64,000 bases of DNA, taken from contig NZ_CP092332.1 in assembly GCF_029866485.1 (NCBI RefSeq), positions 124,001 through 188,000 of the forward strand. Reading direction: 5' to 3'. Position numbers and translations under genes: made by a program. The number at the start of each line of letters is the position of its first letter. Position 1 is the first letter of the stretch. Positions 1-64,000 of this stretch are shown here, piece after piece. The notes beneath the pieces are model-generated. The model was not told where the DNA came from. It ran no database searches and saw only the letters and a list, made by a program, of their open reading frames with translations. The DNA is from Flavobacterium keumense. GTDB lineage: Bacteria; Bacteroidota; Bacteroidia; Flavobacteriales; Flavobacteriaceae.

Positions 1-3000
1 AATAAATGGATAGGTAGTGTAAAGGTCTGTATCACCAGCCGAATATGTTATACCATTGGCTTTTGAATAAACAGGGATAGTTAATCTTTTATATCTTATA
101 TCACCAACTTCATAATTCTTAATATCTATGGGTTTCGCAGAAATTTTAATATTTTCGCTAGAAATTCCACTCAAAAACCCACCATAGCCAGTGAAACTTG
201 GAGCAACTAAACTTAAATAATTTTCATTGCCTATTTTGGCCGTCCTAACACTAATTGGAGGTCCTGCTTCAGAACTTGCGACTGCCAAATTAGTCTTAAA
301 TGGAGTGAGATTACCATCATCATAATGTCTCGTTAACATAGGAATTGTATATTGATACTTATCCATATCCTCTAAAGAAATTATTGATGAGCTAAGATTC
401 CCAACATTTGTCAATCTAGACCCGTCACCTTCGAAATTTGTAGCTGTCAAGGTTCCTGTATTAGGTACTAAACTTAGTCTTTTACTCGCTACTTTTTGCG
501 ATAAATTTCCTGATGTTTCAGTTACAAAGGTAGGATATACAGGTTTATCATAAATTGTATCATTAGTAATTGCTATTTTAGTTGCATCAAGAGCTGATAC
601 ATTAGTCAATTTTGCCCCGTCACCTATGAAATTTGTAGCTGTCAAGGTTCCTGTTTTAGGTACAAAACTTAGTTTTGTACTTGCTATTTTTTGTGATAAA
701 TTTCCTTTTACATCAGTTACGAAGGTAGGATATACATTTTTATCAATAGTTGTATCATCAGTAATTGCTATTTTAGATGCATCAACAGCCGATATATTTG
801 TCAATTTAGACCCGTCACCTATGAAGATTTTAGCAGTTAAAGCTCCTGTTTTAGGTACAAAAGAAAGATTTTTTTCATCAGAAACATTTTGTTGTAAATT
901 TCCTTTAACTCCTGATACAAAAACAGGAAAATATGTTTTGTCAGAAGTTATTTCTTGAGTAATAGTTGCACTTTTTGCAGAAGTTGCAACAACATCTGTT
1001 AAATTACTTCCATTACCTTTTAAATATTCTGCTTTTAGTGTCCCTGTAAATTCAGGATTATTTAAATCTGCCTTTTTGTTCAATGCCGCTTGAGTCGATG
1101 TTGAAATGGGTTTGCTTGTATCGCTTGTGTTGTCAACATTGCCTAAGCCTACTTTTGCCTTATCTATTCCTGTAGCTATCTTTTCATTGGTTATAGCATT
1201 ATTAGCTATCGCAGGTGCATCTGCAGTACCTGTTAAATCGCCTTTCAATTGAATTATTCCCTTGTTAACAGTTGTAGCATCTACTACATTTTCAATAACT
1301 TTAGTATCAACATAGTCTCTAACTGCTTTCACGCTAGGATATTTATCATTAGATGTAGGGTCTGTAGAAATATCAATACTCTTATTTGCTATACTCTCCT
1401 TTAACTCCAATGCCGTTTGAGTAGCTATAGATAAAGGTTTGCTTTCATCAGATGTATTATCTACATTACCTAAATTAATATCAGTAGCAGTTAACAATAT
1501 ATTACCTGTCTTAGCGTTAACAGTTTGAACAGGTGCGTCAGGGCTTAAAAATTGAACCCAATTACTCAAAATAGTAGAGTCTGGATTAGACAAAATAAAA
1601 TTTTTTGATAAATCTGTTCTAACCGCAATACTACCTACAACCAAATTTGGTAAAGCTAACATTTCTAACTCGCTATTAACTACGTTAACAGATGAGAATG
1701 AAACTGAAGGAATTTGTGAGGATGGAATCTTTCCTGTTGCATCCAAACTAGCTACACCGCCATTGGCCCCTAACTTATTAGAATCTAATTTTAAATTCAA
1801 TGCATTTTGAGTAGCTATAGATATAGGCTTGTATTCATCAGATGTATTGTCTACTTTATCTAATCCTACTTTTGACTTATCTATTCCAGTAGCTATTTTG
1901 GAATTGCTTACAGCACCATTGGCTATCATAGGAGCATCTGCAGTACCTGTTAAATCGCCTTTTAATTTAATTATTCCCTTGTTAACAGTTGTAGCATCTA
2001 CTACATTTTCAATAACTTTAGTATCAACATAGTCTCTAACTGCTTTCACGCTAGGATATTTATCATTAGATGTTGGATCTGTAGAAATGTCAATACTCTT
2101 ATTAGCTATATTTTCCTTTAACTCCAATGCCGTTTGAGTAGCAATAGATAAAGGTTTACTTTCATCAGATGTATTATCTACATTCGCCAACCCAACTTTA
2201 GACTTGTCTATTCCTGGAGCTATCTTTTCATTTGTTATCACACCATTGCCTATAGTTGGTGCATCTGCAGTTCCAGACAAATCGCCTGCTAATTGAATTT
2301 TTCCTTTTACCGTAGGACTAGCTTCAACCACTCCTGAACTAATTTGTGTATCCACATAACTTTTAATCGCCTTTACACTTGGATATTTTTCGTCTGAAGC
2401 TTCATCTAGTGCAACATTGATACTTTTATTAGCCAAACTTTCTTTAGCCTCTAATGCAGTTTGAGTTGCAGTTGAAACTGGCTTGTTTAAATCGCTAGTG
2501 TTGTCAACATTATTCAAGCCTACCATTGCTCTATCTATACCAGATACTGTACCAGTAAAGGTTGGGGAGTCTGTATTTGCCTTTCCAGCTAATGCAGTTT
2601 GTGTAGCCTTAGAAACAGGCTTGTTTGTATCAGAAGTATTATCAACATTACCCAAGCCAATCATAGATTTTGTTATTCCTGATACAGTACCTGTAAAGGT
2701 TGGTGAAGCTAAATTCGCCTTTGAACTCAGTGCCGTTTGTGTAGCTGTCGAAATAGGCTTACTTAAATCGCTAGTATTGTCAACATTGCCTAAACCTACC
2801 TTTAACTTATCTATACCTGAAGCTATCTTAGCATTTGTTACAGCACCATCTGCTATCAGAGGGGCATCTGAGGTACCTGTCAAATCGCCTGCAAGTAGAA
2901 TTTTACCTTTTATATTTGAACTTGCATCTACAACTCCAGAACTAACTTGTTGATCCACATAATCTTTTATTGCTTTCACAGTTGGGTACTTCACATTTGA

Positions 3001-4617
3001 AGTGCCATCTGTTGAAATGTCAGAACTCTTATTGGTTAAGTCCTCTTTCAAATTTAAAGACACTTGTGTTAAAATTGAAACTGGCTTATCAATATCCGAA
3101 GTATTATCAATTTTATCTAAAAAAATATCTTTAGGAGTAAGTTGTACAATCCCTGTTTTTCCATTTACTGCTTGCACAGGCGCATCAGGACTCAATAATT
3201 CAACCCAACTGTCACGCAAAGTACTATTGGGATATGACAAAATATAATTTTTGGAAACATCTGTTCGAATCACTACAGTTCCAATAGAAGGATTAACCAA
3301 AGTTAGCATTTCTGTTTCATTATTTAATACTAAAACTGATGTAAAAGAAATAGGAGGAAGTTGTGTTGATGGAATTCTACCGTCTACATCTAACATTGCA
3401 ATACCATAACTAGAACCCAACAAATCAGTTCCTAATTTCATATCCAAAACTTGTTGAGTTTTGGCAGAAATTGGCTTATCAATGTCTGAAGTGTTATCTA
3501 CTTGATCTAATCCTACTTTTGCCTTGTCTATACCTGATGCTATCTTAGAATTGGTTACAACACCATCAGCTATTGTTGGCGCATCTGCGGCACCTGTTAG
3601 ATCACCTGCTAGTTGTATTTTACCCTTAACAGTAGAACTAGCATCAACAACTCCTGCACTTGATATAGCATCAACGTAACTCTTAACTGCTTTTACAGTT
3701 GGGTATTTATCATCAGAGGTAGCGTCTGTGGTAATATCGATACTCTTATTCGCCAAACCCTCTTTTAAAGCTAATTGAGTTTGTGTTTCTTTTGAAATGG
3801 GCTTGTTTAAATCGCTTGTGTTGTCAACATTATTCAAGCCTACCATTGATTTATCTATACCAGATACTGTCCCTGTAAAGGTTGGTGAAGCTAAATTAGC
3901 CTTTGCATCCAAGGCAGTTTGTGTTTCTTTTGAAATGGGCTTGTTTAAATCGCTTGTGTTGTCAACATTATTCAAGCCTACCATTGATTTATCTATACCA
4001 GATACTGTCCCTGTAAAGGTTGGTGAAGCTAAATTAGCCTTTGCATCCAAGGCAGTTTGAGTAGCTGTTGAAACAGGTTTGTTGGCATCAGATGTATTGT
4101 TAACTTGATCTAAAGACAAATTAGTTAAGGCCTCTAACTTTGTAGACGCTCCAGTTCCTCCATTTGAAATACCAACAACTCCAGAAACATTATTTGCAGT
4201 TATAGCATTAAATGCAAAAGGTGCAGAAGAAAAAGATTGCTCACTAATCAATTCAAAGGAACTACAAGCAGAAGTAATATCCAATTCAACCTTTAAATTT
4301 TTATCTGTTGTATTCCATCTAATTGAAGAAAAAGAGGAAGCAAAGCCCCCAATTTGGTTTCCTTTACCAATAGTAACATTGACTACACCATATTGATTCG
4401 TACTAGTCTTAATTATCTCTTGATATTCAAGAGCATTAGAAGAATCTGAAAAACTAAATCGCAAACAAATTTCAGAATTTATTAAGGGTGAAGATGATAC
4501 CTGTACACCTGGAAGTGTTTGGACATTTGGTCTAACAATAACTGCCTGATAAGCAATACCATTAGTTTGTGAATAGATTAGCGATGAAAATAGTAAGAAA
4601 AGTATATATTTTTTCAT
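1..4617 (-). CDS. Giant tail-fibre-like repeat protein, partial (C-terminus beyond window)
   Basis: The frame is open from an ATG at 4617 to the window edge, giving at least 1539 codons without a stop in the lines I read. The product begins with a signal peptide (MKKYILFLLFSSLIYSQ), then an N-terminal domain also found in its paralogue at 9347-16063 (GIAYQAVIVRPNVQTLPGV). The rest is built from repeats such as GLNNVDNTSDLNKPIS and SPTFTGTVSGI, the style of phage long tail fibres and Bacteroidota surface beta-strand-repeat proteins. It is the last visible gene of a module with the barrel at 4638-5273 and the T9SS-sorted protein at 5277-5768. The likely role is a secreted or surface-attached fibre, by inference only. 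The C-terminal export or anchoring signal is outside the window. Confidence 0.85.
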   Translation of the reverse strand, partial: MKKYILFLLFSSLIYSQTNGIAYQAVIVRPNVQTLPGVQVSSSPLINSEICLRFSFSDSSNALEYQEIIKTSTNQYGVVNVTIGKGNQIGGFASSFSSIRWNTTDKNLKVELDITSACSSFELISEQSFSSAPFAFNAITANNVSGVVGISNGGTGASTKLEALTNLSLDQVNNTSDANKPVSTATQTALDAKANLASPTFTGTVSGIDKSMVGLNNVDNTSDLNKPISKETQTALDAKANLASPTFTGTVSGIDKSMVGLNNVDNTSDLNKPISKETQTQLALKEGLANKSIDITTDATSDDKYPTVKAVKSYVDAISSAGVVDASSTVKGKIQLAGDLTGAADAPTIADGVVTNSKIASGIDKAKVGLDQVDNTSDIDKPISAKTQQVLDMKLGTDLLGSSYGIAMLDVDGRIPSTQLPPISFTSVLVLNNETEMLTLVNPSIGTVVIRTDVSKNYILSYPNSTLRDSWVELLSPDAPVQAVNGKTGIVQLTPKDIFLDKIDNTSDIDKPVSILTQVSLNLKEDLTNKSSDISTDGTSNVKYPTVKAIKDYVDQQVSSGVVDASSNIKGKILLAGDLTGTSDAPLIADGAVTNAKIASGIDKLKVGLGNVDNTSDLSKPISTATQTALSSKANLASPTFTGTVSGITKSMIGLGNVDNTSDTNKPVSKATQTALAGKANTDSPTFTGTVSGIDRAMVGLNNVDNTSDLNKPVSTATQTALEAKESLANKSINVALDEASDEKYPSVKAIKSYVDTQISSGVVEASPTVKGKIQLAGDLSGTADAPTIGNGVITNEKIAPGIDKSKVGLANVDNTSDESKPLSIATQTALELKENIANKSIDISTDPTSNDKYPSVKAVRDYVDTKVIENVVDATTVNKGIIKLKGDLTGTADAPMIANGAVSNSKIATGIDKSKVGLDKVDNTSDEYKPISIATQNALNLKLDSNKLGANGGVASLDATGKIPSSQIPSVSFSSVNVVNSELEMLALPNLVVGSIAVRTDLSKNFILSNPDSTILSNWVQFLSPDAPVQTVNAKTGNILLTATDINLGNVDNTSDESKPLSIATQTALELKESIANKSIDISTDPTSNDKYPSVKAVRDYVDTKVIENVVDATTVNKGIIQLKGDLTGTADAPAIANNAITNEKIATGIDKAKVGLGNVDNTSDTSKPISTSTQAALNKKADLNNPEFTGTLKAEYLKGNGSNLTDVVATSAKSATITQEITSDKTYFPVFVSGVKGNLQQNVSDEKNLSFVPKTGALTAKIFIGDGSKLTNISAVDASKIAITDDTTIDKNVYPTFVTDVKGNLSQKIASTKLSFVPKTGTLTATNFIGDGAKLTNVSALDATKIAITNDTIYDKPVYPTFVTETSGNLSQKVASKRLSLVPNTGTLTATNFEGDGSRLTNVGNLSSSIISLEDMDKYQYTIPMLTRHYDDGNLTPFKTNLAVASSEAGPPISVRTAKIGNENYLSLVAPSFTGYGGFLSGISSENIKISAKPIDIKNYEVGDIRYKRLTIPVYSKANGITYSAGDTDLYTTYPFI
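3779..4054 (-). repeat. 138-bp tandem duplication inside the giant gene
   Basis: Two adjacent copies (3779-3916 and 3917-4054) appear identical by eye. Each adds 46 residues of the NVDNTSD/FTGTVSGI repeat in frame. This suggests recent unequal recombination within the coding region. Confidence 0.85.
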
Positions 4618-4637
4618 AATTTATTTATATTGTTTAA

Positions 4638-5273
4638 TTATTGAATACTGTTTTTTATATTAAAAATTACACCTAAACAAATACGATTTGTTGATATAGA
4701 AAATTTTTCTGAACCATTTAGTGTTGGATTAAAACTATATATGTAATCATAACCCAAACTAAATCCTCCATAATCAGATGCAAAATATTTGACCTGAAGT
4801 CCTGCAACTCCACCAATAAAAATTCCCTTAAATGAATTTGTCTTTTTCAAATCAAAAATTTCACTACCCAATTCTTGCTTTCCATGAATCATCTTAGAAA
4901 TAGTAGTTCCTAATTTCAAATCCAATTTGATTTTCTTTGAATTTAGTACTTGTAATAAAAGTGAATTATCGAACCCTACATATAATGTTTTCCAATGCAC
5001 TAACAAATTTTTGTTATAAACAGATGCATTAAACTCATCAAATGAAAACTCAGAATCATAGACTATTGGAAATTTGTTTAATTTGTATTTTAGTAGTTTA
5101 GAATACCCCATAGAATATGTATTTCCAAACTCAGAACTTAAATTTGAGGCCGTACTACCAAACTCATTGGTATACGAATAATTTGTTAAATTTTTACCTG
5201 TTTTAATAAAAATTGATTTCTGAGAATGTGCTCCAATACACATCAATAAAAAAAAATAAAGAGAATATTTCAT
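4638..5273 (-). CDS. Predicted outer-membrane beta-barrel protein of the fibre module
   Basis: A 211-residue product with an N-terminal signal peptide (MKYSLYFFLLMCIGAHSQ). The body is rich in alternating aromatic and polar strands and ends in a typical terminal strand (ISTNRICLGVIFNIKN), which suggests a small barrel of 8 to 10 strands. It is clearly paralogous to 16081-16743 (shared SIFxKxGxNLTxYSYTNE and GYxxxxxFNPxLNxSEKFSI patterns) and more weakly to 7461-8081. It lies 4 bp after the T9SS-sorted gene and 20 bp before the giant fibre gene, so the three are probably co-transcribed. A SprF-like helper role for the neighbouring giant protein is possible, but no PorP/SprF signature was recognised. 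Confidence 0.7.
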   Translation of the reverse strand: MKYSLYFFLLMCIGAHSQKSIFIKTGKNLTNYSYTNEFGSTASNLSSEFGNTYSMGYSKLLKYKLNKFPIVYDSEFSFDEFNASVYNKNLLVHWKTLYVGFDNSLLLQVLNSKKIKLDLKLGTTISKMIHGKQELGSEIFDLKKTNSFKGIFIGGVAGLQVKYFASDYGGFSLGYDYIYSFNPTLNGSEKFSISTNRICLGVIFNIKNSIQ

Positions 5274-5276
5274 AAA

Positions 5277-5768
5277 TTAAAGTTTTAAAAGTTTATTAGT
5301 GTAATTAAAATTCGAAGAGGAAAGTTTAATGATATACTTCCCAGAAACAAGAATTTGAGAAAGGTCTAATGACATCAATTTCCCAATAATTTTTTTATCC
5401 CCTTTATATATAACTCTACCAGATATATCAAATATTTCTAATGTAATAACTTCATTAAAATATTTAGTAAACTCAAAATTTAAAATTGTTTCAACTGGAT
5501 TCGGATACATTATTGTAATCGAATTATCTAATGAATTTGGCAGAGTCAAAACTTTAGAATTATTCCAATTCAATGATTGTTGAAATCCTTGTTGAACATA
5601 ATAATTTGAACTTGTATGACTGGCGAAAACACCAAACTGACCAATCGTCTGACTTACATATGTCCCATTGGATGTTTGCATACTGCTTCCAAGTGAAGAG
5701 ATTACCTGATGATGCAATACCTGAGAATGAGAAGCGATGTAAAATAAAAACATGATAATTCTGCACAT
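5277..5768 (-). CDS. Small secreted protein with T9SS type A sorting domain
   Basis: The 163-residue product has a short N-terminal hydrophobic segment (IIMFLFYIASHSQ) and a central segment LHHQVISSLGSSM...YVSQTIGQFGV...YVQQGFQQSL seen in many Bacteroidota T9SS cargo proteins. The C-terminal ~75 residues match the type A sorting domain: MYPNPVETILNFEF, then IFDISGRVIYKG, then GKYIIKLSS, ending in NKLLKL. It should cross the outer membrane through the T9SS, whose core genes gldKLMN lie at 37374-41965. It is the first gene of the left module and is paralogous to 16747-17247. Function beyond export is unknown. Confidence 0.8.
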   Translation of the reverse strand: MCRIIMFLFYIASHSQVLHHQVISSLGSSMQTSNGTYVSQTIGQFGVFASHTSSNYYVQQGFQQSLNWNNSKVLTLPNSLDNSITIMYPNPVETILNFEFTKYFNEVITLEIFDISGRVIYKGDKKIIGKLMSLDLSQILVSGKYIIKLSSSNFNYTNKLLKL

Positions 5769-7460
5769 GACCTTAAAATTTAGTTATGCAAATCAAAATA
5801 AAAATGGAGAAATTAGTTTTTAACGAAAAAAAAATAGCAGAAAACAGTGGATGTTTTGTGTAAAATAGTGATGAATACTAATTACTTATGAACTCAAAAG
5901 GATAGAATATATATTTAAAGATGACTTTAATTTAAATCACATGTAAATAACACACTGATTTAGTCAACTACTTTGAAATGCTTTTAGCTATTATTAGACA
6001 AAATAATTAAGAAAACTATAAAGAAACTGAAAATATGGAAAAATACATTGAATTGATAAACAGTCACATAAGAGAAATTTTAGTATAGAATATAAAATAC
6101 AAATCTATATTGAAACATAAATTTCTGAAAATATATCTTGAAGAATTAATTTTGGAAAGTTACCATAAATTAATCCCATTTATATAAAAGCCAAACTAAA
6201 TATAGAAGTTGTTGACTAGGACTTTTAATTAATTTTTCAAAAGAAATAACTGTTATGAAGTTGTAGTACTTAAGAAATAAAATAAGGGTTTAATTGAAAA
6301 ATAAAAATTAAGTAAATCGATTTTCAATTCATATATAGCCTAATAACAATTTAATAATATACAAATACATGAAATAAATGAAAATAAAATATCAAAAAAT
6401 CAATCATTGATTCTCATTCAGAAATAGGGTAAACAGACAATTGCTTGAGGTTGAAACTGTCAAGAAAAATAATTTACAATTTGTATAATGCTTAAAGTAA
6501 TAACCAAAATATAGTTTGGCTTCCAACCTAAAGAGTGACAAATAGACAATGATTCTGCATACTATAATTGAATAAAACTTAATTAGGAAATCGCTTTGAA
6601 TTATCCAAATTTATGGAAACATGACTTGGGTGTAAATTGAAAGATGACTCACAAACATCCATATCAGAATCAAAGAATTAAAAAATTAAAAATCAAGAAG
6701 TTTAATTTATACCATCACTTCTTTAACTTTTTGGAGGCATTGAATAAAATTAAAAAAAGGTTATTAGGTACCTATAATCTAAGTCTGATCTTAATATTGA
6801 TTTTTGAGACAAAACTTTACAAAGTTGCATTCAATTAGATTATGTAAAAATAACAGTTTAAATAATAATTTGAATTCTAACATATCCAAAATAAATATCT
6901 AAAAACTACAAGTAGTATTGCATTAAACTTAAATTGAATTAATGTTATCAATTGTAACATATAATAGTACGAATCTATATCATAACATATACAGGGAAAA
7001 AAGAGGTCATATAATAATATATACCTTTAAAAGACCAGATAACACTTTGATTAAGAACAAATAGAAATTGCAAAATATACAATAATGAAAAACATAAGAA
7101 AGGATTAACCTACTAATTAAAGGGTTAAATATTCTAGTGAAGAATCAAGATTAAGGAACGGAAAAATTAAAAGAAATTTGAAATTAAGAATCGCAAAAAT
7201 GAAAAAAAATTCAAGAAAAATTATCCTCAAATTATTAACTTAATATTCTATTTTAGAATTTTACATTAGTTCAAACTCTTAGAAAATTAATAATCAACAT
7301 AATTGAATAAAGTTCTAAAAGGTAAGCGAATATTAATAAATGAACGAGAAAAAAATTCAAAAAAACAGCTTTAAATTGATATTTAAAATGAATTCAAATA
7401 CACCTTAAATTGAAAAAACTCTAAAAAAATCTCGTGTAAATAAATTTTGAACAAACTGCT
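5769..7460. other. 1.7-kb AT-rich stretch without convincing genes
   Basis: No ORF here has signal-peptide, domain or codon features that persuade me. A 64-codon plus-strand ORF at 6644-6838 looks random (Lys/Ile/Leu-rich). The stretch separates the two fibre modules and must contain the promoter of the left module near 5769. No recognisable protein remnant was read. Confidence 0.5.
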
Positions 7461-8081
7461 TTAAAAATACAACCCAAACTGAATTTGATGATTTAAAAAT
7501 GATAATTTTTCATTTGATGAATTATCAAATTTAATTACTTTGTTAAATGAATACCCAATACTTACCGAAGTGTTTTTAAAATAGGAATACTTAAAATCAA
7601 TCCCAAATGATGGAGCAATAAAAATACCTTTAAATTCATTTTCATTAGCCAGATTAAACCCAACCCCATCAATAGCCTGATTCCCAGAAAGTAATGTTGA
7701 AAATCCAATGCCTACTTTAGGTATTATATTCAAATCATTATCTGGAAAAAGAGAATAATACAAGATGCCCTGTGTTCCCAAAAACTGGGTATCCCATGTG
7801 TATTTATTAACTACATTCCCTCCAGTAGCATTAAAATCATTTAATACAACAGAAGCTGAATAAAAAAAACGGTAATAATTACAACGACAATGATTAAAGT
7901 AATGTAAATAGCCAAACTCAAAAAAGTTGCCAGCCCCACTCCTTAAAGTGGGATTAGGTAAACCCTTACTGTTCAAATAATCAAATGTTGTAAAATTTTT
8001 ACCAGTTTTAAAATAAAATTCTTGTGAAAAAACTGCATTGTAAAGTAAGAACACAATTACAAAAACTCTAACTTTATACAT
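7461..8081 (-). CDS. Predicted outer-membrane beta-barrel protein, third paralogue
   Basis: A 206-residue product with a signal peptide (VFVIVFLLYNAVFSQ) and the same plan as the barrels at 4638 and 16081: EFYFKTGKNFTTFDYLN near the N-terminus, the NEFKGIFIAPSFGI segment two thirds along, and a terminal strand LNHQIQFGLYF. It carries an unusual CRCNYYRFF patch near residue 65. It starts 6 bp after the PI-PLC gene and is the last gene of the minus-strand run 17247 to 7461, so it is probably translated from the same message. Function unknown; outer-membrane location is inferred from the strand pattern. Confidence 0.65.
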   Translation of the reverse strand: MYKVRVFVIVFLLYNAVFSQEFYFKTGKNFTTFDYLNSKGLPNPTLRSGAGNFFEFGYLHYFNHCRCNYYRFFYSASVVLNDFNATGGNVVNKYTWDTQFLGTQGILYYSLFPDNDLNIIPKVGIGFSTLLSGNQAIDGVGFNLANENEFKGIFIAPSFGIDFKYSYFKNTSVSIGYSFNKVIKFDNSSNEKLSFLNHQIQFGLYF

Positions 8082-8087
8082 AAAGGA

Positions 8088-9320
8088 TTATTTAAAATTA
8101 TTATTATATACAGCTCTTATTAAATCATTTGAAGGAAAATCAAAAAAAGTTATTCCAAATCCTACATTATATTTTAACTGTTTGGAACCATTTAAATAAA
8201 TCGTTTTTGAAGCATCATAATTTTTGATTATTTCATTTAAAAAAAACATATTCATACTTTTAGAATAATCATTAGGAGTAGTAACAACCCCAGACATTGA
8301 AATAAAATTAAACGAAAAAGGAGTTTTTGTATTTATCCCTCTAAAAGTATTTTTTGCCATTTGAATTGCGAGCTCATTTCGTTTAACCATAAATTCATTA
8401 ATCAATCCCTTTTTAACTTTTTCGTCTTCGTATTTGGATGAGTACCATGTGTTTTTATAATAATCCTGAATTAGTAAAAGAGGATTAGTTGTAGGTAGTA
8501 ATTGAACCTTTTTCAAATTATCTCCATAAAACCCTACAGATACAGAATTAATTTTAGAGAAAGACTTCGGAAACTTAGAGTAATCATAAAATAATAATGC
8601 TTTGCCTCTTAAATCACTAATTCGAATTTTATTATTTACATTGATATTCTTAGTAAACATAGTAGCATATTCCTTGTTAATTTCTTGTGCAATTAAAAAT
8701 TGCGTTAAAAAATTTTCAAGTTTAACATTATTCTTGTAGGTATTGTACTCATTTAAAAAAGACACATTCTCTTTTCTATAATCTGGTAAATCACATTCTG
8801 CACCAGTGTCTCTAGAAATCTTTATTAATACTGTTTCTGTAGGATTGACTTTTAAAAATTGTTTTACATTAAGTAAAACATCATTAAAACTTGTAGCACT
8901 AATAAATGTATGGCTCAATTTCAAATTAAAGTTATAAACAGAACCGGTCCCTTGAGGTGTAACGCGAATGTCTAAAAAACGAATCCCTGCATTTAATTGA
9001 GCGCTTATTGACAAATCTTGACATTTTGCTAAAGGCATTAAATCATGTGTGCCAGAATCATGAGTGGCTGGTATTGAAACATCTCTAATATCTATGTCAT
9101 CCGTTAAAGATTCCATCCAGTTATTACTGCCTATATTCTTAATAGGTATTCTGCTTTTAAAAGTTAAACCTACAACACTAGTTGTATTTTGCCCGGAAGG
9201 AACTTTCCCATCTTCAGTCAAGTTGTCATTTGAACACGAGTACTGCCCTAAAAACAAAGCAAAAAATAGTCCAAAATAAAAAGGTTTATTGAAAGAATAA
9301 TTATATGTCTTTATATTCAT
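8088..9320 (-). CDS. PI-PLC X-domain phosphodiesterase, predicted lipoprotein
   Basis: A 410-residue protein. The N-terminal hydrophobic segment ends in a lipobox-like FLGQYSC (Cys29), suggesting a lipid-anchored enzyme. The catalytic X-domain signature is present: SIPATHDSGT with His87, GIRFLDIRV with Asp117 and Arg119, and KLSHTF with His137. These match the two catalytic histidines and the Asp/Arg pair of bacterial phosphatidylinositol-specific phospholipase C. Family members cleave glycerophosphoinositol-type lipids or GPI-like anchors; the substrate here is unknown. It lies 26 bp after the giant fibre gene and 6 bp before a barrel gene, so it appears to be an inserted member of the surface module. 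The left module has no counterpart within the window. Confidence 0.85.
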   Translation of the reverse strand: MNIKTYNYSFNKPFYFGLFFALFLGQYSCSNDNLTEDGKVPSGQNTTSVVGLTFKSRIPIKNIGSNNWMESLTDDIDIRDVSIPATHDSGTHDLMPLAKCQDLSISAQLNAGIRFLDIRVTPQGTGSVYNFNLKLSHTFISATSFNDVLLNVKQFLKVNPTETVLIKISRDTGAECDLPDYRKENVSFLNEYNTYKNNVKLENFLTQFLIAQEINKEYATMFTKNINVNNKIRISDLRGKALLFYDYSKFPKSFSKINSVSVGFYGDNLKKVQLLPTTNPLLLIQDYYKNTWYSSKYEDEKVKKGLINEFMVKRNELAIQMAKNTFRGINTKTPFSFNFISMSGVVTTPNDYSKSMNMFFLNEIIKNYDASKTIYLNGSKQLKYNVGFGITFFDFPSNDLIRAVYNNNFK

Positions 9321-9346
9321 TTTTAAATTAATTTAAATTAAAAAAA

Positions 9347-12300
9347 TTAAGGCACAGCCCAAAAATCCGTTAAATAATACTCTGCGTCATTCAAATAATT
9401 TGTATATGTTATAGTACCTGCACTACCAGCAGTAATGGTTTGCATGCCTACTTTTGTAATTGACAATACCCTAGTCGTTGCATTGTATGCAACTTGAATA
9501 TTATATCTTCTAAATTGAGTAGTTGAATCCATTGTACCTGTAGTAGGACATTCTAATGTGTATAAAGAATTGGAATTTCTTAAATCAATAAACATCCAAG
9601 CAGTACCAAATCCTCCAAATCTAACTCTAACTCTAAGAAAATTATATTTAGTTTCAATATCTGGCAAAGTCCCAGGTAATGCTCCGGTAATATTAGGTAT
9701 TTCAGTGGAAGAAAATGATCTAGGAACGGCGCCTTTATCATTAAGTGCTGTTTGTGTGGCTGTTGAAATGGGTTTGCTTGCATCAGAGGTATTATCTACA
9801 CTATCAAGTCCAACCGATGACTTATCAAGTGTTTGCCAACTCTTATCACCACGCCAATATTGAGTGTTAGTTCCTGCACTAATAGTACTTTCTTTTCCGT
9901 TTAAAGTTGTTTGCAAATCATTACCCCCAAGCTTTATTTGTGGTGTTATAACTTGCCCGTTTGTATCAACAGCAAATTTTAAAACTTGAGAATTACTCTC
10001 TGTGTATAAGAAATAATTAGCAGCACTATTATCGATAACGCCACTAGTTCCTCCACTCCTCAAATTCCATAGAACATTTGTATAGTTGGCATTGATACCT
10101 CCTCTTAAAAACGTTGATGGTAATCTTGTGTTTGCTAAAGTTCCTGAAGTTATATTAGTAGCATTGGTAGCATCTACATTTGGAACATTCCCAAGCCCTA
10201 CCATAGAATTAGTTATCCCCGATACAGTTCCTGTAAAGTTTGGTGAAGCAAGTGGAGCTGCTCCTAAATTTGTCAAAGCTGCCGATGCTGTTGTTGCTCC
10301 TGTTCCTCCTCTCGCAATTGGAAGCGTTCCTGTAGAAATATTACCAGCATTAATAGCAGTTATACCTGAACCGTTTCCACTTATAGTCCCTGTAAAAGTT
10401 GGAGAGGCAAGTGGTGCTGCTCCTAAATTTGTCAAAGCTACCGATGCTGTTGTAGCCCCTGTTCCTCCTCTTGCTATTGCTAATGTCCCTGTTCCAATAT
10501 TTGAAGCATTCAAATTGGTTAATGAAGATCCTATACCAGTAAAAGATACAGCAGTAAGATTACCTGTCGAGGGTATAAATGTTAAATTGGTAATTGCCAC
10601 ATGTGGTTTCACGTTACCAAAAGTAGCAGTTGCAAAAATTGGATATGTCGTATTTGACGTAATACTATTATCCTCAACTTTTACATTAGTGGCATTTGTT
10701 GCAGATACATTACTCAAACTAGAACCATCTCCACTAAAGTAATTTGCTGTTACTGTACCTGTAAAGGTTGGCGAAGCAAGTGGAGCGGCCCCTAAATTTA
10801 CTAAAGCTGACGATGCTGACATTGCTCCTGTTCCTCCACTGTTAATTGGCATTATTCCAGCTACAATTTGGGATGCATCAATTTTCAATAAGGTACCATC
10901 TCCACTAAATTTTGTAGCAGTTAATGTTCCCGAAAAAGGTTCAAATTTAAGTGAAGAATTTCCATTCAATATCTGATTATTACCATTAGAACTAGATAAA
11001 AAAGGAATATAATTCGTTCCAAAAGCTGTATTTTGAGTTACATTAATTTTAGATGCATTCAAATTACTCAAAGATGACCCATCTCCGCTAAAGTTAGTTG
11101 CTGTTACTGTTCCTGCAAAAGTTGGAGAAGCTAAATTAGCCTTTGTATCTAATGCTGTTTGTGTGGCTGTGGAAATAGGTTTGTTGGCATCAGATGTATT
11201 ATCCACATCGCTTAATCCAACTTTTGACTTGTCTATTCCTGATGCTATCTTGGCATTGGTTACAGCTCCATCAGCAATTGTTGGTGCATCTGCGGTACCC
11301 GTTAAATCACCAGCTAATTGGATTTTTCCCTTAACGGTTGAACTTGCATCTACAACTCCTGAACTAATTTGTGTATCCACATAACTTTTAATTGCCTTAA
11401 CACTTGGATATTTCTCATCTGAAGCAGCATCAGATGATACATCAATACTTTTGTTTGCCAAACTCTCTTTTAATGCTAATTGAGTTTGAGTAGCTGTTGA
11501 AACGGGTTTGCTTGCATCAGATGTATTATCCACATTACTCAAACCTACCATAGATTTTGTTATCCCTGACACGGTACCAGTGAAACTTGGAGAAGCAAGT
11601 GGTGCAGCTCCTAAATTTGTTAAAGCTGCCAATGCTGTTGTTGCTCCTGTTCCTCCGTTAGCAATGGCTACTGTTCCTGATGCAATATTTGAAGCATTTA
11701 AACTAGTTAATAAAGAACCGTCGCCACTAAATTTTGTTGCAGACAAGGTTCCTGTAGAAGGTATAAATGCTAATCTACTCGCGCCTATTTTAAAAGGTAA
11801 ATTTCCAGATACTGTACTAAAAAATGGAATATAATTAGGTGAAGTCGAAGTTTGATCAATATTAAATGTAGCAGTAGCAGCATTTACATTAGTTAAAGAT
11901 GATCCATTACCACTAAAATTAGTTGCAGTTACAGTTCCTGTAAATGTTGGTGAAGCTAAATTAGCCTTTGCATTCAAGGCAGTTTGAGTAGCTGTGGAAA
12001 CGGGTTTGCTTAAATCGCTTGTATTATCCACATCGCTTAAACCAACTTTTGACTTGTCTATTCCTGATGCTATCTTGGCATTGGTTACAGCTCCATCAGC
12101 AATTGTTGGTGCATCTGCGGTACCCGTTAAATCACCAGCTAATTGGATTTTTCCCTTAACGGTTGAACTTGCATCTACAACTCCTGAACTAATTTGTGTA
12201 TCCACATAACTTTTAATTGCCTTAACACTTGGATATTTCTCATCTGAAGCAGCATCAGATGATACATCAATACTTTTGTTTGCCAAACTCTCTTTTAATG

Positions 12301-15300
12301 CTAATTGAGTTTGAGTAGCTGTTGAAACGGGTTTGCTTGCATCAGATGTATTATCCACATTACTCAAACCTACCATAGATTTTGTTATCCCTGACACGGT
12401 ACCAGTGAAACTTGGAGAGTCCAAATTAGCCTTTGCATCCAAGGCAGTTTGAGTAGCTGTGGAAACAGGTTTGCTTAAATCACTTGTATTATCAACATTA
12501 CCTAAATTAATATCACCAGCAGTTATCAATACATTAGCTGTTTTACCATTAACGGTTTGAACAGGAGCATCTGGATTTAACAACTCTATCCAGTTACTCA
12601 AAACTGAAGTAGGTGAAGCTGATAATACATAATTCTTTGAATTATCGGTTCGTACGGCAATACTACCTACAACCAAATTTGATAACGCTAACATTTCTGA
12701 TTGGCTATTAACCACGTTAACAGAAGAAAATGATACTGAAGGAATTTGTGAGGATGGAATTTTTCCTGTTGAATCCAAACTAGCCACACCTCCATTAGCC
12801 CCTAACTTGTTTGAATCTAATTTTAAATTCAATGCATTTTGAGTAGCCGTTGAAACAGGTTTGCTTGCATCAGATGTATTATCCACATTACTCAAACCAA
12901 TCATAGATTTTGTAATCCCTGACACGGTACCTGTAAAACTTGGAGAGTCCAAATTAGCCTTTGCATCCAAAGCAGTTTGAGTTAGCGTTGAAATAGGTTT
13001 GCTTGCATCAGAGGTATTATCCACATTATTCAAGCCTATCATAGATTTTGTTATCCCTGACACGGTACCTGTGAAATTTGGAGAGTCCAAATTAGCCTTT
13101 GCATTCAAGGCAGTTTGAGTAGCTGTGGAAACGGGTTTGCTTAAATCGCTTGTATTATCCACATCGCTTAAACCAACTTTTGACTTGTCTATTCCTGATG
13201 CTATCTTGGCATTGGTTACAGCTCCATCAGCAATTGTTGGTGCATCTGCGGTACCCGTTAAATCACCAGCTAATTGGATTTTTCCCTTAACGGTTGAACT
13301 TGCATCTACAACTCCTGAACTAATTTGTGTATCCACATAACTTTTAATTGCCTTAACACTTGGATATTTCTCATCTGAAGCAGCATCAGATGATACATCA
13401 ATACTTTTGTTTGCCAAACTCTCTTTTAATGCTAATTGAGTTTGAGTAGCTGTTGAAACGGGTTTGCTTGCATCAGATGTATTATCCACATTACTCAAAC
13501 CTACCATAGATTTTGTTATCCCTGACACGGTACCAGTGAAACTTGGAGAGTCCAAATTAGCCTTTGCATCCAAGGCAGTTTGAGTAGCTGTGGAAACAGG
13601 TTTGCTTAAATCACTTGTATTATCAACATTACCTAAATTAATATCACCAGCAGTTATCAATACATTAGCTGTTTTACCATTAACGGTTTGAACAGGAGCA
13701 TCTGGATTTAACAACTCTATCCAGTTACTCAAAACTGAAGTAGGTGAAGCTGATAATACATAATTCTTTGAATTATCGGTTCGTACGGCAATACTACCTA
13801 CAACCAAATTTGATAACGCTAACATTTCTGATTGGCTATTAACCACGTTAACAGAAGAAAATGATACTGAAGGAATTTGTGAGGATGGAATTTTTCCTGT
13901 TGAATCCAAACTAGCCACACCTCCATTAGCCCCTAACTTGTTTGAATCTAATTTTAAATTCAATGCATTTTGAGTAGCCGTTGAAACAGGTTTGCTTGCA
14001 TCAGATGTATTATCCACATTACTCAAACCAATCATAGATTTTGTAATCCCTGACACGGTACCTGTAAAACTTGGAGAGTCCAAATTAGCCTTTGCATCCA
14101 AAGCAGTTTGAGTTAGCGTTGAAATAGGTTTGCTTGCATCAGAGGTATTATCCACATTATTCAAGCCTATCATAGATTTTGTTATCCCTGACACGGTACC
14201 TGTGAAATTTGGAGAGTCCAAATTAGCCTTTGCATTCAAGGCAGTTTGAGTAGCTGTGGAAACGGGTTTGCTTAAATCGCTTGTATTATCCACATCGCTT
14301 AATCCAACTTTTGACTTGTCTATTCCTGATGCTATCTTGGCATTGGTTACAGCTCCATCAGTAATTGTTGGTGCATCTGCGGTACCCGTTAAATCACCTG
14401 CCAATTGAATTTTTCCCTTAACGGTTGAACTTGCATCTACAACTCCTGAACTAATTTGTGTATCCACATAACTTTTAATTGCCTTAACACTTGGATATTT
14501 CTCATCTGAAGCAGCATCAGATGATACATCAATACTTTTGTTTGCCAAACTCTCTTTTAATGCTAATTGAGTTTGAGTAGCTGTTGAAACGGGTTTGCTT
14601 GCATCAGATGTATTATCCACATTACTCAAACCTACCATAGATTTTGTTATCCCTGACACGGTACCAGTGAAACTTGGAGAGTCCAAATTAGCCTTTGCAT
14701 CCAAGGCAGTTTGAGTAGCTATTGAAACAGGTTTGCTTGCATCAGAGGTATTATCAACATTGCCTAAACCTACCTTAGACTTGTCTATTCCACTAGCTAT
14801 CTTGACATTGGTTACAGCACCATCAGCTATCAAAGGAGCAGCTGCTGTTCCTGTTAGATCACCTGCTAATTGAATTTTACCCTTAACATTGGAACTAGCA
14901 TCCACAACTCCTGAACTTGATTGTGAATCAACATAACTCTTAATCGCTTTTACTGTTGGGTATTTCAAATCCGAATTACCATCTACTATTACATTAACAC
15001 TTTTATTACTAATACTCTCCTTTGCGGCTAATAAAGTTTGTGTAGCTTTAGAGATAGGCTTGTTTGCATCTGAAGTGTTATCAACTTGATCTAAGCCAAC
15101 TTTTGACTTGTCTATTCCTGATGCTATCTTGGCATTGGTTACAGCCCCATCAGCAATTATTGGCGCATCTGCTGTTCCTGTTAAATCGCCAGCTAATTGT
15201 ATTTTACCCTTAACAGTTGAACTTGCATCTACAATTCCTGAACTGGATATAGCATCAACGTAACTCTTAACTGCTTTTACAGTTGGGTATTTAACATCAG

Positions 15301-16063
15301 AAGTAGCGTCTATTGCAACATCAACACTTTTATTTGCTGAATTCTCCTTAACATCTAATGCTATTTGCGTAGCCGTTGAAACTGGCTTATTTACATCGGA
15401 AGTATTATCTACTTGATCTAAGCTTACCATAGATTTTGTTATACCTGATACAGTACCTGTAAATGTTGGTGAAGCTAAATTAGCCTTTGCATCCAAGGCA
15501 GTTTGTGTTTCTTTTGAAATGGGCTTGTTTAAATCGCTTGTGTTGTCAACATTATTCAAGCCTAAATTTGTTCGTGCTTCCATTGTTGTTGTGGCTCCTG
15601 TACCACCATTCTCAATTGCTACTACTCCTGTAACATTATTTGCAGTAATTGCATTAAATGCAAAAGGAGCAGATGAAAAGGATTGTTCACTAATCAATTC
15701 AAATGAAGTACAAGACGAGGTAATGTCTAATTCAACCTTCAAATTTTTATCTGTTGTATTCCAGGCGATTGCAGTAAATGAACTAGCATATCCACCAATC
15801 TGTGTCCCTTTACCTATCGTAACATTTACAACTCCATACTGATTTGTAATAGTCTTAATAACTTCTTGATACTCAAGACTATTTGATGAATCAGTAAAAC
15901 TAAATTTCAAACAAATATCAGAATTAATTAAAGGAGAAGAGGGGATATCTACTCCTGGTAATGTTTGAACATTTGGTCTAACAATAACCGCCTGATATGC
16001 TATTCCCTTGGATTGAGAATACAATACCGAAGTAAAAAAAATAAAAAATAAAATTTTTTTCAT
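9347..16063 (-). CDS. Giant tail-fibre-like repeat protein, complete (2238 residues)
   Basis: The product starts with a signal peptide (MKKILFFIFFTSVLYSQ) and an N-terminal domain of about 140 residues (KGIAYQAVIVRPN to SSAPFAFNAIT), a common leader domain of secreted Bacteroidota repeat proteins. It then carries dozens of copies of GLxxVDNTSDxxKPxSTATQ, SPTFTGTVSGI, IQLAGDLTGTADAP and NGGTGATT, as in phage tail fibres. The final ~110 residues (VPRSFSSTEIPNITG onward) form a non-repeated C-terminal domain ending YYLTDFWAVP. I see no T9SS sorting domain and no intramolecular chaperone motif. It is probably an extended surface or secreted fibre. It follows its barrel gene by 17 bp. Internally it holds a 1131-bp tandem duplication, so length may vary between isolates. 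Confidence 0.85.
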   Translation of the reverse strand: MKKILFFIFFTSVLYSQSKGIAYQAVIVRPNVQTLPGVDIPSSPLINSDICLKFSFTDSSNSLEYQEVIKTITNQYGVVNVTIGKGTQIGGYASSFTAIAWNTTDKNLKVELDITSSCTSFELISEQSFSSAPFAFNAITANNVTGVVAIENGGTGATTTMEARTNLGLNNVDNTSDLNKPISKETQTALDAKANLASPTFTGTVSGITKSMVSLDQVDNTSDVNKPVSTATQIALDVKENSANKSVDVAIDATSDVKYPTVKAVKSYVDAISSSGIVDASSTVKGKIQLAGDLTGTADAPIIADGAVTNAKIASGIDKSKVGLDQVDNTSDANKPISKATQTLLAAKESISNKSVNVIVDGNSDLKYPTVKAIKSYVDSQSSSGVVDASSNVKGKIQLAGDLTGTAAAPLIADGAVTNVKIASGIDKSKVGLGNVDNTSDASKPVSIATQTALDAKANLDSPSFTGTVSGITKSMVGLSNVDNTSDASKPVSTATQTQLALKESLANKSIDVSSDAASDEKYPSVKAIKSYVDTQISSGVVDASSTVKGKIQLAGDLTGTADAPTITDGAVTNAKIASGIDKSKVGLSDVDNTSDLSKPVSTATQTALNAKANLDSPNFTGTVSGITKSMIGLNNVDNTSDASKPISTLTQTALDAKANLDSPSFTGTVSGITKSMIGLSNVDNTSDASKPVSTATQNALNLKLDSNKLGANGGVASLDSTGKIPSSQIPSVSFSSVNVVNSQSEMLALSNLVVGSIAVRTDNSKNYVLSASPTSVLSNWIELLNPDAPVQTVNGKTANVLITAGDINLGNVDNTSDLSKPVSTATQTALDAKANLDSPSFTGTVSGITKSMVGLSNVDNTSDASKPVSTATQTQLALKESLANKSIDVSSDAASDEKYPSVKAIKSYVDTQISSGVVDASSTVKGKIQLAGDLTGTADAPTIADGAVTNAKIASGIDKSKVGLSDVDNTSDLSKPVSTATQTALNAKANLDSPNFTGTVSGITKSMIGLNNVDNTSDASKPISTLTQTALDAKANLDSPSFTGTVSGITKSMIGLSNVDNTSDASKPVSTATQNALNLKLDSNKLGANGGVASLDSTGKIPSSQIPSVSFSSVNVVNSQSEMLALSNLVVGSIAVRTDNSKNYVLSASPTSVLSNWIELLNPDAPVQTVNGKTANVLITAGDINLGNVDNTSDLSKPVSTATQTALDAKANLDSPSFTGTVSGITKSMVGLSNVDNTSDASKPVSTATQTQLALKESLANKSIDVSSDAASDEKYPSVKAIKSYVDTQISSGVVDASSTVKGKIQLAGDLTGTADAPTIADGAVTNAKIASGIDKSKVGLSDVDNTSDLSKPVSTATQTALNAKANLASPTFTGTVTATNFSGNGSSLTNVNAATATFNIDQTSTSPNYIPFFSTVSGNLPFKIGASRLAFIPSTGTLSATKFSGDGSLLTSLNASNIASGTVAIANGGTGATTALAALTNLGAAPLASPSFTGTVSGITKSMVGLSNVDNTSDASKPVSTATQTQLALKESLANKSIDVSSDAASDEKYPSVKAIKSYVDTQISSGVVDASSTVKGKIQLAGDLTGTADAPTIADGAVTNAKIASGIDKSKVGLSDVDNTSDANKPISTATQTALDTKANLASPTFAGTVTATNFSGDGSSLSNLNASKINVTQNTAFGTNYIPFLSSSNGNNQILNGNSSLKFEPFSGTLTATKFSGDGTLLKIDASQIVAGIMPINSGGTGAMSASSALVNLGAAPLASPTFTGTVTANYFSGDGSSLSNVSATNATNVKVEDNSITSNTTYPIFATATFGNVKPHVAITNLTFIPSTGNLTAVSFTGIGSSLTNLNASNIGTGTLAIARGGTGATTASVALTNLGAAPLASPTFTGTISGNGSGITAINAGNISTGTLPIARGGTGATTASAALTNLGAAPLASPNFTGTVSGITNSMVGLGNVPNVDATNATNITSGTLANTRLPSTFLRGGINANYTNVLWNLRSGGTSGVIDNSAANYFLYTESNSQVLKFAVDTNGQVITPQIKLGGNDLQTTLNGKESTISAGTNTQYWRGDKSWQTLDKSSVGLDSVDNTSDASKPISTATQTALNDKGAVPRSFSSTEIPNITGALPGTLPDIETKYNFLRVRVRFGGFGTAWMFIDLRNSNSLYTLECPTTGTMDSTTQFRRYNIQVAYNATTRVLSITKVGMQTITAGSAGTITYTNYLNDAEYYLTDFWAVP
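11958..14219 (-). repeat. 1131-bp tandem duplication (with a partial third copy) in the giant fibre gene
   Basis: Copies at 11958-13088 and 13089-14219 look identical in the parts compared, with at most scattered substitutions. A third copy begins at 14220 and diverges at about 14718. The unit encodes 377 residues and keeps the reading frame. Part of the unit (about 11200-11560) recurs upstream, so recombination between repeats appears frequent. Collapse or expansion during assembly is a caveat. Confidence 0.85.
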
Positions 16064-16080
16064 AGTAATTAGAATATTGA

Positions 16081-16743
16081 TTAATTGATTTTCTGACTGT
16101 CATTGGTTTTCTGACTGTCCTTTTTAAGGTTATAATACACTCCAAACCAAACACGATTGGAAGTAATCGAAAATTTTTCTGAAGCGTTGAGTGAAGGATT
16201 AAACCCATTTAATCGATCGTAACCTATACTTAACCCTCCCGTTTCAGATACTGAATACTTTGCTTGAATACCTATAACTCCTGTCAAAAAAACACCTTTG
16301 AAAGAATCTGTATTTTTGATATCATAAATCTGATTATCTAGTACTTGTTTGCCATAAATTATTGTAGAAATATTAGCACCAAGTTTAAAATCCAATTTAA
16401 AATTTTTGGGTTTTAGTACGGTAATGAGCATTGAATTATTAACCCCTGCATAAAGAGTTCTCCAATTAACTAAAAGGTTTTTGTTATAAACCGAAGAATT
16501 AAACTCATCTAAAGCAATTTCGCAATTGTAAAACAAAGGAAATTTAGTAAGTTTAGGTTTCAACTGCTTGGAATAACCAAATGAATATGAATTTCCAAAA
16601 TCTGAACTTATATTATTTGCTTTGATATTTAATTCATTGGTATAGGAGTATTTTGTTAAATTTCTTCCTGATTTCAAGAAAATAGAATTTTGAGAAAAAG
16701 AAAAAAGAGAGAATAAAAAAAATGAAAAATAGATATACCTCAT
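16081..16743 (-). CDS. Predicted outer-membrane beta-barrel protein of the right fibre module
   Basis: A 220-residue product with a signal peptide (YIYFSFFLFSLFSFSQ). It is close to the 4638-5273 product along its full length: SIFLKSGRNLTKYSYTNE, SSVYNKNLLVNWRTLYAGV, SFKGVFLTGVIGIQAKYS, and a terminal strand SNRVWFGVYYNL. A C-terminal tail repeats SQKTNDSQKIN. It starts 3 bp after the T9SS-sorted gene and ends 17 bp before the giant fibre gene. The fixed order sorted protein, barrel, fibre in both modules argues that the barrel acts with the fibre, for example in its export or anchoring; that is inference. Confidence 0.7.
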   Translation of the reverse strand: MRYIYFSFFLFSLFSFSQNSIFLKSGRNLTKYSYTNELNIKANNISSDFGNSYSFGYSKQLKPKLTKFPLFYNCEIALDEFNSSVYNKNLLVNWRTLYAGVNNSMLITVLKPKNFKLDFKLGANISTIIYGKQVLDNQIYDIKNTDSFKGVFLTGVIGIQAKYSVSETGGLSIGYDRLNGFNPSLNASEKFSITSNRVWFGVYYNLKKDSQKTNDSQKIN

Positions 16744-16746
16744 AAT

Positions 16747-17247
16747 TTATAATTTTAAAAATTTATTAGTGTATTTATATTTAGAATTCATAGAAGAAAG
16801 TTGAATTAGGTAATATCCTGGAGAAAAAATTCCCGAAAGTTTTAATTGAGCTAATCTATCTATCGGTGTTATAATACCACTGTAAATTACTCTACCAGAA
16901 ATATTAAAAATTGATACACTCAAATCACCATTAATATCTTTAGAAAATTCAAAATTAATATCAGTATCAACTGGGTTTGGGAACATTTTAGTAACAACAC
17001 TTTCAGATTCAATATCTTTTTTAGAAACACTCAAACTGTTGTTACCAGCCAACGATTGCTGAAACCCTTGCTGAACATAAAATTTTGGATTTGCAAAACT
17101 TGACAATGCCCCAATTTGACCAATTGTCTGACTTACATAAATACCCCCAGGGGTAGTAAAGCTAGTTCCCATCGAAGAAATTGCCTGATGATGCAATCCT
17201 TGAGAATAAGAATTTGAAAAAAATAAAAGAAGTAAGAGTTTTTTCAT
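16747..17247 (-). CDS. Small secreted protein with T9SS type A sorting domain
   Basis: A 166-residue product with a signal peptide (MKKLLLLLFFSNSYSQ), the LHHQAISSMGTSF...YVSQTIGQIG...YVQQGFQQSL segment, and a C-terminal type A sorting domain: MFPNPVDTDINFEFS, IFNISGRVIYSG, PGYYLIQLSS, ending NKFLKL. It is the first gene of the right module and the paralogue of 5277-5768. It should be secreted by the T9SS and attached to, or released from, the cell surface. The short pre-sorting region leaves little room for an enzyme, so a structural or assembly role seems more likely. Confidence 0.8.
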   Translation of the reverse strand: MKKLLLLLFFSNSYSQGLHHQAISSMGTSFTTPGGIYVSQTIGQIGALSSFANPKFYVQQGFQQSLAGNNSLSVSKKDIESESVVTKMFPNPVDTDINFEFSKDINGDLSVSIFNISGRVIYSGIITPIDRLAQLKLSGIFSPGYYLIQLSSMNSKYKYTNKFLKL

Positions 17248-17453
17248 AAATCAATACAATTAATACATTAATGTGCAAAGGAATACAAAGTATTGTGACA
17301 ACTTGTATTAGTAAAAAAAATATTAAAAAACAGTTACTGATTTTAAGAAATTAGTGAAAATAAAAACATATTCTAACCTATCTGCAAACAAGTATAATGC
17401 TCATAATAAGTAGAAGTAATAGTTAGGGAAAAAGAAAAATAACAATGCAGGTT

Positions 17454-18596
17454 TTAACACTTTTTAATGATTTTTCTATTTCGATAGAACTCAAAAGGAG
17501 AAACACCAGTTAAATCTTTAAAATTCACTAAAAACGGATTATACGATGAAAAGCCAACGTGCTTAGATAAGGTGACTAATTTATTTGACTTCAAGTAGCC
17601 CGAATTAATTAATTCAACAGCATCATATATTCTAACCATTTTCTTGTAATCATTAAATGAAACTTTGCAATAAAATTTAAAAATAAAATCTAAATAGTAC
17701 TTAGGTATTCCAATTTCAAGAGATAAATTATATAATGAATAATCCGGGTTGCGTAAAGCAAAGTCGATTAAAACAATTTTCTCAATTTGTTCTATATAAT
17801 CACTAATATTATTCATTATCCTTTCATTAAGCATCCTTTCTTTTGGATTCATAGCGTCAATGTCAATTTTAACTTCCCAAACACTTGTTATACATAATTT
17901 TGAAACAGATGATGATTCAATTCTTTTGAAGAGAGATGGATTTCCATAAAAAATAAATGGAGAAAAAATAATTTTAAAATATATAGTTGAATATAAGATT
18001 AGCAAAGCAATTTCGTAGTAAAAATTACATCTTTCTTTTCCTTTAATTATACTCTCAATTTTTAAGGAATAAATTATAATCAAATACAAAATTTCAATTA
18101 CAAATAAAAATTTAGTCCAAGAACTAATCATTGAGAAATCATAAGTAAATGGGTGATTTTTTTTAATCCCCCAATAATTGTTTTTTAATAACAAGAAAGT
18201 TTTATATATGTAGTAAGTAGAATAAGATAACATTAACGAAAACAACAAAATATTTTCAATAGAAAATAAAAAATTAAGCAAAACTACTGGTAAAATGAAG
18301 TGTTGAAAATCGTTTTTCTCTCCTATTTTTAAATTTTTAAATAATTTTTCAAAATACAAATACAATGTTGGCATCAAAATCAAAATTATTTGATAATAAT
18401 TAAAATTCGGATAATAAATGTTCTGAAATAAGTCTAAATTGCTTAAGCCATGAAAGATTAAGTATAAACTTGCAAAACTAAATGTAAAAAGTAGATATAC
18501 ATTTAATACTCTATTTGAACTAAACCAAATAGACATGACAAAAGTTGTGATTAAACAAATAGAACCGAGAATTAGAAATAAGATATGAATGTACAT
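17454..18596 (-). CDS. AraC-family regulator with multi-pass membrane N-terminus
   Basis: A 380-residue product. Residues 1 to about 225 contain several hydrophobic segments (IHILFLILGSICLITTFVM, YLLFTFSFASLYLIFHGL, FILPVVLLNFLFSIENILLF, FLFVIEILYLIIIYSL), predicting a membrane-embedded sensor. Residues from about 265 form an AraC-type double helix-turn-helix, with the second motif VTLSKHVGFSSYNPFLVNFK and the typical tail LTGVSPFEFYRN. Similar membrane-anchored AraC proteins are common in Flavobacteria. It is on the same strand and 206 bp upstream of the fibre module, so it is a good candidate for controlling it. The signal sensed is unknown. Confidence 0.8.
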   Translation of the reverse strand: MYIHILFLILGSICLITTFVMSIWFSSNRVLNVYLLFTFSFASLYLIFHGLSNLDLFQNIYYPNFNYYQIILILMPTLYLYFEKLFKNLKIGEKNDFQHFILPVVLLNFLFSIENILLFSLMLSYSTYYIYKTFLLLKNNYWGIKKNHPFTYDFSMISSWTKFLFVIEILYLIIIYSLKIESIIKGKERCNFYYEIALLILYSTIYFKIIFSPFIFYGNPSLFKRIESSSVSKLCITSVWEVKIDIDAMNPKERMLNERIMNNISDYIEQIEKIVLIDFALRNPDYSLYNLSLEIGIPKYYLDFIFKFYCKVSFNDYKKMVRIYDAVELINSGYLKSNKLVTLSKHVGFSSYNPFLVNFKDLTGVSPFEFYRNRKIIKKC

Positions 18597-18804
18597 GAGG
18601 GGTTTTTTACTTTATAAAATGAAATGGATAATTTTGTTTATACTTTAAAAACAAAAATACATTTAAAGGATTCTTGCATAAAAACAAAACAATCACTGTT
18701 TAACTGTAAAAAAATACTGAATTAGAATACTATTTCACTATAAACAAATAATTAGAATTTGAAAGAATCTATTTTGTAATTAAATCTTATGATTTCGGAA
18801 AAAA

Positions 18805-18996
18805 TTATAATAATAACTGGTCGATTTTTTTTACCAAATTATTATACTCTTTTTTAATATTATCAGCTGAAATACCTTTCCTATCTCCCCTAACACATTG
18901 TCTAACATATTGTTTTGAAATTTTCAATTTAACTGAAACAGCGTTTACAGCTATAACATTGTATGAATTATTTTTTTTTATATTATTTTTGTCCAT
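18805..18996 (-). CDS. Small putative DNA-binding protein
   Basis: A 63-residue basic protein. VSVKLKISKQYVRQCVRGDRK reads like a helix-turn-helix recognition region, although no named family was recognised. It is transcribed away from the HTH gene at 19081, and the 84 bp between them carry palindromic operator-like repeats. The layout resembles a divergent regulatory pair of a small mobile element. The short length leaves some doubt that it is expressed. Confidence 0.5.
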   Translation of the reverse strand: MDKNNIKKNNSYNVIAVNAVSVKLKISKQYVRQCVRGDRKGISADNIKKEYNNLVKKIDQLLL

Positions 18997-19006
18997 TGCT
19001 CTAATT

Positions 19007-19063
19007 GTTTCTTAAAACGAAACAAATATAATTCAAATTATTTGAATTTATACAAATAATTTG
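19007..19063. promoter_or_regulatory. Divergent operator region with palindromes
   Basis: The 19-bp stretch at 19030-19048 is a perfect palindrome around one central base (AATTCAAAT, T, ATTTGAATT). The core CAAATnATTTG recurs at 19053-19063, with 19 bp between starts, close to two helix turns. A second inverted repeat, GTTTC/GAAAC, lies at 19007-19023. The position between two diverging small HTH genes suggests binding sites for one or both products. Confidence 0.6.
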
Positions 19064-19080
19064 ATAAAAATAATCTAGTT

Positions 19081-19449
19081 ATGATTTACTTCCAAAAAAA
19101 TTTAATTTATTTAAGATCGAAAAAAAAATTAACACTAAAAGAAATTGGTGTTGAGCTTGATTTCTCACCATCTCAATGGAATAATTATGAGCTAGGTATC
19201 TCTTTTCCAAAGTTTTTGGACTTAATTAAAATTTCAGAATATTTTAAAATATCTGAAACCGATTTAATTCATCAAAATTTAGAATACAAACAATTGACAG
19301 GTATACATAATGACATAAATGGAAGCTTAATTGAAAATCGTAGCGAAGAATTAATTCAAACTCAGAATAAATTAATCAAAATCCAAGAAGAAAAAATTTC
19401 AGAACTACAGGCTCAAATCTCAAAATTAACTACTAAAGCTAGTGAATAA
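19081..19449 (+). CDS. HTH (XRE/Cro-like) transcriptional regulator with coiled-coil tail
   Basis: A 122-residue protein. Residues 5-60 form an XRE-type helix-turn-helix (LRSKKKLTLKEIGVELDFSP, then WNNYELGISFPKFLDLIKIS, then YFKISETDLI). Residues from about 85 to 117 form a probable coiled coil (EELIQTQNKLIKIQEEKISE), which would mediate dimerisation. It diverges from the small gene at 18805 and faces palindromic sites just upstream of its own start, so autoregulation is likely. The target beyond that is unknown. Confidence 0.75.
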   Translation: MIYFQKNLIYLRSKKKLTLKEIGVELDFSPSQWNNYELGISFPKFLDLIKISEYFKISETDLIHQNLEYKQLTGIHNDINGSLIENRSEELIQTQNKLIKIQEEKISELQAQISKLTTKASE

Positions 19450-19618
19450 ACTATCTAGAAAGAATATTGAATCTGATTAATACTTAGGTAAATTAAACCA
19501 AATAGACTACTTTAAACAATTTTGTATGTCTTCAAACTAAACTGGACTTTTCCTAAGAGAATATTTAGTTAATAATTCAAAGATAAATGTTTTTTTGATT
19601 TGTTATTAATCTTAATTT

Positions 19619-20165
19619 TTAATACTCATTTCTACGGTTAACAATTGCAATTTTATTTAATCGTTCTCGTTCATTTAAAAATCAATCCACCTCTACCAAA
19701 ATAAACATTTACAGGTGTTAAGTTGTTTAATGATTGATGATATCGTTCATTATTGTATCGGTTAACAAACTTTTGTAAATCGGCTTATAATTCTTAAGGT
19801 GAGAAGTAGTCATCAAGTTTCACAACATTTTTCATAGTTCTGTGATAGCATTCAATCTTTCCTTGTGTTTGCGGATGACTGGATCTAATATGAACTTGCT
19901 GCATTTGATAATTGACTTTTAAATACATTTTAATTCACTTACAATGTATCACGAACGATTGTCTGAAAAGGAGTTTAGATTTTTGTTTAGTTACCAATTT
20001 TGCTTTTTTAATGGCATTATCAACAGTTCTTTTTACATCATCAGCTTTCATATTGAACCAAAGTTCCCAGTGCACAATACAGCTGCTGTAATGGTCTAAA
20101 ACTGTATTTAATTAACCATCCCCATCCCAATATTTTAAAATAGGCTTTTCATAAATTGAATTGCT
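19619..20165 (-). pseudogene. Decayed DDE (rve-domain) transposase remnant
   Basis: Reading the minus strand gives broken pieces of an IS3/IS481-like integrase: YEKPILKYWDGDG, a stop, VLDHYSSCIVHWELWF, DDVKRTVDNAIKKAKLV, then in other frames HIRSSHPQTQGKIECYHRTM, RYNNERYHQSLNNLTPVNVY and NERERLNKIAIVNRR. These are the integrase core and the usual C-terminal YHxSLxxxTPxxxY block, separated by stops and frameshifts. The element is dead. No terminal inverted repeats were identified. Boundaries are approximate. Confidence 0.8.
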
Positions 20166-20244
20166 TGGTCTTTGATTATGTGTAATAGAGAAAGTCAGAT
20201 TAAGAGCGGCTAATGAATAATAAATTTAATATGATGTTTACTTT

Positions 20245-20960
20245 TTAAATTGAAAGATTTTCAGATACAAGTTCACTAGAGTAAAATCTATCTTTTATTC
20301 CGTGGTCCGCCGTAAAATAATACAAATACTCTCGTTGTTTATCCATTTCTTTAATGAAATCAAAGGCATTGTCAACAACTCTCATTTGAATTTTTGTATA
20401 ATCTTTCCAATTCAGTCTTAATAACTTCTTGTCGATTGAGTATCCACGAAAATTATTATGCTTTAGTTGGTTTAGACATTCGTAAAACTGAATAAAGTCT
20501 TCTGTTTTTACTCCTGTAGTATTTTCAATTGTTTTGTGAAGCGATGCAAACAAATCCCTAATCCAATTGATAACTTGTTTTTTATAATTCAATGACTCTT
20601 AGTTAAAGTATGAGAGAAAGGAAGGTTTATCAACTTATCAAACACGTTTCTTCTCTTCGTTTATTCTCTTCTGTATATGGAAAATATTTTATTCTATTCG
20701 ATTTCAATTCCATTAATTAAAACAACCATTTAATTCCATTTTTCTGGTGTATATCGTATGTCATTCCCATTTTTGGGGTCAAAAGTTACAATTGTCCCGC
20801 AACATAATAAAGTTGTCGAATTGGCGAGGAAAGTTGACCCAATTGGTCTTTGGGTCTTTCTCTTGCTGCGTATAATAAAGATGTCAAGTCTCCTAAAAGC
20901 CATTTCGTGTCATATGTTGCAACAAGGTCTTTGAATGCTTGTGATTTGATTTCTACTCAT
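20245..20960 (-). pseudogene. Broken gene of unknown function; 115-codon C-terminal fragment remains open
   Basis: The open piece 20245-20592 (115 codons, beginning MNYKKQVINWIRDLFASLHK) is a plausible protein fragment. Upstream, minus-strand readings at about 20745-20960 give VEIKSQAFKDLVATYDTKWL, then AARERPKDQLGQLSSPIRQL and VTFDPKNGNDIRYTPEKWN, followed by stops and frame changes. I infer a single gene that lost its frame. I do not recognise the family. It sits among other decayed genes between a dead transposase and a dead recombinase. Confidence 0.5.
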
Positions 20961-21191
20961 TAATATTCGAATTTTTTTTTATTTATTATGCCGTCTTACG
21001 GTTGCCCATAACACCCAAATATATGCATTGAGTTAATCTAAAATTAAAAGTATATATAGATTAATTTATTATGCGATTCTGTTTTAAATATAATTAGTTC
21101 ATTATTAATAAATTAGAAATATAAAAAAATAAATATTTTTTTTATTTGACACAAGTTTCTTAAATTTATGATTCAACCCAAATCGTTTATT
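20961..21191. other. Intergenic stretch upstream of the recombinase relic
   Basis: No gene is seen. Just before the likely start (about 21172-21183) the sequence CAACCCAAATCG also occurs upstream of the intact paralogue that starts at 63760, so the homology of the two recombinase genes extends a little into their leader DNA. Confidence 0.45.
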
Positions 21192-22031
21192 ATGAATATT
21201 CAAAATTACTTACAGTGCTTTATCTCGCATTTACAAATAAAACGCTATAGTCCTACCTCTATAAAGAATTATCAAAGCAACCTACTTTTATTTTTAACAG
21301 TTGAGGCTCATAAGTATAGTACTGCAACAGAAATTGAAATAGCTGCTATTGAGAAATATTTTCATTTGAAAATAAAAAAGGACAGCATGAGTGATTCTCA
21401 TCATCGTATCATTTTAGCTAGTATTACTAAATTTTATGAGTTGGTATTAGAAAAAAATATCAATCTAAAACATCTTTACCCTCAGAGAAAAGATTATAAA
21501 TTAACTAATTATTTATTAAGTACTGCCGAAATAAAGAAACTAATTGAGGTAACTTATAATTTAAAACACAAAAGCATTATTATCTTATTGTACTTGTGTC
21601 TTAGCGAAGTGGTCAATTTAAAAATTACCGATATCGATTCTAAAGCCATGACCATCTATATACGACAAGTCAATGCTAAGAAATACCGTCAAGTAATGCT
21701 TTCTAAAAATTTTTTACTTATTCTTAGACATTATTATTTAAAATTCAAGCCTACTATTTTTCTATCTGAGGGACAAAATGGTTTACAGTATTCAGCTAAA
21801 AGTATTCGACAAATAGTCAAGCAAAATGCTGCAAAATCAGGAATAAACAAATCCGTTTCTCCTCATATTCTTGGACATTGTTATGCAACCCATTTAATAG
21901 AAGTTGGAACAAAAATTCACTATATCCAAGAGTTATTGGGACACAGTCACCTAAATACTACTAAAATCTATACCCAATAAACTTTTGATGTAGCTAAAAA
22001 TAAGATTAAAAGCCCTTTGAATCTAATTTAA
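21192..22031 (+). pseudogene. Degenerate XerC/D-type tyrosine recombinase
   Basis: Closely related to the recombinase at 62918-63760 (shared SPTSIKNYQSN, SITKFYELVL, HLYPQR, IYIRQVNAKK). I chose the ATG at 21192 because it aligns with the start of that paralogue; an ATG at 21168 also exists. Residue numbers below count from 21168. The box holding the first catalytic arginine is deleted (LYLCLSEVVNLK against LYSTGIRLCEVINLK). The second arginine is glycine (SPHILGH, Gly236). An in-frame TAA after IYTQ cuts off a tail, TFDVAKNKIKSPLNLI, that stays readable to 22031. His233, His259 and Tyr268 remain. It should be catalytically dead. It lies 76 bp upstream of cas1. Confidence 0.85.
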
Positions 22032-22107
22032 GGTTAAACTCTAAAGCATTACAATTATAAATTATTGAGACTACAAAAGTTATTTCGTCAAATTAAATCA
22101 ACTAGAT

Positions 22108-23007
22108 ATGTTAAAAAAATCTATTCTTATTGAAAATAAATCTTCTGTTTCTGTTAACAAATTACAATTGATTATCAAATCAGAAATTAGAGAGAGCTCG
22201 ATACCCATTGAAGAAATTGGATTCCTAGTTATTGATAATTCTGAGACATTTTTAAGCATCCCTGCAATGAATTTATTAGTTGAGAACAATACCGCCTTGA
22301 TTATTTGTTCTCAAAATCATCTCCCAAATGGAATGTTCTTAAATCTTAACAGCCATCACATACAACAAGAAATTTTTAAAAATCAAATTAATGCAAGTAT
22401 GCCATTAAAGAAGCAATTATGGCAACAAACAGTTGTAGAAAAAATATCCAATCAAGGTATATTATTACAAAAAATAACCCATCAAAAAAATAATTTTGAT
22501 TTTTTAGCTTCAAAAGTATTAAGTGGTGACACCTCAAATATGGAAGGTGTAGCGGCAAACTTCTATTGGAAATCATTTTTTGAATGCGATTTTAAAAGAG
22601 AACGATTTGGAGATTACCCTAACAATTTTTTAAACTATGGATATGCTATTTTGAGAGCAGCCACCGCCAGAGCGCTGTCAGGAAGCGGGCTCTTAAACAC
22701 TTTAGGAATTCATCATAAAAGCAAATACAATGCTTTTGCTTTAGCAGATGATATTATGGAACCGTTTCGTCCTATTGTTGATGAAACCGTTTTAAATATT
22801 ATGAAAAATTATGAAGAACAAGAGTTGAACACCAAAATCAAATCTGAATTACTTCAAATTCTAACTCGAACAGTGTATTTTAAAAATGAAAAAAGCCCAC
22901 TGATGATTGCATTGCAAAAAACAGCCAGCTCCTTACAACAATGTTATACGGGTGAACGGAAAAAGATAAAATACCCTAAATTATGGAACTCAACGGATAC
23001 CGAATAA
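22108..23007 (+). CDS. cas1: CRISPR-associated endonuclease Cas1 (type II)
   Basis: A 299-residue integrase subunit of the spacer-acquisition complex with Cas2. Family features: N-terminal beta domain, then the metal-binding residues Glu146 (SNMEGVAA), His202/His203 (LGIHHKSKYNAF) and Glu218 (LADDIMEPFRP). Length and sequence style match type II-C Cas1. cas2 overlaps its 3' end by 25 bp, so the two are translationally linked. In most flavobacterial II-C loci cas9 precedes cas1 on the same strand; here the upstream position holds a dead recombinase and cas9 lies beyond the array on the opposite strand. All active-site residues look intact. Confidence 0.95.
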   Translation: MLKKSILIENKSSVSVNKLQLIIKSEIRESSIPIEEIGFLVIDNSETFLSIPAMNLLVENNTALIICSQNHLPNGMFLNLNSHHIQQEIFKNQINASMPLKKQLWQQTVVEKISNQGILLQKITHQKNNFDFLASKVLSGDTSNMEGVAANFYWKSFFECDFKRERFGDYPNNFLNYGYAILRAATARALSGSGLLNTLGIHHKSKYNAFALADDIMEPFRPIVDETVLNIMKNYEEQELNTKIKSELLQILTRTVYFKNEKSPLMIALQKTASSLQQCYTGERKKIKYPKLWNSTDTE

Positions 23008-23312
23008 TGTGGTTGTTTGTTTTCTTTGATCTGCCGACTGAAACAAAAAAAGACCGAAAAAACGCCTCGGGATTCAGAAACAATTTATTAAAAAATGGCT
23101 TTTCAATGATGCAATATTCAGTTTATATCCGGCATTGTGCTAGTGGTGAAAGTGCCGATGTACACGAAAAACGAATCTATAAACTCCTACCTCCATTAGG
23201 AAAAGTAAGTGTCTTGCGAATAACAGACAAACAATTTGGTAATATTGCTAATTTTTGGGGTCAAGTCGAAGTACCTAAAGCGCCACAACCTACGCAATTA
23301 GAATTATTTTAA
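22983..23312 (+). CDS. cas2: CRISPR-associated protein Cas2
   Basis: A 109-residue product with the Cas2 ferredoxin-like core: MWLFVFFDLPTETKKDRKNA, containing the conserved Asp of the first strand, then FRNNLLKNGFSMMQYSVYIR and VSVLRITDKQFGNIANF. It would dimerise and bridge two Cas1 dimers during spacer insertion. The start used here overlaps cas1; a second ATG at 23007 (MWLFVFFD) is possible, but related flavobacterial proteins usually carry extra N-terminal residues. Its 3' end overlaps the convergent transposase gene by 4 bp. Confidence 0.93.
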   Translation: MELNGYRIMWLFVFFDLPTETKKDRKNASGFRNNLLKNGFSMMQYSVYIRHCASGESADVHEKRIYKLLPPLGKVSVLRITDKQFGNIANFWGQVEVPKAPQPTQLELF

Positions 23313-23869
23313 TATTTACTATAAAAACGGTCTTCAAACCATTTTTGAGGATTTCTATCTATATAATTAGAAATTAATTGATATTCTTTTTCATTTTTTA
23401 TAACATGGTCATGAAAAGACCGATGCCAAGAAAATTTTGAAAATCCTAATTCGTGTATTTGTTTAGATGTGGTCGTTTTTAATGCTACCATTAAACTTGA
23501 AACCGATTTTATTTTCATCTCCTTTTCTATTCTAAAACTATTTATTTCAAGAATTAAATGAAAATGATTGGGCATAATCACATAATTATGAATGCAAGCA
23601 TATGAATATTGAACCATTAACCATTCTATTTGCTTTTTTACAATATCACCCAATGCACTATTTTGCATTATAATATTTTCGGGATGATTATTTTCGGGAT
23701 GATTATTTTCGGGATGATGTACGGACAGGTCGCGACCTGTCCCTACGTTTGGCACGCAAATCACATTACCTAAACAACACACATTATTTTTAACACAATT
23801 TGTAATGAAATACAATTGATTACTCGAATAATCAAATCCTTTCATTCGATTTCTTTTTCTATTAATCAT
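23309..23869 (-). CDS. REP-associated tyrosine transposase (RAYT, Y1/IS200-like)
   Basis: The Y1 transposase core is present: FITNCVKNNV near the start, the HUH motif IMPNHFHLILEI, then WHRSFHDHVIKNEKEYQL with the nucleophile region NYIDRNPQKWFEDRF. I prefer the ATG at 23869 (MINRKRNRMKGF) or 23845 over the longer frame from 23932, whose extra residues do not resemble the family. Between the first strand and the HUH motif sits an unusual insert, GTGRDLSVHHPENNHPENNH, encoded by a palindrome and 15-bp repeats. RAYTs mobilise REP palindromes. This one lies between cas2 and the array, convergent with cas2, where a leader would be expected. Confidence 0.85.
   Translation of the reverse strand: MINRKRNRMKGFDYSSNQLYFITNCVKNNVCCLGNVICVPNVGTGRDLSVHHPENNHPENNHPENIIMQNSALGDIVKKQIEWLMVQYSYACIHNYVIMPNHFHLILEINSFRIEKEMKIKSVSSLMVALKTTTSKQIHELGFSKFSWHRSFHDHVIKNEKEYQLISNYIDRNPQKWFEDRFYSKY
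23675..23719 (-). repeat. Three 15-bp tandem repeats inside the RAYT gene
   Basis: The unit ATTTTCGGGATGATT occurs three times in a row (the last ends in G), encoding repeated NHPE residues in frame. It borders the REP-like palindrome. Confidence 0.9.
23723..23742. repeat. REP-like perfect palindrome inside the RAYT gene
   Basis: GGACAGGTCGCGACCTGTCC is a perfect 20-bp palindrome, flanked by near-symmetrical GTAC/CTAC. It is GC-rich against the local background and encodes GRDLSV in the transposase. GC-rich palindromes of this look are dispersed elements in Bacteroidota genomes (from general knowledge), so it probably represents a REP inserted into the coding sequence. Confidence 0.7.
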
Positions 23870-23932
23870 GCTTTTATTTTTTGAAATTAAAAAATGCCTC
23901 AATCTTGCCTTATCACTGCAAAAAAGAAGCAT

Positions 23933-23989
23933 TTTTTATTACGATATTTTAATTTAATCTCTTGATAATTAAAAGGTAACACACCGTCT
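23933..23989. other. Short AT-rich spacer between RAYT and the first CRISPR repeat
   Basis: Only about 57 bp separate the longest possible RAYT frame from the first repeat. It is AT-rich and might be what is left of an acquisition leader. It contains ACGATATT (starting at 23941), the 3' octamer of the crRNA-sense repeat, in the orientation opposite to the array. Confidence 0.4.
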
Positions 23990-26464
23990 AATATCGTGTT
24001 TTCTAATCTTTAATCAAACCACAACTAAAATGCAATTAACATCAGAACAAGAAACAATATCGTGTTTTCTAATCTTTAATCAAACCACAACGAATAGTAT
24101 GTTCACCTTCCTCTTCAACATAATATCGTGTTTTCTAATCTTTAATCAAACCACAACGCAGTAATAGGTGTCAGTTAGAAAAAGAACAATATCGTGTTTT
24201 CTAATCTTTAATCAAACCACAACGCTGTCTAATGCTGGTATTGTTTGGCTTGTAATATCGTGTTTTCTAATCTTTAATCAAACCACAACTTCTTTTGCTG
24301 ATGGATATAATTATACCAAAATATCGTGTTTTCTAATCTTTAATCAAACCACAACGGATGTACTATTAATGAATTTTCAGTATAAATATCGTGTTTTCTA
24401 ATCTTTAATCAAACCACAACACACTTGGAGTACATTCTATTAATAAATCAAATATCGTGTTTTCTAATCTTTAATCAAACCACAACTCTTTTTAATCGTT
24501 CTAAATATAAGCAGAAAATATCGTGTTTTCTAATCTTTAATCAAACCACAACGATATAATCAGCTTTTTTATTTTCCTGAATAATATCGTGTTTTCTAAT
24601 CTTTAATCAAACCACAACATGGATGCTGGGAGTTATTTGATGATTCTAAATATCGTGTTTTCTAATCTTTAATCAAACCACAACTACGTTTGGTTTTACT
24701 TCAATACCACCGTTAATATCGTGTTTTCTAATCTTTAATCAAACCACAACTCTATTAATAAAAGATTCAGACTTTTCATAAATATCGTGTTTTCTAATCT
24801 TTAATCAAACCACAACCTTTACCTTTTGCCTTAATAGCATCGTCAAAATATCGTGTTTTCTAATCTTTAATCAAACCACAACCTGTTGTAATGGCTTTGA
24901 ACGTGTCAAAAAATATCGTGTTTTCTAATCTTTAATCAAACCACAACTTCGGCTGTTTATGCAAAGAAAAGAAAGGGAATATCGTGTTTTCTAATCTTTA
25001 ATCAAACCACAACAAAAAAGCATCTGCTATGGTAATGGCTTCCAATATCGTGTTTTCTAATCTTTAATCAAACCACAACACATGAAAAAAATAATTTTCT
25101 TTTTTTTAAATATCGTGTTTTCTAATCTTTAATCAAACCACAACTCCCACTAAAGTTAACACTGCAAAATAACTAATATCGTGTTTTCTAATCTTTAATC
25201 AAACCACAACTATTTCTGGTAAAAAATATCCTTCGCCATTAATATCGTGTTTTCTAATCTTTAATCAAACCACAACTGGCAGCATCGGCAAAAGAAGGGT
25301 CAGCAGAATATCGTGTTTTCTAATCTTTAATCAAACCACAACTGGTTTGATTTCTGAATCAGGATGATACTTAATATCGTGTTTTCTAATCTTTAATCAA
25401 ACCACAACCCCACAGGCAATATTTATTGTTTTTATTTTAATATCGTGTTTTCTAATCTTTAATCAAACCACAACACATTGACTTTGCAGCCATTTGATTA
25501 ACGAAATATCGTGTTTTCTAATCTTTAATCAAACCACAACTGCTTTCACTTTGCTTTGTCACGTGGTTTAAATATCGTGTTTTCTAATCTTTAATCAAAC
25601 CACAACTGGTTGATTGAAAGTTGCCAAAAGTATCCAAATATCGTGTTTTCTAATCTTTAATCAAACCACAACGCTACATTCTTTTTTTTCTTTTAATATC
25701 TCAATATCGTGTTTTCTAATCTTTAATCAAACCACAACACAAAAAGTATTCTTAAACTCCGCCATACTAATATCGTGTTTTCTAATCTTTAATCAAACCA
25801 CAACCATTTGTTTGGAGTTAAAGACGCAGAAGAAAATATCGTGTTTTCTAATCTTTAATCAAACCACAACGGACGATGAAGAATTATTGGCGAAAAACAA
25901 AATATCGTGTTTTCTAATCTTTAATCAAACCACAACCATTGATTTTATATTTTTTACCCCCCGGCTAATATCGTGTTTTCTAATCTTTAATCAAACCACA
26001 ACGCCCAATAGTTTTATATATAAAATTCGCTCAATATCGTGTTTTCTAATCTTTAATCAAACCACAACCATCTGGCTTGTAAATGTTAATTATTGCTTAA
26101 TATCGTGTTTTCTAATCTTTAATCAAACCACAACAATTTATACCTCCATAATAACCATAAAATAAATATCGTGTTTTCTAATCTTTAATCAAACCACAAC
26201 ATTTAAGCAAAGCCGATTATTTAGTAATGCAATATCGTGTTTTCTAATCTTTAATCAAACCACAACATATGTTTAATAATTATATTACAAATATAAAATA
26301 TCGTGTTTTCTAATCTTTAATCAAACCACAACAGATAATGCAGCAATAATTTCGGTTTTAGTAATATCGTGTTTTCTAATCTTTAATCAAACCACAACTA
26401 GATTTATTTTAAGCCCGTTTTTTGTTTGAATATCGTGTTTTCTAATCTTTAATCAAACCACAAC
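23990..26464 (-). CRISPR. Type II-C CRISPR array: 38 intact 36-bp repeats
   Basis: Plus-strand repeats start AATATCGTGTTTTCTAATC and end AATCAAACCACAAC. They recur every 66 bp (65 bp three times), with 30-nt spacers (three of 29). I listed 38 uniform repeats, the first at 23990 and the last at 26429. A 38th spacer (26465-26494) is followed by a degenerate interrupted repeat. The tracrRNA anti-repeat at 30772 has the plus-strand repeat sequence, so crRNAs must be made from the minus strand, with repeats reading GTTGTGGTTTGATTAAAG, i.e. towards cas2. All spacers look different. None obviously matches sequence in this window. Confidence 0.98.
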
Positions 26465-26494
26465 ACGGCGGTATTTAAATTCATTGATAGTCCT

Positions 26495-26578
26495 AATATC
26501 GTATTTTCTAATCTTTAATCAAATACATTCACAAACACTCTTATAAGAAATATAAACTTAGTGTTTGTAAACCACAAC
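26495..26578 (-). CRISPR. Terminal CRISPR repeat, mutated and split by a hairpin insertion
   Basis: Repeat positions 1-29 (with G to A at position 9) occupy 26495-26523 and positions 30-36 (CCACAAC) occupy 26572-26578. Between them lie 48 bp that can be read as a 45-bp insert flanked by AAA on both sides, a possible 3-bp target duplication. The insert holds a perfect 9-bp inverted repeat ACAAACACT/AGTGTTTGT (26531-26539 and 26560-26568) around a 20-nt loop. This end is the 5' end of the predicted pre-crRNA. Confidence 0.85.
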
Positions 26579-26611
26579 GTGTGAGCTGTCGCCGAAACTC
26601 CGTTGTGGTTT
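26569..26611. repeat. Inverted degenerate CRISPR-repeat copy forming a hairpin at the array edge
   Basis: AAACCACAAC at 26569-26578 pairs perfectly with GTTGTGGTTT at 26602-26611 across a 23-nt loop. The right arm continues TGAGAGGTTTAAGATATTG and thus resembles a whole degenerate repeat in the opposite orientation to the array. It might be a second anti-repeat, a structural array boundary, or a relic of an inversion. Confidence 0.65.
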
Positions 26612-26749
26612 GAGAGGTTTAAGATATTGAATTTATATGTCAATGAACTATTTGTCGTAAAATACTAATTCTAAATTGTTAGAACTTATACTACACTATT
26701 AACTAATTTTACGATTTCTCCCTATGGTCGAAATGACAAAGTAATACTA

Positions 26750-27019
26750 TTAAAAATCTTGTCTTCCTATGATGGTAATGATTTCAACTAAATCATCATG
26801 TAGTATTTTGTAATAAATAACATCAGCTTTACAAACACAATACCTGTATTTTTTATCTAAGTGTGTAGATGTTGGAAACATATAAGGATTTGAGGCTATT
26901 TTTTCAAAATTTTCAAACAATAGTTAATAATACTTATCTGCTTGTTGCATTCCAAATTTAAAAACACCAAATTCATGAATCATATCTAAATCTTCTTCAG
27001 CCTCTTTAGTAAGAAATGA
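26750..27019 (-). pseudogene. parE: ParE/RelE-family toxin remnant
   Basis: Reading the minus strand from 27019 gives SFLTKEAEEDLDMIHEFGVF...ADKYY, then a TAA at 26924-26926, then LLFENFEKIASNPYMFPTS, YRYCVCKADVIYYKI and VEIITIIGRQDF. This is the complete ParE fold sequence with the usual C-terminal GRQD. There is no in-frame ATG at its head, and the stop most simply reflects a Gln codon mutated to TAA. It directly follows a dead parD and lies between the CRISPR array and cas9. Confidence 0.85.
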
Positions 27020-27262
27020 CTATTCATTTTTATACTTGCTTTTTATCTTTGCTAAAAGTTGCTCTTTAGATAAAGTACAGTGTCCACTTTTTTCAGCTTT
27101 TTCGATTTTATTTCTAACAAATTTATAATACTCTTCTTGTCTTCTATCTTTTTGAATCAAATAATTTACCGCTTCACTTTTACTGGTAAATTCTTCCTTA
27201 GCTACTTGCTCTTTTAACCATTCATCGTTTTGATTGGCTAAGGTAATGCTTTGTCATGCCAT
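27020..27262 (-). pseudogene. parD: ParD-family antitoxin remnant
   Basis: The frame from ATG 27262 reads MA, a TGA stop at codon 3 (27255-27257), then QSITLANQNDEWLKEQVA, EFTSKSEAVNYLIQKDRR and a C-terminal ...EKSGHCTLSKEQLLAKIKSK, ending at TAG 27020. The ribbon-helix-helix region and the toxin-binding tail are otherwise complete. One nonsense codon near the start inactivates it unless a downstream start is used. Toxin and antitoxin are therefore both broken. Confidence 0.85.
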
Positions 27263-27308
27263 AATATTTTTGTTATGTGGTGTAAATATACACCAAAATA
27301 AAATTATT

Positions 27309-30300
27309 TTACAACTTTTGTATTTTACCTGAAACAGATATTTTTACTTTGATTGGATTAAATGTGTCCCAACCTGTTTTTCCATCACCAAAACTTTGAA
27401 TTCTGATATAAAATGGTTGGAAATTATTTTGAATTGATGCTTGTGAGCTTTGCCTAAATTCATAAAACTTAGAAGACAATTTTTGCACTCTATACAAATG
27501 CTCTTTCAACATTTCGTAATCTGGGTTTTCCCAATTAATTTCGTCTTCGTTTAATCCTAATACAAACATATCGTTAATGTGTAAGGTAGTTACAATCTCT
27601 TTTCCGTCAAGGGGTAATTGATACCCAGCTTGTCCTGTTCTCTTACGTTCTACTACTGTCCAGAAAGTAACTACATCTTCCTTAAAATTTCCTTTTTCAT
27701 CTTTGTAAATTAAAACATGGTGGTTATTTCTTGGGTTTACCCATTGATTTACATTTTCTTTTAGTTTTTCAGCACCACCAATATTTTCTTTCATTCTTAC
27801 TTTTAAAATAGGAACTGGAGCACCATTTTTATTGGGTAAAAAGATTTGTGGTTGTTTTACTCCGTGTTCGTCAACTACAAAAAAACTATTAGCAGGCACT
27901 TTTTCTTTTACAAAACCGCCCAATTCGTTTACTCGTTTCAATATCAACAAACGTATAGTTTGATCAACTACTTTATCAATTTGTTTTGCCGTTTCTAAGG
28001 AATCAATCGCTTTTCTAACATGATAGGCTTCTTCTCCATTAAAAGTACGCTTACCATAAACCGTTTCTTTATGCAACTGCCCTCTAGCCGCAACACCTAA
28101 ATTAGTATGTTTTTTACCGTTTTTTTCAACGGTTTTGGTTCTAATAGTAATGTCGTTTGCTACTCTTTTATGCGATACTAGTATTTTTTCAACAGCTTTT
28201 TCGGCATCAAAATTAAAGCTTTCCCAAGGTAACGGAAATTGTTTTAAGTCATAATTTCTATTATATCGGTTCCACTTAGATAATTCCTGTACATACGATA
28301 GTTTAGTACAAGCCATTACCAAAGCATCAATAGCATGATGACGGTGGTCTTCTCTAGTTTTAGCATTTTCATCGTTCAAAATATGGTTAAGTCCCCATTT
28401 TTGTCTCAAATTTGAAGTTGCTTGTCCTGGAGAAACCATTACATTTTTGCAAATTTTAGAAAGATAGTTTTTAGCTTCTTTACTGATATAACGGGTATCG
28501 TTTAATTGTCGAGAAGAAAAATCATCATCAAAACTTTGTTTCACAAATCGCTTAAACTTATTATACGAATCTGGATATTCTTTTGTAAATGAAAATAATT
28601 TCAACGCTCTTTCTTTTATTGCTGACCAATTCGCTTCGTCATTTCCATAAAATTCAAAAGGCGTTTTATTTCCCTTTTTAATATTTTCTGTTCCTAAACA
28701 CAAGGTTTTGTTTGAAAAACTATCATTCAACGATTTACTCCATGGATGAATATGTTCTATCTGCCATTTGTTGGTAAACAATTCATTGATAGGTATTGAC
28801 AAACCAGTATAAGGACAAGTTCGTTTACATTCTTCCCACAGTTTAAATTTCAATATATTATCGTGTGATAAATTGGTGTATTTTAACACTTCAAGTTTTA
28901 CTCTATCATTTTCACGTTCTAATCTATTTTGTTCTTTTCTTATTTTACTACGTTGCGATTTAGAAATTTTTAAATCACGAGCCATCTCTACTTTTATTTC
29001 GTCAATTTTTCCATGTTCGTCAATTAGTTCGTTGACTAATTTTCGTAATTCAAATAAAGCTGTAATTACAATAGGATTTTTTATTTGTTGAATTTCCTTA
29101 TCGGCATCTTTTCCTAAAGGTAATTTCTCTACTAATTCAGTTACATCAATTGTGGCAGAGTGATGATATAATCTTCGTAATTGATGGTCAGAAATATTGT
29201 AATCATTCCGCAAAATATCTTTGATAATATCAATAAAACCGCCTTTAGTTTTAGAACGTACAATTCCTTCCACATTATCAATAAGGAAGTTTCTTTTCTC
29301 ATCAGATAATTTTTCCCAATCGGCACCAAATACATTTTTTATTCCACCTAGTACAACCGACACATCATAGGTAAAACCTAATTTAAAAAAAGGTAAAATA
29401 TTAGAAATGGCTTTTCTACTTAAACTAGCATAACCATCTTTAACATTGAATTTTGAAATAGCTTCTGCTTGTTCTTCAGTAAAATTCCATTCTTCTAGAG
29501 CATATTTTTTTAGGTTTGATTTGCTATCAAAAAAATACAAAACATGCCAAATATCTTCTTGCTCCTTTTCTGTAAACTCAAACCATTTTTTACCGAAATA
29601 CTTTTTACTTGATAGATTAGAAATGGTATGAGTTCCTACTATTTTATCGTCATCTTTATAATTGAATTTGAACTCGGCACTTTCTTTTCCAATTACTTTT
29701 CTAATTTTTTTGAAGTCTGGCTTTTCATTGGCATACAAAAATTCCGCGATTTTCTTTTTTTCGTCTTGCGTAATTTTTTTTCCGTTGTATTCAACTGTAT
29801 TTACCCATTGCCATACTCTAAATTGTTCAAAAGGAATTGCACTTATTGGACACTTGGTTTTGGTTGTTTCAAATGAACAATTACCTACTAAATGTTTTTG
29901 CGAACGTAAAGGTCGTTGATGAAATAATATACCATCTTCTTTGTAGCCGTCTAATTTTCTTCCACCAAATTTAGTTTTTAACTCATACGTTAATTCCGAA
30001 TGATATTGAGCTTGTTTGTCCCATATCAATTCAAATTCATCTACGTACATTTTACGAGTAGTGTATCGGTTTCTAATTCGTTCCAAACCATCTTGAAAAG
30101 GTTGATTTTCTTTTGGATAAATTTCAAACAAATAGGATCCCAAAGTTTTATCTTGAATACTCTCTTGAGTTTCTGTTATCCCAATTTTTCCTTCTTTTGG
30201 ATTTCCTTTAAAAATAGCGCCATCATCATTTCCTCCTTTTCTGCTATTACTTAAAAAACCTCGTCTTTGAATTAAATGATACAATATTCTACCAATTTCT

Positions 30301-30686
30301 TCTAAAGATAATGTTTCACTTAAAGCTCTTTGTCTTAATTCATATGGATTTAAAGCAAACCAATTTGCTAATTTATCAGATGGAAACTCTTTTGTCTTCT
30401 TCCAATCTTCAAAATCACTTGCAACCATTGGGCACATTTTATTTTCAAAAAGTGCTTTTAACAGCACTTTCTTTCTTAGTTTTCTTCTAAAAAATTGACG
30501 TCGTACTCCTCTTGCCCCTGTTCTTCCAGCGTTTTTAGAAATTTCTCTTCCTTCCCCTTCTCCAAGGTTTTCAACTCCCATTGGGAATATTCGACTTCCA
30601 ATACCTAAAATTTTATTTTGAGTATCGTCTATTAATGCCCATCCAATACTATTCGTTCCTAAGTCTAATCCTAAAATTTTTGTCAT
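27309..30686 (-). CDS. cas9: CRISPR-associated endonuclease Cas9 (type II-C, compact)
   Basis: The RNA-guided nuclease, 1125 residues, near NmeCas9 in size and shorter than the Cas9s I recall from other flavobacteria (about 1400). Domains: RuvC-I ILGLDLGTNSIGWALID with Asp8; arginine-rich bridge helix about residues 54-75 (GRTGARGVRRQFFRRKLRKK); recognition lobe to about 550; RuvC-II IDEIKVEMARD with Glu567; HNH WQIEHIHPWS with His645 and Asn668 (TENIKKGN); RuvC-III HRHHAIDALV with His784 and Asp787; then a PAM-interacting C-terminal region. All catalytic residues are present, so it should cut both strands. It reads towards the array, opposite to cas1-cas2, and diverges from the tracrRNA. The start ATG at 30686 directly precedes the RuvC-I strand. 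Confidence 0.97.
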   Translation of the reverse strand: MTKILGLDLGTNSIGWALIDDTQNKILGIGSRIFPMGVENLGEGEGREISKNAGRTGARGVRRQFFRRKLRKKVLLKALFENKMCPMVASDFEDWKKTKEFPSDKLANWFALNPYELRQRALSETLSLEEIGRILYHLIQRRGFLSNSRKGGNDDGAIFKGNPKEGKIGITETQESIQDKTLGSYLFEIYPKENQPFQDGLERIRNRYTTRKMYVDEFELIWDKQAQYHSELTYELKTKFGGRKLDGYKEDGILFHQRPLRSQKHLVGNCSFETTKTKCPISAIPFEQFRVWQWVNTVEYNGKKITQDEKKKIAEFLYANEKPDFKKIRKVIGKESAEFKFNYKDDDKIVGTHTISNLSSKKYFGKKWFEFTEKEQEDIWHVLYFFDSKSNLKKYALEEWNFTEEQAEAISKFNVKDGYASLSRKAISNILPFFKLGFTYDVSVVLGGIKNVFGADWEKLSDEKRNFLIDNVEGIVRSKTKGGFIDIIKDILRNDYNISDHQLRRLYHHSATIDVTELVEKLPLGKDADKEIQQIKNPIVITALFELRKLVNELIDEHGKIDEIKVEMARDLKISKSQRSKIRKEQNRLERENDRVKLEVLKYTNLSHDNILKFKLWEECKRTCPYTGLSIPINELFTNKWQIEHIHPWSKSLNDSFSNKTLCLGTENIKKGNKTPFEFYGNDEANWSAIKERALKLFSFTKEYPDSYNKFKRFVKQSFDDDFSSRQLNDTRYISKEAKNYLSKICKNVMVSPGQATSNLRQKWGLNHILNDENAKTREDHRHHAIDALVMACTKLSYVQELSKWNRYNRNYDLKQFPLPWESFNFDAEKAVEKILVSHKRVANDITIRTKTVEKNGKKHTNLGVAARGQLHKETVYGKRTFNGEEAYHVRKAIDSLETAKQIDKVVDQTIRLLILKRVNELGGFVKEKVPANSFFVVDEHGVKQPQIFLPNKNGAPVPILKVRMKENIGGAEKLKENVNQWVNPRNNHHVLIYKDEKGNFKEDVVTFWTVVERKRTGQAGYQLPLDGKEIVTTLHINDMFVLGLNEDEINWENPDYEMLKEHLYRVQKLSSKFYEFRQSSQASIQNNFQPFYIRIQSFGDGKTGWDTFNPIKVKISVSGKIQKL

Positions 30687-30750
30687 TGTATGTAAGATTT
30701 GGTTTAGCTAATTTAATTAAAAAAAATATAGATATATAATTTAATTTAAT

Positions 30751-30758
30751 TAAATTTG
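30751..30758 (+). promoter_or_regulatory. Candidate -7 element (TAnnTTTG) for the tracrRNA
   Basis: TAAATTTG fits the Bacteroidota -7 consensus and lies about 14 bp before the anti-repeat. No clear -33 TTG was found at the usual distance in the AT-rich upstream DNA. Confidence 0.5.
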
Positions 30759-30764
30759 TTCCAG

Positions 30765-30858
30765 ATTAAACTTTCTAATCTTTAATCTTATCACAATAAG
30801 GCTATGTGCCGTAGATGAAAATCTTTAGTCCTGCTTCGGTGGGACTTTTTATTTTTTT
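30765..30858 (+). ncRNA. tracrRNA of the type II-C system
   Basis: The anti-repeat at 30772-30796 (TTTCTAATCTTTAATCTTAT then CACAA) matches the plus-strand array repeat except for a few bases, so it can pair with the crRNA repeat. A short nexus-like stem follows (GGC-TATGT-GCC around 30800-30810), then a terminator hairpin AGTCC/GGACT with a TTCG loop (30827-30846) and T-rich tail to about 30858. It diverges from cas9, whose start is about 80 bp away. The 5' end is estimated from the -7 element. Confidence 0.88.
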
Positions 30859-30896
30859 GTCTTGTTCTGAAAAAAGTTGACTAAAAATTAAGAATT

Positions 30897-31271
30897 ATGT
30901 CAACAACAAAAGAATTCCAAAAATTAAAGAGAGCTCCTCAAATTTATAGTGAGGCTTTCAAAAGACAAGTTGTAAGTGAATTTGAGCGAGGTTTATTTAC
31001 TAAAGCAGAACTTCGTAGACGCTACACTATTTTAGGTAATAATTGTATTCCAAGGTGGTTAAAAAAATATGGTAAATTTACCTATGAAGATAAATTAACA
31101 CTTGGTAGACCTATGAAAGACCCGCAGCAACAAAGAATCAAAGAATTAGAAGCTCAATTAACTAAAAAAGAAGAAGAACTAAAAGTTTTCAAACGATTTA
31201 TCGAAATAGCCGAACGCGAACTTAAAATTGACATTGTAAAAAAGTCTGGTTCCAAGCAGTCGAAGAAATAA
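30897..31271 (+). CDS. IS3-family transposase OrfA
   Basis: A 124-residue DNA-binding subunit. The helix-turn-helix region runs from YSEAFKRQVVSEFERG through FTKAELRRRYTI to CIPRWLKKYG. A leucine/glutamate-rich coiled coil follows (RIKELEAQLTKKEEELKVFK), typical for IS3 OrfA dimerisation. Near its end lies the slippery run AAAAAAG (31238-31244), at which ribosomes can shift to the -1 frame and join orfB to make the OrfAB transposase. Confidence 0.9.
   Translation: MSTTKEFQKLKRAPQIYSEAFKRQVVSEFERGLFTKAELRRRYTILGNNCIPRWLKKYGKFTYEDKLTLGRPMKDPQQQRIKELEAQLTKKEEELKVFKRFIEIAERELKIDIVKKSGSKQSKK
31238..31244 (+). promoter_or_regulatory. Programmed -1 frameshift site AAAAAAG
   Basis: A classic IS3-family slippery heptamer near the end of orfA. 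After slipping, the -1 frame continues without stop into orfB. Confidence 0.8.
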
Positions 31272-31285
31272 GCACAAGTAGTTTA

Positions 31286-32164
31286 TTGACAACTTATGAG
31301 TTATGCCAACTGTTTGGATATACAAAACAGGCATTTTACAAACGGAAATCCAGCGTTAAAACATCTAAATATAGCTCAGAATTATTACGAAGTTTAGTTC
31401 TAAATGTTCGTAAGCAATTACCTCGAACTGGGGGTAAGAAACTTTATGTAATGTTACAAAATGAATTTATAAAACATCAAATATCAATTGGAAGAGATAC
31501 CTTTTTAGATTTTTTAAAAGCCGAATATTTACAAGTTCCTAAAGCCCGAAGATATTATAAAACAACAAACTCAAGACATTGGATGAGACGTTATCCAAAT
31601 TTAATTAGTACTATAGAACTTAACAGACCTGAACAAGTTTGGGTTGCTGATATAACTTATTTACGAACAAAAGAAAAAACATATTATTTACATTTACTCA
31701 CAGATGCTTGTTCAAAAAAAATAGTAGGTCATCAACTATCAGATAATTTAATGAGTTCAACTACAGTAAAAGCTTTAAAAATGGCTTTAATTGACAGAAA
31801 AACACAAAATGAACTCATTCACCATTCCGATAGAGGTTTACAATATTGCAGTAAAGAGTATACTGATTTGTTAAAGAAAAACAACATTTTTATTAGTATG
31901 ACACAAGCATACGATCCCTATGAAAACGCAATAGCTGAAAGAGTAAATGGAATCTTAAAAGAAGAATTTGGTTTGTATGAAATCTTTGAAAACTATCAAA
32001 ATTTAAACAAACAAGTCACACAAGCGATTGCTTTATATAACAATTTTAGGATACATATGTCTATTGATATGATAACTCCAAACCAAGCACATCAACAAAA
32101 AACAATACATTTAAAACAATGGAAAAAAATAAATCGTAACAGAATTAATTCTGTTACGATTTAA
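31286..32164 (+). CDS. IS3-family transposase OrfB (DDE catalytic part)
   Basis: A 292-residue rve-type integrase. DDE residues: VWVADITYLRT (Asp), IHHSDRGLQYCS (Asp), and PYENAIAERVNGILKEEF (Glu). The labelled start is a TTG. The frame is open upstream through KVWFQAVEEISTSSLLTTYE to the AAAAAAG site, so the real product is probably the OrfAB fusion made by -1 frameshifting. The last codons and stop lie inside a perfect palindrome at 32131-32162. It looks functional, so the IS may still be mobile. Confidence 0.92.
   Translation: MTTYELCQLFGYTKQAFYKRKSSVKTSKYSSELLRSLVLNVRKQLPRTGGKKLYVMLQNEFIKHQISIGRDTFLDFLKAEYLQVPKARRYYKTTNSRHWMRRYPNLISTIELNRPEQVWVADITYLRTKEKTYYLHLLTDACSKKIVGHQLSDNLMSSTTVKALKMALIDRKTQNELIHHSDRGLQYCSKEYTDLLKKNNIFISMTQAYDPYENAIAERVNGILKEEFGLYEIFENYQNLNKQVTQAIALYNNFRIHMSIDMITPNQAHQQKTIHLKQWKKINRNRINSVTI
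32131..32162. terminator. Perfect 32-bp palindrome at the end of the IS3 orfB
   Basis: AAATCGTAACAGAATT is followed directly by its reverse complement. It overlaps the last codons and stop of orfB and could terminate transcription or block read-through into the IS end. There is no long T-run. Confidence 0.6.
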
Positions 32165-32445
32165 CTATTTTTGAATTATTAACGAGTCAACCTTTTTTAG
32201 GACAACTCATTTGACTAATTATTAGGAGATTTTTTTAAAATTTTAGTAAAAAAATTTAACCAAGTTGTTTTGTCTGATTATTTATAAAGTTAAATTTTCA
32301 ATCAACATAAATCTAACTAATTCGATATTTGTACCTACGCCCTTTGAGGTTTTTTTATAGACTCAAATAAGTCTATAAAATCTTCCATTTCGTCAACTAA
32401 AGATTCGATTTTTTGGTCTGAATAGTCTACTAGTTGTACCAATGA

Positions 32446-32473
32446 CCTCAAGAGAAATCTTGAGGTTTTTTTT
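32446..32473 (+). terminator. Rho-independent terminator
   Basis: CCTCAAGA, loop GAAA, TCTTGAGG, then eight T residues. It lies between the IS and the gene at 32543. The rest of 32205-32445 holds no convincing gene; a weak hairpin TATAGACT/AGTCTATA lies near 32355. Confidence 0.75.
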
Positions 32474-32542
32474 ATATTTAAAATTTAAAGAAGATTTCAT
32501 TTTGATTTTATCCAATACAGCACCATTTTTTCCATTCTTAAT

Positions 32543-33724
32543 TTGTACTTTTATCAAAATTTCTATCCCGAATTGAAAGCTGTTTATTCACACACTATTT
32601 ATTCAACTATTAACCATCTGCCGAAAGAGTGGGATGAATTAGCCGCTTCCACCATTTTCTTATCAAAAGAATACCTTGCTATTCTTGAAAAATCAGCTCC
32701 TATAAATATGAGTTGCCACTTCATCGGTATATTTGATAAAGAGACTTTGGTTGGGATAGCCGTTTCGCAATTTATAGATCTAAACCAATTAGAATCTTTT
32801 GGAGAACGAGACCAATGCATCAAATCTTCGGTACGCAATATTGTATTTAAAAATTTCTGTTCCCACATATTATTGATTGGAAACAATACATTAACTGGAC
32901 AAAACGCTTTTGTAATTTCAGAAAATGCCAATCCAACTGAAGTTTTAAAAACACTCCAAAAAGCCGTAATAGCACTCAAAGCCATTTTCAAGGCTAAAGG
33001 AAAAAAAGTACATATGTGCGGGTTAAAAGATTTTTGCGAAGACAAATTAAATTTATTAGAAATCCCTGAATTCAAACCTTATTTACGTTTTTCTACCCAA
33101 CCCAATATGATTTTCACTGTGCGAGACCATTGGAAAACAGAAGAAGATTACGTAGCCGCCTTGTCCAAAAAATACCGAGACCAATACAAACGCGCCAGAA
33201 AAAAAGCAACGGGACTTGTTAAAAAACAATTGTCTTTGGAAGAAATAATGGCTCAAGAAGATACAATATATGATTTGTACCACCATGTAGCCAAAAATGC
33301 ACCGTTCAATACATTCTTTTTACCTAGAAACCATTTTGCTGTTTTCAAAGAACAACTTCAAGAGAACTTTTTGTTTTACGGCTATTTTGAAAATGACAGG
33401 CTAATTGGCTTCAATACCTTAATTAAAAATGGGACTGATTTGGATACCTACTTTTTAGGTTATGATGATAGCCTTCAAAGAGAGAAAATGTTGTATTTGA
33501 ACATGCTATACGACATGATTGGCTATGCTATCAAAGAACAATTTAAGACGGTTATTTTTGCCCGAACTGCTTTAGAAATTAAAAGCTCGGTAGGCGCATC
33601 TCCTTTAAAAATGTACGGTTTGATGAGTCATGACAATACATTAATTAATAGCCAACTCGATTTCTTTTTCCGCTATTTAGAACCAGAAACGGTTTGGAAA
33701 GAGCGCCATCCTTTTCAGGATTAA
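32543..33724 (+). CDS. FemAB/GNAT-like acyltransferase of unknown substrate
   Basis: About 393 residues. The pattern fits the tandem GNAT fold of FemAB-like proteins: an N-terminal GNAT-like half (HFIGIFDKETLVGIAVSQFI), a central basic stretch YVAALSKKYRDQYKRARKKA typical of this group, and a C-terminal half (FLFYGYFENDRLIGFNTLIK, then GYDDSLQREKMLYLNMLYDM). Relatives transfer acyl or aminoacyl groups to small molecules or cell-wall precursors; nothing here shows which. The start given is a TTG because no ATG lies near the homologous N-terminus (next Met at residue 59), so it is uncertain. It is monocistronic and convergent with the ABC-F gene. Confidence 0.7.
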   Translation: MYFYQNFYPELKAVYSHTIYSTINHLPKEWDELAASTIFLSKEYLAILEKSAPINMSCHFIGIFDKETLVGIAVSQFIDLNQLESFGERDQCIKSSVRNIVFKNFCSHILLIGNNTLTGQNAFVISENANPTEVLKTLQKAVIALKAIFKAKGKKVHMCGLKDFCEDKLNLLEIPEFKPYLRFSTQPNMIFTVRDHWKTEEDYVAALSKKYRDQYKRARKKATGLVKKQLSLEEIMAQEDTIYDLYHHVAKNAPFNTFFLPRNHFAVFKEQLQENFLFYGYFENDRLIGFNTLIKNGTDLDTYFLGYDDSLQREKMLYLNMLYDMIGYAIKEQFKTVIFARTALEIKSSVGASPLKMYGLMSHDNTLINSQLDFFFRYLEPETVWKERHPFQD

Positions 33725-33871
33725 GTTTTTTTTACTTTTGCCGCTAAGGCGCTAGGACGCAAAAAACTCAAATTAAACTATCATCTCTGATTTGCAAAGT
33801 CTCCTGACTTTGTGTCAATAAAAAGAATAGCTATCGGTCTGTAAATTAGCCGCAAAGACACTCGGTCAAAC

Positions 33872-35782
33872 TCAATTCAAACTATCAATTTCTTCCTGAA
33901 CGGTTTCCCAATCAATTAATAATTGATCTAATTCTGACTTCTTTTTATTATAGGCGGTAAAAAAAGACGCATCTTCAATATGTTTGTCATAATTGGAGGC
34001 TAACATTTTATCATCGTGCTGAATATCTTTCTCCAATTGCTGGATTTGACTTTCAATTTTACTCAATCTATTTTGAAGAGTTTTTACTTTTTTCTGATCT
34101 TCGTAGGATACTTTTTTGTTTTCTTTTGGGGCTTCTTTTTTAGCAATGTCTTGTTTCTCAACTTCACGCATGTTTTCTAAATTGCGCTGCTCCAAAAAGA
34201 AATTAATATCACCTAAATATTCTTTTATTTTTTGGTCTTTGAATTCGTACACAATATTAGACATTCCTTGCAAGAAATCCCTATCGTGAGAAACCAATAA
34301 CAAGGTGCCTCCAAATTTTTGTAAAGCCGCTTTCAACACATTCTTTGATTTAATATCCAAATGATTCGTTGGCTCATCCATCAACAACACATTAATGGGT
34401 TGCAACAACAATTTACACAAGGCCAAACGGTTTCTTTCCCCTCCCGAAAGCACTTTTACTTTCTTTTCTACATCATCGCCGCGAAATAAAAACGCCCCTA
34501 ACATATCACGCACTTTCATTCGATTAGTGTCGGTTGCCGCATTTTCCATCGTTTGTAACAACGTTAATTCCCCATCCAAATATTCGGCTTGGTTTTGGGC
34601 AAAATACCCCAACTGAACGTTATGTCCCAATTTAATCGAACCCTCGTATTCAAACTCGTTTACTATCGCTTTGATGAAAGTTGATTTTCCCTGACCATTT
34701 TGACCCACAAAAGCAATTTTACTGCCACGTTCTACGAGTAAATTGATGTCTTTTAAAATGATTTTATCGCCGTAACTTTTGGTTACATTTTCAGCCTCCA
34801 CCACTACTCTACCCGGCTCTTTTGACACTGGAAAAGAAATATTCATCACTGAATTATCATCTTCGTCCACCTCAATGCGTTCTACTTTATCTAATTTTTT
34901 AATCAACGATTGCGCCATCGAAGCCTTGGAAGCTTTGGCACGAAACTTCTCAATTAGTTTTTCTGTTTCTTCAATTTTTTTAGCTTGATTTTTTTGAGTA
35001 GCCAATTGCTTTTCGCGAATTTCATGTCGTAATTCTAAATATTGCGAATAGGGTTTGTTGAAATCGTAGGCTTTTCCTAGTGAAATTTCGATAGTTCTAT
35101 TGGTTACATTGTCTAAAAACATCTTATCGTGAGAAACTATCACCACAACTCCAGGAAAATTTCGTAAAAATCCTTCTAACCAAATGATACTCTCAATATC
35201 CAAGTGGTTCGTTGGCTCATCTAGCAACAAAATATCATTGGATTGCAATAATAATTTTGCCAACTCAATACGCATGCGCCAACCTCCTGAGAAAGTTTCC
35301 GTTTGATTGTTAAAATCCTCTCTTTTAAAACCCAATCCCAACAGAATTTTTTCGGTATCGCCTACATAATTGTAACCCCCTAATAATTCAAATCGGTGCG
35401 TATAATCAGATAAATCTTCTATGATTTTGGAATATTCTTCACTTTCATAATCGGTTCGGGTTACCAATTGATGATTGATTTCTTCTAGCTTTTTTTCGAC
35501 AATTTTAATTTCGGTAAACGCTTCATACGCTTCCTCCAAAACCGTTCTTCCTTGTTCAAAATCAATGTCTTGGCGAAGAAATCCCATCTTAATTTCTTTC
35601 TCTTGGGCAATACTTCCCGAATCTGGAGCAAAATCACGTGCTAAAATTTTTAGCATGGTCGATTTTCCAGCACCATTTTTACCTACAAGACCTACTCGGT
35701 CTCCGGCACCAAGGCGAAAAGTAACTTCTTCAAATAAATAAGAACCCCCGAATGAAACGGATAAATTGTGAATATTAAGCAT
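33872..35782 (-). CDS. ABC-F family ATPase
   Basis: A 636-residue soluble protein with two ATP-binding cassettes and no membrane segments. Cassette 1: Walker A GLVGKNGAGKST (about 32-42), signature FSGGW (164-168), Walker B ILLLDEPTNHLD. Cassette 2: Walker A FVGQNGQGKST (about 358-368), LSGGERNRLALCKLL, VLLMDEPTNHLD. The linker between them is basic and helical (EKLIEKFRAKASKASMAQSL), and a coiled-coil tail (VKTLQNRLSKIESQIQQLEK) ends the protein, as in the Uup/YheS branch. ABC-F proteins act on ribosomes, for example rescuing stalled complexes; the exact role is not shown. It is monocistronic, with a divergent promoter for the DUF983 gene just upstream. Confidence 0.93.
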   Translation of the reverse strand: MLNIHNLSVSFGGSYLFEEVTFRLGAGDRVGLVGKNGAGKSTMLKILARDFAPDSGSIAQEKEIKMGFLRQDIDFEQGRTVLEEAYEAFTEIKIVEKKLEEINHQLVTRTDYESEEYSKIIEDLSDYTHRFELLGGYNYVGDTEKILLGLGFKREDFNNQTETFSGGWRMRIELAKLLLQSNDILLLDEPTNHLDIESIIWLEGFLRNFPGVVVIVSHDKMFLDNVTNRTIEISLGKAYDFNKPYSQYLELRHEIREKQLATQKNQAKKIEETEKLIEKFRAKASKASMAQSLIKKLDKVERIEVDEDDNSVMNISFPVSKEPGRVVVEAENVTKSYGDKIILKDINLLVERGSKIAFVGQNGQGKSTFIKAIVNEFEYEGSIKLGHNVQLGYFAQNQAEYLDGELTLLQTMENAATDTNRMKVRDMLGAFLFRGDDVEKKVKVLSGGERNRLALCKLLLQPINVLLMDEPTNHLDIKSKNVLKAALQKFGGTLLLVSHDRDFLQGMSNIVYEFKDQKIKEYLGDINFFLEQRNLENMREVEKQDIAKKEAPKENKKVSYEDQKKVKTLQNRLSKIESQIQQLEKDIQHDDKMLASNYDKHIEDASFFTAYNKKKSELDQLLIDWETVQEEIDSLN

Positions 35783-35802
35783 AGTTTGTGACTAATGTTA
35801 CA

Positions 35803-35830
35803 TTGGTACTTTCAAAAAAATGTACCTTTG
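35803..35830 (+). promoter_or_regulatory. Bacteroidota-type promoter for the DUF983 gene
   Basis: TTG (35803-35805), 17 bp, then TACCTTTG (35823-35830), matching TTG/TAnnTTTG. The ATG at 35847 follows 16 bp downstream of the -7 box. Confidence 0.65.
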
Positions 35831-35846
35831 TTAAAAATTTTTGCAA

Positions 35847-36230
35847 ATGTTAAAAAAAGGATCCAAACTAAATAGTATTTTAACAGGAAGTTGTCCTAAA
35901 TGTCAAAATGAAAGTATGTATGTAGATAAAAATCCACTGCATTTAGGAAATGTCTTAAAAATGAATGAAAATTGTAGCCATTGTGGTTTGAAATATCAAA
36001 TAGAACCTTCCTTCTTTTATGGCGCCATGTATGTGAGTTATGCCTTAAACGTAGCCGTTGGTGTAGCTGCATTTATCATTTCTCATATTTTCATTGGATT
36101 AAATCTTGTACAATCATTTATTGCCATCATAGTAACACTTATCATTACCTTTCCATTTGTGTTAAGATGGGCAAGAAATAGCTACATCAATATGTTTATA
36201 TCCTACGATCCAAACGCTTCTAAAGAATAA
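35847..36230 (+). CDS. DUF983 family membrane protein
   Basis: A 127-residue product. It starts with a zinc-ribbon-like region (SCPKCQNESMYV, then NCSHCGLKYQIEPSFFYGAM), two CxxC pairs about 30 residues apart, followed by two transmembrane helices (YALNVAVGVAAFIISHIFI and FIAIIVTLIITFPFVLRWA). This is the DUF983 layout; the function of the family is not established. I use the ATG at 35847 rather than the TTG two codons upstream. It ends 1 bp before the convergent FAD oxidoreductase gene. Confidence 0.88.
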   Translation: MLKKGSKLNSILTGSCPKCQNESMYVDKNPLHLGNVLKMNENCSHCGLKYQIEPSFFYGAMYVSYALNVAVGVAAFIISHIFIGLNLVQSFIAIIVTLIITFPFVLRWARNSYINMFISYDPNASKE

Positions 36231-36231
36231 C

Positions 36232-37281
36232 TTATTTCTTTTTATTCGTATAGCGCTGAATGTCAATTTCTTTATTCAAGGGTATTTGACATTCAATAGA
36301 TTCATACAACGCTTTTGCCATAGAAGGTCCAAGCATTACCCCTCGGGTTCCTAAACCATTTAAAATATGTAACCTTGTGTAAATGGGATGAGTGCCGACT
36401 AGCGGTCTTCTATCTCTAACTGTTGGACGTACTCCTGCAAAATGAGTCACGATTTCAAAATCACAATCGATGATTTCTTTGATTCGTGTGACCAACTCGG
36501 CTTTCCCTTCTTTAGTCGGGACATCTGTTTTATCTTCCCAATTATAAGTTGCTCCCACTTTAAATAGATCATTCCCTAACGGCAAAATAAATACGCTAGT
36601 GTTCACAATTACATCCAAATCTAAGTCGGGAGCTTTAATAATAAACAACTCGCCTTTAGTACCGTCTAATGGCAATTGATTAAAATAAGGATTGGCACGT
36701 AGACCAAAACCTTCTGCGAAAATGATATGCTTGGCTTGAATATCTTTATAACGAACACTATCCTCTTCAAAAACAATCGCAGCATAATCAAATGATTCTT
36801 GGCGAAACCAATGATTTTCTTTCAAGTAATTTCGGTACGATTCTAACAATGAAGCAGTATTGACATAACCCGTATGTAGTACTTCTCCATAACCGAAAGA
36901 CGCTGTGATACCTTTATATTCTTTGAAATGTAATTGGTTAGATAAAAAAGGAGCTAACTTGGGTTTATCGGAAGCGGCAAACCAATTGTTTTGCTCTTCC
37001 ACAGAAAAGAATTTTCTTAAAATGGGCATTTTAAAATCCAATTGTTGCTCAATTCTAGGCTTTAATTGGGTATAAAATTCATTCATGATAACCAATTGAG
37101 CTTGCGCTTCCCAAACTTCGCTAAAACGCTTTAGAATAACCGGATTGTACAAACCTCCTGCAATCTTAGAGGAATTTTGAGAATCGTTGTCTACCACTAC
37201 AATCGTTTTATTGTGCTGCAAAGCTTCTTCAGCAAAAGAAATTCCGGCCAACCCACAACCTACAATTAAATAATCAATCAT
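36232..37281 (-). CDS. FAD-dependent oxidoreductase (DadA/glycine-oxidase-like)
   Basis: A 349-residue protein with an N-terminal dinucleotide-binding fold YLIVGCGLAGISFAEEAL and a DNDSQNSSKIAGGLYNPVI region, a substrate domain in the middle, and the C-terminal FAD contact THFAGVRPTVRDRRPLVG, then LNGLGTRGVMLGPSMAKAL. This fits amine or D-amino-acid oxidases of the DAO superfamily; the substrate is unknown. It lies downstream of gldN on the same strand but behind a terminator-like hairpin, so it may have its own promoter. Confidence 0.85.
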   Translation of the reverse strand: MIDYLIVGCGLAGISFAEEALQHNKTIVVVDNDSQNSSKIAGGLYNPVILKRFSEVWEAQAQLVIMNEFYTQLKPRIEQQLDFKMPILRKFFSVEEQNNWFAASDKPKLAPFLSNQLHFKEYKGITASFGYGEVLHTGYVNTASLLESYRNYLKENHWFRQESFDYAAIVFEEDSVRYKDIQAKHIIFAEGFGLRANPYFNQLPLDGTKGELFIIKAPDLDLDVIVNTSVFILPLGNDLFKVGATYNWEDKTDVPTKEGKAELVTRIKEIIDCDFEIVTHFAGVRPTVRDRRPLVGTHPIYTRLHILNGLGTRGVMLGPSMAKALYESIECQIPLNKEIDIQRYTNKKK

Positions 37282-37320
37282 AACATCATTTTGAATACTA
37301 TAAAGTAAGGACTTTCAAAG

Positions 37321-37349
37321 AAAAAACTCCTACCTTTTGGGTAAGAGTT
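37321..37349 (-). terminator. Terminator after the gldKLMN operon
   Basis: Read on the minus strand: AAACTC-T-TACC, loop CAAAA, GGTA-G-GAGTTT followed by a T-run. It sits 25 bp past the gldN stop. Confidence 0.7.
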
Positions 37350-37373
37350 TATCTTTTTTTTGGATATAATGAA

Positions 37374-38264
37374 TTAATAATTCCACATATCTTGCTCAAA
37401 ACCACGAATTTTTTCTTTAACTCGATCCGATTCTAACAACTGACTTTGTGCATTATCTTTCATGTAATCTTTGATATCTCTATCACCGTAAACATTCTCC
37501 TCTTTATAAATCACACTATTAAAACGGCGTGAATTTAAGATTTGATCGAATGATATTGGCATGGAAGAGTTTTTTTCATTAAATGCTTTGGCACTGTACA
37601 ACGTTTCTCTGGCATCAGGAAAAAACACCCAGAACAACTCAATATAATCAGGATCTTCACTATTCATAGTGTAAACATCTGGAGTTACCGGACAAATTCC
37701 TAATAAACGGTATTTCAATTCGCCTTGGCGTTTGTCAAAATACCATAATCCTTTGATTTTGTACTGAGTCACATCTTGAGACGTTAAATCTTGTTGAACA
37801 ATATATTCTGGAGAAATTTTTTGACCTGCATTCAATTGTTCTCTACCAGCATCTGTAGTATCTATTCGAGACAAAGATGCTTTTATATCTTTATACGACT
37901 TCTTGGTATTAAAGTAGCTATCAGTATAAACTTCAGTAATTTTTTTATTTTTAATTCCTTTAATAAGTACATCGTATAATGAACGTCTTTCTGGACCTAC
38001 ATTAGCCGTATCAATTGGGAAATACAATGGAAAATTAATTTTTTCTCCCAAATCAATAATTTCCCATACAGTTCTACTCATTAAAATATCTCTATCATGA
38101 ACATACCCGTACGCTAGGGGTTTATCATTATCAGCATCTTTCTGAGCATTCGATTTAATCCCGATTTGACTTGGCGATTTTGCATTAAGCAAGTTCGATT
38201 GTCCAAAAGAGACTATACTAGAAATTGAAAAAATAGCTATTAAAAAACTTCTACTGTTTATCAT
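37374..38264 (-). CDS. gldN: Gliding motility / T9SS protein GldN (PorN)
   Basis: A 296-residue periplasmic protein with signal peptide (FLIAIFSISSIVSFGQ). Characteristic segments: YGYVHDRDILMSRTVWEIID, INFPLYFPIDTANVG, LLGICPVTPDVYTMN and PDARETLYSAKAFNE. GldN/PorN forms, with GldK/PorK, the periplasmic ring linked to the outer membrane in the type IX secretion system. It is last in gldK-gldL-gldM-gldN, 36 bp after gldM. In F. johnsoniae this operon is required for T9SS secretion and gliding (established). Confidence 0.95.
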   Translation of the reverse strand: MINSRSFLIAIFSISSIVSFGQSNLLNAKSPSQIGIKSNAQKDADNDKPLAYGYVHDRDILMSRTVWEIIDLGEKINFPLYFPIDTANVGPERRSLYDVLIKGIKNKKITEVYTDSYFNTKKSYKDIKASLSRIDTTDAGREQLNAGQKISPEYIVQQDLTSQDVTQYKIKGLWYFDKRQGELKYRLLGICPVTPDVYTMNSEDPDYIELFWVFFPDARETLYSAKAFNEKNSSMPISFDQILNSRRFNSVIYKEENVYGDRDIKDYMKDNAQSQLLESDRVKEKIRGFEQDMWNY

Positions 38265-38300
38265 GTTTGAATATATTGAGTAGTTTATTTGTACTACTAA

Positions 38301-39839
38301 TTATTGTATTTCATAAATTACTGGAGCCGTTCTTGGTAGCATATAGCTTCCAGCACCCACTAATTTGGTTTTAATTTCAGAAATAGTAACTTGATCACCT
38401 CTCCCTGCCTTAGCTAATACCGCTTTACATTGTGCATTCAATTTATTTCCTGGAACTACTACAGTAGGTTGTCCTGTCACTTTAAAGTTAAATCCTACCA
38501 CATCTAATCCTACTTCAAAATCAAAGTCAACTAACTTAGCTCCTACAGTAGAAATTTCTAAACTCGATTTTGGACCTTTTACAACTCCCATTTCTCCTCT
38601 AATTGTTCCTACAGGACCTGGAATTCCTTTAATTCTAAACGTTTTTTTGTCTGATACTTTAGATCCATCTGGCAAAGTTCCAGTTACGCTTATTACCGCT
38701 TCGTTTCCTGCACCAGGATTCATTACATACTTACCTCCTCCGACTGGACGTAATCCAGGACCAGTTGCAATTACTTTATCTGCTGGAACTCCTGCAAAAG
38801 ATACTGATATTGGGTTAGCAACTCCTCGGTACACTACATTCATCTTATCTGCTGAAATAGTAGCCGAATTTGGACGAGGTACTACAACATACTTCCCTTC
38901 AAATGCCAATGGAATCGTTTCTCCGTCTTGAACGAAGGTAAACTTACCATTGATTTTTTGTTCTCCAACCGCTCCTGCAGTTAACGAAATAATTGCTTGA
39001 CCATTTTCTAATTTACCAGGACCTTGAAATGAAGTTGGTTTAGTATTGGCATCATATTTACCTAATACTACTTTACCTGTTACTTTTTCTCCTTGATAAT
39101 ACGCATTTTTGTCTAATACTACTAAAGCCGTAAAGTTTTTCATTGAAGACGCTTCAACTGCCGCTTTTCCTAATAAAATACTATAGATATCTGCTTCTGC
39201 TTTCTTCACATCATTTTGAAATGAAGTGATTTTTGTCAACGAAGCAATCGCTGGAAAACCTTTGAAATGGTAATCTAAATATTTTTTAGTTACCCCTTCG
39301 TGGTCTTTCACATCAGTAGTAGCAAACTTTGTACTAATTTCAGAAATAACTCCTTTCAATTTACTGTTATTCCCAACAGCAGCTTTCATATCGGTTACAT
39401 ACTTTGAAAATCTAGATACGATTTCTTCTCCTTTTTTAGAATAACCATCTCCTTCAAACCAACCTTCATCAATAGTAGCTCCTTTGTCCATAGCTTCATA
39501 AGGTAATTTACCAGTTTCAGGATCTACTTCTATACCTGCAGTAGCATCAGCTTTCAATGTTCCTAAATACTCGTAAAAATCTTTAGAAATACTTGCTACT
39601 TTTTTAGCATCTGCAGCTGCCTGTACGAAGTGAGCATCTTCACTTGCTTTTTTATCTAATGCTTGCAACATACTTGCATTCATTGACTCAGCGCTTACAT
39701 TTGCTGCATCAAATTTTTCATTCATCAATCCAAAAGCAGATAATACTTCTTTGGACATATTTAAAGCTAACATTGCGATGAAAACCAAATACATTAGGTT
39801 TACCATCTTCTGTCTAGGACTTAATTTTCCTCCTGCCAT
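38301..39839 (-). CDS. gldM: Gliding motility / T9SS motor protein GldM
   Basis: A 512-residue inner-membrane protein with one N-terminal transmembrane helix (MVNLMYLVFIAMLALNMSKE) carrying the conserved intramembrane region, and a large periplasmic part of repeated beta domains (NAYYQGEKVTGKVVLGKYD, then ISVSFAGVPADKVIATGPG). GldM pairs with GldL to form the proton-powered rotary motor that energises the T9SS and gliding. Length matches the family (about 510-520). It is 49 bp downstream of gldL in the operon. Confidence 0.96.
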   Translation of the reverse strand: MAGGKLSPRQKMVNLMYLVFIAMLALNMSKEVLSAFGLMNEKFDAANVSAESMNASMLQALDKKASEDAHFVQAAADAKKVASISKDFYEYLGTLKADATAGIEVDPETGKLPYEAMDKGATIDEGWFEGDGYSKKGEEIVSRFSKYVTDMKAAVGNNSKLKGVISEISTKFATTDVKDHEGVTKKYLDYHFKGFPAIASLTKITSFQNDVKKAEADIYSILLGKAAVEASSMKNFTALVVLDKNAYYQGEKVTGKVVLGKYDANTKPTSFQGPGKLENGQAIISLTAGAVGEQKINGKFTFVQDGETIPLAFEGKYVVVPRPNSATISADKMNVVYRGVANPISVSFAGVPADKVIATGPGLRPVGGGKYVMNPGAGNEAVISVTGTLPDGSKVSDKKTFRIKGIPGPVGTIRGEMGVVKGPKSSLEISTVGAKLVDFDFEVGLDVVGFNFKVTGQPTVVVPGNKLNAQCKAVLAKAGRGDQVTISEIKTKLVGAGSYMLPRTAPVIYEIQ

Positions 39840-39888
39840 TTTATTTTAAATAATTAGTTAGTAAAGTAATTTAGTTTAAAACTAATTA

Positions 39889-40524
39889 TTATCCTTTGTT
39901 ACTCATTGCAGAAAGCATTCCACCATATACTGCGTTTAATGAAGCAATATTAGCCGTCATCGATTGCATTTGTTGTTTCAACATCGCTGCATTTTCAGCG
40001 ATATCTTTATTCGCTTCTGCATTTACTGATGCGCTTTCTAATTGTAATTTATACAAACTATTCAACGACTCCATTTGAGCAGCCGCTTTGGTTAATTCCT
40101 CACTGTATTTTTTCGTCGAAGCCAAAGAATCTACTGTTGGAGCAATTCCTTTAGCTGCTGATTCAAAGTTTTTAATACTATTTCCTAAGCTAGCCATTAA
40201 TTCTCCATCAATTTTAGCTTCTTTCAACATTGCGTCTAATTTTTGAGAAAGTAATCCATTGGCATCTGCACTATCTTCAGCTTTTTTAGATTTTGGTTTG
40301 GCTTCGCCTCCTGCTAATTCTGGATACACTAAAGTCCAGTCCAATTCATCTTCTACTTTATCAAAAGCTGATAACGCAAAAATAAACGCTTCTGTTAAAA
40401 GACCTATTACTAATAATTGACTTGCTCCTGTCCAGTGTTGAATTTTGAACAATGCCCCTACAATTACTACTGCCGCTCCCATACCGTAAGCGAAATTCAT
40501 TACTTTTTTGTTAATTAATGCCAT
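39889..40524 (-). CDS. gldL: Gliding motility / T9SS motor protein GldL
   Basis: A 211-residue inner-membrane protein with two N-terminal transmembrane helices (FAYGMGAAVVIVGALFKIQH and LLVIGLLTEAFIFALSAF) containing the characteristic charged/aromatic KIQHW region, then the family WTLVYPEL segment and a cytoplasmic helical tail (MLKQQMQSMTANIASLNAVY). GldL surrounds the GldM dimer as the stator-like ring of the T9SS motor. It lies between gldK (31 bp) and gldM (49 bp). Confidence 0.96.
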   Translation of the reverse strand: MALINKKVMNFAYGMGAAVVIVGALFKIQHWTGASQLLVIGLLTEAFIFALSAFDKVEDELDWTLVYPELAGGEAKPKSKKAEDSADANGLLSQKLDAMLKEAKIDGELMASLGNSIKNFESAAKGIAPTVDSLASTKKYSEELTKAAAQMESLNSLYKLQLESASVNAEANKDIAENAAMLKQQMQSMTANIASLNAVYGGMLSAMSNKG

Positions 40525-40555
40525 GTTATTTAATTTTATAAGTGATATTTACGTT

Positions 40556-41965
40556 TTATTTTTTTGTTGTTTTTTTAGTCGATATTTTTTGAGTTCCCAT
40601 ATAATCTTGAACGGTTCTAAAACCAATGTAGCTTCTTGCTGAATCAGCATACTCATAATCTCTAGTCGATACTTGTAACATATAAGCCACATCTTTCCAA
40701 GAACCTCCTCGAACTACTTTTCTTTTGTTTTTATTGTCTTGAATATTTGGACTCATTGTCGACACATAGTCGTAAGCGCCCGAATCATACGCTGTTGCTG
40801 TCCATTCTGCTACGTTACCCGCCATATTGTACAAATTGTAACCATTAGGATCAAATGATTTTGCTTCTACTGTATATAATGCATTGTCTGCCGCATAATC
40901 TCCTCTATTTGGTTTGAAATTAGCTAAGAAACAACCTCTATCATTTTTTGTATAAGGACCTCCCCAAGGATATGTCGCTGATTGTAATCCTCCTCTAGCA
41001 GCATATTCCCATTCTGCTTCCGAAGGCAAACGGAATTTATTAACTAAATCTCTCCCTTTTTTCTTCGATTTTACATACGAATTTTTGTATAATGTTCTCC
41101 ACTCACAGAAAGCGACTGCTTGGGTATGTTTTACTCCTACAACTGGGTATTCACCATAAGCCTTATGCCAAAAATAATCATTGTGCATCGGCTCATTGTA
41201 AGAATACGCAAAATCTTTAATCCAAACTGTGGTGTCTGGATATACTTTTACTTGTTCTGTTCTAATAAAATCTTGTCTTTTACCGCCTTTTGATTTTGCT
41301 GCTGCTTGAATATCCATCCAAGAATAACGGAATTTCAATTTATTTACATCAATCGTTCTCAAACCATTATAAGAGGCTTCTAAAGGCAAGTACATAGAAT
41401 CCATTACCTCCGAATAATACTCATCTGGATATTTTTTAGTGTCTTTGATTAATTTGACTTTCTTATTAATTTTTCTACCCGCATACTCATTATCGCCTGT
41501 TCCTAAACTATAATAATTATCATACATGTATTTATCGTAAGCATTCATTTTTTCAGGGTCAGTATCGTTAAATGCAAAATCACCAATACTGCCTGAATTT
41601 TTCCCTTTTCCTTTTCCATCACCAGATTTTTGGCCATTTTGATCTGCCAAAATAGCGAGACGCATACGCATTGTCGAATCTTTTACCCATTCTACAAACT
41701 GACGATACTCGCTATTAGTAATCTCTGTTTCGTCCATATAAAAAGACGGAACTGTTACTGTTTTTGTAGGTGCATCTTCAACACCTGCAAGGTCTTGATC
41801 TGACTTACCCATAATGAAGGAACCTCCTGGAACCAAAGACATTCCGAAGGGTTTTTCAGGATGCCACTTGGCTCCTTTTACCCCAACTAACTCTCCTTTA
41901 TCTCCAGACTTTCCACAACTAATTAATAGTGTCAAAATTGCTGTAAATGCAATGAAATTCTTCAT
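40556..41965 (-). CDS. gldK: Gliding motility / T9SS lipoprotein GldK
   Basis: I start at ATG 41965, which gives a proper lipoprotein signal (MKNFIAFTAILTLLISC, Cys17); the longer TTG frame from 41998 would bury it. The 469-residue product has the formylglycine-generating-enzyme-like fold: FGMSLVPGGSFIMGKSD at the start, FYMDETEITNSEYRQFV, FRLPSEAEWEYAARGG, NMAGNVAEWTATAYD and VVRGGSWKD. GldK/PorK is an outer-membrane lipoprotein that builds the periplasmic ring with GldN. It heads the operon behind a TTG/TAnnTTTA-type promoter. Confidence 0.95.
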   Translation of the reverse strand: MKNFIAFTAILTLLISCGKSGDKGELVGVKGAKWHPEKPFGMSLVPGGSFIMGKSDQDLAGVEDAPTKTVTVPSFYMDETEITNSEYRQFVEWVKDSTMRMRLAILADQNGQKSGDGKGKGKNSGSIGDFAFNDTDPEKMNAYDKYMYDNYYSLGTGDNEYAGRKINKKVKLIKDTKKYPDEYYSEVMDSMYLPLEASYNGLRTIDVNKLKFRYSWMDIQAAAKSKGGKRQDFIRTEQVKVYPDTTVWIKDFAYSYNEPMHNDYFWHKAYGEYPVVGVKHTQAVAFCEWRTLYKNSYVKSKKKGRDLVNKFRLPSEAEWEYAARGGLQSATYPWGGPYTKNDRGCFLANFKPNRGDYAADNALYTVEAKSFDPNGYNLYNMAGNVAEWTATAYDSGAYDYVSTMSPNIQDNKNKRKVVRGGSWKDVAYMLQVSTRDYEYADSARSYIGFRTVQDYMGTQKISTKKTTKK

Positions 41966-42002
41966 ATAATTTTGCGTTATATTTTCTTTATTTTTCAAGG
42001 TG

Positions 42003-42033
42003 TAAACGTATTTAATATTTTCCTAAAAAGCAA
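42003..42033 (-). promoter_or_regulatory. Promoter of the gldKLMN operon
   Basis: On the minus strand, TTG (42031-42033), 20 bp, then TACGTTTA (42003-42010), one base off TAnnTTTG. The gldK ATG is 37 bp downstream of the -7 box, agreeing with the shorter start. Confidence 0.6.
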
Positions 42034-42075
42034 TTTTTTTTATTTTCCTGTTTTTTCACTTCAAAATCACCCTTT

Positions 42076-43227
42076 TTAAATACTGTTTTTGCGCTGTGCT
42101 TTCCACCATCTTTCGGGTAATTCTTGATTACATGCTGTAAGATATTCTTCATACGAACAGGGTAATAACGTGTTTCTTTTTAATTTATTATTACCATTAG
42201 TTATAAAAGGAATTTCTATCCACCAGCGGTCCGTTTTATCACTTTTATAAAAAATCAATTCTTCGTCTTCTGAAGGAACTATATACTTTAAATAATTCTC
42301 TCTACTTCCAAAAGGATATTCATTTGACCGGTAATGATACCCCTCTATGAAATACCAAATGATTTGGGCTACCAAAACCGCTTCTTGAGGTGTGTCATTA
42401 TGATTGAATACCCCAAAAGAAGTAACCTTATCACTTATTCCTGCATATCTTGATAAAGCACAAATTTCTTTACCGTTAAATCCATTAGGAATAAAATTAG
42501 CGAAATTACCAGAGTCAGAGGTCTTTACCGAATTCATATCAACACTAACCAAATCCGCATCTCTAAAAACAGGCTCAGCAATCGCTATCGTATTAGCAAC
42601 TTCTCCTAATCGATAGGCATCAAAAAATAATTTTTCTATCAAATCGATTTCTTCTTGCGAATTATAATAGGTTTGATACCCAATATTGCAATAATTGAAC
42701 AAATTATTAGGCTCTTCAATCACTATCTTTGTTAGATAAGATGATGCAGAAATAGGATCACTCTCTTTTCCAAAATCAAATTTACTGTCTATCGCCACCA
42801 AATTGACCATTTGTTCCAAGTCATCATACGCTCTGTAAAGCGCAAATGTTAAATCTTGCGAGCCTCCTATAACAATTGGAAGTATTTTATTTTTAATCAA
42901 GTGCGAAGCTACCTTCTTTAATGCAAAATAAGTATCTTCAATAGAATTTCCAGCTATTATATTGCCAAAATCAGCAATTGACACATCCCAATTCCCTGGA
43001 TACAAGCTATAAAATTCTCTTCGAACAGCATCCAAATCAATCTCAGGATTACCGTTTTTATTACCTCTATTTTCTAACACTCCAATAATCCCAAGAGTTA
43101 CCATACTTACCTCTGGAAATGCCTTTGGGGTATGCAAAACCACCTTACTCCCCAATTGTTGAGAAGACAATCCGTCAATATATTCAAGGATTTCAGTATC
43201 TAAAGGAGAAAGAAAATCAAATTCCAT
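42076..43227 (-). CDS. Arginase/formimidoylglutamase-fold protein with lost metal ligands
   Basis: A 383-residue protein of the ureohydrolase fold. The family metal motifs are recognisable but altered: GGDHS is GGSQD (His to Gln124), DAHxD is DSKFD (His to Lys149; Asp147 and Asp151 kept), and SxDxDxxDP is SVDMNSVKTSD (Asp to Asn232). Automatic annotation would probably call it formimidoylglutamase, but a two-manganese hydrolase site looks unlikely. It sits between topA (3 bp away, probably co-transcribed) and gldK, an order I recall from other Flavobacteria, so a conserved non-enzymatic role is plausible. The function is not known. Confidence 0.8.
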   Translation of the reverse strand: MEFDFLSPLDTEILEYIDGLSSQQLGSKVVLHTPKAFPEVSMVTLGIIGVLENRGNKNGNPEIDLDAVRREFYSLYPGNWDVSIADFGNIIAGNSIEDTYFALKKVASHLIKNKILPIVIGGSQDLTFALYRAYDDLEQMVNLVAIDSKFDFGKESDPISASSYLTKIVIEEPNNLFNYCNIGYQTYYNSQEEIDLIEKLFFDAYRLGEVANTIAIAEPVFRDADLVSVDMNSVKTSDSGNFANFIPNGFNGKEICALSRYAGISDKVTSFGVFNHNDTPQEAVLVAQIIWYFIEGYHYRSNEYPFGSRENYLKYIVPSEDEELIFYKSDKTDRWWIEIPFITNGNNKLKRNTLLPCSYEEYLTACNQELPERWWKAQRKNSI

Positions 43228-43230
43228 TTT

Positions 43231-45717
43231 TTATTTCTTTTTAGCAGTCGTTTTTTTAGCAGGTGTCTTCTTTGCGGGTGTTTTCTTTTCAATCAGTTCT
43301 TGAACTTCTTTCAATGTCAATTTACTCGCATCAACATCTTTATTCAATTCAATTTTGATTTTACCTTTAATAATTACGGAGCGCCCCCAGCGTGCTTTTT
43401 CTACAACTATTCCTTCTTCAGGCCAGTTATGTACTACCTTATCAATATTTTTTTGCAATTTATCTTCAATCAATTCTTCAATATCAGTTTGAGATAAGTT
43501 ATCAAAATCGTATTTTTTACTCACATTGATAAAAAGACCATCCCATTTTATAAAAGCACCAAAACGCCCCACGCCTTTTTGCACACCTAACCCTTTGTAA
43601 ACGGCAATTGGCGCATCGGCTTGTGCTTTTTGATCAATTAATTCTTGAGCTCTATCCATGGTTACATCCAAAGGATCCTCTCCTTTTGGTAATGAGATAA
43701 ACAAAGAACCATGTCTTACATAAGGTCCATATCGTCCATTACTTACTTCTACTTCCTCTCCTTTATATAGACCTAAATTTTTAGGTAAAAGAAACAATCC
43801 CAAAACCTCATCCAAAGTAACATTACTAATATTTTGGTCAGGTCTTAGACTTGCAAATTTCTTATCTTCATCTTCAGCTTCTCCAATTTGAGCCATAGGG
43901 CCAAATTTCCCTAAACGAACTAAAACCGGTTTACCAGTAGCTGGATCAATTCCTAAAATTCGTTCTCCACTCTCTCTATCTGCATTGGCTTCTACATCTT
44001 TCACATTCGGATGGAACTTATCGTAAAATTCCTGCATCATGGTAGCCCATTCAATATTTCCTTCAGCAATTTCATCAAAATCTTGTTCTACTTTTGCTGT
44101 GAAATTATACTCTAAAATAGCTCCGAAGTTTTTCACCAAGAAATCAGTAACAATTGTTCCAATATCTGTTGGTACTAATTTACCTTTATCAGAACCCGTA
44201 TTTTCTTTTAATACTTTCTCATTGATTTTACCAGACTGTAAACTAAGTTGATGGTATTTTCTTTCCTGCCCTTCAAGATTCCCTTTTTCAACATAGTTTC
44301 TGTTGATAATAGTAGAAATTGTTGGTGCATACGTTGAAGGACGACCTATACCTAATTCTTCTAATTTTTTCACTAAAGAAGCTTCCGTATATCGTGCTGG
44401 AGGTCTTGAATATCTTTCTGTTGCAGTAATATAATTATTCTCTAATCGTTCGTTAACTTTTAATGCTGGCAACATTCCTTCTTGTTCTTCTTCATCCTCA
44501 TCATTACCTTCCAAATACACTTTCAAGAAACCTTCAAATAGTAATACTTCTCCCGAAGCCGTAAACACTTCACTATGGTTATTGGCTTCGATTTTCACAT
44601 TGGTACGTTCTAACTCGGCATCACTCATTTGCGAAGCCAACGTTCTTTTCCAAATCAAATCATACAAACGTGCTTGATCTCTATCAATATTTACTGTGTG
44701 ACGCGACATGTCTGTAGGACGTATTGCCTCGTGAGCTTCTTGAGCGCCTTTGCTTTTATTAGCAAACGTACGTGGTTTAGAAAATTCTTTCCCATAGGAT
44801 TTGATAATCTCAGCTTGTGCAGCATCCATCGCTTCCTTAGACAAGTTGACACTATCCGTTCTCATATAAGTAATTAATCCTGCCTCATACAAACGTTGTG
44901 CTAACTGCATGGTAATTCCAACCGGCAAATACAATTTACGAGCTGCTTCTTGTTGCAAAGTAGAGGTGGTAAATGGTGCTGTGGGCGATTTTTTAGTAGG
45001 TTTTGTTTCTAACTCTCCTACTTTATAAGTGGTCCCTATATTTTGATTTAAAAAATCTTCTGCTTCTTTTTTAGTAACAAAATTTTTAGCCAATTTAGCT
45101 TTAACAACCTTACCCGATTCATTCACAAACTCTGCTGTAACAGAATAACTAGCAACTGGTTGAAAACTCTGTATTTCACGTTCCCGCTCTACAATTAATC
45201 GAACAGATACTGATTGCACACGACCTGCCGAAAGCCCTCCTTTCACTTTTCTCCATAATACAGGTGACAACTCATATCCTACTAAACGATCTAATACACG
45301 ACGGGCTTGTTGTGCATTTACCAAGTTATAATCAATTTCGCGGGGATTTTCTATAGCTTTAAGAATTGCTGATTTGGTGATTTCATGAAAAACGATACGT
45401 TTCGTTTTCTGTTTATCAAGTTTTAATTCTTCAGACAAATGCCAAGATATCGCTTCTCCTTCACGGTCTTCATCGGAAGCCAACCATACCGTTTCAGCTT
45501 GCTTTGATAGGGATTTAAGTTTAGTTACTAATGCTTTTTTATCAGCAGAAACTTCGTATTTGGGTTTGAAACCATTTTCAACATCTACACCAATTTCTTT
45601 AGAAGGTAAATCTGCTATATGTCCATAACTGGACTCCACTTGAAAATCACTTCCTAAAAATTTTTCGATTGTTTTAGCCTTTGCAGGTGATTCTACTATA
45701 ACTAAATTCTTTGCCAT
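43231..45717 (-). CDS. topA: DNA topoisomerase I (type IA)
   Basis: 828 residues. TOPRIM domain at the N-terminus (NLVIVESPAKAKTIEKFLG, with the acidic SDEDREGEA at about 81-89), catalytic Tyr284 in LITYMRTDSVNLS, and GIGRPSTYAPTISTIINR in domain IV. The C-terminus has repeated topoisomerase DNA-binding modules without zinc-finger cysteines (LGKFGPMAQIG, NGRYGPYVRHGSLF, VGRFGAFIKWDGLF) and a lysine-rich tail of KKTPA-type repeats. It relaxes negative supercoils. The stop is 3 bp before the arginase-fold gene. Confidence 0.97.
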   Translation of the reverse strand: MAKNLVIVESPAKAKTIEKFLGSDFQVESSYGHIADLPSKEIGVDVENGFKPKYEVSADKKALVTKLKSLSKQAETVWLASDEDREGEAISWHLSEELKLDKQKTKRIVFHEITKSAILKAIENPREIDYNLVNAQQARRVLDRLVGYELSPVLWRKVKGGLSAGRVQSVSVRLIVEREREIQSFQPVASYSVTAEFVNESGKVVKAKLAKNFVTKKEAEDFLNQNIGTTYKVGELETKPTKKSPTAPFTTSTLQQEAARKLYLPVGITMQLAQRLYEAGLITYMRTDSVNLSKEAMDAAQAEIIKSYGKEFSKPRTFANKSKGAQEAHEAIRPTDMSRHTVNIDRDQARLYDLIWKRTLASQMSDAELERTNVKIEANNHSEVFTASGEVLLFEGFLKVYLEGNDEDEEEQEGMLPALKVNERLENNYITATERYSRPPARYTEASLVKKLEELGIGRPSTYAPTISTIINRNYVEKGNLEGQERKYHQLSLQSGKINEKVLKENTGSDKGKLVPTDIGTIVTDFLVKNFGAILEYNFTAKVEQDFDEIAEGNIEWATMMQEFYDKFHPNVKDVEANADRESGERILGIDPATGKPVLVRLGKFGPMAQIGEAEDEDKKFASLRPDQNISNVTLDEVLGLFLLPKNLGLYKGEEVEVSNGRYGPYVRHGSLFISLPKGEDPLDVTMDRAQELIDQKAQADAPIAVYKGLGVQKGVGRFGAFIKWDGLFINVSKKYDFDNLSQTDIEELIEDKLQKNIDKVVHNWPEEGIVVEKARWGRSVIIKGKIKIELNKDVDASKLTLKEVQELIEKKTPAKKTPAKKTTAKKK

Positions 45718-45954
45718 ATCCCGTTTGTTTGTGTTGGCAAAAGTATATGATTTTTTTAAATTTTATGTTTTTAAAATTTCAAAAATAATTTTTATCGACG
45801 AAAAACGATTTCTATCGATATCCTACAATACCTAATATTATATAAAAAAACAACATCTTTAAAATTAATTTAGTAGGAAATAACACCTACCAATAAAAAC
45901 CATTTTTTTAGACTCAACCGAACTTAAAATACTGTTAAAAGTTTAACTGCCATC

Positions 45955-45986
45955 TTGTCATATATATCTAATTTGACGTATCTTTG
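45955..45986 (+). promoter_or_regulatory. Promoter of miaB
   Basis: TTG (45955-45957), 21 bp, then a perfect TAnnTTTG box, TATCTTTG (45979-45986). The miaB ATG lies 17 bp downstream of the box. The rest of 45721-45954 is AT-rich with no gene seen. Confidence 0.8.
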
Positions 45987-46003
45987 CACTTTGAAAAAAT
46001 GCA

Positions 46004-47449
46004 ATGGAAAAGATCATAGAAGAAAGCAAGCAAGGTGAAACCCTTGTTCTAGAAAACAAAAAAGAAAACACAAAAAAACTCTTTATAGAGAGTTATGGTT
46101 GCGCCATGAATTTTTCAGATAGTGAAATTGTTGCATCCATATTATCTGAAAATGGCTTTAACACTACTCAAACTCTTGAAGAAGCCGATTTAGTCTTGGT
46201 AAATACTTGTTCCATTCGAGACAAAGCGGAACAAACCATACGAAAACGTTTGGAAAAATACAATGCTGTAAAACGGACTAACCCTAAAATGAAAGTAGGT
46301 GTTTTAGGCTGTATGGCTGAACGTTTAAAAAGCCAATTCTTAGAAGAAGAAAAAATAGTAGATCTAGTAGTAGGCCCAGACGCTTACAAAGATTTACCCA
46401 ATTTACTAGCCGAAGTTGAAGAAGGTAGAGACGCCATTAATGTTATCCTATCAAAAGAAGAAACCTATGGAGATATTGCTCCTGTTCGGTTGAATTCAAA
46501 TGGTGTCTCTGCGTTTGTATCTATAACTCGAGGTTGCGACAATATGTGTACCTTTTGCGTGGTTCCCTTTACGCGTGGCCGAGAACGCAGCCGAGAACCA
46601 CAAAGTATTCTAAAAGAAATTCAAGATTTGTGGAACAATGGTTTTAAAGAAATAACATTATTAGGACAAAATGTAGACAGTTACTTGTGGTATGGTGGAG
46701 GACTAAAAAAAGACTTTGAAAACGCTAGCGAAATACAAAAAGCAACGGCGGTTAGCTTTGATCAACTTTTAGAAACTGTAGCTAATACTTTCCCTAAAAT
46801 GAGAATTCGCTTCTCTACGTCTAATCCACAAGATATGCATGAAGAAGTATTGCATGTTATTGCAAAATACCCTAATATTTGCAAACATATCCACCTACCT
46901 GTTCAATCAGGAAGCAATCGAATTTTAACTAAAATGAACCGTTTGCACACCCGAGAAGAATACATGAGATTGATTGACAAAATTAATACGATTATTCCTG
47001 GATGCGCAATTACCCAAGATCTCATTGCGGGATTCCCGACTGAGACTGAACAAGATCATCAAGATACTTTATCACTAATGGAATATGTAAAATATGATTT
47101 TGGATACATGTATGCGTACTCGGAACGACCTGGAACACTAGCTGGTCGTAAAATGGAAGATGATGTTCCTGAGGCAACAAAATTAAGACGTCTTCAAGAA
47201 ATAGTTGATTTACAACGCGTTCATAGTGGAATTCGAACAGAAGCATTTTTAGGAAAAACGGTTGAAGTATTAATAGAAAAATCATCTAAAAAATCCCCTA
47301 ACGATTGGGCTGGTAGAAACTCGCAAAATATTATGGTAGTTTTTCCTAAAGAAAATTATGCAGTTGGAGAATTTGTTAATGTTACAATTACTAATTGCAC
47401 CAGCGGAACTTTAATAGGAAAAGCGGTGGGATATTCTGAAATGAATTAA
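46004..47449 (+). CDS. miaB: tRNA-2-methylthio-N6-dimethylallyladenosine synthase
   Basis: A 481-residue radical-SAM methylthiotransferase that adds the 2-methylthio group to i6A37 of tRNAs. The N-terminal domain has the three auxiliary-cluster cysteines (Cys33 in YGCAMN, Cys69 in VNTCS, Cys103 in LGCMAE). The radical-SAM motif CxxxCxxC is Cys178, Cys182, Cys185 in [15 protein letters not shown]-terminal TRAM domain follows ([16 protein letters not shown] to LIGKAVGY). It is first in a plus-strand run with the sigma-54 activator, 32 bp upstream of it. Confidence 0.96.
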
Positions 47450-47481
47450 AATGAGAATTAAAAATTCACAATCAAGGTAGT

Positions 47482-48741
47482 ATGGAAACAGTGCAATCAA
47501 TAAAGCAACGATTTGAAATTATAGGAAATGACTCAAAACTAAATCGCGCTATTGAAAAAGCAATTCAAGTAGCTCCAACTGATATTTCAGTATTAGTAGT
47601 GGGTGAAAGTGGTGTCGGAAAAGAAAGTATTCCAAAAATAATCCATTCCCTTTCTCACAGAAAACACGGTAAATACATTGCTGTAAACTGTGGAGCCATA
47701 CCTGAAGGAACTATTGATAGTGAGCTTTTCGGTCACGAAAAAGGAGCTTTTACAGGTGCCACAAATACACGTGAAGGCTATTTTGAAGTAGCCAATGGCG
47801 GAACCATATTTTTAGATGAAGTAGGCGAATTACCATTAACCACTCAAGTTCGTTTGTTGCGCGTTTTAGAAAATGGTGAGTTTATAAAAGTAGGTTCCTC
47901 ACAAGTGCAAAAAACCAACGTTAGAATTGTTGCCGCGACTAATGTCAATTTATTTAATGCCATCGAAAAAGGAAAATTCAGAGAAGACTTGTACTATCGT
48001 TTGAGTACAGTAGACATTAGTTTACCTCCACTTCGTGAACGCAAAGAGGATATTCATTTATTATTCAGAAAATTTGCAGCTGATTTTGCTCACAAATACA
48101 AAATGCCTCCTTTAAAATTAGACGAACATGCAATACAATTATTGCAGAAATTTCGTTGGAGCGGTAATATAAGACAACTGCGTAATGTTGCCGAGCAACT
48201 TTCTGTTCTTGAAACCAACCGTGATATCAATGCAGTAACACTACAATCCTACCTACCTGCAGAAGGGAATAACTTACCATCTATAATAAACGACAAAAAA
48301 AGTGAAAGTGATTTCAATACCGAAAGAGAAATTTTATACAAAGTTCTTTTCGATATGAAAAGTGATTTACACGACCTTAAAAAATTAACTTTAGAATTGA
48401 TGAAAAATGGAAGCTCTAAAGTTCAAGAAACCAATCAAGGTCTAATCAAAAAAATATACGGTTCTCAGGAAGACGACACCGCAATTGATTTTGAAGAAAC
48501 TCCGCGAACTGCAATCATCACAACTCCTGCCAATAAAACAATTTATCAAGAGCCAGAAGACAATTATCTTTTTGCAGAAACCATTGAAGCCGAAGAAGAA
48601 ATTCTAAAATTAGAGCAAAAAGAAATCGAAATGATTAAACGTTCGTTAGAAAAAAACAAAGGCAAACGCAAAGCCGCTGCAGACGAATTAGGCATCTCTG
48701 AACGAACATTATATCGAAAAATAAAACAATTTAATCTTTAA
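47482..48741 (+). CDS. Sigma-54-dependent transcriptional activator (AAA+ and Fis-type HTH)
   Basis: 419 residues without a receiver domain. AAA+ core: Walker A GESGVGKES (about 41-49), the sigma-54 contact loop GAFTGA (88-93), Walker B GTIFLDEVGE (107-116), arginine-finger region LYYRLSTVDISLPPLRERK. A linker of about 110 residues separates it from a C-terminal Fis-type helix-turn-helix (KRKAAADELGISERTLYRKI). It would open promoters for RNA polymerase carrying sigma-54. With no N-terminal sensor, activity must be set by abundance or partners. Located between miaB and lptE; a TGGCAC element upstream of groES at 50614 is a possible target class. Confidence 0.93.
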   Translation: METVQSIKQRFEIIGNDSKLNRAIEKAIQVAPTDISVLVVGESGVGKESIPKIIHSLSHRKHGKYIAVNCGAIPEGTIDSELFGHEKGAFTGATNTREGYFEVANGGTIFLDEVGELPLTTQVRLLRVLENGEFIKVGSSQVQKTNVRIVAATNVNLFNAIEKGKFREDLYYRLSTVDISLPPLRERKEDIHLLFRKFAADFAHKYKMPPLKLDEHAIQLLQKFRWSGNIRQLRNVAEQLSVLETNRDINAVTLQSYLPAEGNNLPSIINDKKSESDFNTEREILYKVLFDMKSDLHDLKKLTLELMKNGSSKVQETNQGLIKKIYGSQEDDTAIDFEETPRTAIITTPANKTIYQEPEDNYLFAETIEAEEEILKLEQKEIEMIKRSLEKNKGKRKAAADELGISERTLYRKIKQFNL

Positions 48742-48785
48742 AACTGTATATCGATTTTAGCTACCTTTGAATAATCTATTAAAGA

Positions 48786-49292
48786 ATGAAAAAAACATAC
48801 TACATATATATAATAATAGTACTTGTATTACTTAGTTCAAGTTGTTCGATTTATAATTTTACGGGTACAGGAAAAATTGATGCCAAAACATTTCAGGTTA
48901 ATTTTTTTCAAAATAATGCTGAATTAATTGAACCTGGTATAGACCGTACCTTCACATTAGCACTACAAGATTTAATTCAAAATCAAACTAATTTGAACTT
49001 AGTTAAAAATGGAGCCGATTTAACTTATGAAGGAGAAATTATTGGGTACAGAATTAGCCCTATGACTGCAACTGCTGATCAACAAGCGTCTCAAAACCGT
49101 TTAACAATAAGGGTTAATGTACGATTCACTAATAGAAAAACTGAAAAAGATAATTTTGAAAAAACATTTGAATTTTATCATGACTATCCTGCCACATCAC
49201 AACTTAACGGCAGTACATTGAATAAAGCGATAAGCGAAATATTTGAAAGGATTACTCAAGATATTTTTAATGCATCTTTAGCCAAATGGTAG
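48786..49292 (+). CDS. lptE: LPS assembly lipoprotein LptE
   Basis: 168 residues with a lipoprotein signal (IYIIIVLVLLSSSC, Cys20). Family segments: SIYNFTGTGKIDAKTFQVNF, LIEPGIDRTFTLALQDLIQN, LVKNGADLTYEGEIIGYRIS and NRLTIRVNVRFTNRK. LptE plugs the LptD barrel that inserts lipopolysaccharide into the outer leaflet. It is 44 bp after the sigma-54 activator and upstream of the TPR-like gene and secG, a combination I recall from many Bacteroidota. Confidence 0.9.
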   Translation: MKKTYYIYIIIVLVLLSSSCSIYNFTGTGKIDAKTFQVNFFQNNAELIEPGIDRTFTLALQDLIQNQTNLNLVKNGADLTYEGEIIGYRISPMTATADQQASQNRLTIRVNVRFTNRKTEKDNFEKTFEFYHDYPATSQLNGSTLNKAISEIFERITQDIFNASLAKW

Positions 49293-49383
49293 TCTAAAAT
49301 AAAGATTTGTTTATTTGTAAATTCGTAGATTTAAATTTACCATAAACAAATAACCAAATCCCCCAAATAAACTAATAACCTTT

Positions 49384-50217
49384 ATGAACGTAACTGATTA
49401 TACATTTTTAATTAACAAACCTGATGCTATCAACGAAAAGCAAACAGAATCTTTAGGTCATATTTTAGATGAGTTTCCGTATTTTCAAAGCGCAAGAGCC
49501 TTACGTTTAAAAGGTTTGTACAATCAAAATAGTTTCAAATACAATTATGCTTTAAAAGTTACCGCTGCTCACACAACAGATCGAACGGTTCTTTTTGACT
49601 TTATCACTTCGGATACTTTTACGGCAATCCAAAAAGGCTATTACGACAAAAAAATTGCAGAACTCCTTGATATTAATGTAATCGATAGCGAGACTATTAC
49701 TCCTGAACCAATCGAAAAACAAATTGATTCGATCGAATCATCAATACATTTTGCTACTGAGCATGCAGAAATAAATTCTAAATCAGTATCCGACAAACTC
49801 GAATTAGGAAAACCTCTAGATTTTTCTGCAAATGAAAGGCATTCATTTCAAGAATGGTTGCAACTTTCAAGAATTCAACCTATAGTAAGAGAAAAAATAG
49901 GCACAGAATCTTCGGCTCCATTGAACGAAGCACAAAAGAAAAAATTAGAATTAATAGATAAATTTATAGAAACTAATCCTAAGATACCAGCTATCAAAAC
50001 AGCAACCGCCTCTAACATAAATTTTGACTTAAACAAAGAGGATCATTCTATGTTAATGACAGAAACATTAGCCAAAGTTTACTTGGAACAAAAAAAATAT
50101 CAAAAGGCAATTCAAGCTTATGAAATATTAATTTTGAAATATCCAGAAAAAATTACTTTCTTTGCAGACCGTATTTCGGATATTAAGATTTTACAACAAA
50201 ATAACAATAATCAATAA
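49384..50217 (+). CDS. Conserved hypothetical protein with C-terminal TPR-like region
   Basis: 277 residues, no signal peptide. The N-terminal part (DYTFLINKPDAINEKQTESL to YFQSARALRLKGLYNQNSFK) looks helical. The middle is acidic and low in complexity. The C-terminal part (LAKVYLEQKKYQKAIQAYEI, LILKYPEKITFFADRI) is a single TPR-like helical hairpin, likely a protein-binding site. Its stop overlaps the secG start (ATGA type), so translation is coupled, and the lptE-x-secG neighbourhood suggests an envelope-biogenesis role. The function is unknown. Confidence 0.75.
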   Translation: MNVTDYTFLINKPDAINEKQTESLGHILDEFPYFQSARALRLKGLYNQNSFKYNYALKVTAAHTTDRTVLFDFITSDTFTAIQKGYYDKKIAELLDINVIDSETITPEPIEKQIDSIESSIHFATEHAEINSKSVSDKLELGKPLDFSANERHSFQEWLQLSRIQPIVREKIGTESSAPLNEAQKKKLELIDKFIETNPKIPAIKTATASNINFDLNKEDHSMLMTETLAKVYLEQKKYQKAIQAYEILILKYPEKITFFADRISDIKILQQNNNNQ

Positions 50218-50537
50218 TGAGTACATTTTCAATTTTCTTAGTTTTAATTACAATAGTTTGCTTTCTATTGGTAGTAGTAATTATGGTTCAAAATCCAAAA
50301 GGCGGAGGTTTGTCTTCTTCTATTGGGGGAACTCAAATGTTAGGTGGGGTTCAAAAAACTACAGACTTTTTAGACAAGAGCACATGGACATTAGGAACCA
50401 TTTTGATTGTACTTATTTTGCTTTCAAGCTTGAGCTTTACAGGTTCATTAAGTGATACTGATTCTAAGATTATTGAAAAATCAGAAGTCCCTGCAGCAGC
50501 GACTCCAACTACTCCTACTACTCCAGCGAATAAATAA
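50217..50537 (+). CDS. secG: Preprotein translocase subunit SecG
   Basis: 106 residues with two transmembrane helices (FSIFLVLITIVCFLLVVVIM and WTLGTILIVLILLSSLSF) flanking the cytoplasmic loop QNPKGGGLSSSIGGTQMLGG, the SecG signature. A Pro/Thr/Ala tail (AAATPTTPTTPANK) ends the protein. SecG is the accessory subunit of SecYEG. It overlaps the preceding gene by 1 bp and is followed by a strong terminator. Confidence 0.94.
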   Translation: MSTFSIFLVLITIVCFLLVVVIMVQNPKGGGLSSSIGGTQMLGGVQKTTDFLDKSTWTLGTILIVLILLSSLSFTGSLSDTDSKIIEKSEVPAAATPTTPTTPANK

Positions 50538-50556
50538 TCCAAATAACAATACAAAA

Positions 50557-50587
50557 ATGCCAGCTTTGACAAGCTGGCATTTTTTTT
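50557..50587 (+). terminator. Rho-independent terminator after secG
   Basis: ATGCCAGCTT, loop TGAC, AAGCTGGCAT, then seven T residues following the stem. Confidence 0.9.
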
Positions 50588-50613
50588 AGGAAAAAATGTC
50601 AGTTAAAATGAGA

Positions 50614-50628
50614 TGGCACAATTTCTGA
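50614..50628 (+). promoter_or_regulatory. Possible sigma-54-like promoter of groES-groEL
   Basis: TGGCACAATTTCTGA: the -24 part TGGCAC is perfect, and the -12 part, correctly spaced, is CTGA rather than TTGC. The predicted start of transcription would be near 50640, 33 bp before groES. No clear TTG/TAnnTTTG pair was found here. Confidence 0.4.
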
Positions 50629-50672
50629 AATCATAGCAACATTAATTTAAAATAACTTTAAAACATACAATC

Positions 50673-50948
50673 ATGGGATTAAACATTAAACCACTATCCG
50701 ACCGAGTTCTTATTGAACCAGTCGCAGCAGAAACAAAAACTGCTTCAGGAATTTTTATTCCAGATACTGCTAAAGAAAAACCTCAAAAAGGAACCGTTGT
50801 TGCTGTAGGTAATGGAACAAAAGACCACACAATGACTGTGAAAATTGGAGACACTGTCTTGTACGGAAAGTATGCTGGTACCGAATTAAAATTAGAAGGT
50901 AAAGATTATTTAATTATGCGCGAAGATGATATTTTAGCAATTATCTAA
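50673..50948 (+). CDS. groES: Co-chaperonin GroES
   Basis: 91 residues. Family features: [20 protein letters not shown], the mobile loop [25 protein letters not shown], and the conserved [20 protein letters not shown]. It forms the heptameric lid of GroEL. groEL follows 41 bp downstream in the same operon. Confidence 0.98.
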
Positions 50949-50965
50949 ATCAAATAAACGAATAA

Positions 50966-52615
<1,650 letters not shown>

Positions 52616-52666
52616 TTCAATTTACGAAGTACGATATACGAAGTACGAAGTAAATATTTAATAAAA

Positions 52667-52698
52667 AATCCGAAGTTTTCACTTCGGATTTTTTTTTG
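52667..52698. terminator. Bidirectional terminator between groEL and the DedA gene
   Basis: AATCCGAAGT, loop TTTC, ACTTCGGATT, with A-rich DNA on the left and T-rich on the right, so it can serve both convergent genes. Just upstream (52622-52652) are short TACGAAG-type direct repeats of the kind scattered in Bacteroidota intergenic DNA. Confidence 0.85.
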
Positions 52699-52705
52699 TC
52701 TTGTA

Positions 52706-53383
52706 TTACTTATCTTGAGGTCGTTTCTTCAATAATTTCAAAAAAACAGGAAAGGTGGAAATCAAAATTATTCCGATAACAATCATTTCTATATGTTCTT
52801 TCAAATCAATTCCGAATCCTAAAAACACTCCGTAAAGATAATGACCTGAAAAAACCAAAACGAAAGACCATAAAAACGAACTTAATGTATTAAAAAACAT
52901 AAACTTCTTTTTGTCCATAGAAACAATTCCAGCTACAATTGGTGCAAAAGTTCTGAATATAGGTAAAAAGCGGGCATAAATTATTGCTTTTCCTCCATAT
53001 TTTTCAAAGAAATCTTTTGACTGTAATAAGTACTTTTTCTTGAACCAAAAGGTATCTTCCTTTTTAAATAAATAATAGCCACTTTTGGCTCCAAACCAAT
53101 ACCCAACTGTATTTCCTAAAATTCCTGAAAAAGCAATCAATAAGGCCAATAAGGTTACATTGATGAAATCACTTTCAATTACTAGTATGTTGCCTATTAA
53201 ATCGCCACTATAGATTCCTGATAAAAAAAGTAAGCTATCTCCTGGAAGAAAAAATCCTGCAAAAAGTCCTGTTTCGGCAAAAATGATAAATAAAACAATG
53301 TACAACCCAACTTGAAACCCACCAATAGATAAGGTAATATAAAACTCTGGGTTCAGTAATTGAGTCCAATCAAAATGGTTCAT
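52706..53383 (-). CDS. DedA-family membrane protein (VTT domain)
   Basis: 225 residues with several transmembrane helices. Family marks: FAETGLFAGFFLPGDSLLF near the N-terminus, GYWFGAKSGYYLFKKED, and the motif KYGGKAIIYARFLPIFRTFA followed by PIVAGIVSMDKKKFMFFN. DedA/VTT proteins act in lipid movement and membrane homeostasis, for example flipping of carrier or phospholipids; the substrate here is not shown. Monocistronic and convergent with groEL. Confidence 0.92.
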   Translation of the reverse strand: MNHFDWTQLLNPEFYITLSIGGFQVGLYIVLFIIFAETGLFAGFFLPGDSLLFLSGIYSGDLIGNILVIESDFINVTLLALLIAFSGILGNTVGYWFGAKSGYYLFKKEDTFWFKKKYLLQSKDFFEKYGGKAIIYARFLPIFRTFAPIVAGIVSMDKKKFMFFNTLSSFLWSFVLVFSGHYLYGVFLGFGIDLKEHIEMIVIGIILISTFPVFLKLLKKRPQDK

Positions 53384-53493
53384 ACAATTGTGTTTAATTA
53401 GTATCTTGGGTGTGAAAGTAAGAATAATTTAGCGCAACCACAATTTATACCTTGCTTTTACAATTTTATTAACGCTTTTAGGCCTCTACAAAA

Positions 53494-53835
53494 TCATTTT
53501 CTTTCGTACAAACAACAATGGTGTAAACTTTCGTAATCTTCGTCCTTGGCCCTCACCTCATCGGTGTCATGTCCTACTTTAGCAATCGCTTTTTTCACAT
53601 CCAAAAGCGAACATTTTTCTTCATTCAAAATTACGCTCAATTGATGCGTTTGGATATTCCAAACTGCTGATTTTACACCTTCAACTGAAAAAGCGGCTTT
53701 CTGAATTCGTTTCTGACATTGTTCACAATTCCCATTTACTTCTGTAACGTATTTGGCATTTCTATTTTTTTTCACTTGTGCTTGAACTGAAAGTCCAACA
53801 AATACTAAAAGTACTATTGCAATTATTTTTTTCAT
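53494..53835 (-). CDS. Secreted heavy-metal-associated (HMA) domain protein
   Basis: 113 residues with a signal peptide (KIIAIVLLVFVGLSVQAQ) and one HMA domain: NGNCEQCQKRIQKAAFSVEG (CxxC metal site), WNIQTHQLSVILNEEKC, DVKKAIAKVGHDTDEVRA. The tail ESLHHCCLYERK adds a His/His/Cys/Cys cluster. Relatives bind copper or similar metals in the periplasm. It is downstream of the TonB-dependent receptor on the same strand, so the two probably handle the same metal. Confidence 0.88.
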   Translation of the reverse strand: MKKIIAIVLLVFVGLSVQAQVKKNRNAKYVTEVNGNCEQCQKRIQKAAFSVEGVKSAVWNIQTHQLSVILNEEKCSLLDVKKAIAKVGHDTDEVRAKDEDYESLHHCCLYERK

Positions 53836-53904
53836 GATTTCTATATTTTAATTAGTGTTGTTATTTTATTTATTGTTATTGATCTTGATTTTTGACATTG
53901 TCAT

Positions 53905-55914
53905 TTATTTTATCTTAAATCGCAACCCTGCATAATACATCTGCCCAAAAACGGGCGCATACACAATGGAAGAATCAAAAGTTGCTCCAAAAGGATTTTC
54001 TGTACCTAAAACAGCTTTGGACTGCGTATAATTCCCGATGTTTTCTCCACCAACATACATTTCAAATACGGGAGAAAACACACGGGTAATTTGGGTATTC
54101 ATTAACGAATAAGCAGGAGAAAAATCAGGTAGTCGACTACTAATTGGATTCGATTGCGTATTAGGCAATTGTTGTTCGCCAATCCAATTGTAGGTAAAAT
54201 CGAATCTCCAGTGTTGTGAATTATTTCTCGTTGCAGTTTCGTATTCTAGATTTCCAAAGAATCGGTTTTTAGCTTGTAACAGTTTTTGAAAAGTGCCCGA
54301 AAGATAATTCGTTTGCACATCATACATTTTGTAAGCCGAACGCAATCGAAGATTTTTCACCATCTCATAATTGAATTCGATTTGAAAACTATTGGCAAAT
54401 GATTTCCCTCTTAAATTATAAAACAAAGCTTGTTGTGGACTTTGCATTACATCCACCACTACTTGATTCTGAAAATCAGTACGGTACCAATCGAAAGTCA
54501 CATCGGCACTTTTGCCAAAAAACAAAAAAGACTGAGTAAAACTCGTACCATAATTCCAAGCAATTTCGGGATTCAATCCGTAAATTTTGCCATTGGTATC
54601 CAAAATTGAGAAAGCTCTCGAACTAGCAAAAAGCGATTGATTTTCTGCAAAAATATTCGCACTTCGCTTTCCTCTTCCTGCTGAAAATCGAACAACGGCT
54701 TTCGCCCAAGGATTGTATCTCAAATGCAAACGGGGAGTTACAAAAGTCCCCAAACGGTTATGATTATCAATTCTTCCTCCAAGAATTAAACTAAAATTAT
54801 CGCTATTATCATAGGTGTATTCGAAAAAAGCACCAATAGAATTATCCGTTCTACTCCAATTTTGGGCAGTAACCAATTCCTGATAATTATCTAACGTAAA
54901 ATTCAAACCAGTGGCAAACTTATTCATAGTGTTATTGATAATCGAATTAAAAATTAAGTTCGAATAATAACTATTTTGCTTGATATTGTATTGGCTCAAG
55001 CCAAAATACGATTGCTGGTTATGAGTCGTAAAAGCATGCTGAAAACCGATACTTTGATACGGTAAGTCTTTGAATACATAACCCAATTTGGTAGTAATAT
55101 CCAAACGTTCTGTATTAATTTCTGAACCCCAAAAATGAGTTGTCCCTCTATCGGTATCTGGATTGAATTTAATTTGTCCCGTTTGTTTTTTATCATTCAT
55201 ATACCTGAAATTGATAAAACTCACCCAGCCTTTTTCAGCATCATAATACTGATACCTGTTCAAGATATTGATTTGTTTTGCCAATGGATTATCTAAAAAT
55301 CCATCCTCATTTTTATCCATTTTGGACGTACGGGTGTTGCCATGTAAGAACAAACTACTGCTCCATTTATCTGAAAGATGCGTATTAAAATGCGTATTCA
55401 ATTCAAACCTTGAGTCGGTTGAACCATAAGCGTTCAGAAAAAATGGAATATCATTAATCGGTTTTATGAATTCGGTATTAATTTGCCCCGAAATACTTTC
55501 ATAGCCATTGACCACACTCCCCGCTCCTTTTGTAATTTGGATACTTTCTACCCAAGTACCTGGGGTAAAAGACAAACCATAGGCTTGCGAAGCGCCTCGA
55601 ACAGACGGAATATTTTCTTCAGCAATTAATAAATAAGGACTGGTCAAACCTAACATTTTGATTTGTTTTGTTCCAGTTAACGCATCTGAAAAATTCACAT
55701 CGATAGACGGATTAGTCTCAAAGCTTTCTGCCAAATTACAACAGGCGGCTTTGAGTAATTCCTTACTCGTTACCAAGGTGGTGTTACCGGTAACTGTAAA
55801 CGACTTTTGAAGTCCTTTACGCTTTGTGACCACTTTTACTTCTTCCAATTTTTGTTGTGCAAAAACAGGAATTACAAGTAAAAAAAGCACAAAAAACAAG
55901 ATTGATTTTTGCAT
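53905..55914 (-). CDS. TonB-dependent outer-membrane receptor, probably metal-related
   Basis: 669 residues with signal peptide (FFVLFLLVIPVFAQ). The plug domain contains LEEVKVVTKRKGLQKSFTV, KIKMLGLTSPYLLIAEENIP and WVESIQITKGAGSVVNGYES. A 22-strand barrel follows and ends at YAPVFGQMYYAGLRFKIK. An N-terminal carboxypeptidase-like domain is absent. Plug Cys-Cys (KAACCNLAESFETNP) is notable. Neighbours, an HMA protein downstream and a Cys-rich HYC_CC_PP-type protein upstream, suggest copper or another thiophilic metal as substrate; that is inference from context. Confidence 0.9.
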   Translation of the reverse strand: MQKSILFFVLFLLVIPVFAQQKLEEVKVVTKRKGLQKSFTVTGNTTLVTSKELLKAACCNLAESFETNPSIDVNFSDALTGTKQIKMLGLTSPYLLIAEENIPSVRGASQAYGLSFTPGTWVESIQITKGAGSVVNGYESISGQINTEFIKPINDIPFFLNAYGSTDSRFELNTHFNTHLSDKWSSSLFLHGNTRTSKMDKNEDGFLDNPLAKQINILNRYQYYDAEKGWVSFINFRYMNDKKQTGQIKFNPDTDRGTTHFWGSEINTERLDITTKLGYVFKDLPYQSIGFQHAFTTHNQQSYFGLSQYNIKQNSYYSNLIFNSIINNTMNKFATGLNFTLDNYQELVTAQNWSRTDNSIGAFFEYTYDNSDNFSLILGGRIDNHNRLGTFVTPRLHLRYNPWAKAVVRFSAGRGKRSANIFAENQSLFASSRAFSILDTNGKIYGLNPEIAWNYGTSFTQSFLFFGKSADVTFDWYRTDFQNQVVVDVMQSPQQALFYNLRGKSFANSFQIEFNYEMVKNLRLRSAYKMYDVQTNYLSGTFQKLLQAKNRFFGNLEYETATRNNSQHWRFDFTYNWIGEQQLPNTQSNPISSRLPDFSPAYSLMNTQITRVFSPVFEMYVGGENIGNYTQSKAVLGTENPFGATFDSSIVYAPVFGQMYYAGLRFKIK

Positions 55915-55986
55915 ATAAAAAGATTTTAATGTTTGTAATAAGCAATGTCAAGTCATAAAAAAACTCAACTTATAAAACATTAAAAA

Positions 55987-56391
55987 TCAGGCGTAGAAAA
56001 TATAACGATGATACAACTTAAATAGCGGAGGCGCATTGGCATCACAATAATAGGTTGCAATGGGTTTATTTATAAAAGCAGCTTGTAAAGTAGCTATTTC
56101 TACTTTATTTTCGGGAACTAGATAAGCAACATACGATTCAAAAGAAAACGCTTTTAAGGTTGCATTATCCGATTTTTTTTGAAAATGAACTGTTTTATTT
56201 TTACAACAAGAGTCTTTTGCGACTGCTTTTTTAGCACAACACCCTTTTTCAGAATCGGTTGAATTTACCAAAGTTTGAATAGATACAGATGCTATTTTAT
56301 CTCCGCAATAATGCATAGTGAAAGCCAAACCAACATTGGAAAACAATATTAGCAACGCTAAAAATAACCCGATGTATTTTTTACAATTCAT
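55987..56391 (-). CDS. HYC_CC_PP-family cysteine-rich secreted protein
   Basis: 134 residues with a signal segment (YIGLFLALLILFSNVGLAF) and the family pattern MHYCGDKIASVSI, then GCCAKK and DSCCKN, then PPLFKLYHR near the end. The family is named for these HYC, CC and PP motifs and often accompanies TonB receptors and HMA proteins of metal loci. It precedes the TonB-dependent receptor by 72 bp on the same strand. The function is not established; metal binding by the Cys pairs is likely. Confidence 0.85.
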   Translation of the reverse strand: MNCKKYIGLFLALLILFSNVGLAFTMHYCGDKIASVSIQTLVNSTDSEKGCCAKKAVAKDSCCKNKTVHFQKKSDNATLKAFSFESYVAYLVPENKVEIATLQAAFINKPIATYYCDANAPPLFKLYHRYIFYA

Positions 56392-56436
56392 ACTGCAAAT
56401 TTACATAATATTCCATCCCTTAAATTTAAAATCCTG

Positions 56437-57792
56437 TTAAAGTTCAAATTCTTGCCCCATCATAGCAACGGAACAATCGTAGCAGTATTTTTCTTGAATC
56501 TTGATACGAAGTTCATCGGCAGGTTCATTTTCTCCGTGAACGATGAATATTTTTTTAGGTTTCACCTCCAAATCCGAAAGCCAATGCAACAAATCATTTT
56601 GATCTCCATGAGCTGACAAGCCTTTAATTTCGAGAATATTCGCTAAAACGGGATGGTATTTTCCATGTATTTTAATTTCCTTAGCCCCTTCCAATAATTT
56701 TCTACCACGTGTCCCTTCAGCTTGATAGCCTACAATAATAATTGTGGTCTCTGACAACCCAATATAATGCTCTAAATAACTCAACACACGTCCACCTGTT
56801 ACCATTCCGCTAGCCGCAATAACCACTTTAGGTTGTTGATCATAAATAACCGATAGGCTTTCTTGGTAATCGGAAACTAAAAGAAACATTTTATTCATTC
56901 CTTCCAATGCTTCTATCGAAAGTTTATGCCATTTTTTATTATTCGAAAAGATATCTAACGCATTAATTCCCATTGGTGTATCTATAATATACGGGATATT
57001 TGGAATTCGACCTTCTTCTTTCAATTGCCAAAGCAAGTACATCAAGGTTTGCGCTCTTTCAACTGCAAAACTTGGAATAATTAAAGTCCCTCCTCTATCA
57101 ACCGCATTGTTTACATAGGCTTCCAATTCAAATTTAGCATCTGAGGTAGGATGAATTCGATTCCCATACGTACTTTCTAGAAAAACATAATCTGCTTGTT
57201 TGGGTTTGGTAGGTGGAAACATCAAAATATCATTATCGCGCCCAATATCTCCCGAAAACACCAAAATTTGATTTTCAATGTGCAAAGCGATACTACAAGC
57301 CCCCAAAATATGACCCGCATTGCTAAAAACGGCATTAATCTCAGCATCCAAAGGAATTGATTCTTCAATCGCAGCAATTCTGAAAAGAGGAAAAACAGCT
57401 TTGGCTTGATCCACCGTATATAATGGTTCGGCTACTTCGTGTTTAGAGAATTTCTTTTCATTGGCTAAGCGTGCTTCCTCTTCTTGAATTTTAGCCGAAT
57501 CCAACAAAATTAATTTGGTAATCTCTTTAGTAGGACCACTACAATAAATTTTACCTTCAAATCCTTCGGCAACTAATCGAGGTAGCCAGCCACAATGATC
57601 TAAATGTCCGTGAGTCAATAGCACATAATCAATACTCGAAGGCAGAATAGGCAAGGGTTCCCAATTCAGTTCTCGCAACGCTTTAATCCCTTGAAATAAA
57701 CCACAGTCTACTAAAATTCGGACTCCATTACTTTCTATCAATGTTTTTGAACCCGTAACAGTTCCTGCTCCTCCTATAAATCGTATTTTCAT
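56437..57792 (-). CDS. MBL-fold beta-CASP hydrolase (RNA-processing type)
   Basis: I start at ATG 57792 (MKIRFIGGAGTVTGSKTLIE); the longer frame to 57897 overlaps the upstream gene and lacks homology. The 451-residue protein carries the metallo-beta-lactamase metal motif LLTHGHLDHCGWLPRL, FSNAGHILGACSIAL, FSGDIGRDND, the beta-CASP region ESTYGNRIHPTSD to IIDTPMG, and the RNA-specificity tail KIHGKYHPVLANI, GLSAHGDQNDLLHWL, FIVHGENEPADELR. Relatives are CPSF/Ysh1-like ribonucleases. It starts 23 bp after the ATP-cone gene, so the two probably form an operon. Confidence 0.9.
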   Translation of the reverse strand: MKIRFIGGAGTVTGSKTLIESNGVRILVDCGLFQGIKALRELNWEPLPILPSSIDYVLLTHGHLDHCGWLPRLVAEGFEGKIYCSGPTKEITKLILLDSAKIQEEEARLANEKKFSKHEVAEPLYTVDQAKAVFPLFRIAAIEESIPLDAEINAVFSNAGHILGACSIALHIENQILVFSGDIGRDNDILMFPPTKPKQADYVFLESTYGNRIHPTSDAKFELEAYVNNAVDRGGTLIIPSFAVERAQTLMYLLWQLKEEGRIPNIPYIIDTPMGINALDIFSNNKKWHKLSIEALEGMNKMFLLVSDYQESLSVIYDQQPKVVIAASGMVTGGRVLSYLEHYIGLSETTIIIVGYQAEGTRGRKLLEGAKEIKIHGKYHPVLANILEIKGLSAHGDQNDLLHWLSDLEVKPKKIFIVHGENEPADELRIKIQEKYCYDCSVAMMGQEFEL

Positions 57793-57815
57793 CTTTATAA
57801 TTTTAAAATTGGATT

Positions 57816-58646
57816 TTACATATAACGACACAAGTCTGTGACTTCTTTCAGTACATTTTTTATTCGGCTTGGACTGATTCCTATTTTTTCCAAGCAATCG
57901 GAATTATTGATTATTTCTTTGACCAAAATCACATCCAAAATCAATAATTTATCTTTTTCAGCTAGCGATAATGTGGTCAAACAGGTTACTGGATACAGCG
58001 CATTCACATCGTTTTTAGTTTTCAAATTATTATTTTTGGGATAATCCCAACTCATTAAGTTTAAACCCGAACAATTGGCAAATGTTATTGCATCCAAAGT
58101 GAACCGATTATTCGTTACAATCCAACATTTAGTGATATGTTCTCTATCATCAAAAACAGGATGGAATCTTTCTTTCAAATCATTGAATCGTGATAGAATA
58201 TACATAGGCACCTTAACGTCTGAAGCTGCATCACGACCTTGATGAAATTTACATTCCACCATAGCAATGGAATTGTTTTTTTTTAGCAAGACATCAATTT
58301 CATGAGTAACGCATTTCCCTTGCAATGTAAGATTAGTCATTGTTTCAAAATGTTCTGAAGCAAAAAGTCGTGCTATATATTTTTCAAAGAAAAAACCTGC
58401 AGGTCCTAACAATCGAATGGACTCTCTTAAATTGTATCGGGCAGCATGCGCATTAGCCGTTTTTTTTAAAAGTCCAAAAGCCATTTTATAAATTTGCTTA
58501 GTAGTCATTCCTTGAAAAAGCTCTTTTTTAATCTCCTTTAAAATAGAATCTACCACCTGACGTTCTGCACCCGATTTCAAAAGGGAACTTCGGAGTTTTT
58601 CAGGATCAAAATCGACTATATCACCTGAATGTTTTACAATTTTCAT
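57816..58646 (-). CDS. ATP-cone domain protein fused to a restriction-endonuclease-like domain
   Basis: 276 residues. Residues 1 to about 85 are an ATP-cone (MKIVKHSGDIVDFDPEKLRS, SGAERQVVDSILKEI, MTTKQIYKMAFGLLKK), the nucleotide-sensing module of ribonucleotide reductases and NrdR. From about 90 comes an Mrr/RecB-like nuclease fold: FFEKYIARLFASEHFETMTN, HEIDVLLKKNNSIAMVECKF with the ExK pair, and AASDVKVPMYILSRFNDL. A C-terminal helical region ends GISPSRIKNVLKEV. It looks like a nuclease controlled by nucleotide binding and linked to the beta-CASP hydrolase. The biological role is unknown. Confidence 0.8.
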   Translation of the reverse strand: MKIVKHSGDIVDFDPEKLRSSLLKSGAERQVVDSILKEIKKELFQGMTTKQIYKMAFGLLKKTANAHAARYNLRESIRLLGPAGFFFEKYIARLFASEHFETMTNLTLQGKCVTHEIDVLLKKNNSIAMVECKFHQGRDAASDVKVPMYILSRFNDLKERFHPVFDDREHITKCWIVTNNRFTLDAITFANCSGLNLMSWDYPKNNNLKTKNDVNALYPVTCLTTLSLAEKDKLLILDVILVKEIINNSDCLEKIGISPSRIKNVLKEVTDLCRYM

Positions 58647-58705
58647 AACACATCTCTTTATATCTCCTTAAAGGTACGAAATAAATATCATGTGTTTTTA
58701 TTTAA

Positions 58706-58713
58706 TACATTTG
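58706..58713 (+). promoter_or_regulatory. -7 element upstream of the fRMsr gene
   Basis: TACATTTG matches TAnnTTTG and lies 16 bp before the ATG at 58730. No good -33 TTG is evident. Confidence 0.55.
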
Positions 58714-58729
58714 TGAAAAACAAATTTTG

Positions 58730-59185
58730 ATGAACTTTCAAGAATTACAACCAAAAGTAACCGCAATCGTTGCTACTACTCCCCTTTCAAGGGACGAAAA
58801 ATTACAAGCCATCTGCCAATTACTTAACGAGAATGTGGCGCATTATAACTGGGTAGGTTTTTATTTTGCTAATCACGAAAGCAAAACACTGCATTTAGGG
58901 CCTTATGTGGGCGCGCCAACAGACCACACCGTAATTCCTTTTGGCAAAGGTATTTGTGGACAAGTTGCCGAATCCAACTCGAATTTTGTGGTCCCAGATG
59001 TTGCTGCTCAAGATAATTATATTGCCTGTAGTTTTACAGTGAAATCTGAAATCGTGGTTCCTTTATTCGTCAACGGAATCAACATTGGACAAATTGATAT
59101 TGATAGTCATGTTTTGGATCCTTTTACTGTAGAAGACGAACGTTTTTTAGAATTTGTAAATACTGAAATTGCTAAATTATTTTAA
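58730..59185 (+). CDS. Free methionine-(R)-sulfoxide reductase (GAF domain)
   Basis: 151 residues from ATG 58730 (one codon inside the TTG-started frame). A single GAF domain of the fRMsr type: HYNWVGFYFANHESKTLHLG, IPFGKGICGQVAESNSNFVV with one conserved cysteine, DNYIACSFTVKSEIVVPLFV with another, and GQIDIDSHVLDPF. The enzyme reduces free Met-(R)-sulfoxide with thioredoxin, protecting against oxidative damage. The next gene starts 19 bp after its stop. Confidence 0.9.
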   Translation: MNFQELQPKVTAIVATTPLSRDEKLQAICQLLNENVAHYNWVGFYFANHESKTLHLGPYVGAPTDHTVIPFGKGICGQVAESNSNFVVPDVAAQDNYIACSFTVKSEIVVPLFVNGINIGQIDIDSHVLDPFTVEDERFLEFVNTEIAKLF

Positions 59186-59204
59186 TTCCAAAATTAATGC
59201 CCCC

Positions 59205-60152
59205 ATGAAAAAACAAATTCCCACACTATTTTTACTATTAATTTCTTTTTTAGGCCACAGTCAAATCAATTCAAACGACCAAGTTGTATATTTAGATTCC
59301 CTAAAAAGGATTGGTACTATAGAAAATTACAAGTATCTAAGAATAGTTAAAGAATACAAGCTTGATAAAAAGTTATATGATGTCGCTATTTATTACAAAT
59401 CGGGGAAACTCAATATGAGAGGTAGTACAACCGATAAAGATAATTTAAAACTCGAAGGGTCTTGCGTGTATTTTTTTGAAAATGGAAATCGAAAAAAAAT
59501 AGCAAACTATATTAAAAATAAACCCTTTGGAAAAGAATTTGAATGGTACGAAAATGGAGATGTTAAACTAGAATCCGAAGTTATTCAAGATTATAAAGAC
59601 AATACTGAAATTACTAGAATAATTCAATATTGGGACGAAAATAAAACCCAGAAAGTAATTGATGGTGAAGGAGAATATACAGAAAAAGAAACAGACAAAA
59701 AAACTTTTTCAAAAGGGAGAATTAAAAATTATCTTAAAGAAGGTACTTGGATTGGTAATTCTTCAAAATACAAAATAAGTTTTGTAGAAACCTATAACAA
59801 AGGCAAGTTGATATCCGGTGTAAGTACCGACTCGCTTAAATTTCAACGTAATTACAATCAAATTCTAATAAATGCTACCCCTAAAAAAGGAATAGTTTTT
59901 TTTCTTAAATATTTTGGAAGTCAAATTAAAATCCCTGCACAAAAAAACACGATACTTAAAGGCACTATCTATTTATCTTTTACAATTGATAAAAACGGAA
60001 AACTACTGAATGTCAAAACACTAAATAAAGATAATTATGGAATTAGTGATAATGCATTAAAATTAGTCTCTAAATTTGATGAATGGCTACCTGGTTACTA
60101 TAGAGGGGTTCCCATTCAAATAACTAATACGTTCCCAATTACTTTAAAATAA
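59205..60152 (+). CDS. Secreted MORN/YwqK-like protein with TonB-type C-terminus
   Basis: I use ATG 59205, which yields a signal peptide (MKKQIPTLFLLLISFLGHSQ); the longer frame overlaps the preceding gene. The 315-residue product has MORN-like repeats (YYKSGKLNMRGSTTD, YFFENGNRKKIANYIKNKPF, EFEWYENGDVKLESEVIQ). The C-terminal ~70 residues (KGTIYLSFTIDKNGKLLNVK, NALKLVSKFDEWLPGYYRG) resemble a TonB C-terminal domain. No transmembrane anchor is seen after cleavage, so it is not a standard TonB. Envelope-located, function unknown. Confidence 0.7.
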   Translation: MKKQIPTLFLLLISFLGHSQINSNDQVVYLDSLKRIGTIENYKYLRIVKEYKLDKKLYDVAIYYKSGKLNMRGSTTDKDNLKLEGSCVYFFENGNRKKIANYIKNKPFGKEFEWYENGDVKLESEVIQDYKDNTEITRIIQYWDENKTQKVIDGEGEYTEKETDKKTFSKGRIKNYLKEGTWIGNSSKYKISFVETYNKGKLISGVSTDSLKFQRNYNQILINATPKKGIVFFLKYFGSQIKIPAQKNTILKGTIYLSFTIDKNGKLLNVKTLNKDNYGISDNALKLVSKFDEWLPGYYRGVPIQITNTFPITLK

Positions 60153-60206
60153 ATTATTTTTTTAGCATTCTTTCTTCTTTTAATTCATTTTTATAAAAAT
60201 AAATAT

Positions 60207-60214
60207 TACTTTTG
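60207..60214 (+). promoter_or_regulatory. -7 element upstream of rpsO
   Basis: TACTTTTG matches TAnnTTTG, 56 bp before the rpsO ATG, leaving a short leader that could hold translational control by S15; no structure was worked out. Confidence 0.55.
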
Positions 60215-60270
60215 CACCCGTTATACAATAGCTGTATAGCATACATAATAATCATTTAAATAATATTGGA

Positions 60271-60540
60271 ATGTATTTAACTAAAGAAATTAAACAAGAA
60301 ATCTTCGCAAAACACGGAGGAAAAGCTGAGAACACGGGTTCTGCAGAAGGTCAAATCGCTTTATTCACACACCGAATTGGGCATTTAACTGAGCACTTGA
60401 AAAGAAATCGTCACGATTTTAATACAGAACGTTCATTGGTACTATTAGTAGGTAAAAGAAGAGCTTTACTAGACTATTTGAAGAAAAAAGATATCAACAG
60501 ATATCGTGAGATTATCAAAGTATTGGGTATTAGAAAATAA
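60271..60540 (+). CDS. rpsO: 30S ribosomal protein S15
   Basis: 89 residues, the normal length. Signature: FAKHGGKAENTGSAEGQIAL, LFTHRIGHLTEHLKRNRHDF, LVLLVGKRRALLDYLKKKDI, ending YREIIKVLGIRK. It binds 16S rRNA in the small-subunit platform. It has its own terminator, then pnp follows, the order found in most bacteria. Confidence 0.98.
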   Translation: MYLTKEIKQEIFAKHGGKAENTGSAEGQIALFTHRIGHLTEHLKRNRHDFNTERSLVLLVGKRRALLDYLKKKDINRYREIIKVLGIRK

Positions 60541-60552
60541 TCAATATAGAAA

Positions 60553-60580
60553 AGAGGTGCGAAAGTGCCTCTTTTTATTT
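60553..60580 (+). terminator. Terminator between rpsO and pnp
   Basis: AGAGGTGC, loop GAAA, GTGCCTCT, then a T-rich tail. Read-through into pnp may still occur. Confidence 0.8.
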
Positions 60581-60684
60581 TTACACAACAACAAAAAAAG
60601 TTTGGTTTTTCATTGGGATTTTAAACAACAACTACACACAACAACACAACTAATTCCAAAGGTTTAATCAATATTTAAAAATTT

Positions 60685-62829
60685 ATGATTCCACAAGTTT
60701 CAAAAGAAATTATCGATTTAGGAGATGGAAGAAGCATCTCAATCGAAACCGGAAAATTAGCCAAACAAGCTGATGGTTCTGTTGTAGTTCGTTTAGGCGA
60801 CTGTATGCTTTTGGCTACAGCCGTGTCTGCAAAAACTGCCAATCCTGGCGTAGACTTTTTACCACTTACGGTAGACTACCGTGAAAAATTTGCTGCTGCA
60901 GGTCGTTTCCCTGGAGGTTTTTTCAAAAGAGAAGCGCGCCCAAGTGATAGCGAGGTATTGACCATGCGTTTAGTAGACCGTGTATTGCGTCCACTTTTCC
61001 CAGATGATTACCATGCCGAAACACAAGTAATGATTCAGTTAATGTCGCATGACGAAAACGTAATGCCAGATGCTTTAGCAGGATTAGCTGCTTCGGCTGC
61101 TTTAGCTGTTTCTGATATTCCGTTTTACAACTTGATTTCTGAAGTACGTGTAGCACGTATTAACGGAAAATTAGTTATCAATCCAAGTAGAGCAGAATTG
61201 GAACAATCTGACATCGATATGATGATTGGCGCTTCTAAAGATTCTGTTTGTATGGTAGAAGGTGAGATGAAAGAAATTTCAGAACACGAAATGGTAGAAG
61301 CTATTAAATTTGCTCACGAAGCAATTAAAATTCAAATTGAAGTACAAGAGCGTTTAAGAGCAGCTGTAGGTTCTCCAGCTTACAGAACGTATGAAGGTGA
61401 AAAGGAAGACGAAGCGGTTTATGCTAAAGTAAAAGCTGCCGCTTACGATAAATACTATGCCATTGCTCAAGAAGCATCTGCTAAAAGTGAGCGTAGTGAA
61501 AAATTTGCTTTGGTTAAAGATGAAGTTAAAGCGTTATATTCTGAAGAAGAATATGCAGAGAATGCAGATTTAGCTGAATTAGTAAGCAAATACAACTACA
61601 AAGTTCAAAAAACAGCCGTTCGTAATGTAATTTTAGAAAAAGGAATTCGTTTAGACGGAAGAAAAACCACAGAAATCAGACCAATTTGGTGTGAAACAGA
61701 TTATTTACCTTCTGTACACGGTTCGTCTTTATTTACTCGTGGAGAAACGCAAGCCTTGGCAACAGTAACTTTAGGAACCTCTAGAGAAGCCAACCAAATT
61801 GACTCTCCATCAGAACAAGGAGAAGAAAAATTCTACCTGCACTATAACTTCCCTCCGTTCTCGACAGGTGAAGCAAAACCATTAAGAGGGACTTCAAGAA
61901 GAGAAGTAGGTCATGGAAACTTAGCACAACGTGCTTTGAAAAATATGATTCCTGCTGATTGTCCTTACACCATTCGTGTCGTTTCAGAAGTTTTAGAATC
62001 TAACGGTTCTTCTTCTATGGCAACCGTATGTGCTGGAACAATGGCCTTAATGGATGCGGGAGTACAAATGGTAAAACCAGTTTCTGGAATTGCTATGGGA
62101 TTAATCACTGACGGTGAAAAATTTGCTGTACTATCTGATATTTTAGGTGATGAAGATCACTTAGGTGATATGGACTTTAAAGTTACAGGAACTGCTGACG
62201 GTATCACAGCTTGTCAAATGGACATCAAAATCGAAGGATTGCGTTATGACATTATGGAACAAGCGTTGGGTCAAGCACGTGACGGACGTATGCACATCTT
62301 AGGTAAAATCACAGATACAATTGCTACTCCAAGACCGGACGTTAAGAAACACGCTCCAAAAATCATTACCAGAACTATTCCTGGCAACTTCATTGGAGCC
62401 TTAATTGGACCAGGTGGAAAAGTAATTCAAGAATTACAAAAAGCTACTGGAACTACTATCGTAATTAACGAAGTGGACGAACAAGGTGTAGTTGAAATCT
62501 TAGGTACAGATCCAGACGGCATCGCAACAGTATTAGCAAAAATTGATTCGATCATTTTCAAACCAGAAGTAGGCGAAGCATACGAAGTGAAAGTAATCAA
62601 AATGTTAGATTTTGGTGCGGTTGTAGAATACACAGCAGCTCCAGGAAACGAAGTTTTATTACACGTATCGGAATTGGCTTGGGAACGTACTGAAAATGTT
62701 TCTGATGTAGTGAATATGGGCGATGTATTCCAAGTGAAATACCTTGGCGTTGACCCTAAAACTAGAAAAGAAAAAGTGTCAAGAAAAGCACTTTTACCAA
62801 GACCTCCACGTGAGGAGAAAAAAGAGTAA
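60685..62829 (+). CDS. pnp: Polynucleotide phosphorylase
   Basis: 714 residues with the full domain set: first RNase PH domain ([40 protein letters not shown]), helical linker, second RNase PH domain ([15 protein letters not shown] region, then [58 protein letters not shown]), KH domain ([20 protein letters not shown]) and S1 domain ([26 protein letters not shown]). It degrades RNA 3' to 5' with phosphate. It lies 144 bp after rpsO. Confidence 0.98.
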
Positions 62830-62863
62830 TCCAATCTTAGTTTACTAAAGGTTTATTGATAGC

Positions 62864-62899
62864 AAAAATCCCGTTCCGAAATAGTGGAACGGGATTTTT
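62864..62899. terminator. Bidirectional terminator between pnp and the recombinase gene
   Basis: AAAAATCCCGTTCC, loop GAAATAGT, GGAACGGGATTTTT. A long perfect stem with A and T tracts at either side. Confidence 0.9.
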
Positions 62900-62917
62900 C
62901 GTTTTTATGAAAAAAAC

Positions 62918-63760
62918 TTACAATGTATCTAAAGGACTTTTTATTGGAGATTTGGCAGCTTTCGTTACTAAAGTATAGGATTCAGTTGATTTTAAAAAAT
63001 TATGGCCTAACAATTCTTGAATACAACAAATATCAATTCCAGATTCGATCAAGTGTACTGCAAAACTATGTCTTAAAATAAATGGAGAAACCGTTTTCTT
63101 TAATCCTGATTTTATAGCGCTTTGTTTCACTATTTGTTGAACACTTCTTCCTGAAAACTGACTTTTATTTTGACCTTCAAACACGTAATTAACAGGTTTG
63201 TATCTTAAATAATATTGCATCAGATAAACTACTAAATTTTCAGATAACATCACTTTGCGTTCTTTTTTGTCTTTAACTTGTCGAATGAAAATAGTCCTAT
63301 TTTTTAAATCAATATCGGTTGTTTTTAAGTTAATAACTTCACAAAGACGTATACCAGTAGAATATAAAAACATAATTAAGCACTTATGTTTTAAATTTTC
63401 AGTTACTTCAATCAATTGTTTTACTTCTTTTAAAGTTAAGAAGTTGGGCTGTTTAATTTCTGATCGTTTAGGATATAAATGGTTTAAATTGATTTTTATA
63501 CCCAATACAAAATCATAAAATTTTGAAATACTAACCAAAATCATTTTTTGATGTGTGCCACTACATTTTCCATTATTTATTTTCCAAAAGATGTAGTTTT
63601 CAATATGTGATATTTCAATTTCTTCAATACAAGAAAATTGCTTTGAAATATAATTAAAAAATAATACCAAATTACTTTGATAGTTTTTAATTGAGGAAGG
63701 ACTATATCTCTGAATTTTTAAACATTCAGCAAAACGCTGCAAGAGATCTTGAATATCCAT
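62918..63760 (-). CDS. XerC/D-type tyrosine recombinase
   Basis: 280 residues. N-terminal SAM-like core-binding domain (LKIQRYSPSSIKNYQSNLVL). Catalytic domain: Arg138 in STGIRLCEVINL, a lysine in the hairpin IRQVKDKKERKVML, Arg230 in SPFILRHSFAVHL, His253 in ELLGHNFLK, and nucleophile Tyr262 in ESYTLV. The usual first histidine of HxxR is Phe227 here, so activity may be reduced or altered. The tail SPIKSPLDTL is typical of flavobacterial integrases. It is the closest intact relative of the broken gene at 21192-22031. A pair of 10-bp inverted repeats lies 39 bp upstream of its start. Confidence 0.9.
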   Translation of the reverse strand: MDIQDLLQRFAECLKIQRYSPSSIKNYQSNLVLFFNYISKQFSCIEEIEISHIENYIFWKINNGKCSGTHQKMILVSISKFYDFVLGIKINLNHLYPKRSEIKQPNFLTLKEVKQLIEVTENLKHKCLIMFLYSTGIRLCEVINLKTTDIDLKNRTIFIRQVKDKKERKVMLSENLVVYLMQYYLRYKPVNYVFEGQNKSQFSGRSVQQIVKQSAIKSGLKKTVSPFILRHSFAVHLIESGIDICCIQELLGHNFLKSTESYTLVTKAAKSPIKSPLDTL

Positions 63761-63798
63761 GGTAATCGATTTGGGTTGGGATTATAAAAATAGAAAAA

Positions 63799-63900
63799 AT
63801 GCGTCAATAAAACAATATTAGAAAAATGAATTTTAGTATTTTATTGATAATAATGAAAGCATAAAAAAACAATCTTGTACTGCAAAATGGATTGACGCAT
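63799..63900. repeat. Perfect 10-bp inverted repeats flanking 82 bp beside the recombinase
   Basis: ATGCGTCAAT (63799-63808) and ATTGACGCAT (63891-63900) are exact inverses. The AT-rich segment between them has no gene. Either an invertible control segment or a recombinase binding pair is possible. From 63901 to 64000 nothing else is recognised. Confidence 0.55.
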
Positions 63901-64000
63901 GTTATTAATTTTGGATTATTTCAATAATTATATTTGAATATTGCAAAAAACCCAAATCTACATTACGTTTCATTTAGTCGCGAATAAATAGAACCGTTAC

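Follow-up and report, generated by a model that had tools for sequence, protein, structure and literature searches.

The window, i.e., the whole stretch of 64,000 nucleotides that we analyzed, corresponds to genome positions 124001-188000 of a single-contig assembly (2.54 Mb, 98.6% complete). Within it lie two contiguous three-gene modules, all on the minus strand, each encoding a T9SS type A sorted protein of ~165 aa (T), a barrel of ~210 aa (B), and a giant fibre (F), in this order. The genes are separated by 3 bp (T1/B1) and 17 bp (B1/F1) in module 1, and by 3 bp (T2/B2) and 20 bp (B2/F2) in module 2. The features are as follows:

17454..18596, minus strand: AraC-type regulator whose N-terminal part is hydrophobic, located upstream of module 1 (HTH_18 E 3.6e-5, below cut-off)
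16747..17247, minus strand: T1, small T9SS type A sorted protein (TIGR04183 37.2 bits, cut-off 23)
16081..16743, minus strand: B1, predicted outer-membrane beta-barrel with 8 strands (OmpA/NspA-like model)
9347..16063, minus strand: F1, 2238-aa fibre with an apparent signal peptide, an N-domain like that of mosaic adhesive trimers (MATs), 19 VDNTSD-type repeats, and a tip
15617..16063, minus strand: region of F1 with the signal peptide and the conserved N-domain (NF053851 Bdello_MAT_N, E 4.3e-7)
11958..14302, minus strand: tandem repeat within the F1 shaft, in frame (exact match over 1214 bp, period 1131 bp, 377 codons)
8088..9320, minus strand: putative lipoprotein with a PI-PLC X-like domain, after F1 (E 6.8e-8 for PF00388, which exceeds the cut-off; lipobox identified by eye)
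7461..8081, minus strand: B8, third barrel paralogue, behind the PI-PLC-like gene (E 9.3e-20 in the genome search with B1)
5277..5768, minus strand: T2, small counterpart of T1 in module 2, also T9SS type A sorted (TIGR04183 43.8 bits, cut-off 23)
4638..5273, minus strand: B2, barrel of module 2 (56% identity to B1)
1..4617 and past the window edge, minus strand: F2, the fibre belonging to module 2 (1861 aa when read to its end in the genome, no internal stop)

The PI-PLC X-like putative lipoprotein and B8 occupy the space between modules 1 and 2. F2 ends at genome position 123032, and the seventh fibre, F3, then follows outside the window. A true type B/SprF pair adjoins the window, the protein directly left of it being a genuine PorP/SprF member (TIGR03519, 184 bits).

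The first-pass annotation had reported that the order sorted protein, barrel, giant protein occurs twice with gaps of 3-20 bp. All of its coordinates hold, but the extent of the duplication was understated. Using B1, the F1 N-terminus, and T1 as queries, we found 7 barrels, 7 fibre N-domains, and 6 T proteins in the genome, plus one extra weak, CTD-only match to T1. These form six complete T-B-F modules and one further fibre. Neighborhood reading placed four of the modules outside the window (982801-989550, 2076958-2081739, 522277-527820, and 2157180-2160126), so that four modules, the seventh fibre, and the barrel at 7461-8081 had been missed.

In the fibres, a beta-rich N-domain of ~130 aa directly follows the signal peptide, which was read by eye in F1 and F2. 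The AF2 model of the F1 N-domain was a beta-sandwich (pLDDT 80, pTM 0.71). When scanned as 165-aa pieces, all seven N-domains matched NF053851 (best E 2.9e-7), and these were the only seven places in the genome with a match at E <= 0.01. The relationship to the Bdellovibrio MAT N-domain is a distant one: the scores were below the family's 60-bit cut-off (29.9 bits for the F1 piece, no more than 20.6 bits in the genome search), and the full-length fibres gave no match at E <= 1 for F1, a match at 0.015 for F2, and none at E <= 0.1 for F3-F7.

The F1 shaft consists of DUF5907/VDNTSD-type repeats and matches PHROG tail families, and F1 without its N-domain matched 575 of 50,697 phage records. Such matches would be accounted for if the giant genes were prophage or phage-derived tail-fibre remnants, i.e., phage structural genes acquired by the chromosome. 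This origin is very improbable, however, given the apparent signal peptide, the conserved non-phage partners, the open frames (intact in all seven own fibres), and the N-domain itself. For F1, the latter had no match in the same 50,697 phage records or in the PHROGs, its alignment found no relative in a viral-contig scan, and its model had no match at E <= 0.001 among viral models. The earlier description of phage-fibre-like repeats is correct for the shaft and does not extend to the N-domain; apart from the shaft, at most some of the tips may resemble phage proteins. Judged by sequence, F is a chimera in which a constant bacterial N-domain is joined to a shaft like that of phage tail fibres and to tips that can be exchanged.

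Collagen and S74 domains are typical of trimers, and each was found in 3 of the 8 distant fibres scanned. Together with the DUF5907 and phage-fibre matches, they are at most suggestive of a trimeric shaft. The homologues listed (the best 120 of 215 and the best 120 of 7238) carry Lcl_C, S74, and other domains. Trimeric autotransporters (type Vc) were considered and ruled out, as no C-terminal YadA anchor was present among the Pfam matches of F1, the window part of F2, and F3-F7.

F1 had been annotated as a protein of 2238 residues with a signal peptide and no visible T9SS CTD, and an HMM comparison of the fibre with type A and type B sorting domains had been proposed. In this comparison, none of the seven own fibres matched TIGR04183 or TIGR04131, in agreement with the annotation. 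The sorting domain is instead on T: all six own T proteins scored above the TIGR04183 cut-off of 23 (35.4-49.8 bits), and their sorting domains match solved CTDs by sequence. In T1, an N-terminal part with the motif LHHQ..SQTIGQ..QGFQQS precedes the CTD. The type A sorting domain has 13 matches in the whole genome, six of them T proteins, and near half of the genome's type A proteins would therefore belong to fibre modules. SprA, the translocon component that we searched for, is encoded at 312327-319373 (TIGR04189, 2780 bits). Across the phylum, 117 of the 148 genomes encode SprA, and every one of the 27 with fibres is among them (one-sided p 0.0008), an association that is weak since 19 of the 20 SprA-negative genomes listed (of 31) come from one family.

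The structure model of B1 is an 8-stranded, OmpA-like barrel. As the first-pass annotation had noted, the barrels lack a PorP/SprF signature: none of the seven own barrels matched TIGR03519, the model that recognized the genuine member next to the window. B is not PorP/SprF. The parallel drawn to sprB-sprF was wrong. A gliding adhesin system of the SprB/SprF kind, with the small barrel as adhesin shuttle, would fit the pairing of adhesin and barrel and has a true type B/SprF pair next door, but both defining features fail, as the fibre has neither a type A nor a type B CTD, the barrels are not PorP/SprF, and B1 has 8 strands in the model. We regard it as the least probable of all readings; the MAT fibres of Bdellovibrio are closer. 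Two-partner secretion, which by definition involves a 16-strand TpsB-type barrel with POTRA domains, was also ruled out, since B is ~210 aa, has 8 strands in the model, and has no match to POTRA or TpsB domains. PorV and PorP have more strands than B has in its model. By that model, B would hardly serve as an export channel and is probably too narrow for export.

When genome contigs were scanned with nothing but the fibre N-domain, 43 loci turned up in 39 genomes; among the ten loci closest by N-domain in other genomes, seven were from Flavobacterium. With T and B models built from the own-genome copies only, both T and B were found at 35 of the 43 loci, and the exact contiguous order T-B-F at 33, with a 4-bp T/B overlap in 27 of these 33. 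As a control, T or B was immediately upstream of only 3 of 430 other genes at the same loci. The proposal that the three genes go together as a unit, for which a search for the gene order elsewhere had been suggested, is borne out by these loci and by the six modules of this genome. Two outcomes that would have spoken against the first-pass interpretation, a sorting domain on the fibre and an order that is not conserved elsewhere, did not come about. Departures from the order were T-B-x-F (L053) and B-T-F (L079). T occurred without B at L047, L049, and L054, B without T at L055 and, at a contig edge, L057, and neither was found at L063, L066 (contig edge), and L074 (where only a 95-aa N-domain frame is present). 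Regulators related to that at 17454-18596 adjoin 8 of the 43 loci, with a weak relationship at L048, and are divergently placed beside modules elsewhere; an AraC-type regulator is also found beside own module 5. All seven regulator neighbors tested (six loci and own module 5) matched HTH_18, five of them above the cut-off.

The distances of T, B, and the N-domain correlated over 40 modules (r 0.81-0.86, 0/2000 permutations), partly because of common descent. Among the six own paralogues, the correlation was r 0.83 for T-F (2/720 permutations) and r 0.73 for B-F (11/720), and it was not significant for T-B (r 0.50, 71/720); modules 1 and 2, the closest pair, weigh on all three values.

The tips behave differently from the rest of the module, as seen when the last 130 residues of 33 fibres were compared. 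By T, B, and N-domain, L050 belongs with own module 5, L052, and L056. Its tip, however, is 75-78% identical to those of L042 and L046, whose N-domains are just 52-53% identical to that of L050, and within its own lineage (own module 5, L050, L052, and L056) the tips matched in only 1 of 6 pairs. Similarly, the tip of own module 7 is 44-48% identical to those of L068, L069, and L071 (N-domains 39-41%). Tips have thus been exchanged between modules, and they are retained within some lineages (own module 6, L044, and L051). Fibre length reaches 2657 aa (L047).

A broader N-domain profile was positive in 27 of 148 genomes of the phylum at E <= 1e-10. The distant set comprised 35 regions around 36 places outside the own genome, and 36 fibre ORFs were read from 34 of these regions. 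For 23 of the 36 fibres, spanning six families, the immediate upstream gene on the same strand encodes a small T9SS-CTD protein. Among the remaining fibres, two are in T-B-F order, two are second fibres behind a T-F pair, four have a T-like gene immediately downstream, one has it two genes downstream, and four have no T-like neighbor. In the background, 5 of 271 other genes directly followed a gene for a small CTD protein. Each of the five adjoins a module or an interrupted fibre: two are B genes, two come after the T-like genes of L122 and L124, and one is a fragment of the fibre that is interrupted in L139. The binomial chance of at least 23 of 36 at a 5% rate is ~1e-21, with 11 of the 23 coming from one family of genomes. 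Our own type A CTD model matched none of the 36 distant fibres, one of which is cut at a contig end, and PF18962 and PF13585 were absent from the precomputed Pfam annotation of all 240 homologues listed (the best 120 of 215 and the best 120 of 7238). Apart from a chance signal-peptide match, B was found in just 2 of the 35 fibre regions. T-F looks like the older core and B like an addition, which appears to belong to the flavobacterial form and some relatives.

This distribution also bears on whether B could be the chief partner, exporting and holding F alone, with T being a surface protein in its own right that is encoded in the same operon. B stands between T and F at 33 of the 43 loci, its distances correlate with those of F, and L055 is a B-F pair without T. 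Set against this are the distant T-F pairs, which have no B match in the regions read, the three loci that retain T and lack B (L047, L049, and L054), and the mere 8 strands of the B model, and we consider such a role for B improbable.

The reading that we lean toward is a MAT-like display of trimeric fibres, with T contributing export or anchoring by T9SS in trans and B acting as the seat of the fibre. Each module would thereby display one long trimeric adhesin. F would reach the periplasm by its signal peptide and then trimerize, with the constant N-domain as docking end, the phage-like shaft as spacer, and a C-terminal tip that binds a target. Since F has no outer-membrane sorting signal of its own, the adjacent T would supply one in trans: its short N-terminal part may bind the N-domain of F, and its CTD would either take the T-F complex through SprA/PorV or keep the fibre on the cell surface. 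For the flavobacterial form, we envisage that the barrel B, with its 8 modelled strands, seats the fibre base in the outer membrane. The first-pass annotation had likewise proposed display or export by way of the sorted protein and the barrel, and the tight linkage of T to the fibres agrees with this for T, while the 8-stranded model makes B an unlikely channel. Some observations speak against the reading as a whole. A trimer of 2238-aa chains would be an unusual T9SS passenger, T occurs without B at 3 of 43 loci, L055 lacks T, and 4 of 36 distant fibres have no T-like neighbor. The non-significant T-B correlation and the MAT scores below the cut-off also weigh on that side. To our knowledge, a T9SS is not expected in the phylum of Bdellovibrio, yet MATs reach the surface there, so that T cannot be essential to the whole superfamily.

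More specifically, T could be a dedicated T9SS adaptor, widespread in Bacteroidota, that draws a CTD-less trimeric fibre through SprA, CTD first, with B as the seat of the N-domain; we put this version forward tentatively and hold it to be on the doubtful side. T9SS substrates are thought to exit the translocon CTD first (PMC10994853), which would suit a small T that leads and a fibre that trails by its N-domain.

Alternatively, T may be an anchor only. F would then cross the outer membrane in another way, and T, brought separately by T9SS and fixed to the surface, would clamp the fibre base together with B. The display of MAT fibres in Bdellovibrio with no T9SS partner described in the available parts of PMC10769870, and the anchoring of type A proteins to anionic LPS (PMC9143113), are consistent with an anchor. 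The module, however, shows no other export route for F, B being probably too narrow, and we judge a pure anchor to be unlikely, if only somewhat.

If T carries the export signal of the fibre in trans, the modules would be a systematic exception to the recognition of T9SS cargo by its own CTD. They hint at how CTD-less fibres may get to, and stay on, the cell surface. In one of two protein searches, 7238 of 7997 candidates scored were N-domain relatives, so that very many Bacteroidota surface proteins, many of them named hypothetical, would gain a likely function. MAT fibres were described in a predator, and the surface element that binds their constant N-domain awaits identification according to the authors (PMC10769870). 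The Bacteroidota relatives bring two recurrent genetic partners in a genetically tractable phylum, which makes the question of the MAT anchor directly testable.

Among known systems, the MAT fibres described in Bdellovibrio bacteriovorus (Caulton et al. 2024, PMC10769870) are, by N-domain homology, the closest described kind, and the present fibres are best seen as their relatives, not formal members. Both have a signal peptide, a constant beta-rich N-domain (homologous by HMM), a shaft, diverse C-terminal tips, and several paralogues per genome. The present fibres differ in coming from Bacteroidota, in reaching 2657 aa, in scoring below the NF053851 family cut-off, and in having T and B as constant neighbors, of which the same parts of PMC10769870 contain no description. 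With SprB-SprF (PMC12618676), the modules share a surface adhesin gene, an outer-membrane barrel gene, and the involvement of T9SS, where type A substrates go to the shared shuttle PorV and type B substrates to cognate PorP/SprF shuttles. Here, in contrast, the adhesin itself has no CTD, a separate type A protein of small size carries one, and the modelled barrel is OmpA-like, with 8 strands. The TANFOR polymorphic toxins of Bacteroidota, for which T9SS use was suggested from T9SS substrates encoded nearby (PMC7073777), are a precedent for a neighborhood-based tie to T9SS. In the present case, F is a fibre and the CTD is carried by a small, dedicated protein family encoded next to it; TIGR02542 (TANFOR) had no match in the fibres. 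Phage tail fibres with VDNTSD/DUF5907-type repeats resemble F in the shaft repeats and possibly in tip folds, whereas F has a signal peptide, a bacterial N-domain, and T and B as partners. MAT-like fibres accompanied by an OmpA-like barrel and by a putative T9SS partner acting in trans would be a new combination, in which the adjacency of the genes is strong and the putative mechanism of display can be tested directly.

The shaft of F1, the fibre of module 1, matches itself in frame, exactly over 1214 bp at a 1131-bp period (window 11958-14302, - strand). This self-match is a very recent tandem duplication, and recombination there could alter the length of the fibre.

Fibre genes also stood in tandem after a single T or T-B set (T, the small sorted protein; B, the barrel) at L053, a T-B-x-F locus of another genome, at L119 and L143, which carry the fibre N-domain in distant Bacteroidota genomes, and at L008, the own-genome region left of the window. 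This tandem arrangement suggests that one partner set, T or T-B, may serve several fibres. At a further distant locus (L139, G128:C34:2469-2750), the fibre N-domain was broken by a stop, and a small T9SS-CTD protein was still encoded directly upstream.

The following genes lie beside the modules or pair with a barrel outside the standard order:
Window 7461-9320 (-): a putative lipoprotein, PI-PLC X-like, then, after 6 bp, a third barrel paralogue.
L009:14514-17731 (+), past module 4: more secreted-looking genes, downstream of the fibre.
L011:10406-12832 (+), adjoining module 6: four Crp/FNR-like small regulators, tandem paralogues named by eye.
L008:2190-6446 (-), genome 112190-116446: the gene of a genuine T9SS type B protein; the next one downstream is a PorP/SprF gene.

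The regulators and the module 6 T gene are divergently oriented. Among the genes after the module 4 fibre, one contained PA14 and another an S74 chaperone domain; these genes possibly encode accessory tips. Given the pairing of the PI-PLC X-like gene with a barrel, other surface proteins may be additional partners of the barrel family. Two barrels (L010:10647-11261 and L011:8704-9336) showed a weak likeness, far under the cut-off, to the TDE1717-family outer-membrane barrel model. The pair of type B protein and PorP/SprF adjoins the fibre cluster immediately left of the window, and another long ORF upstream of the type B protein may belong to the same gene region.
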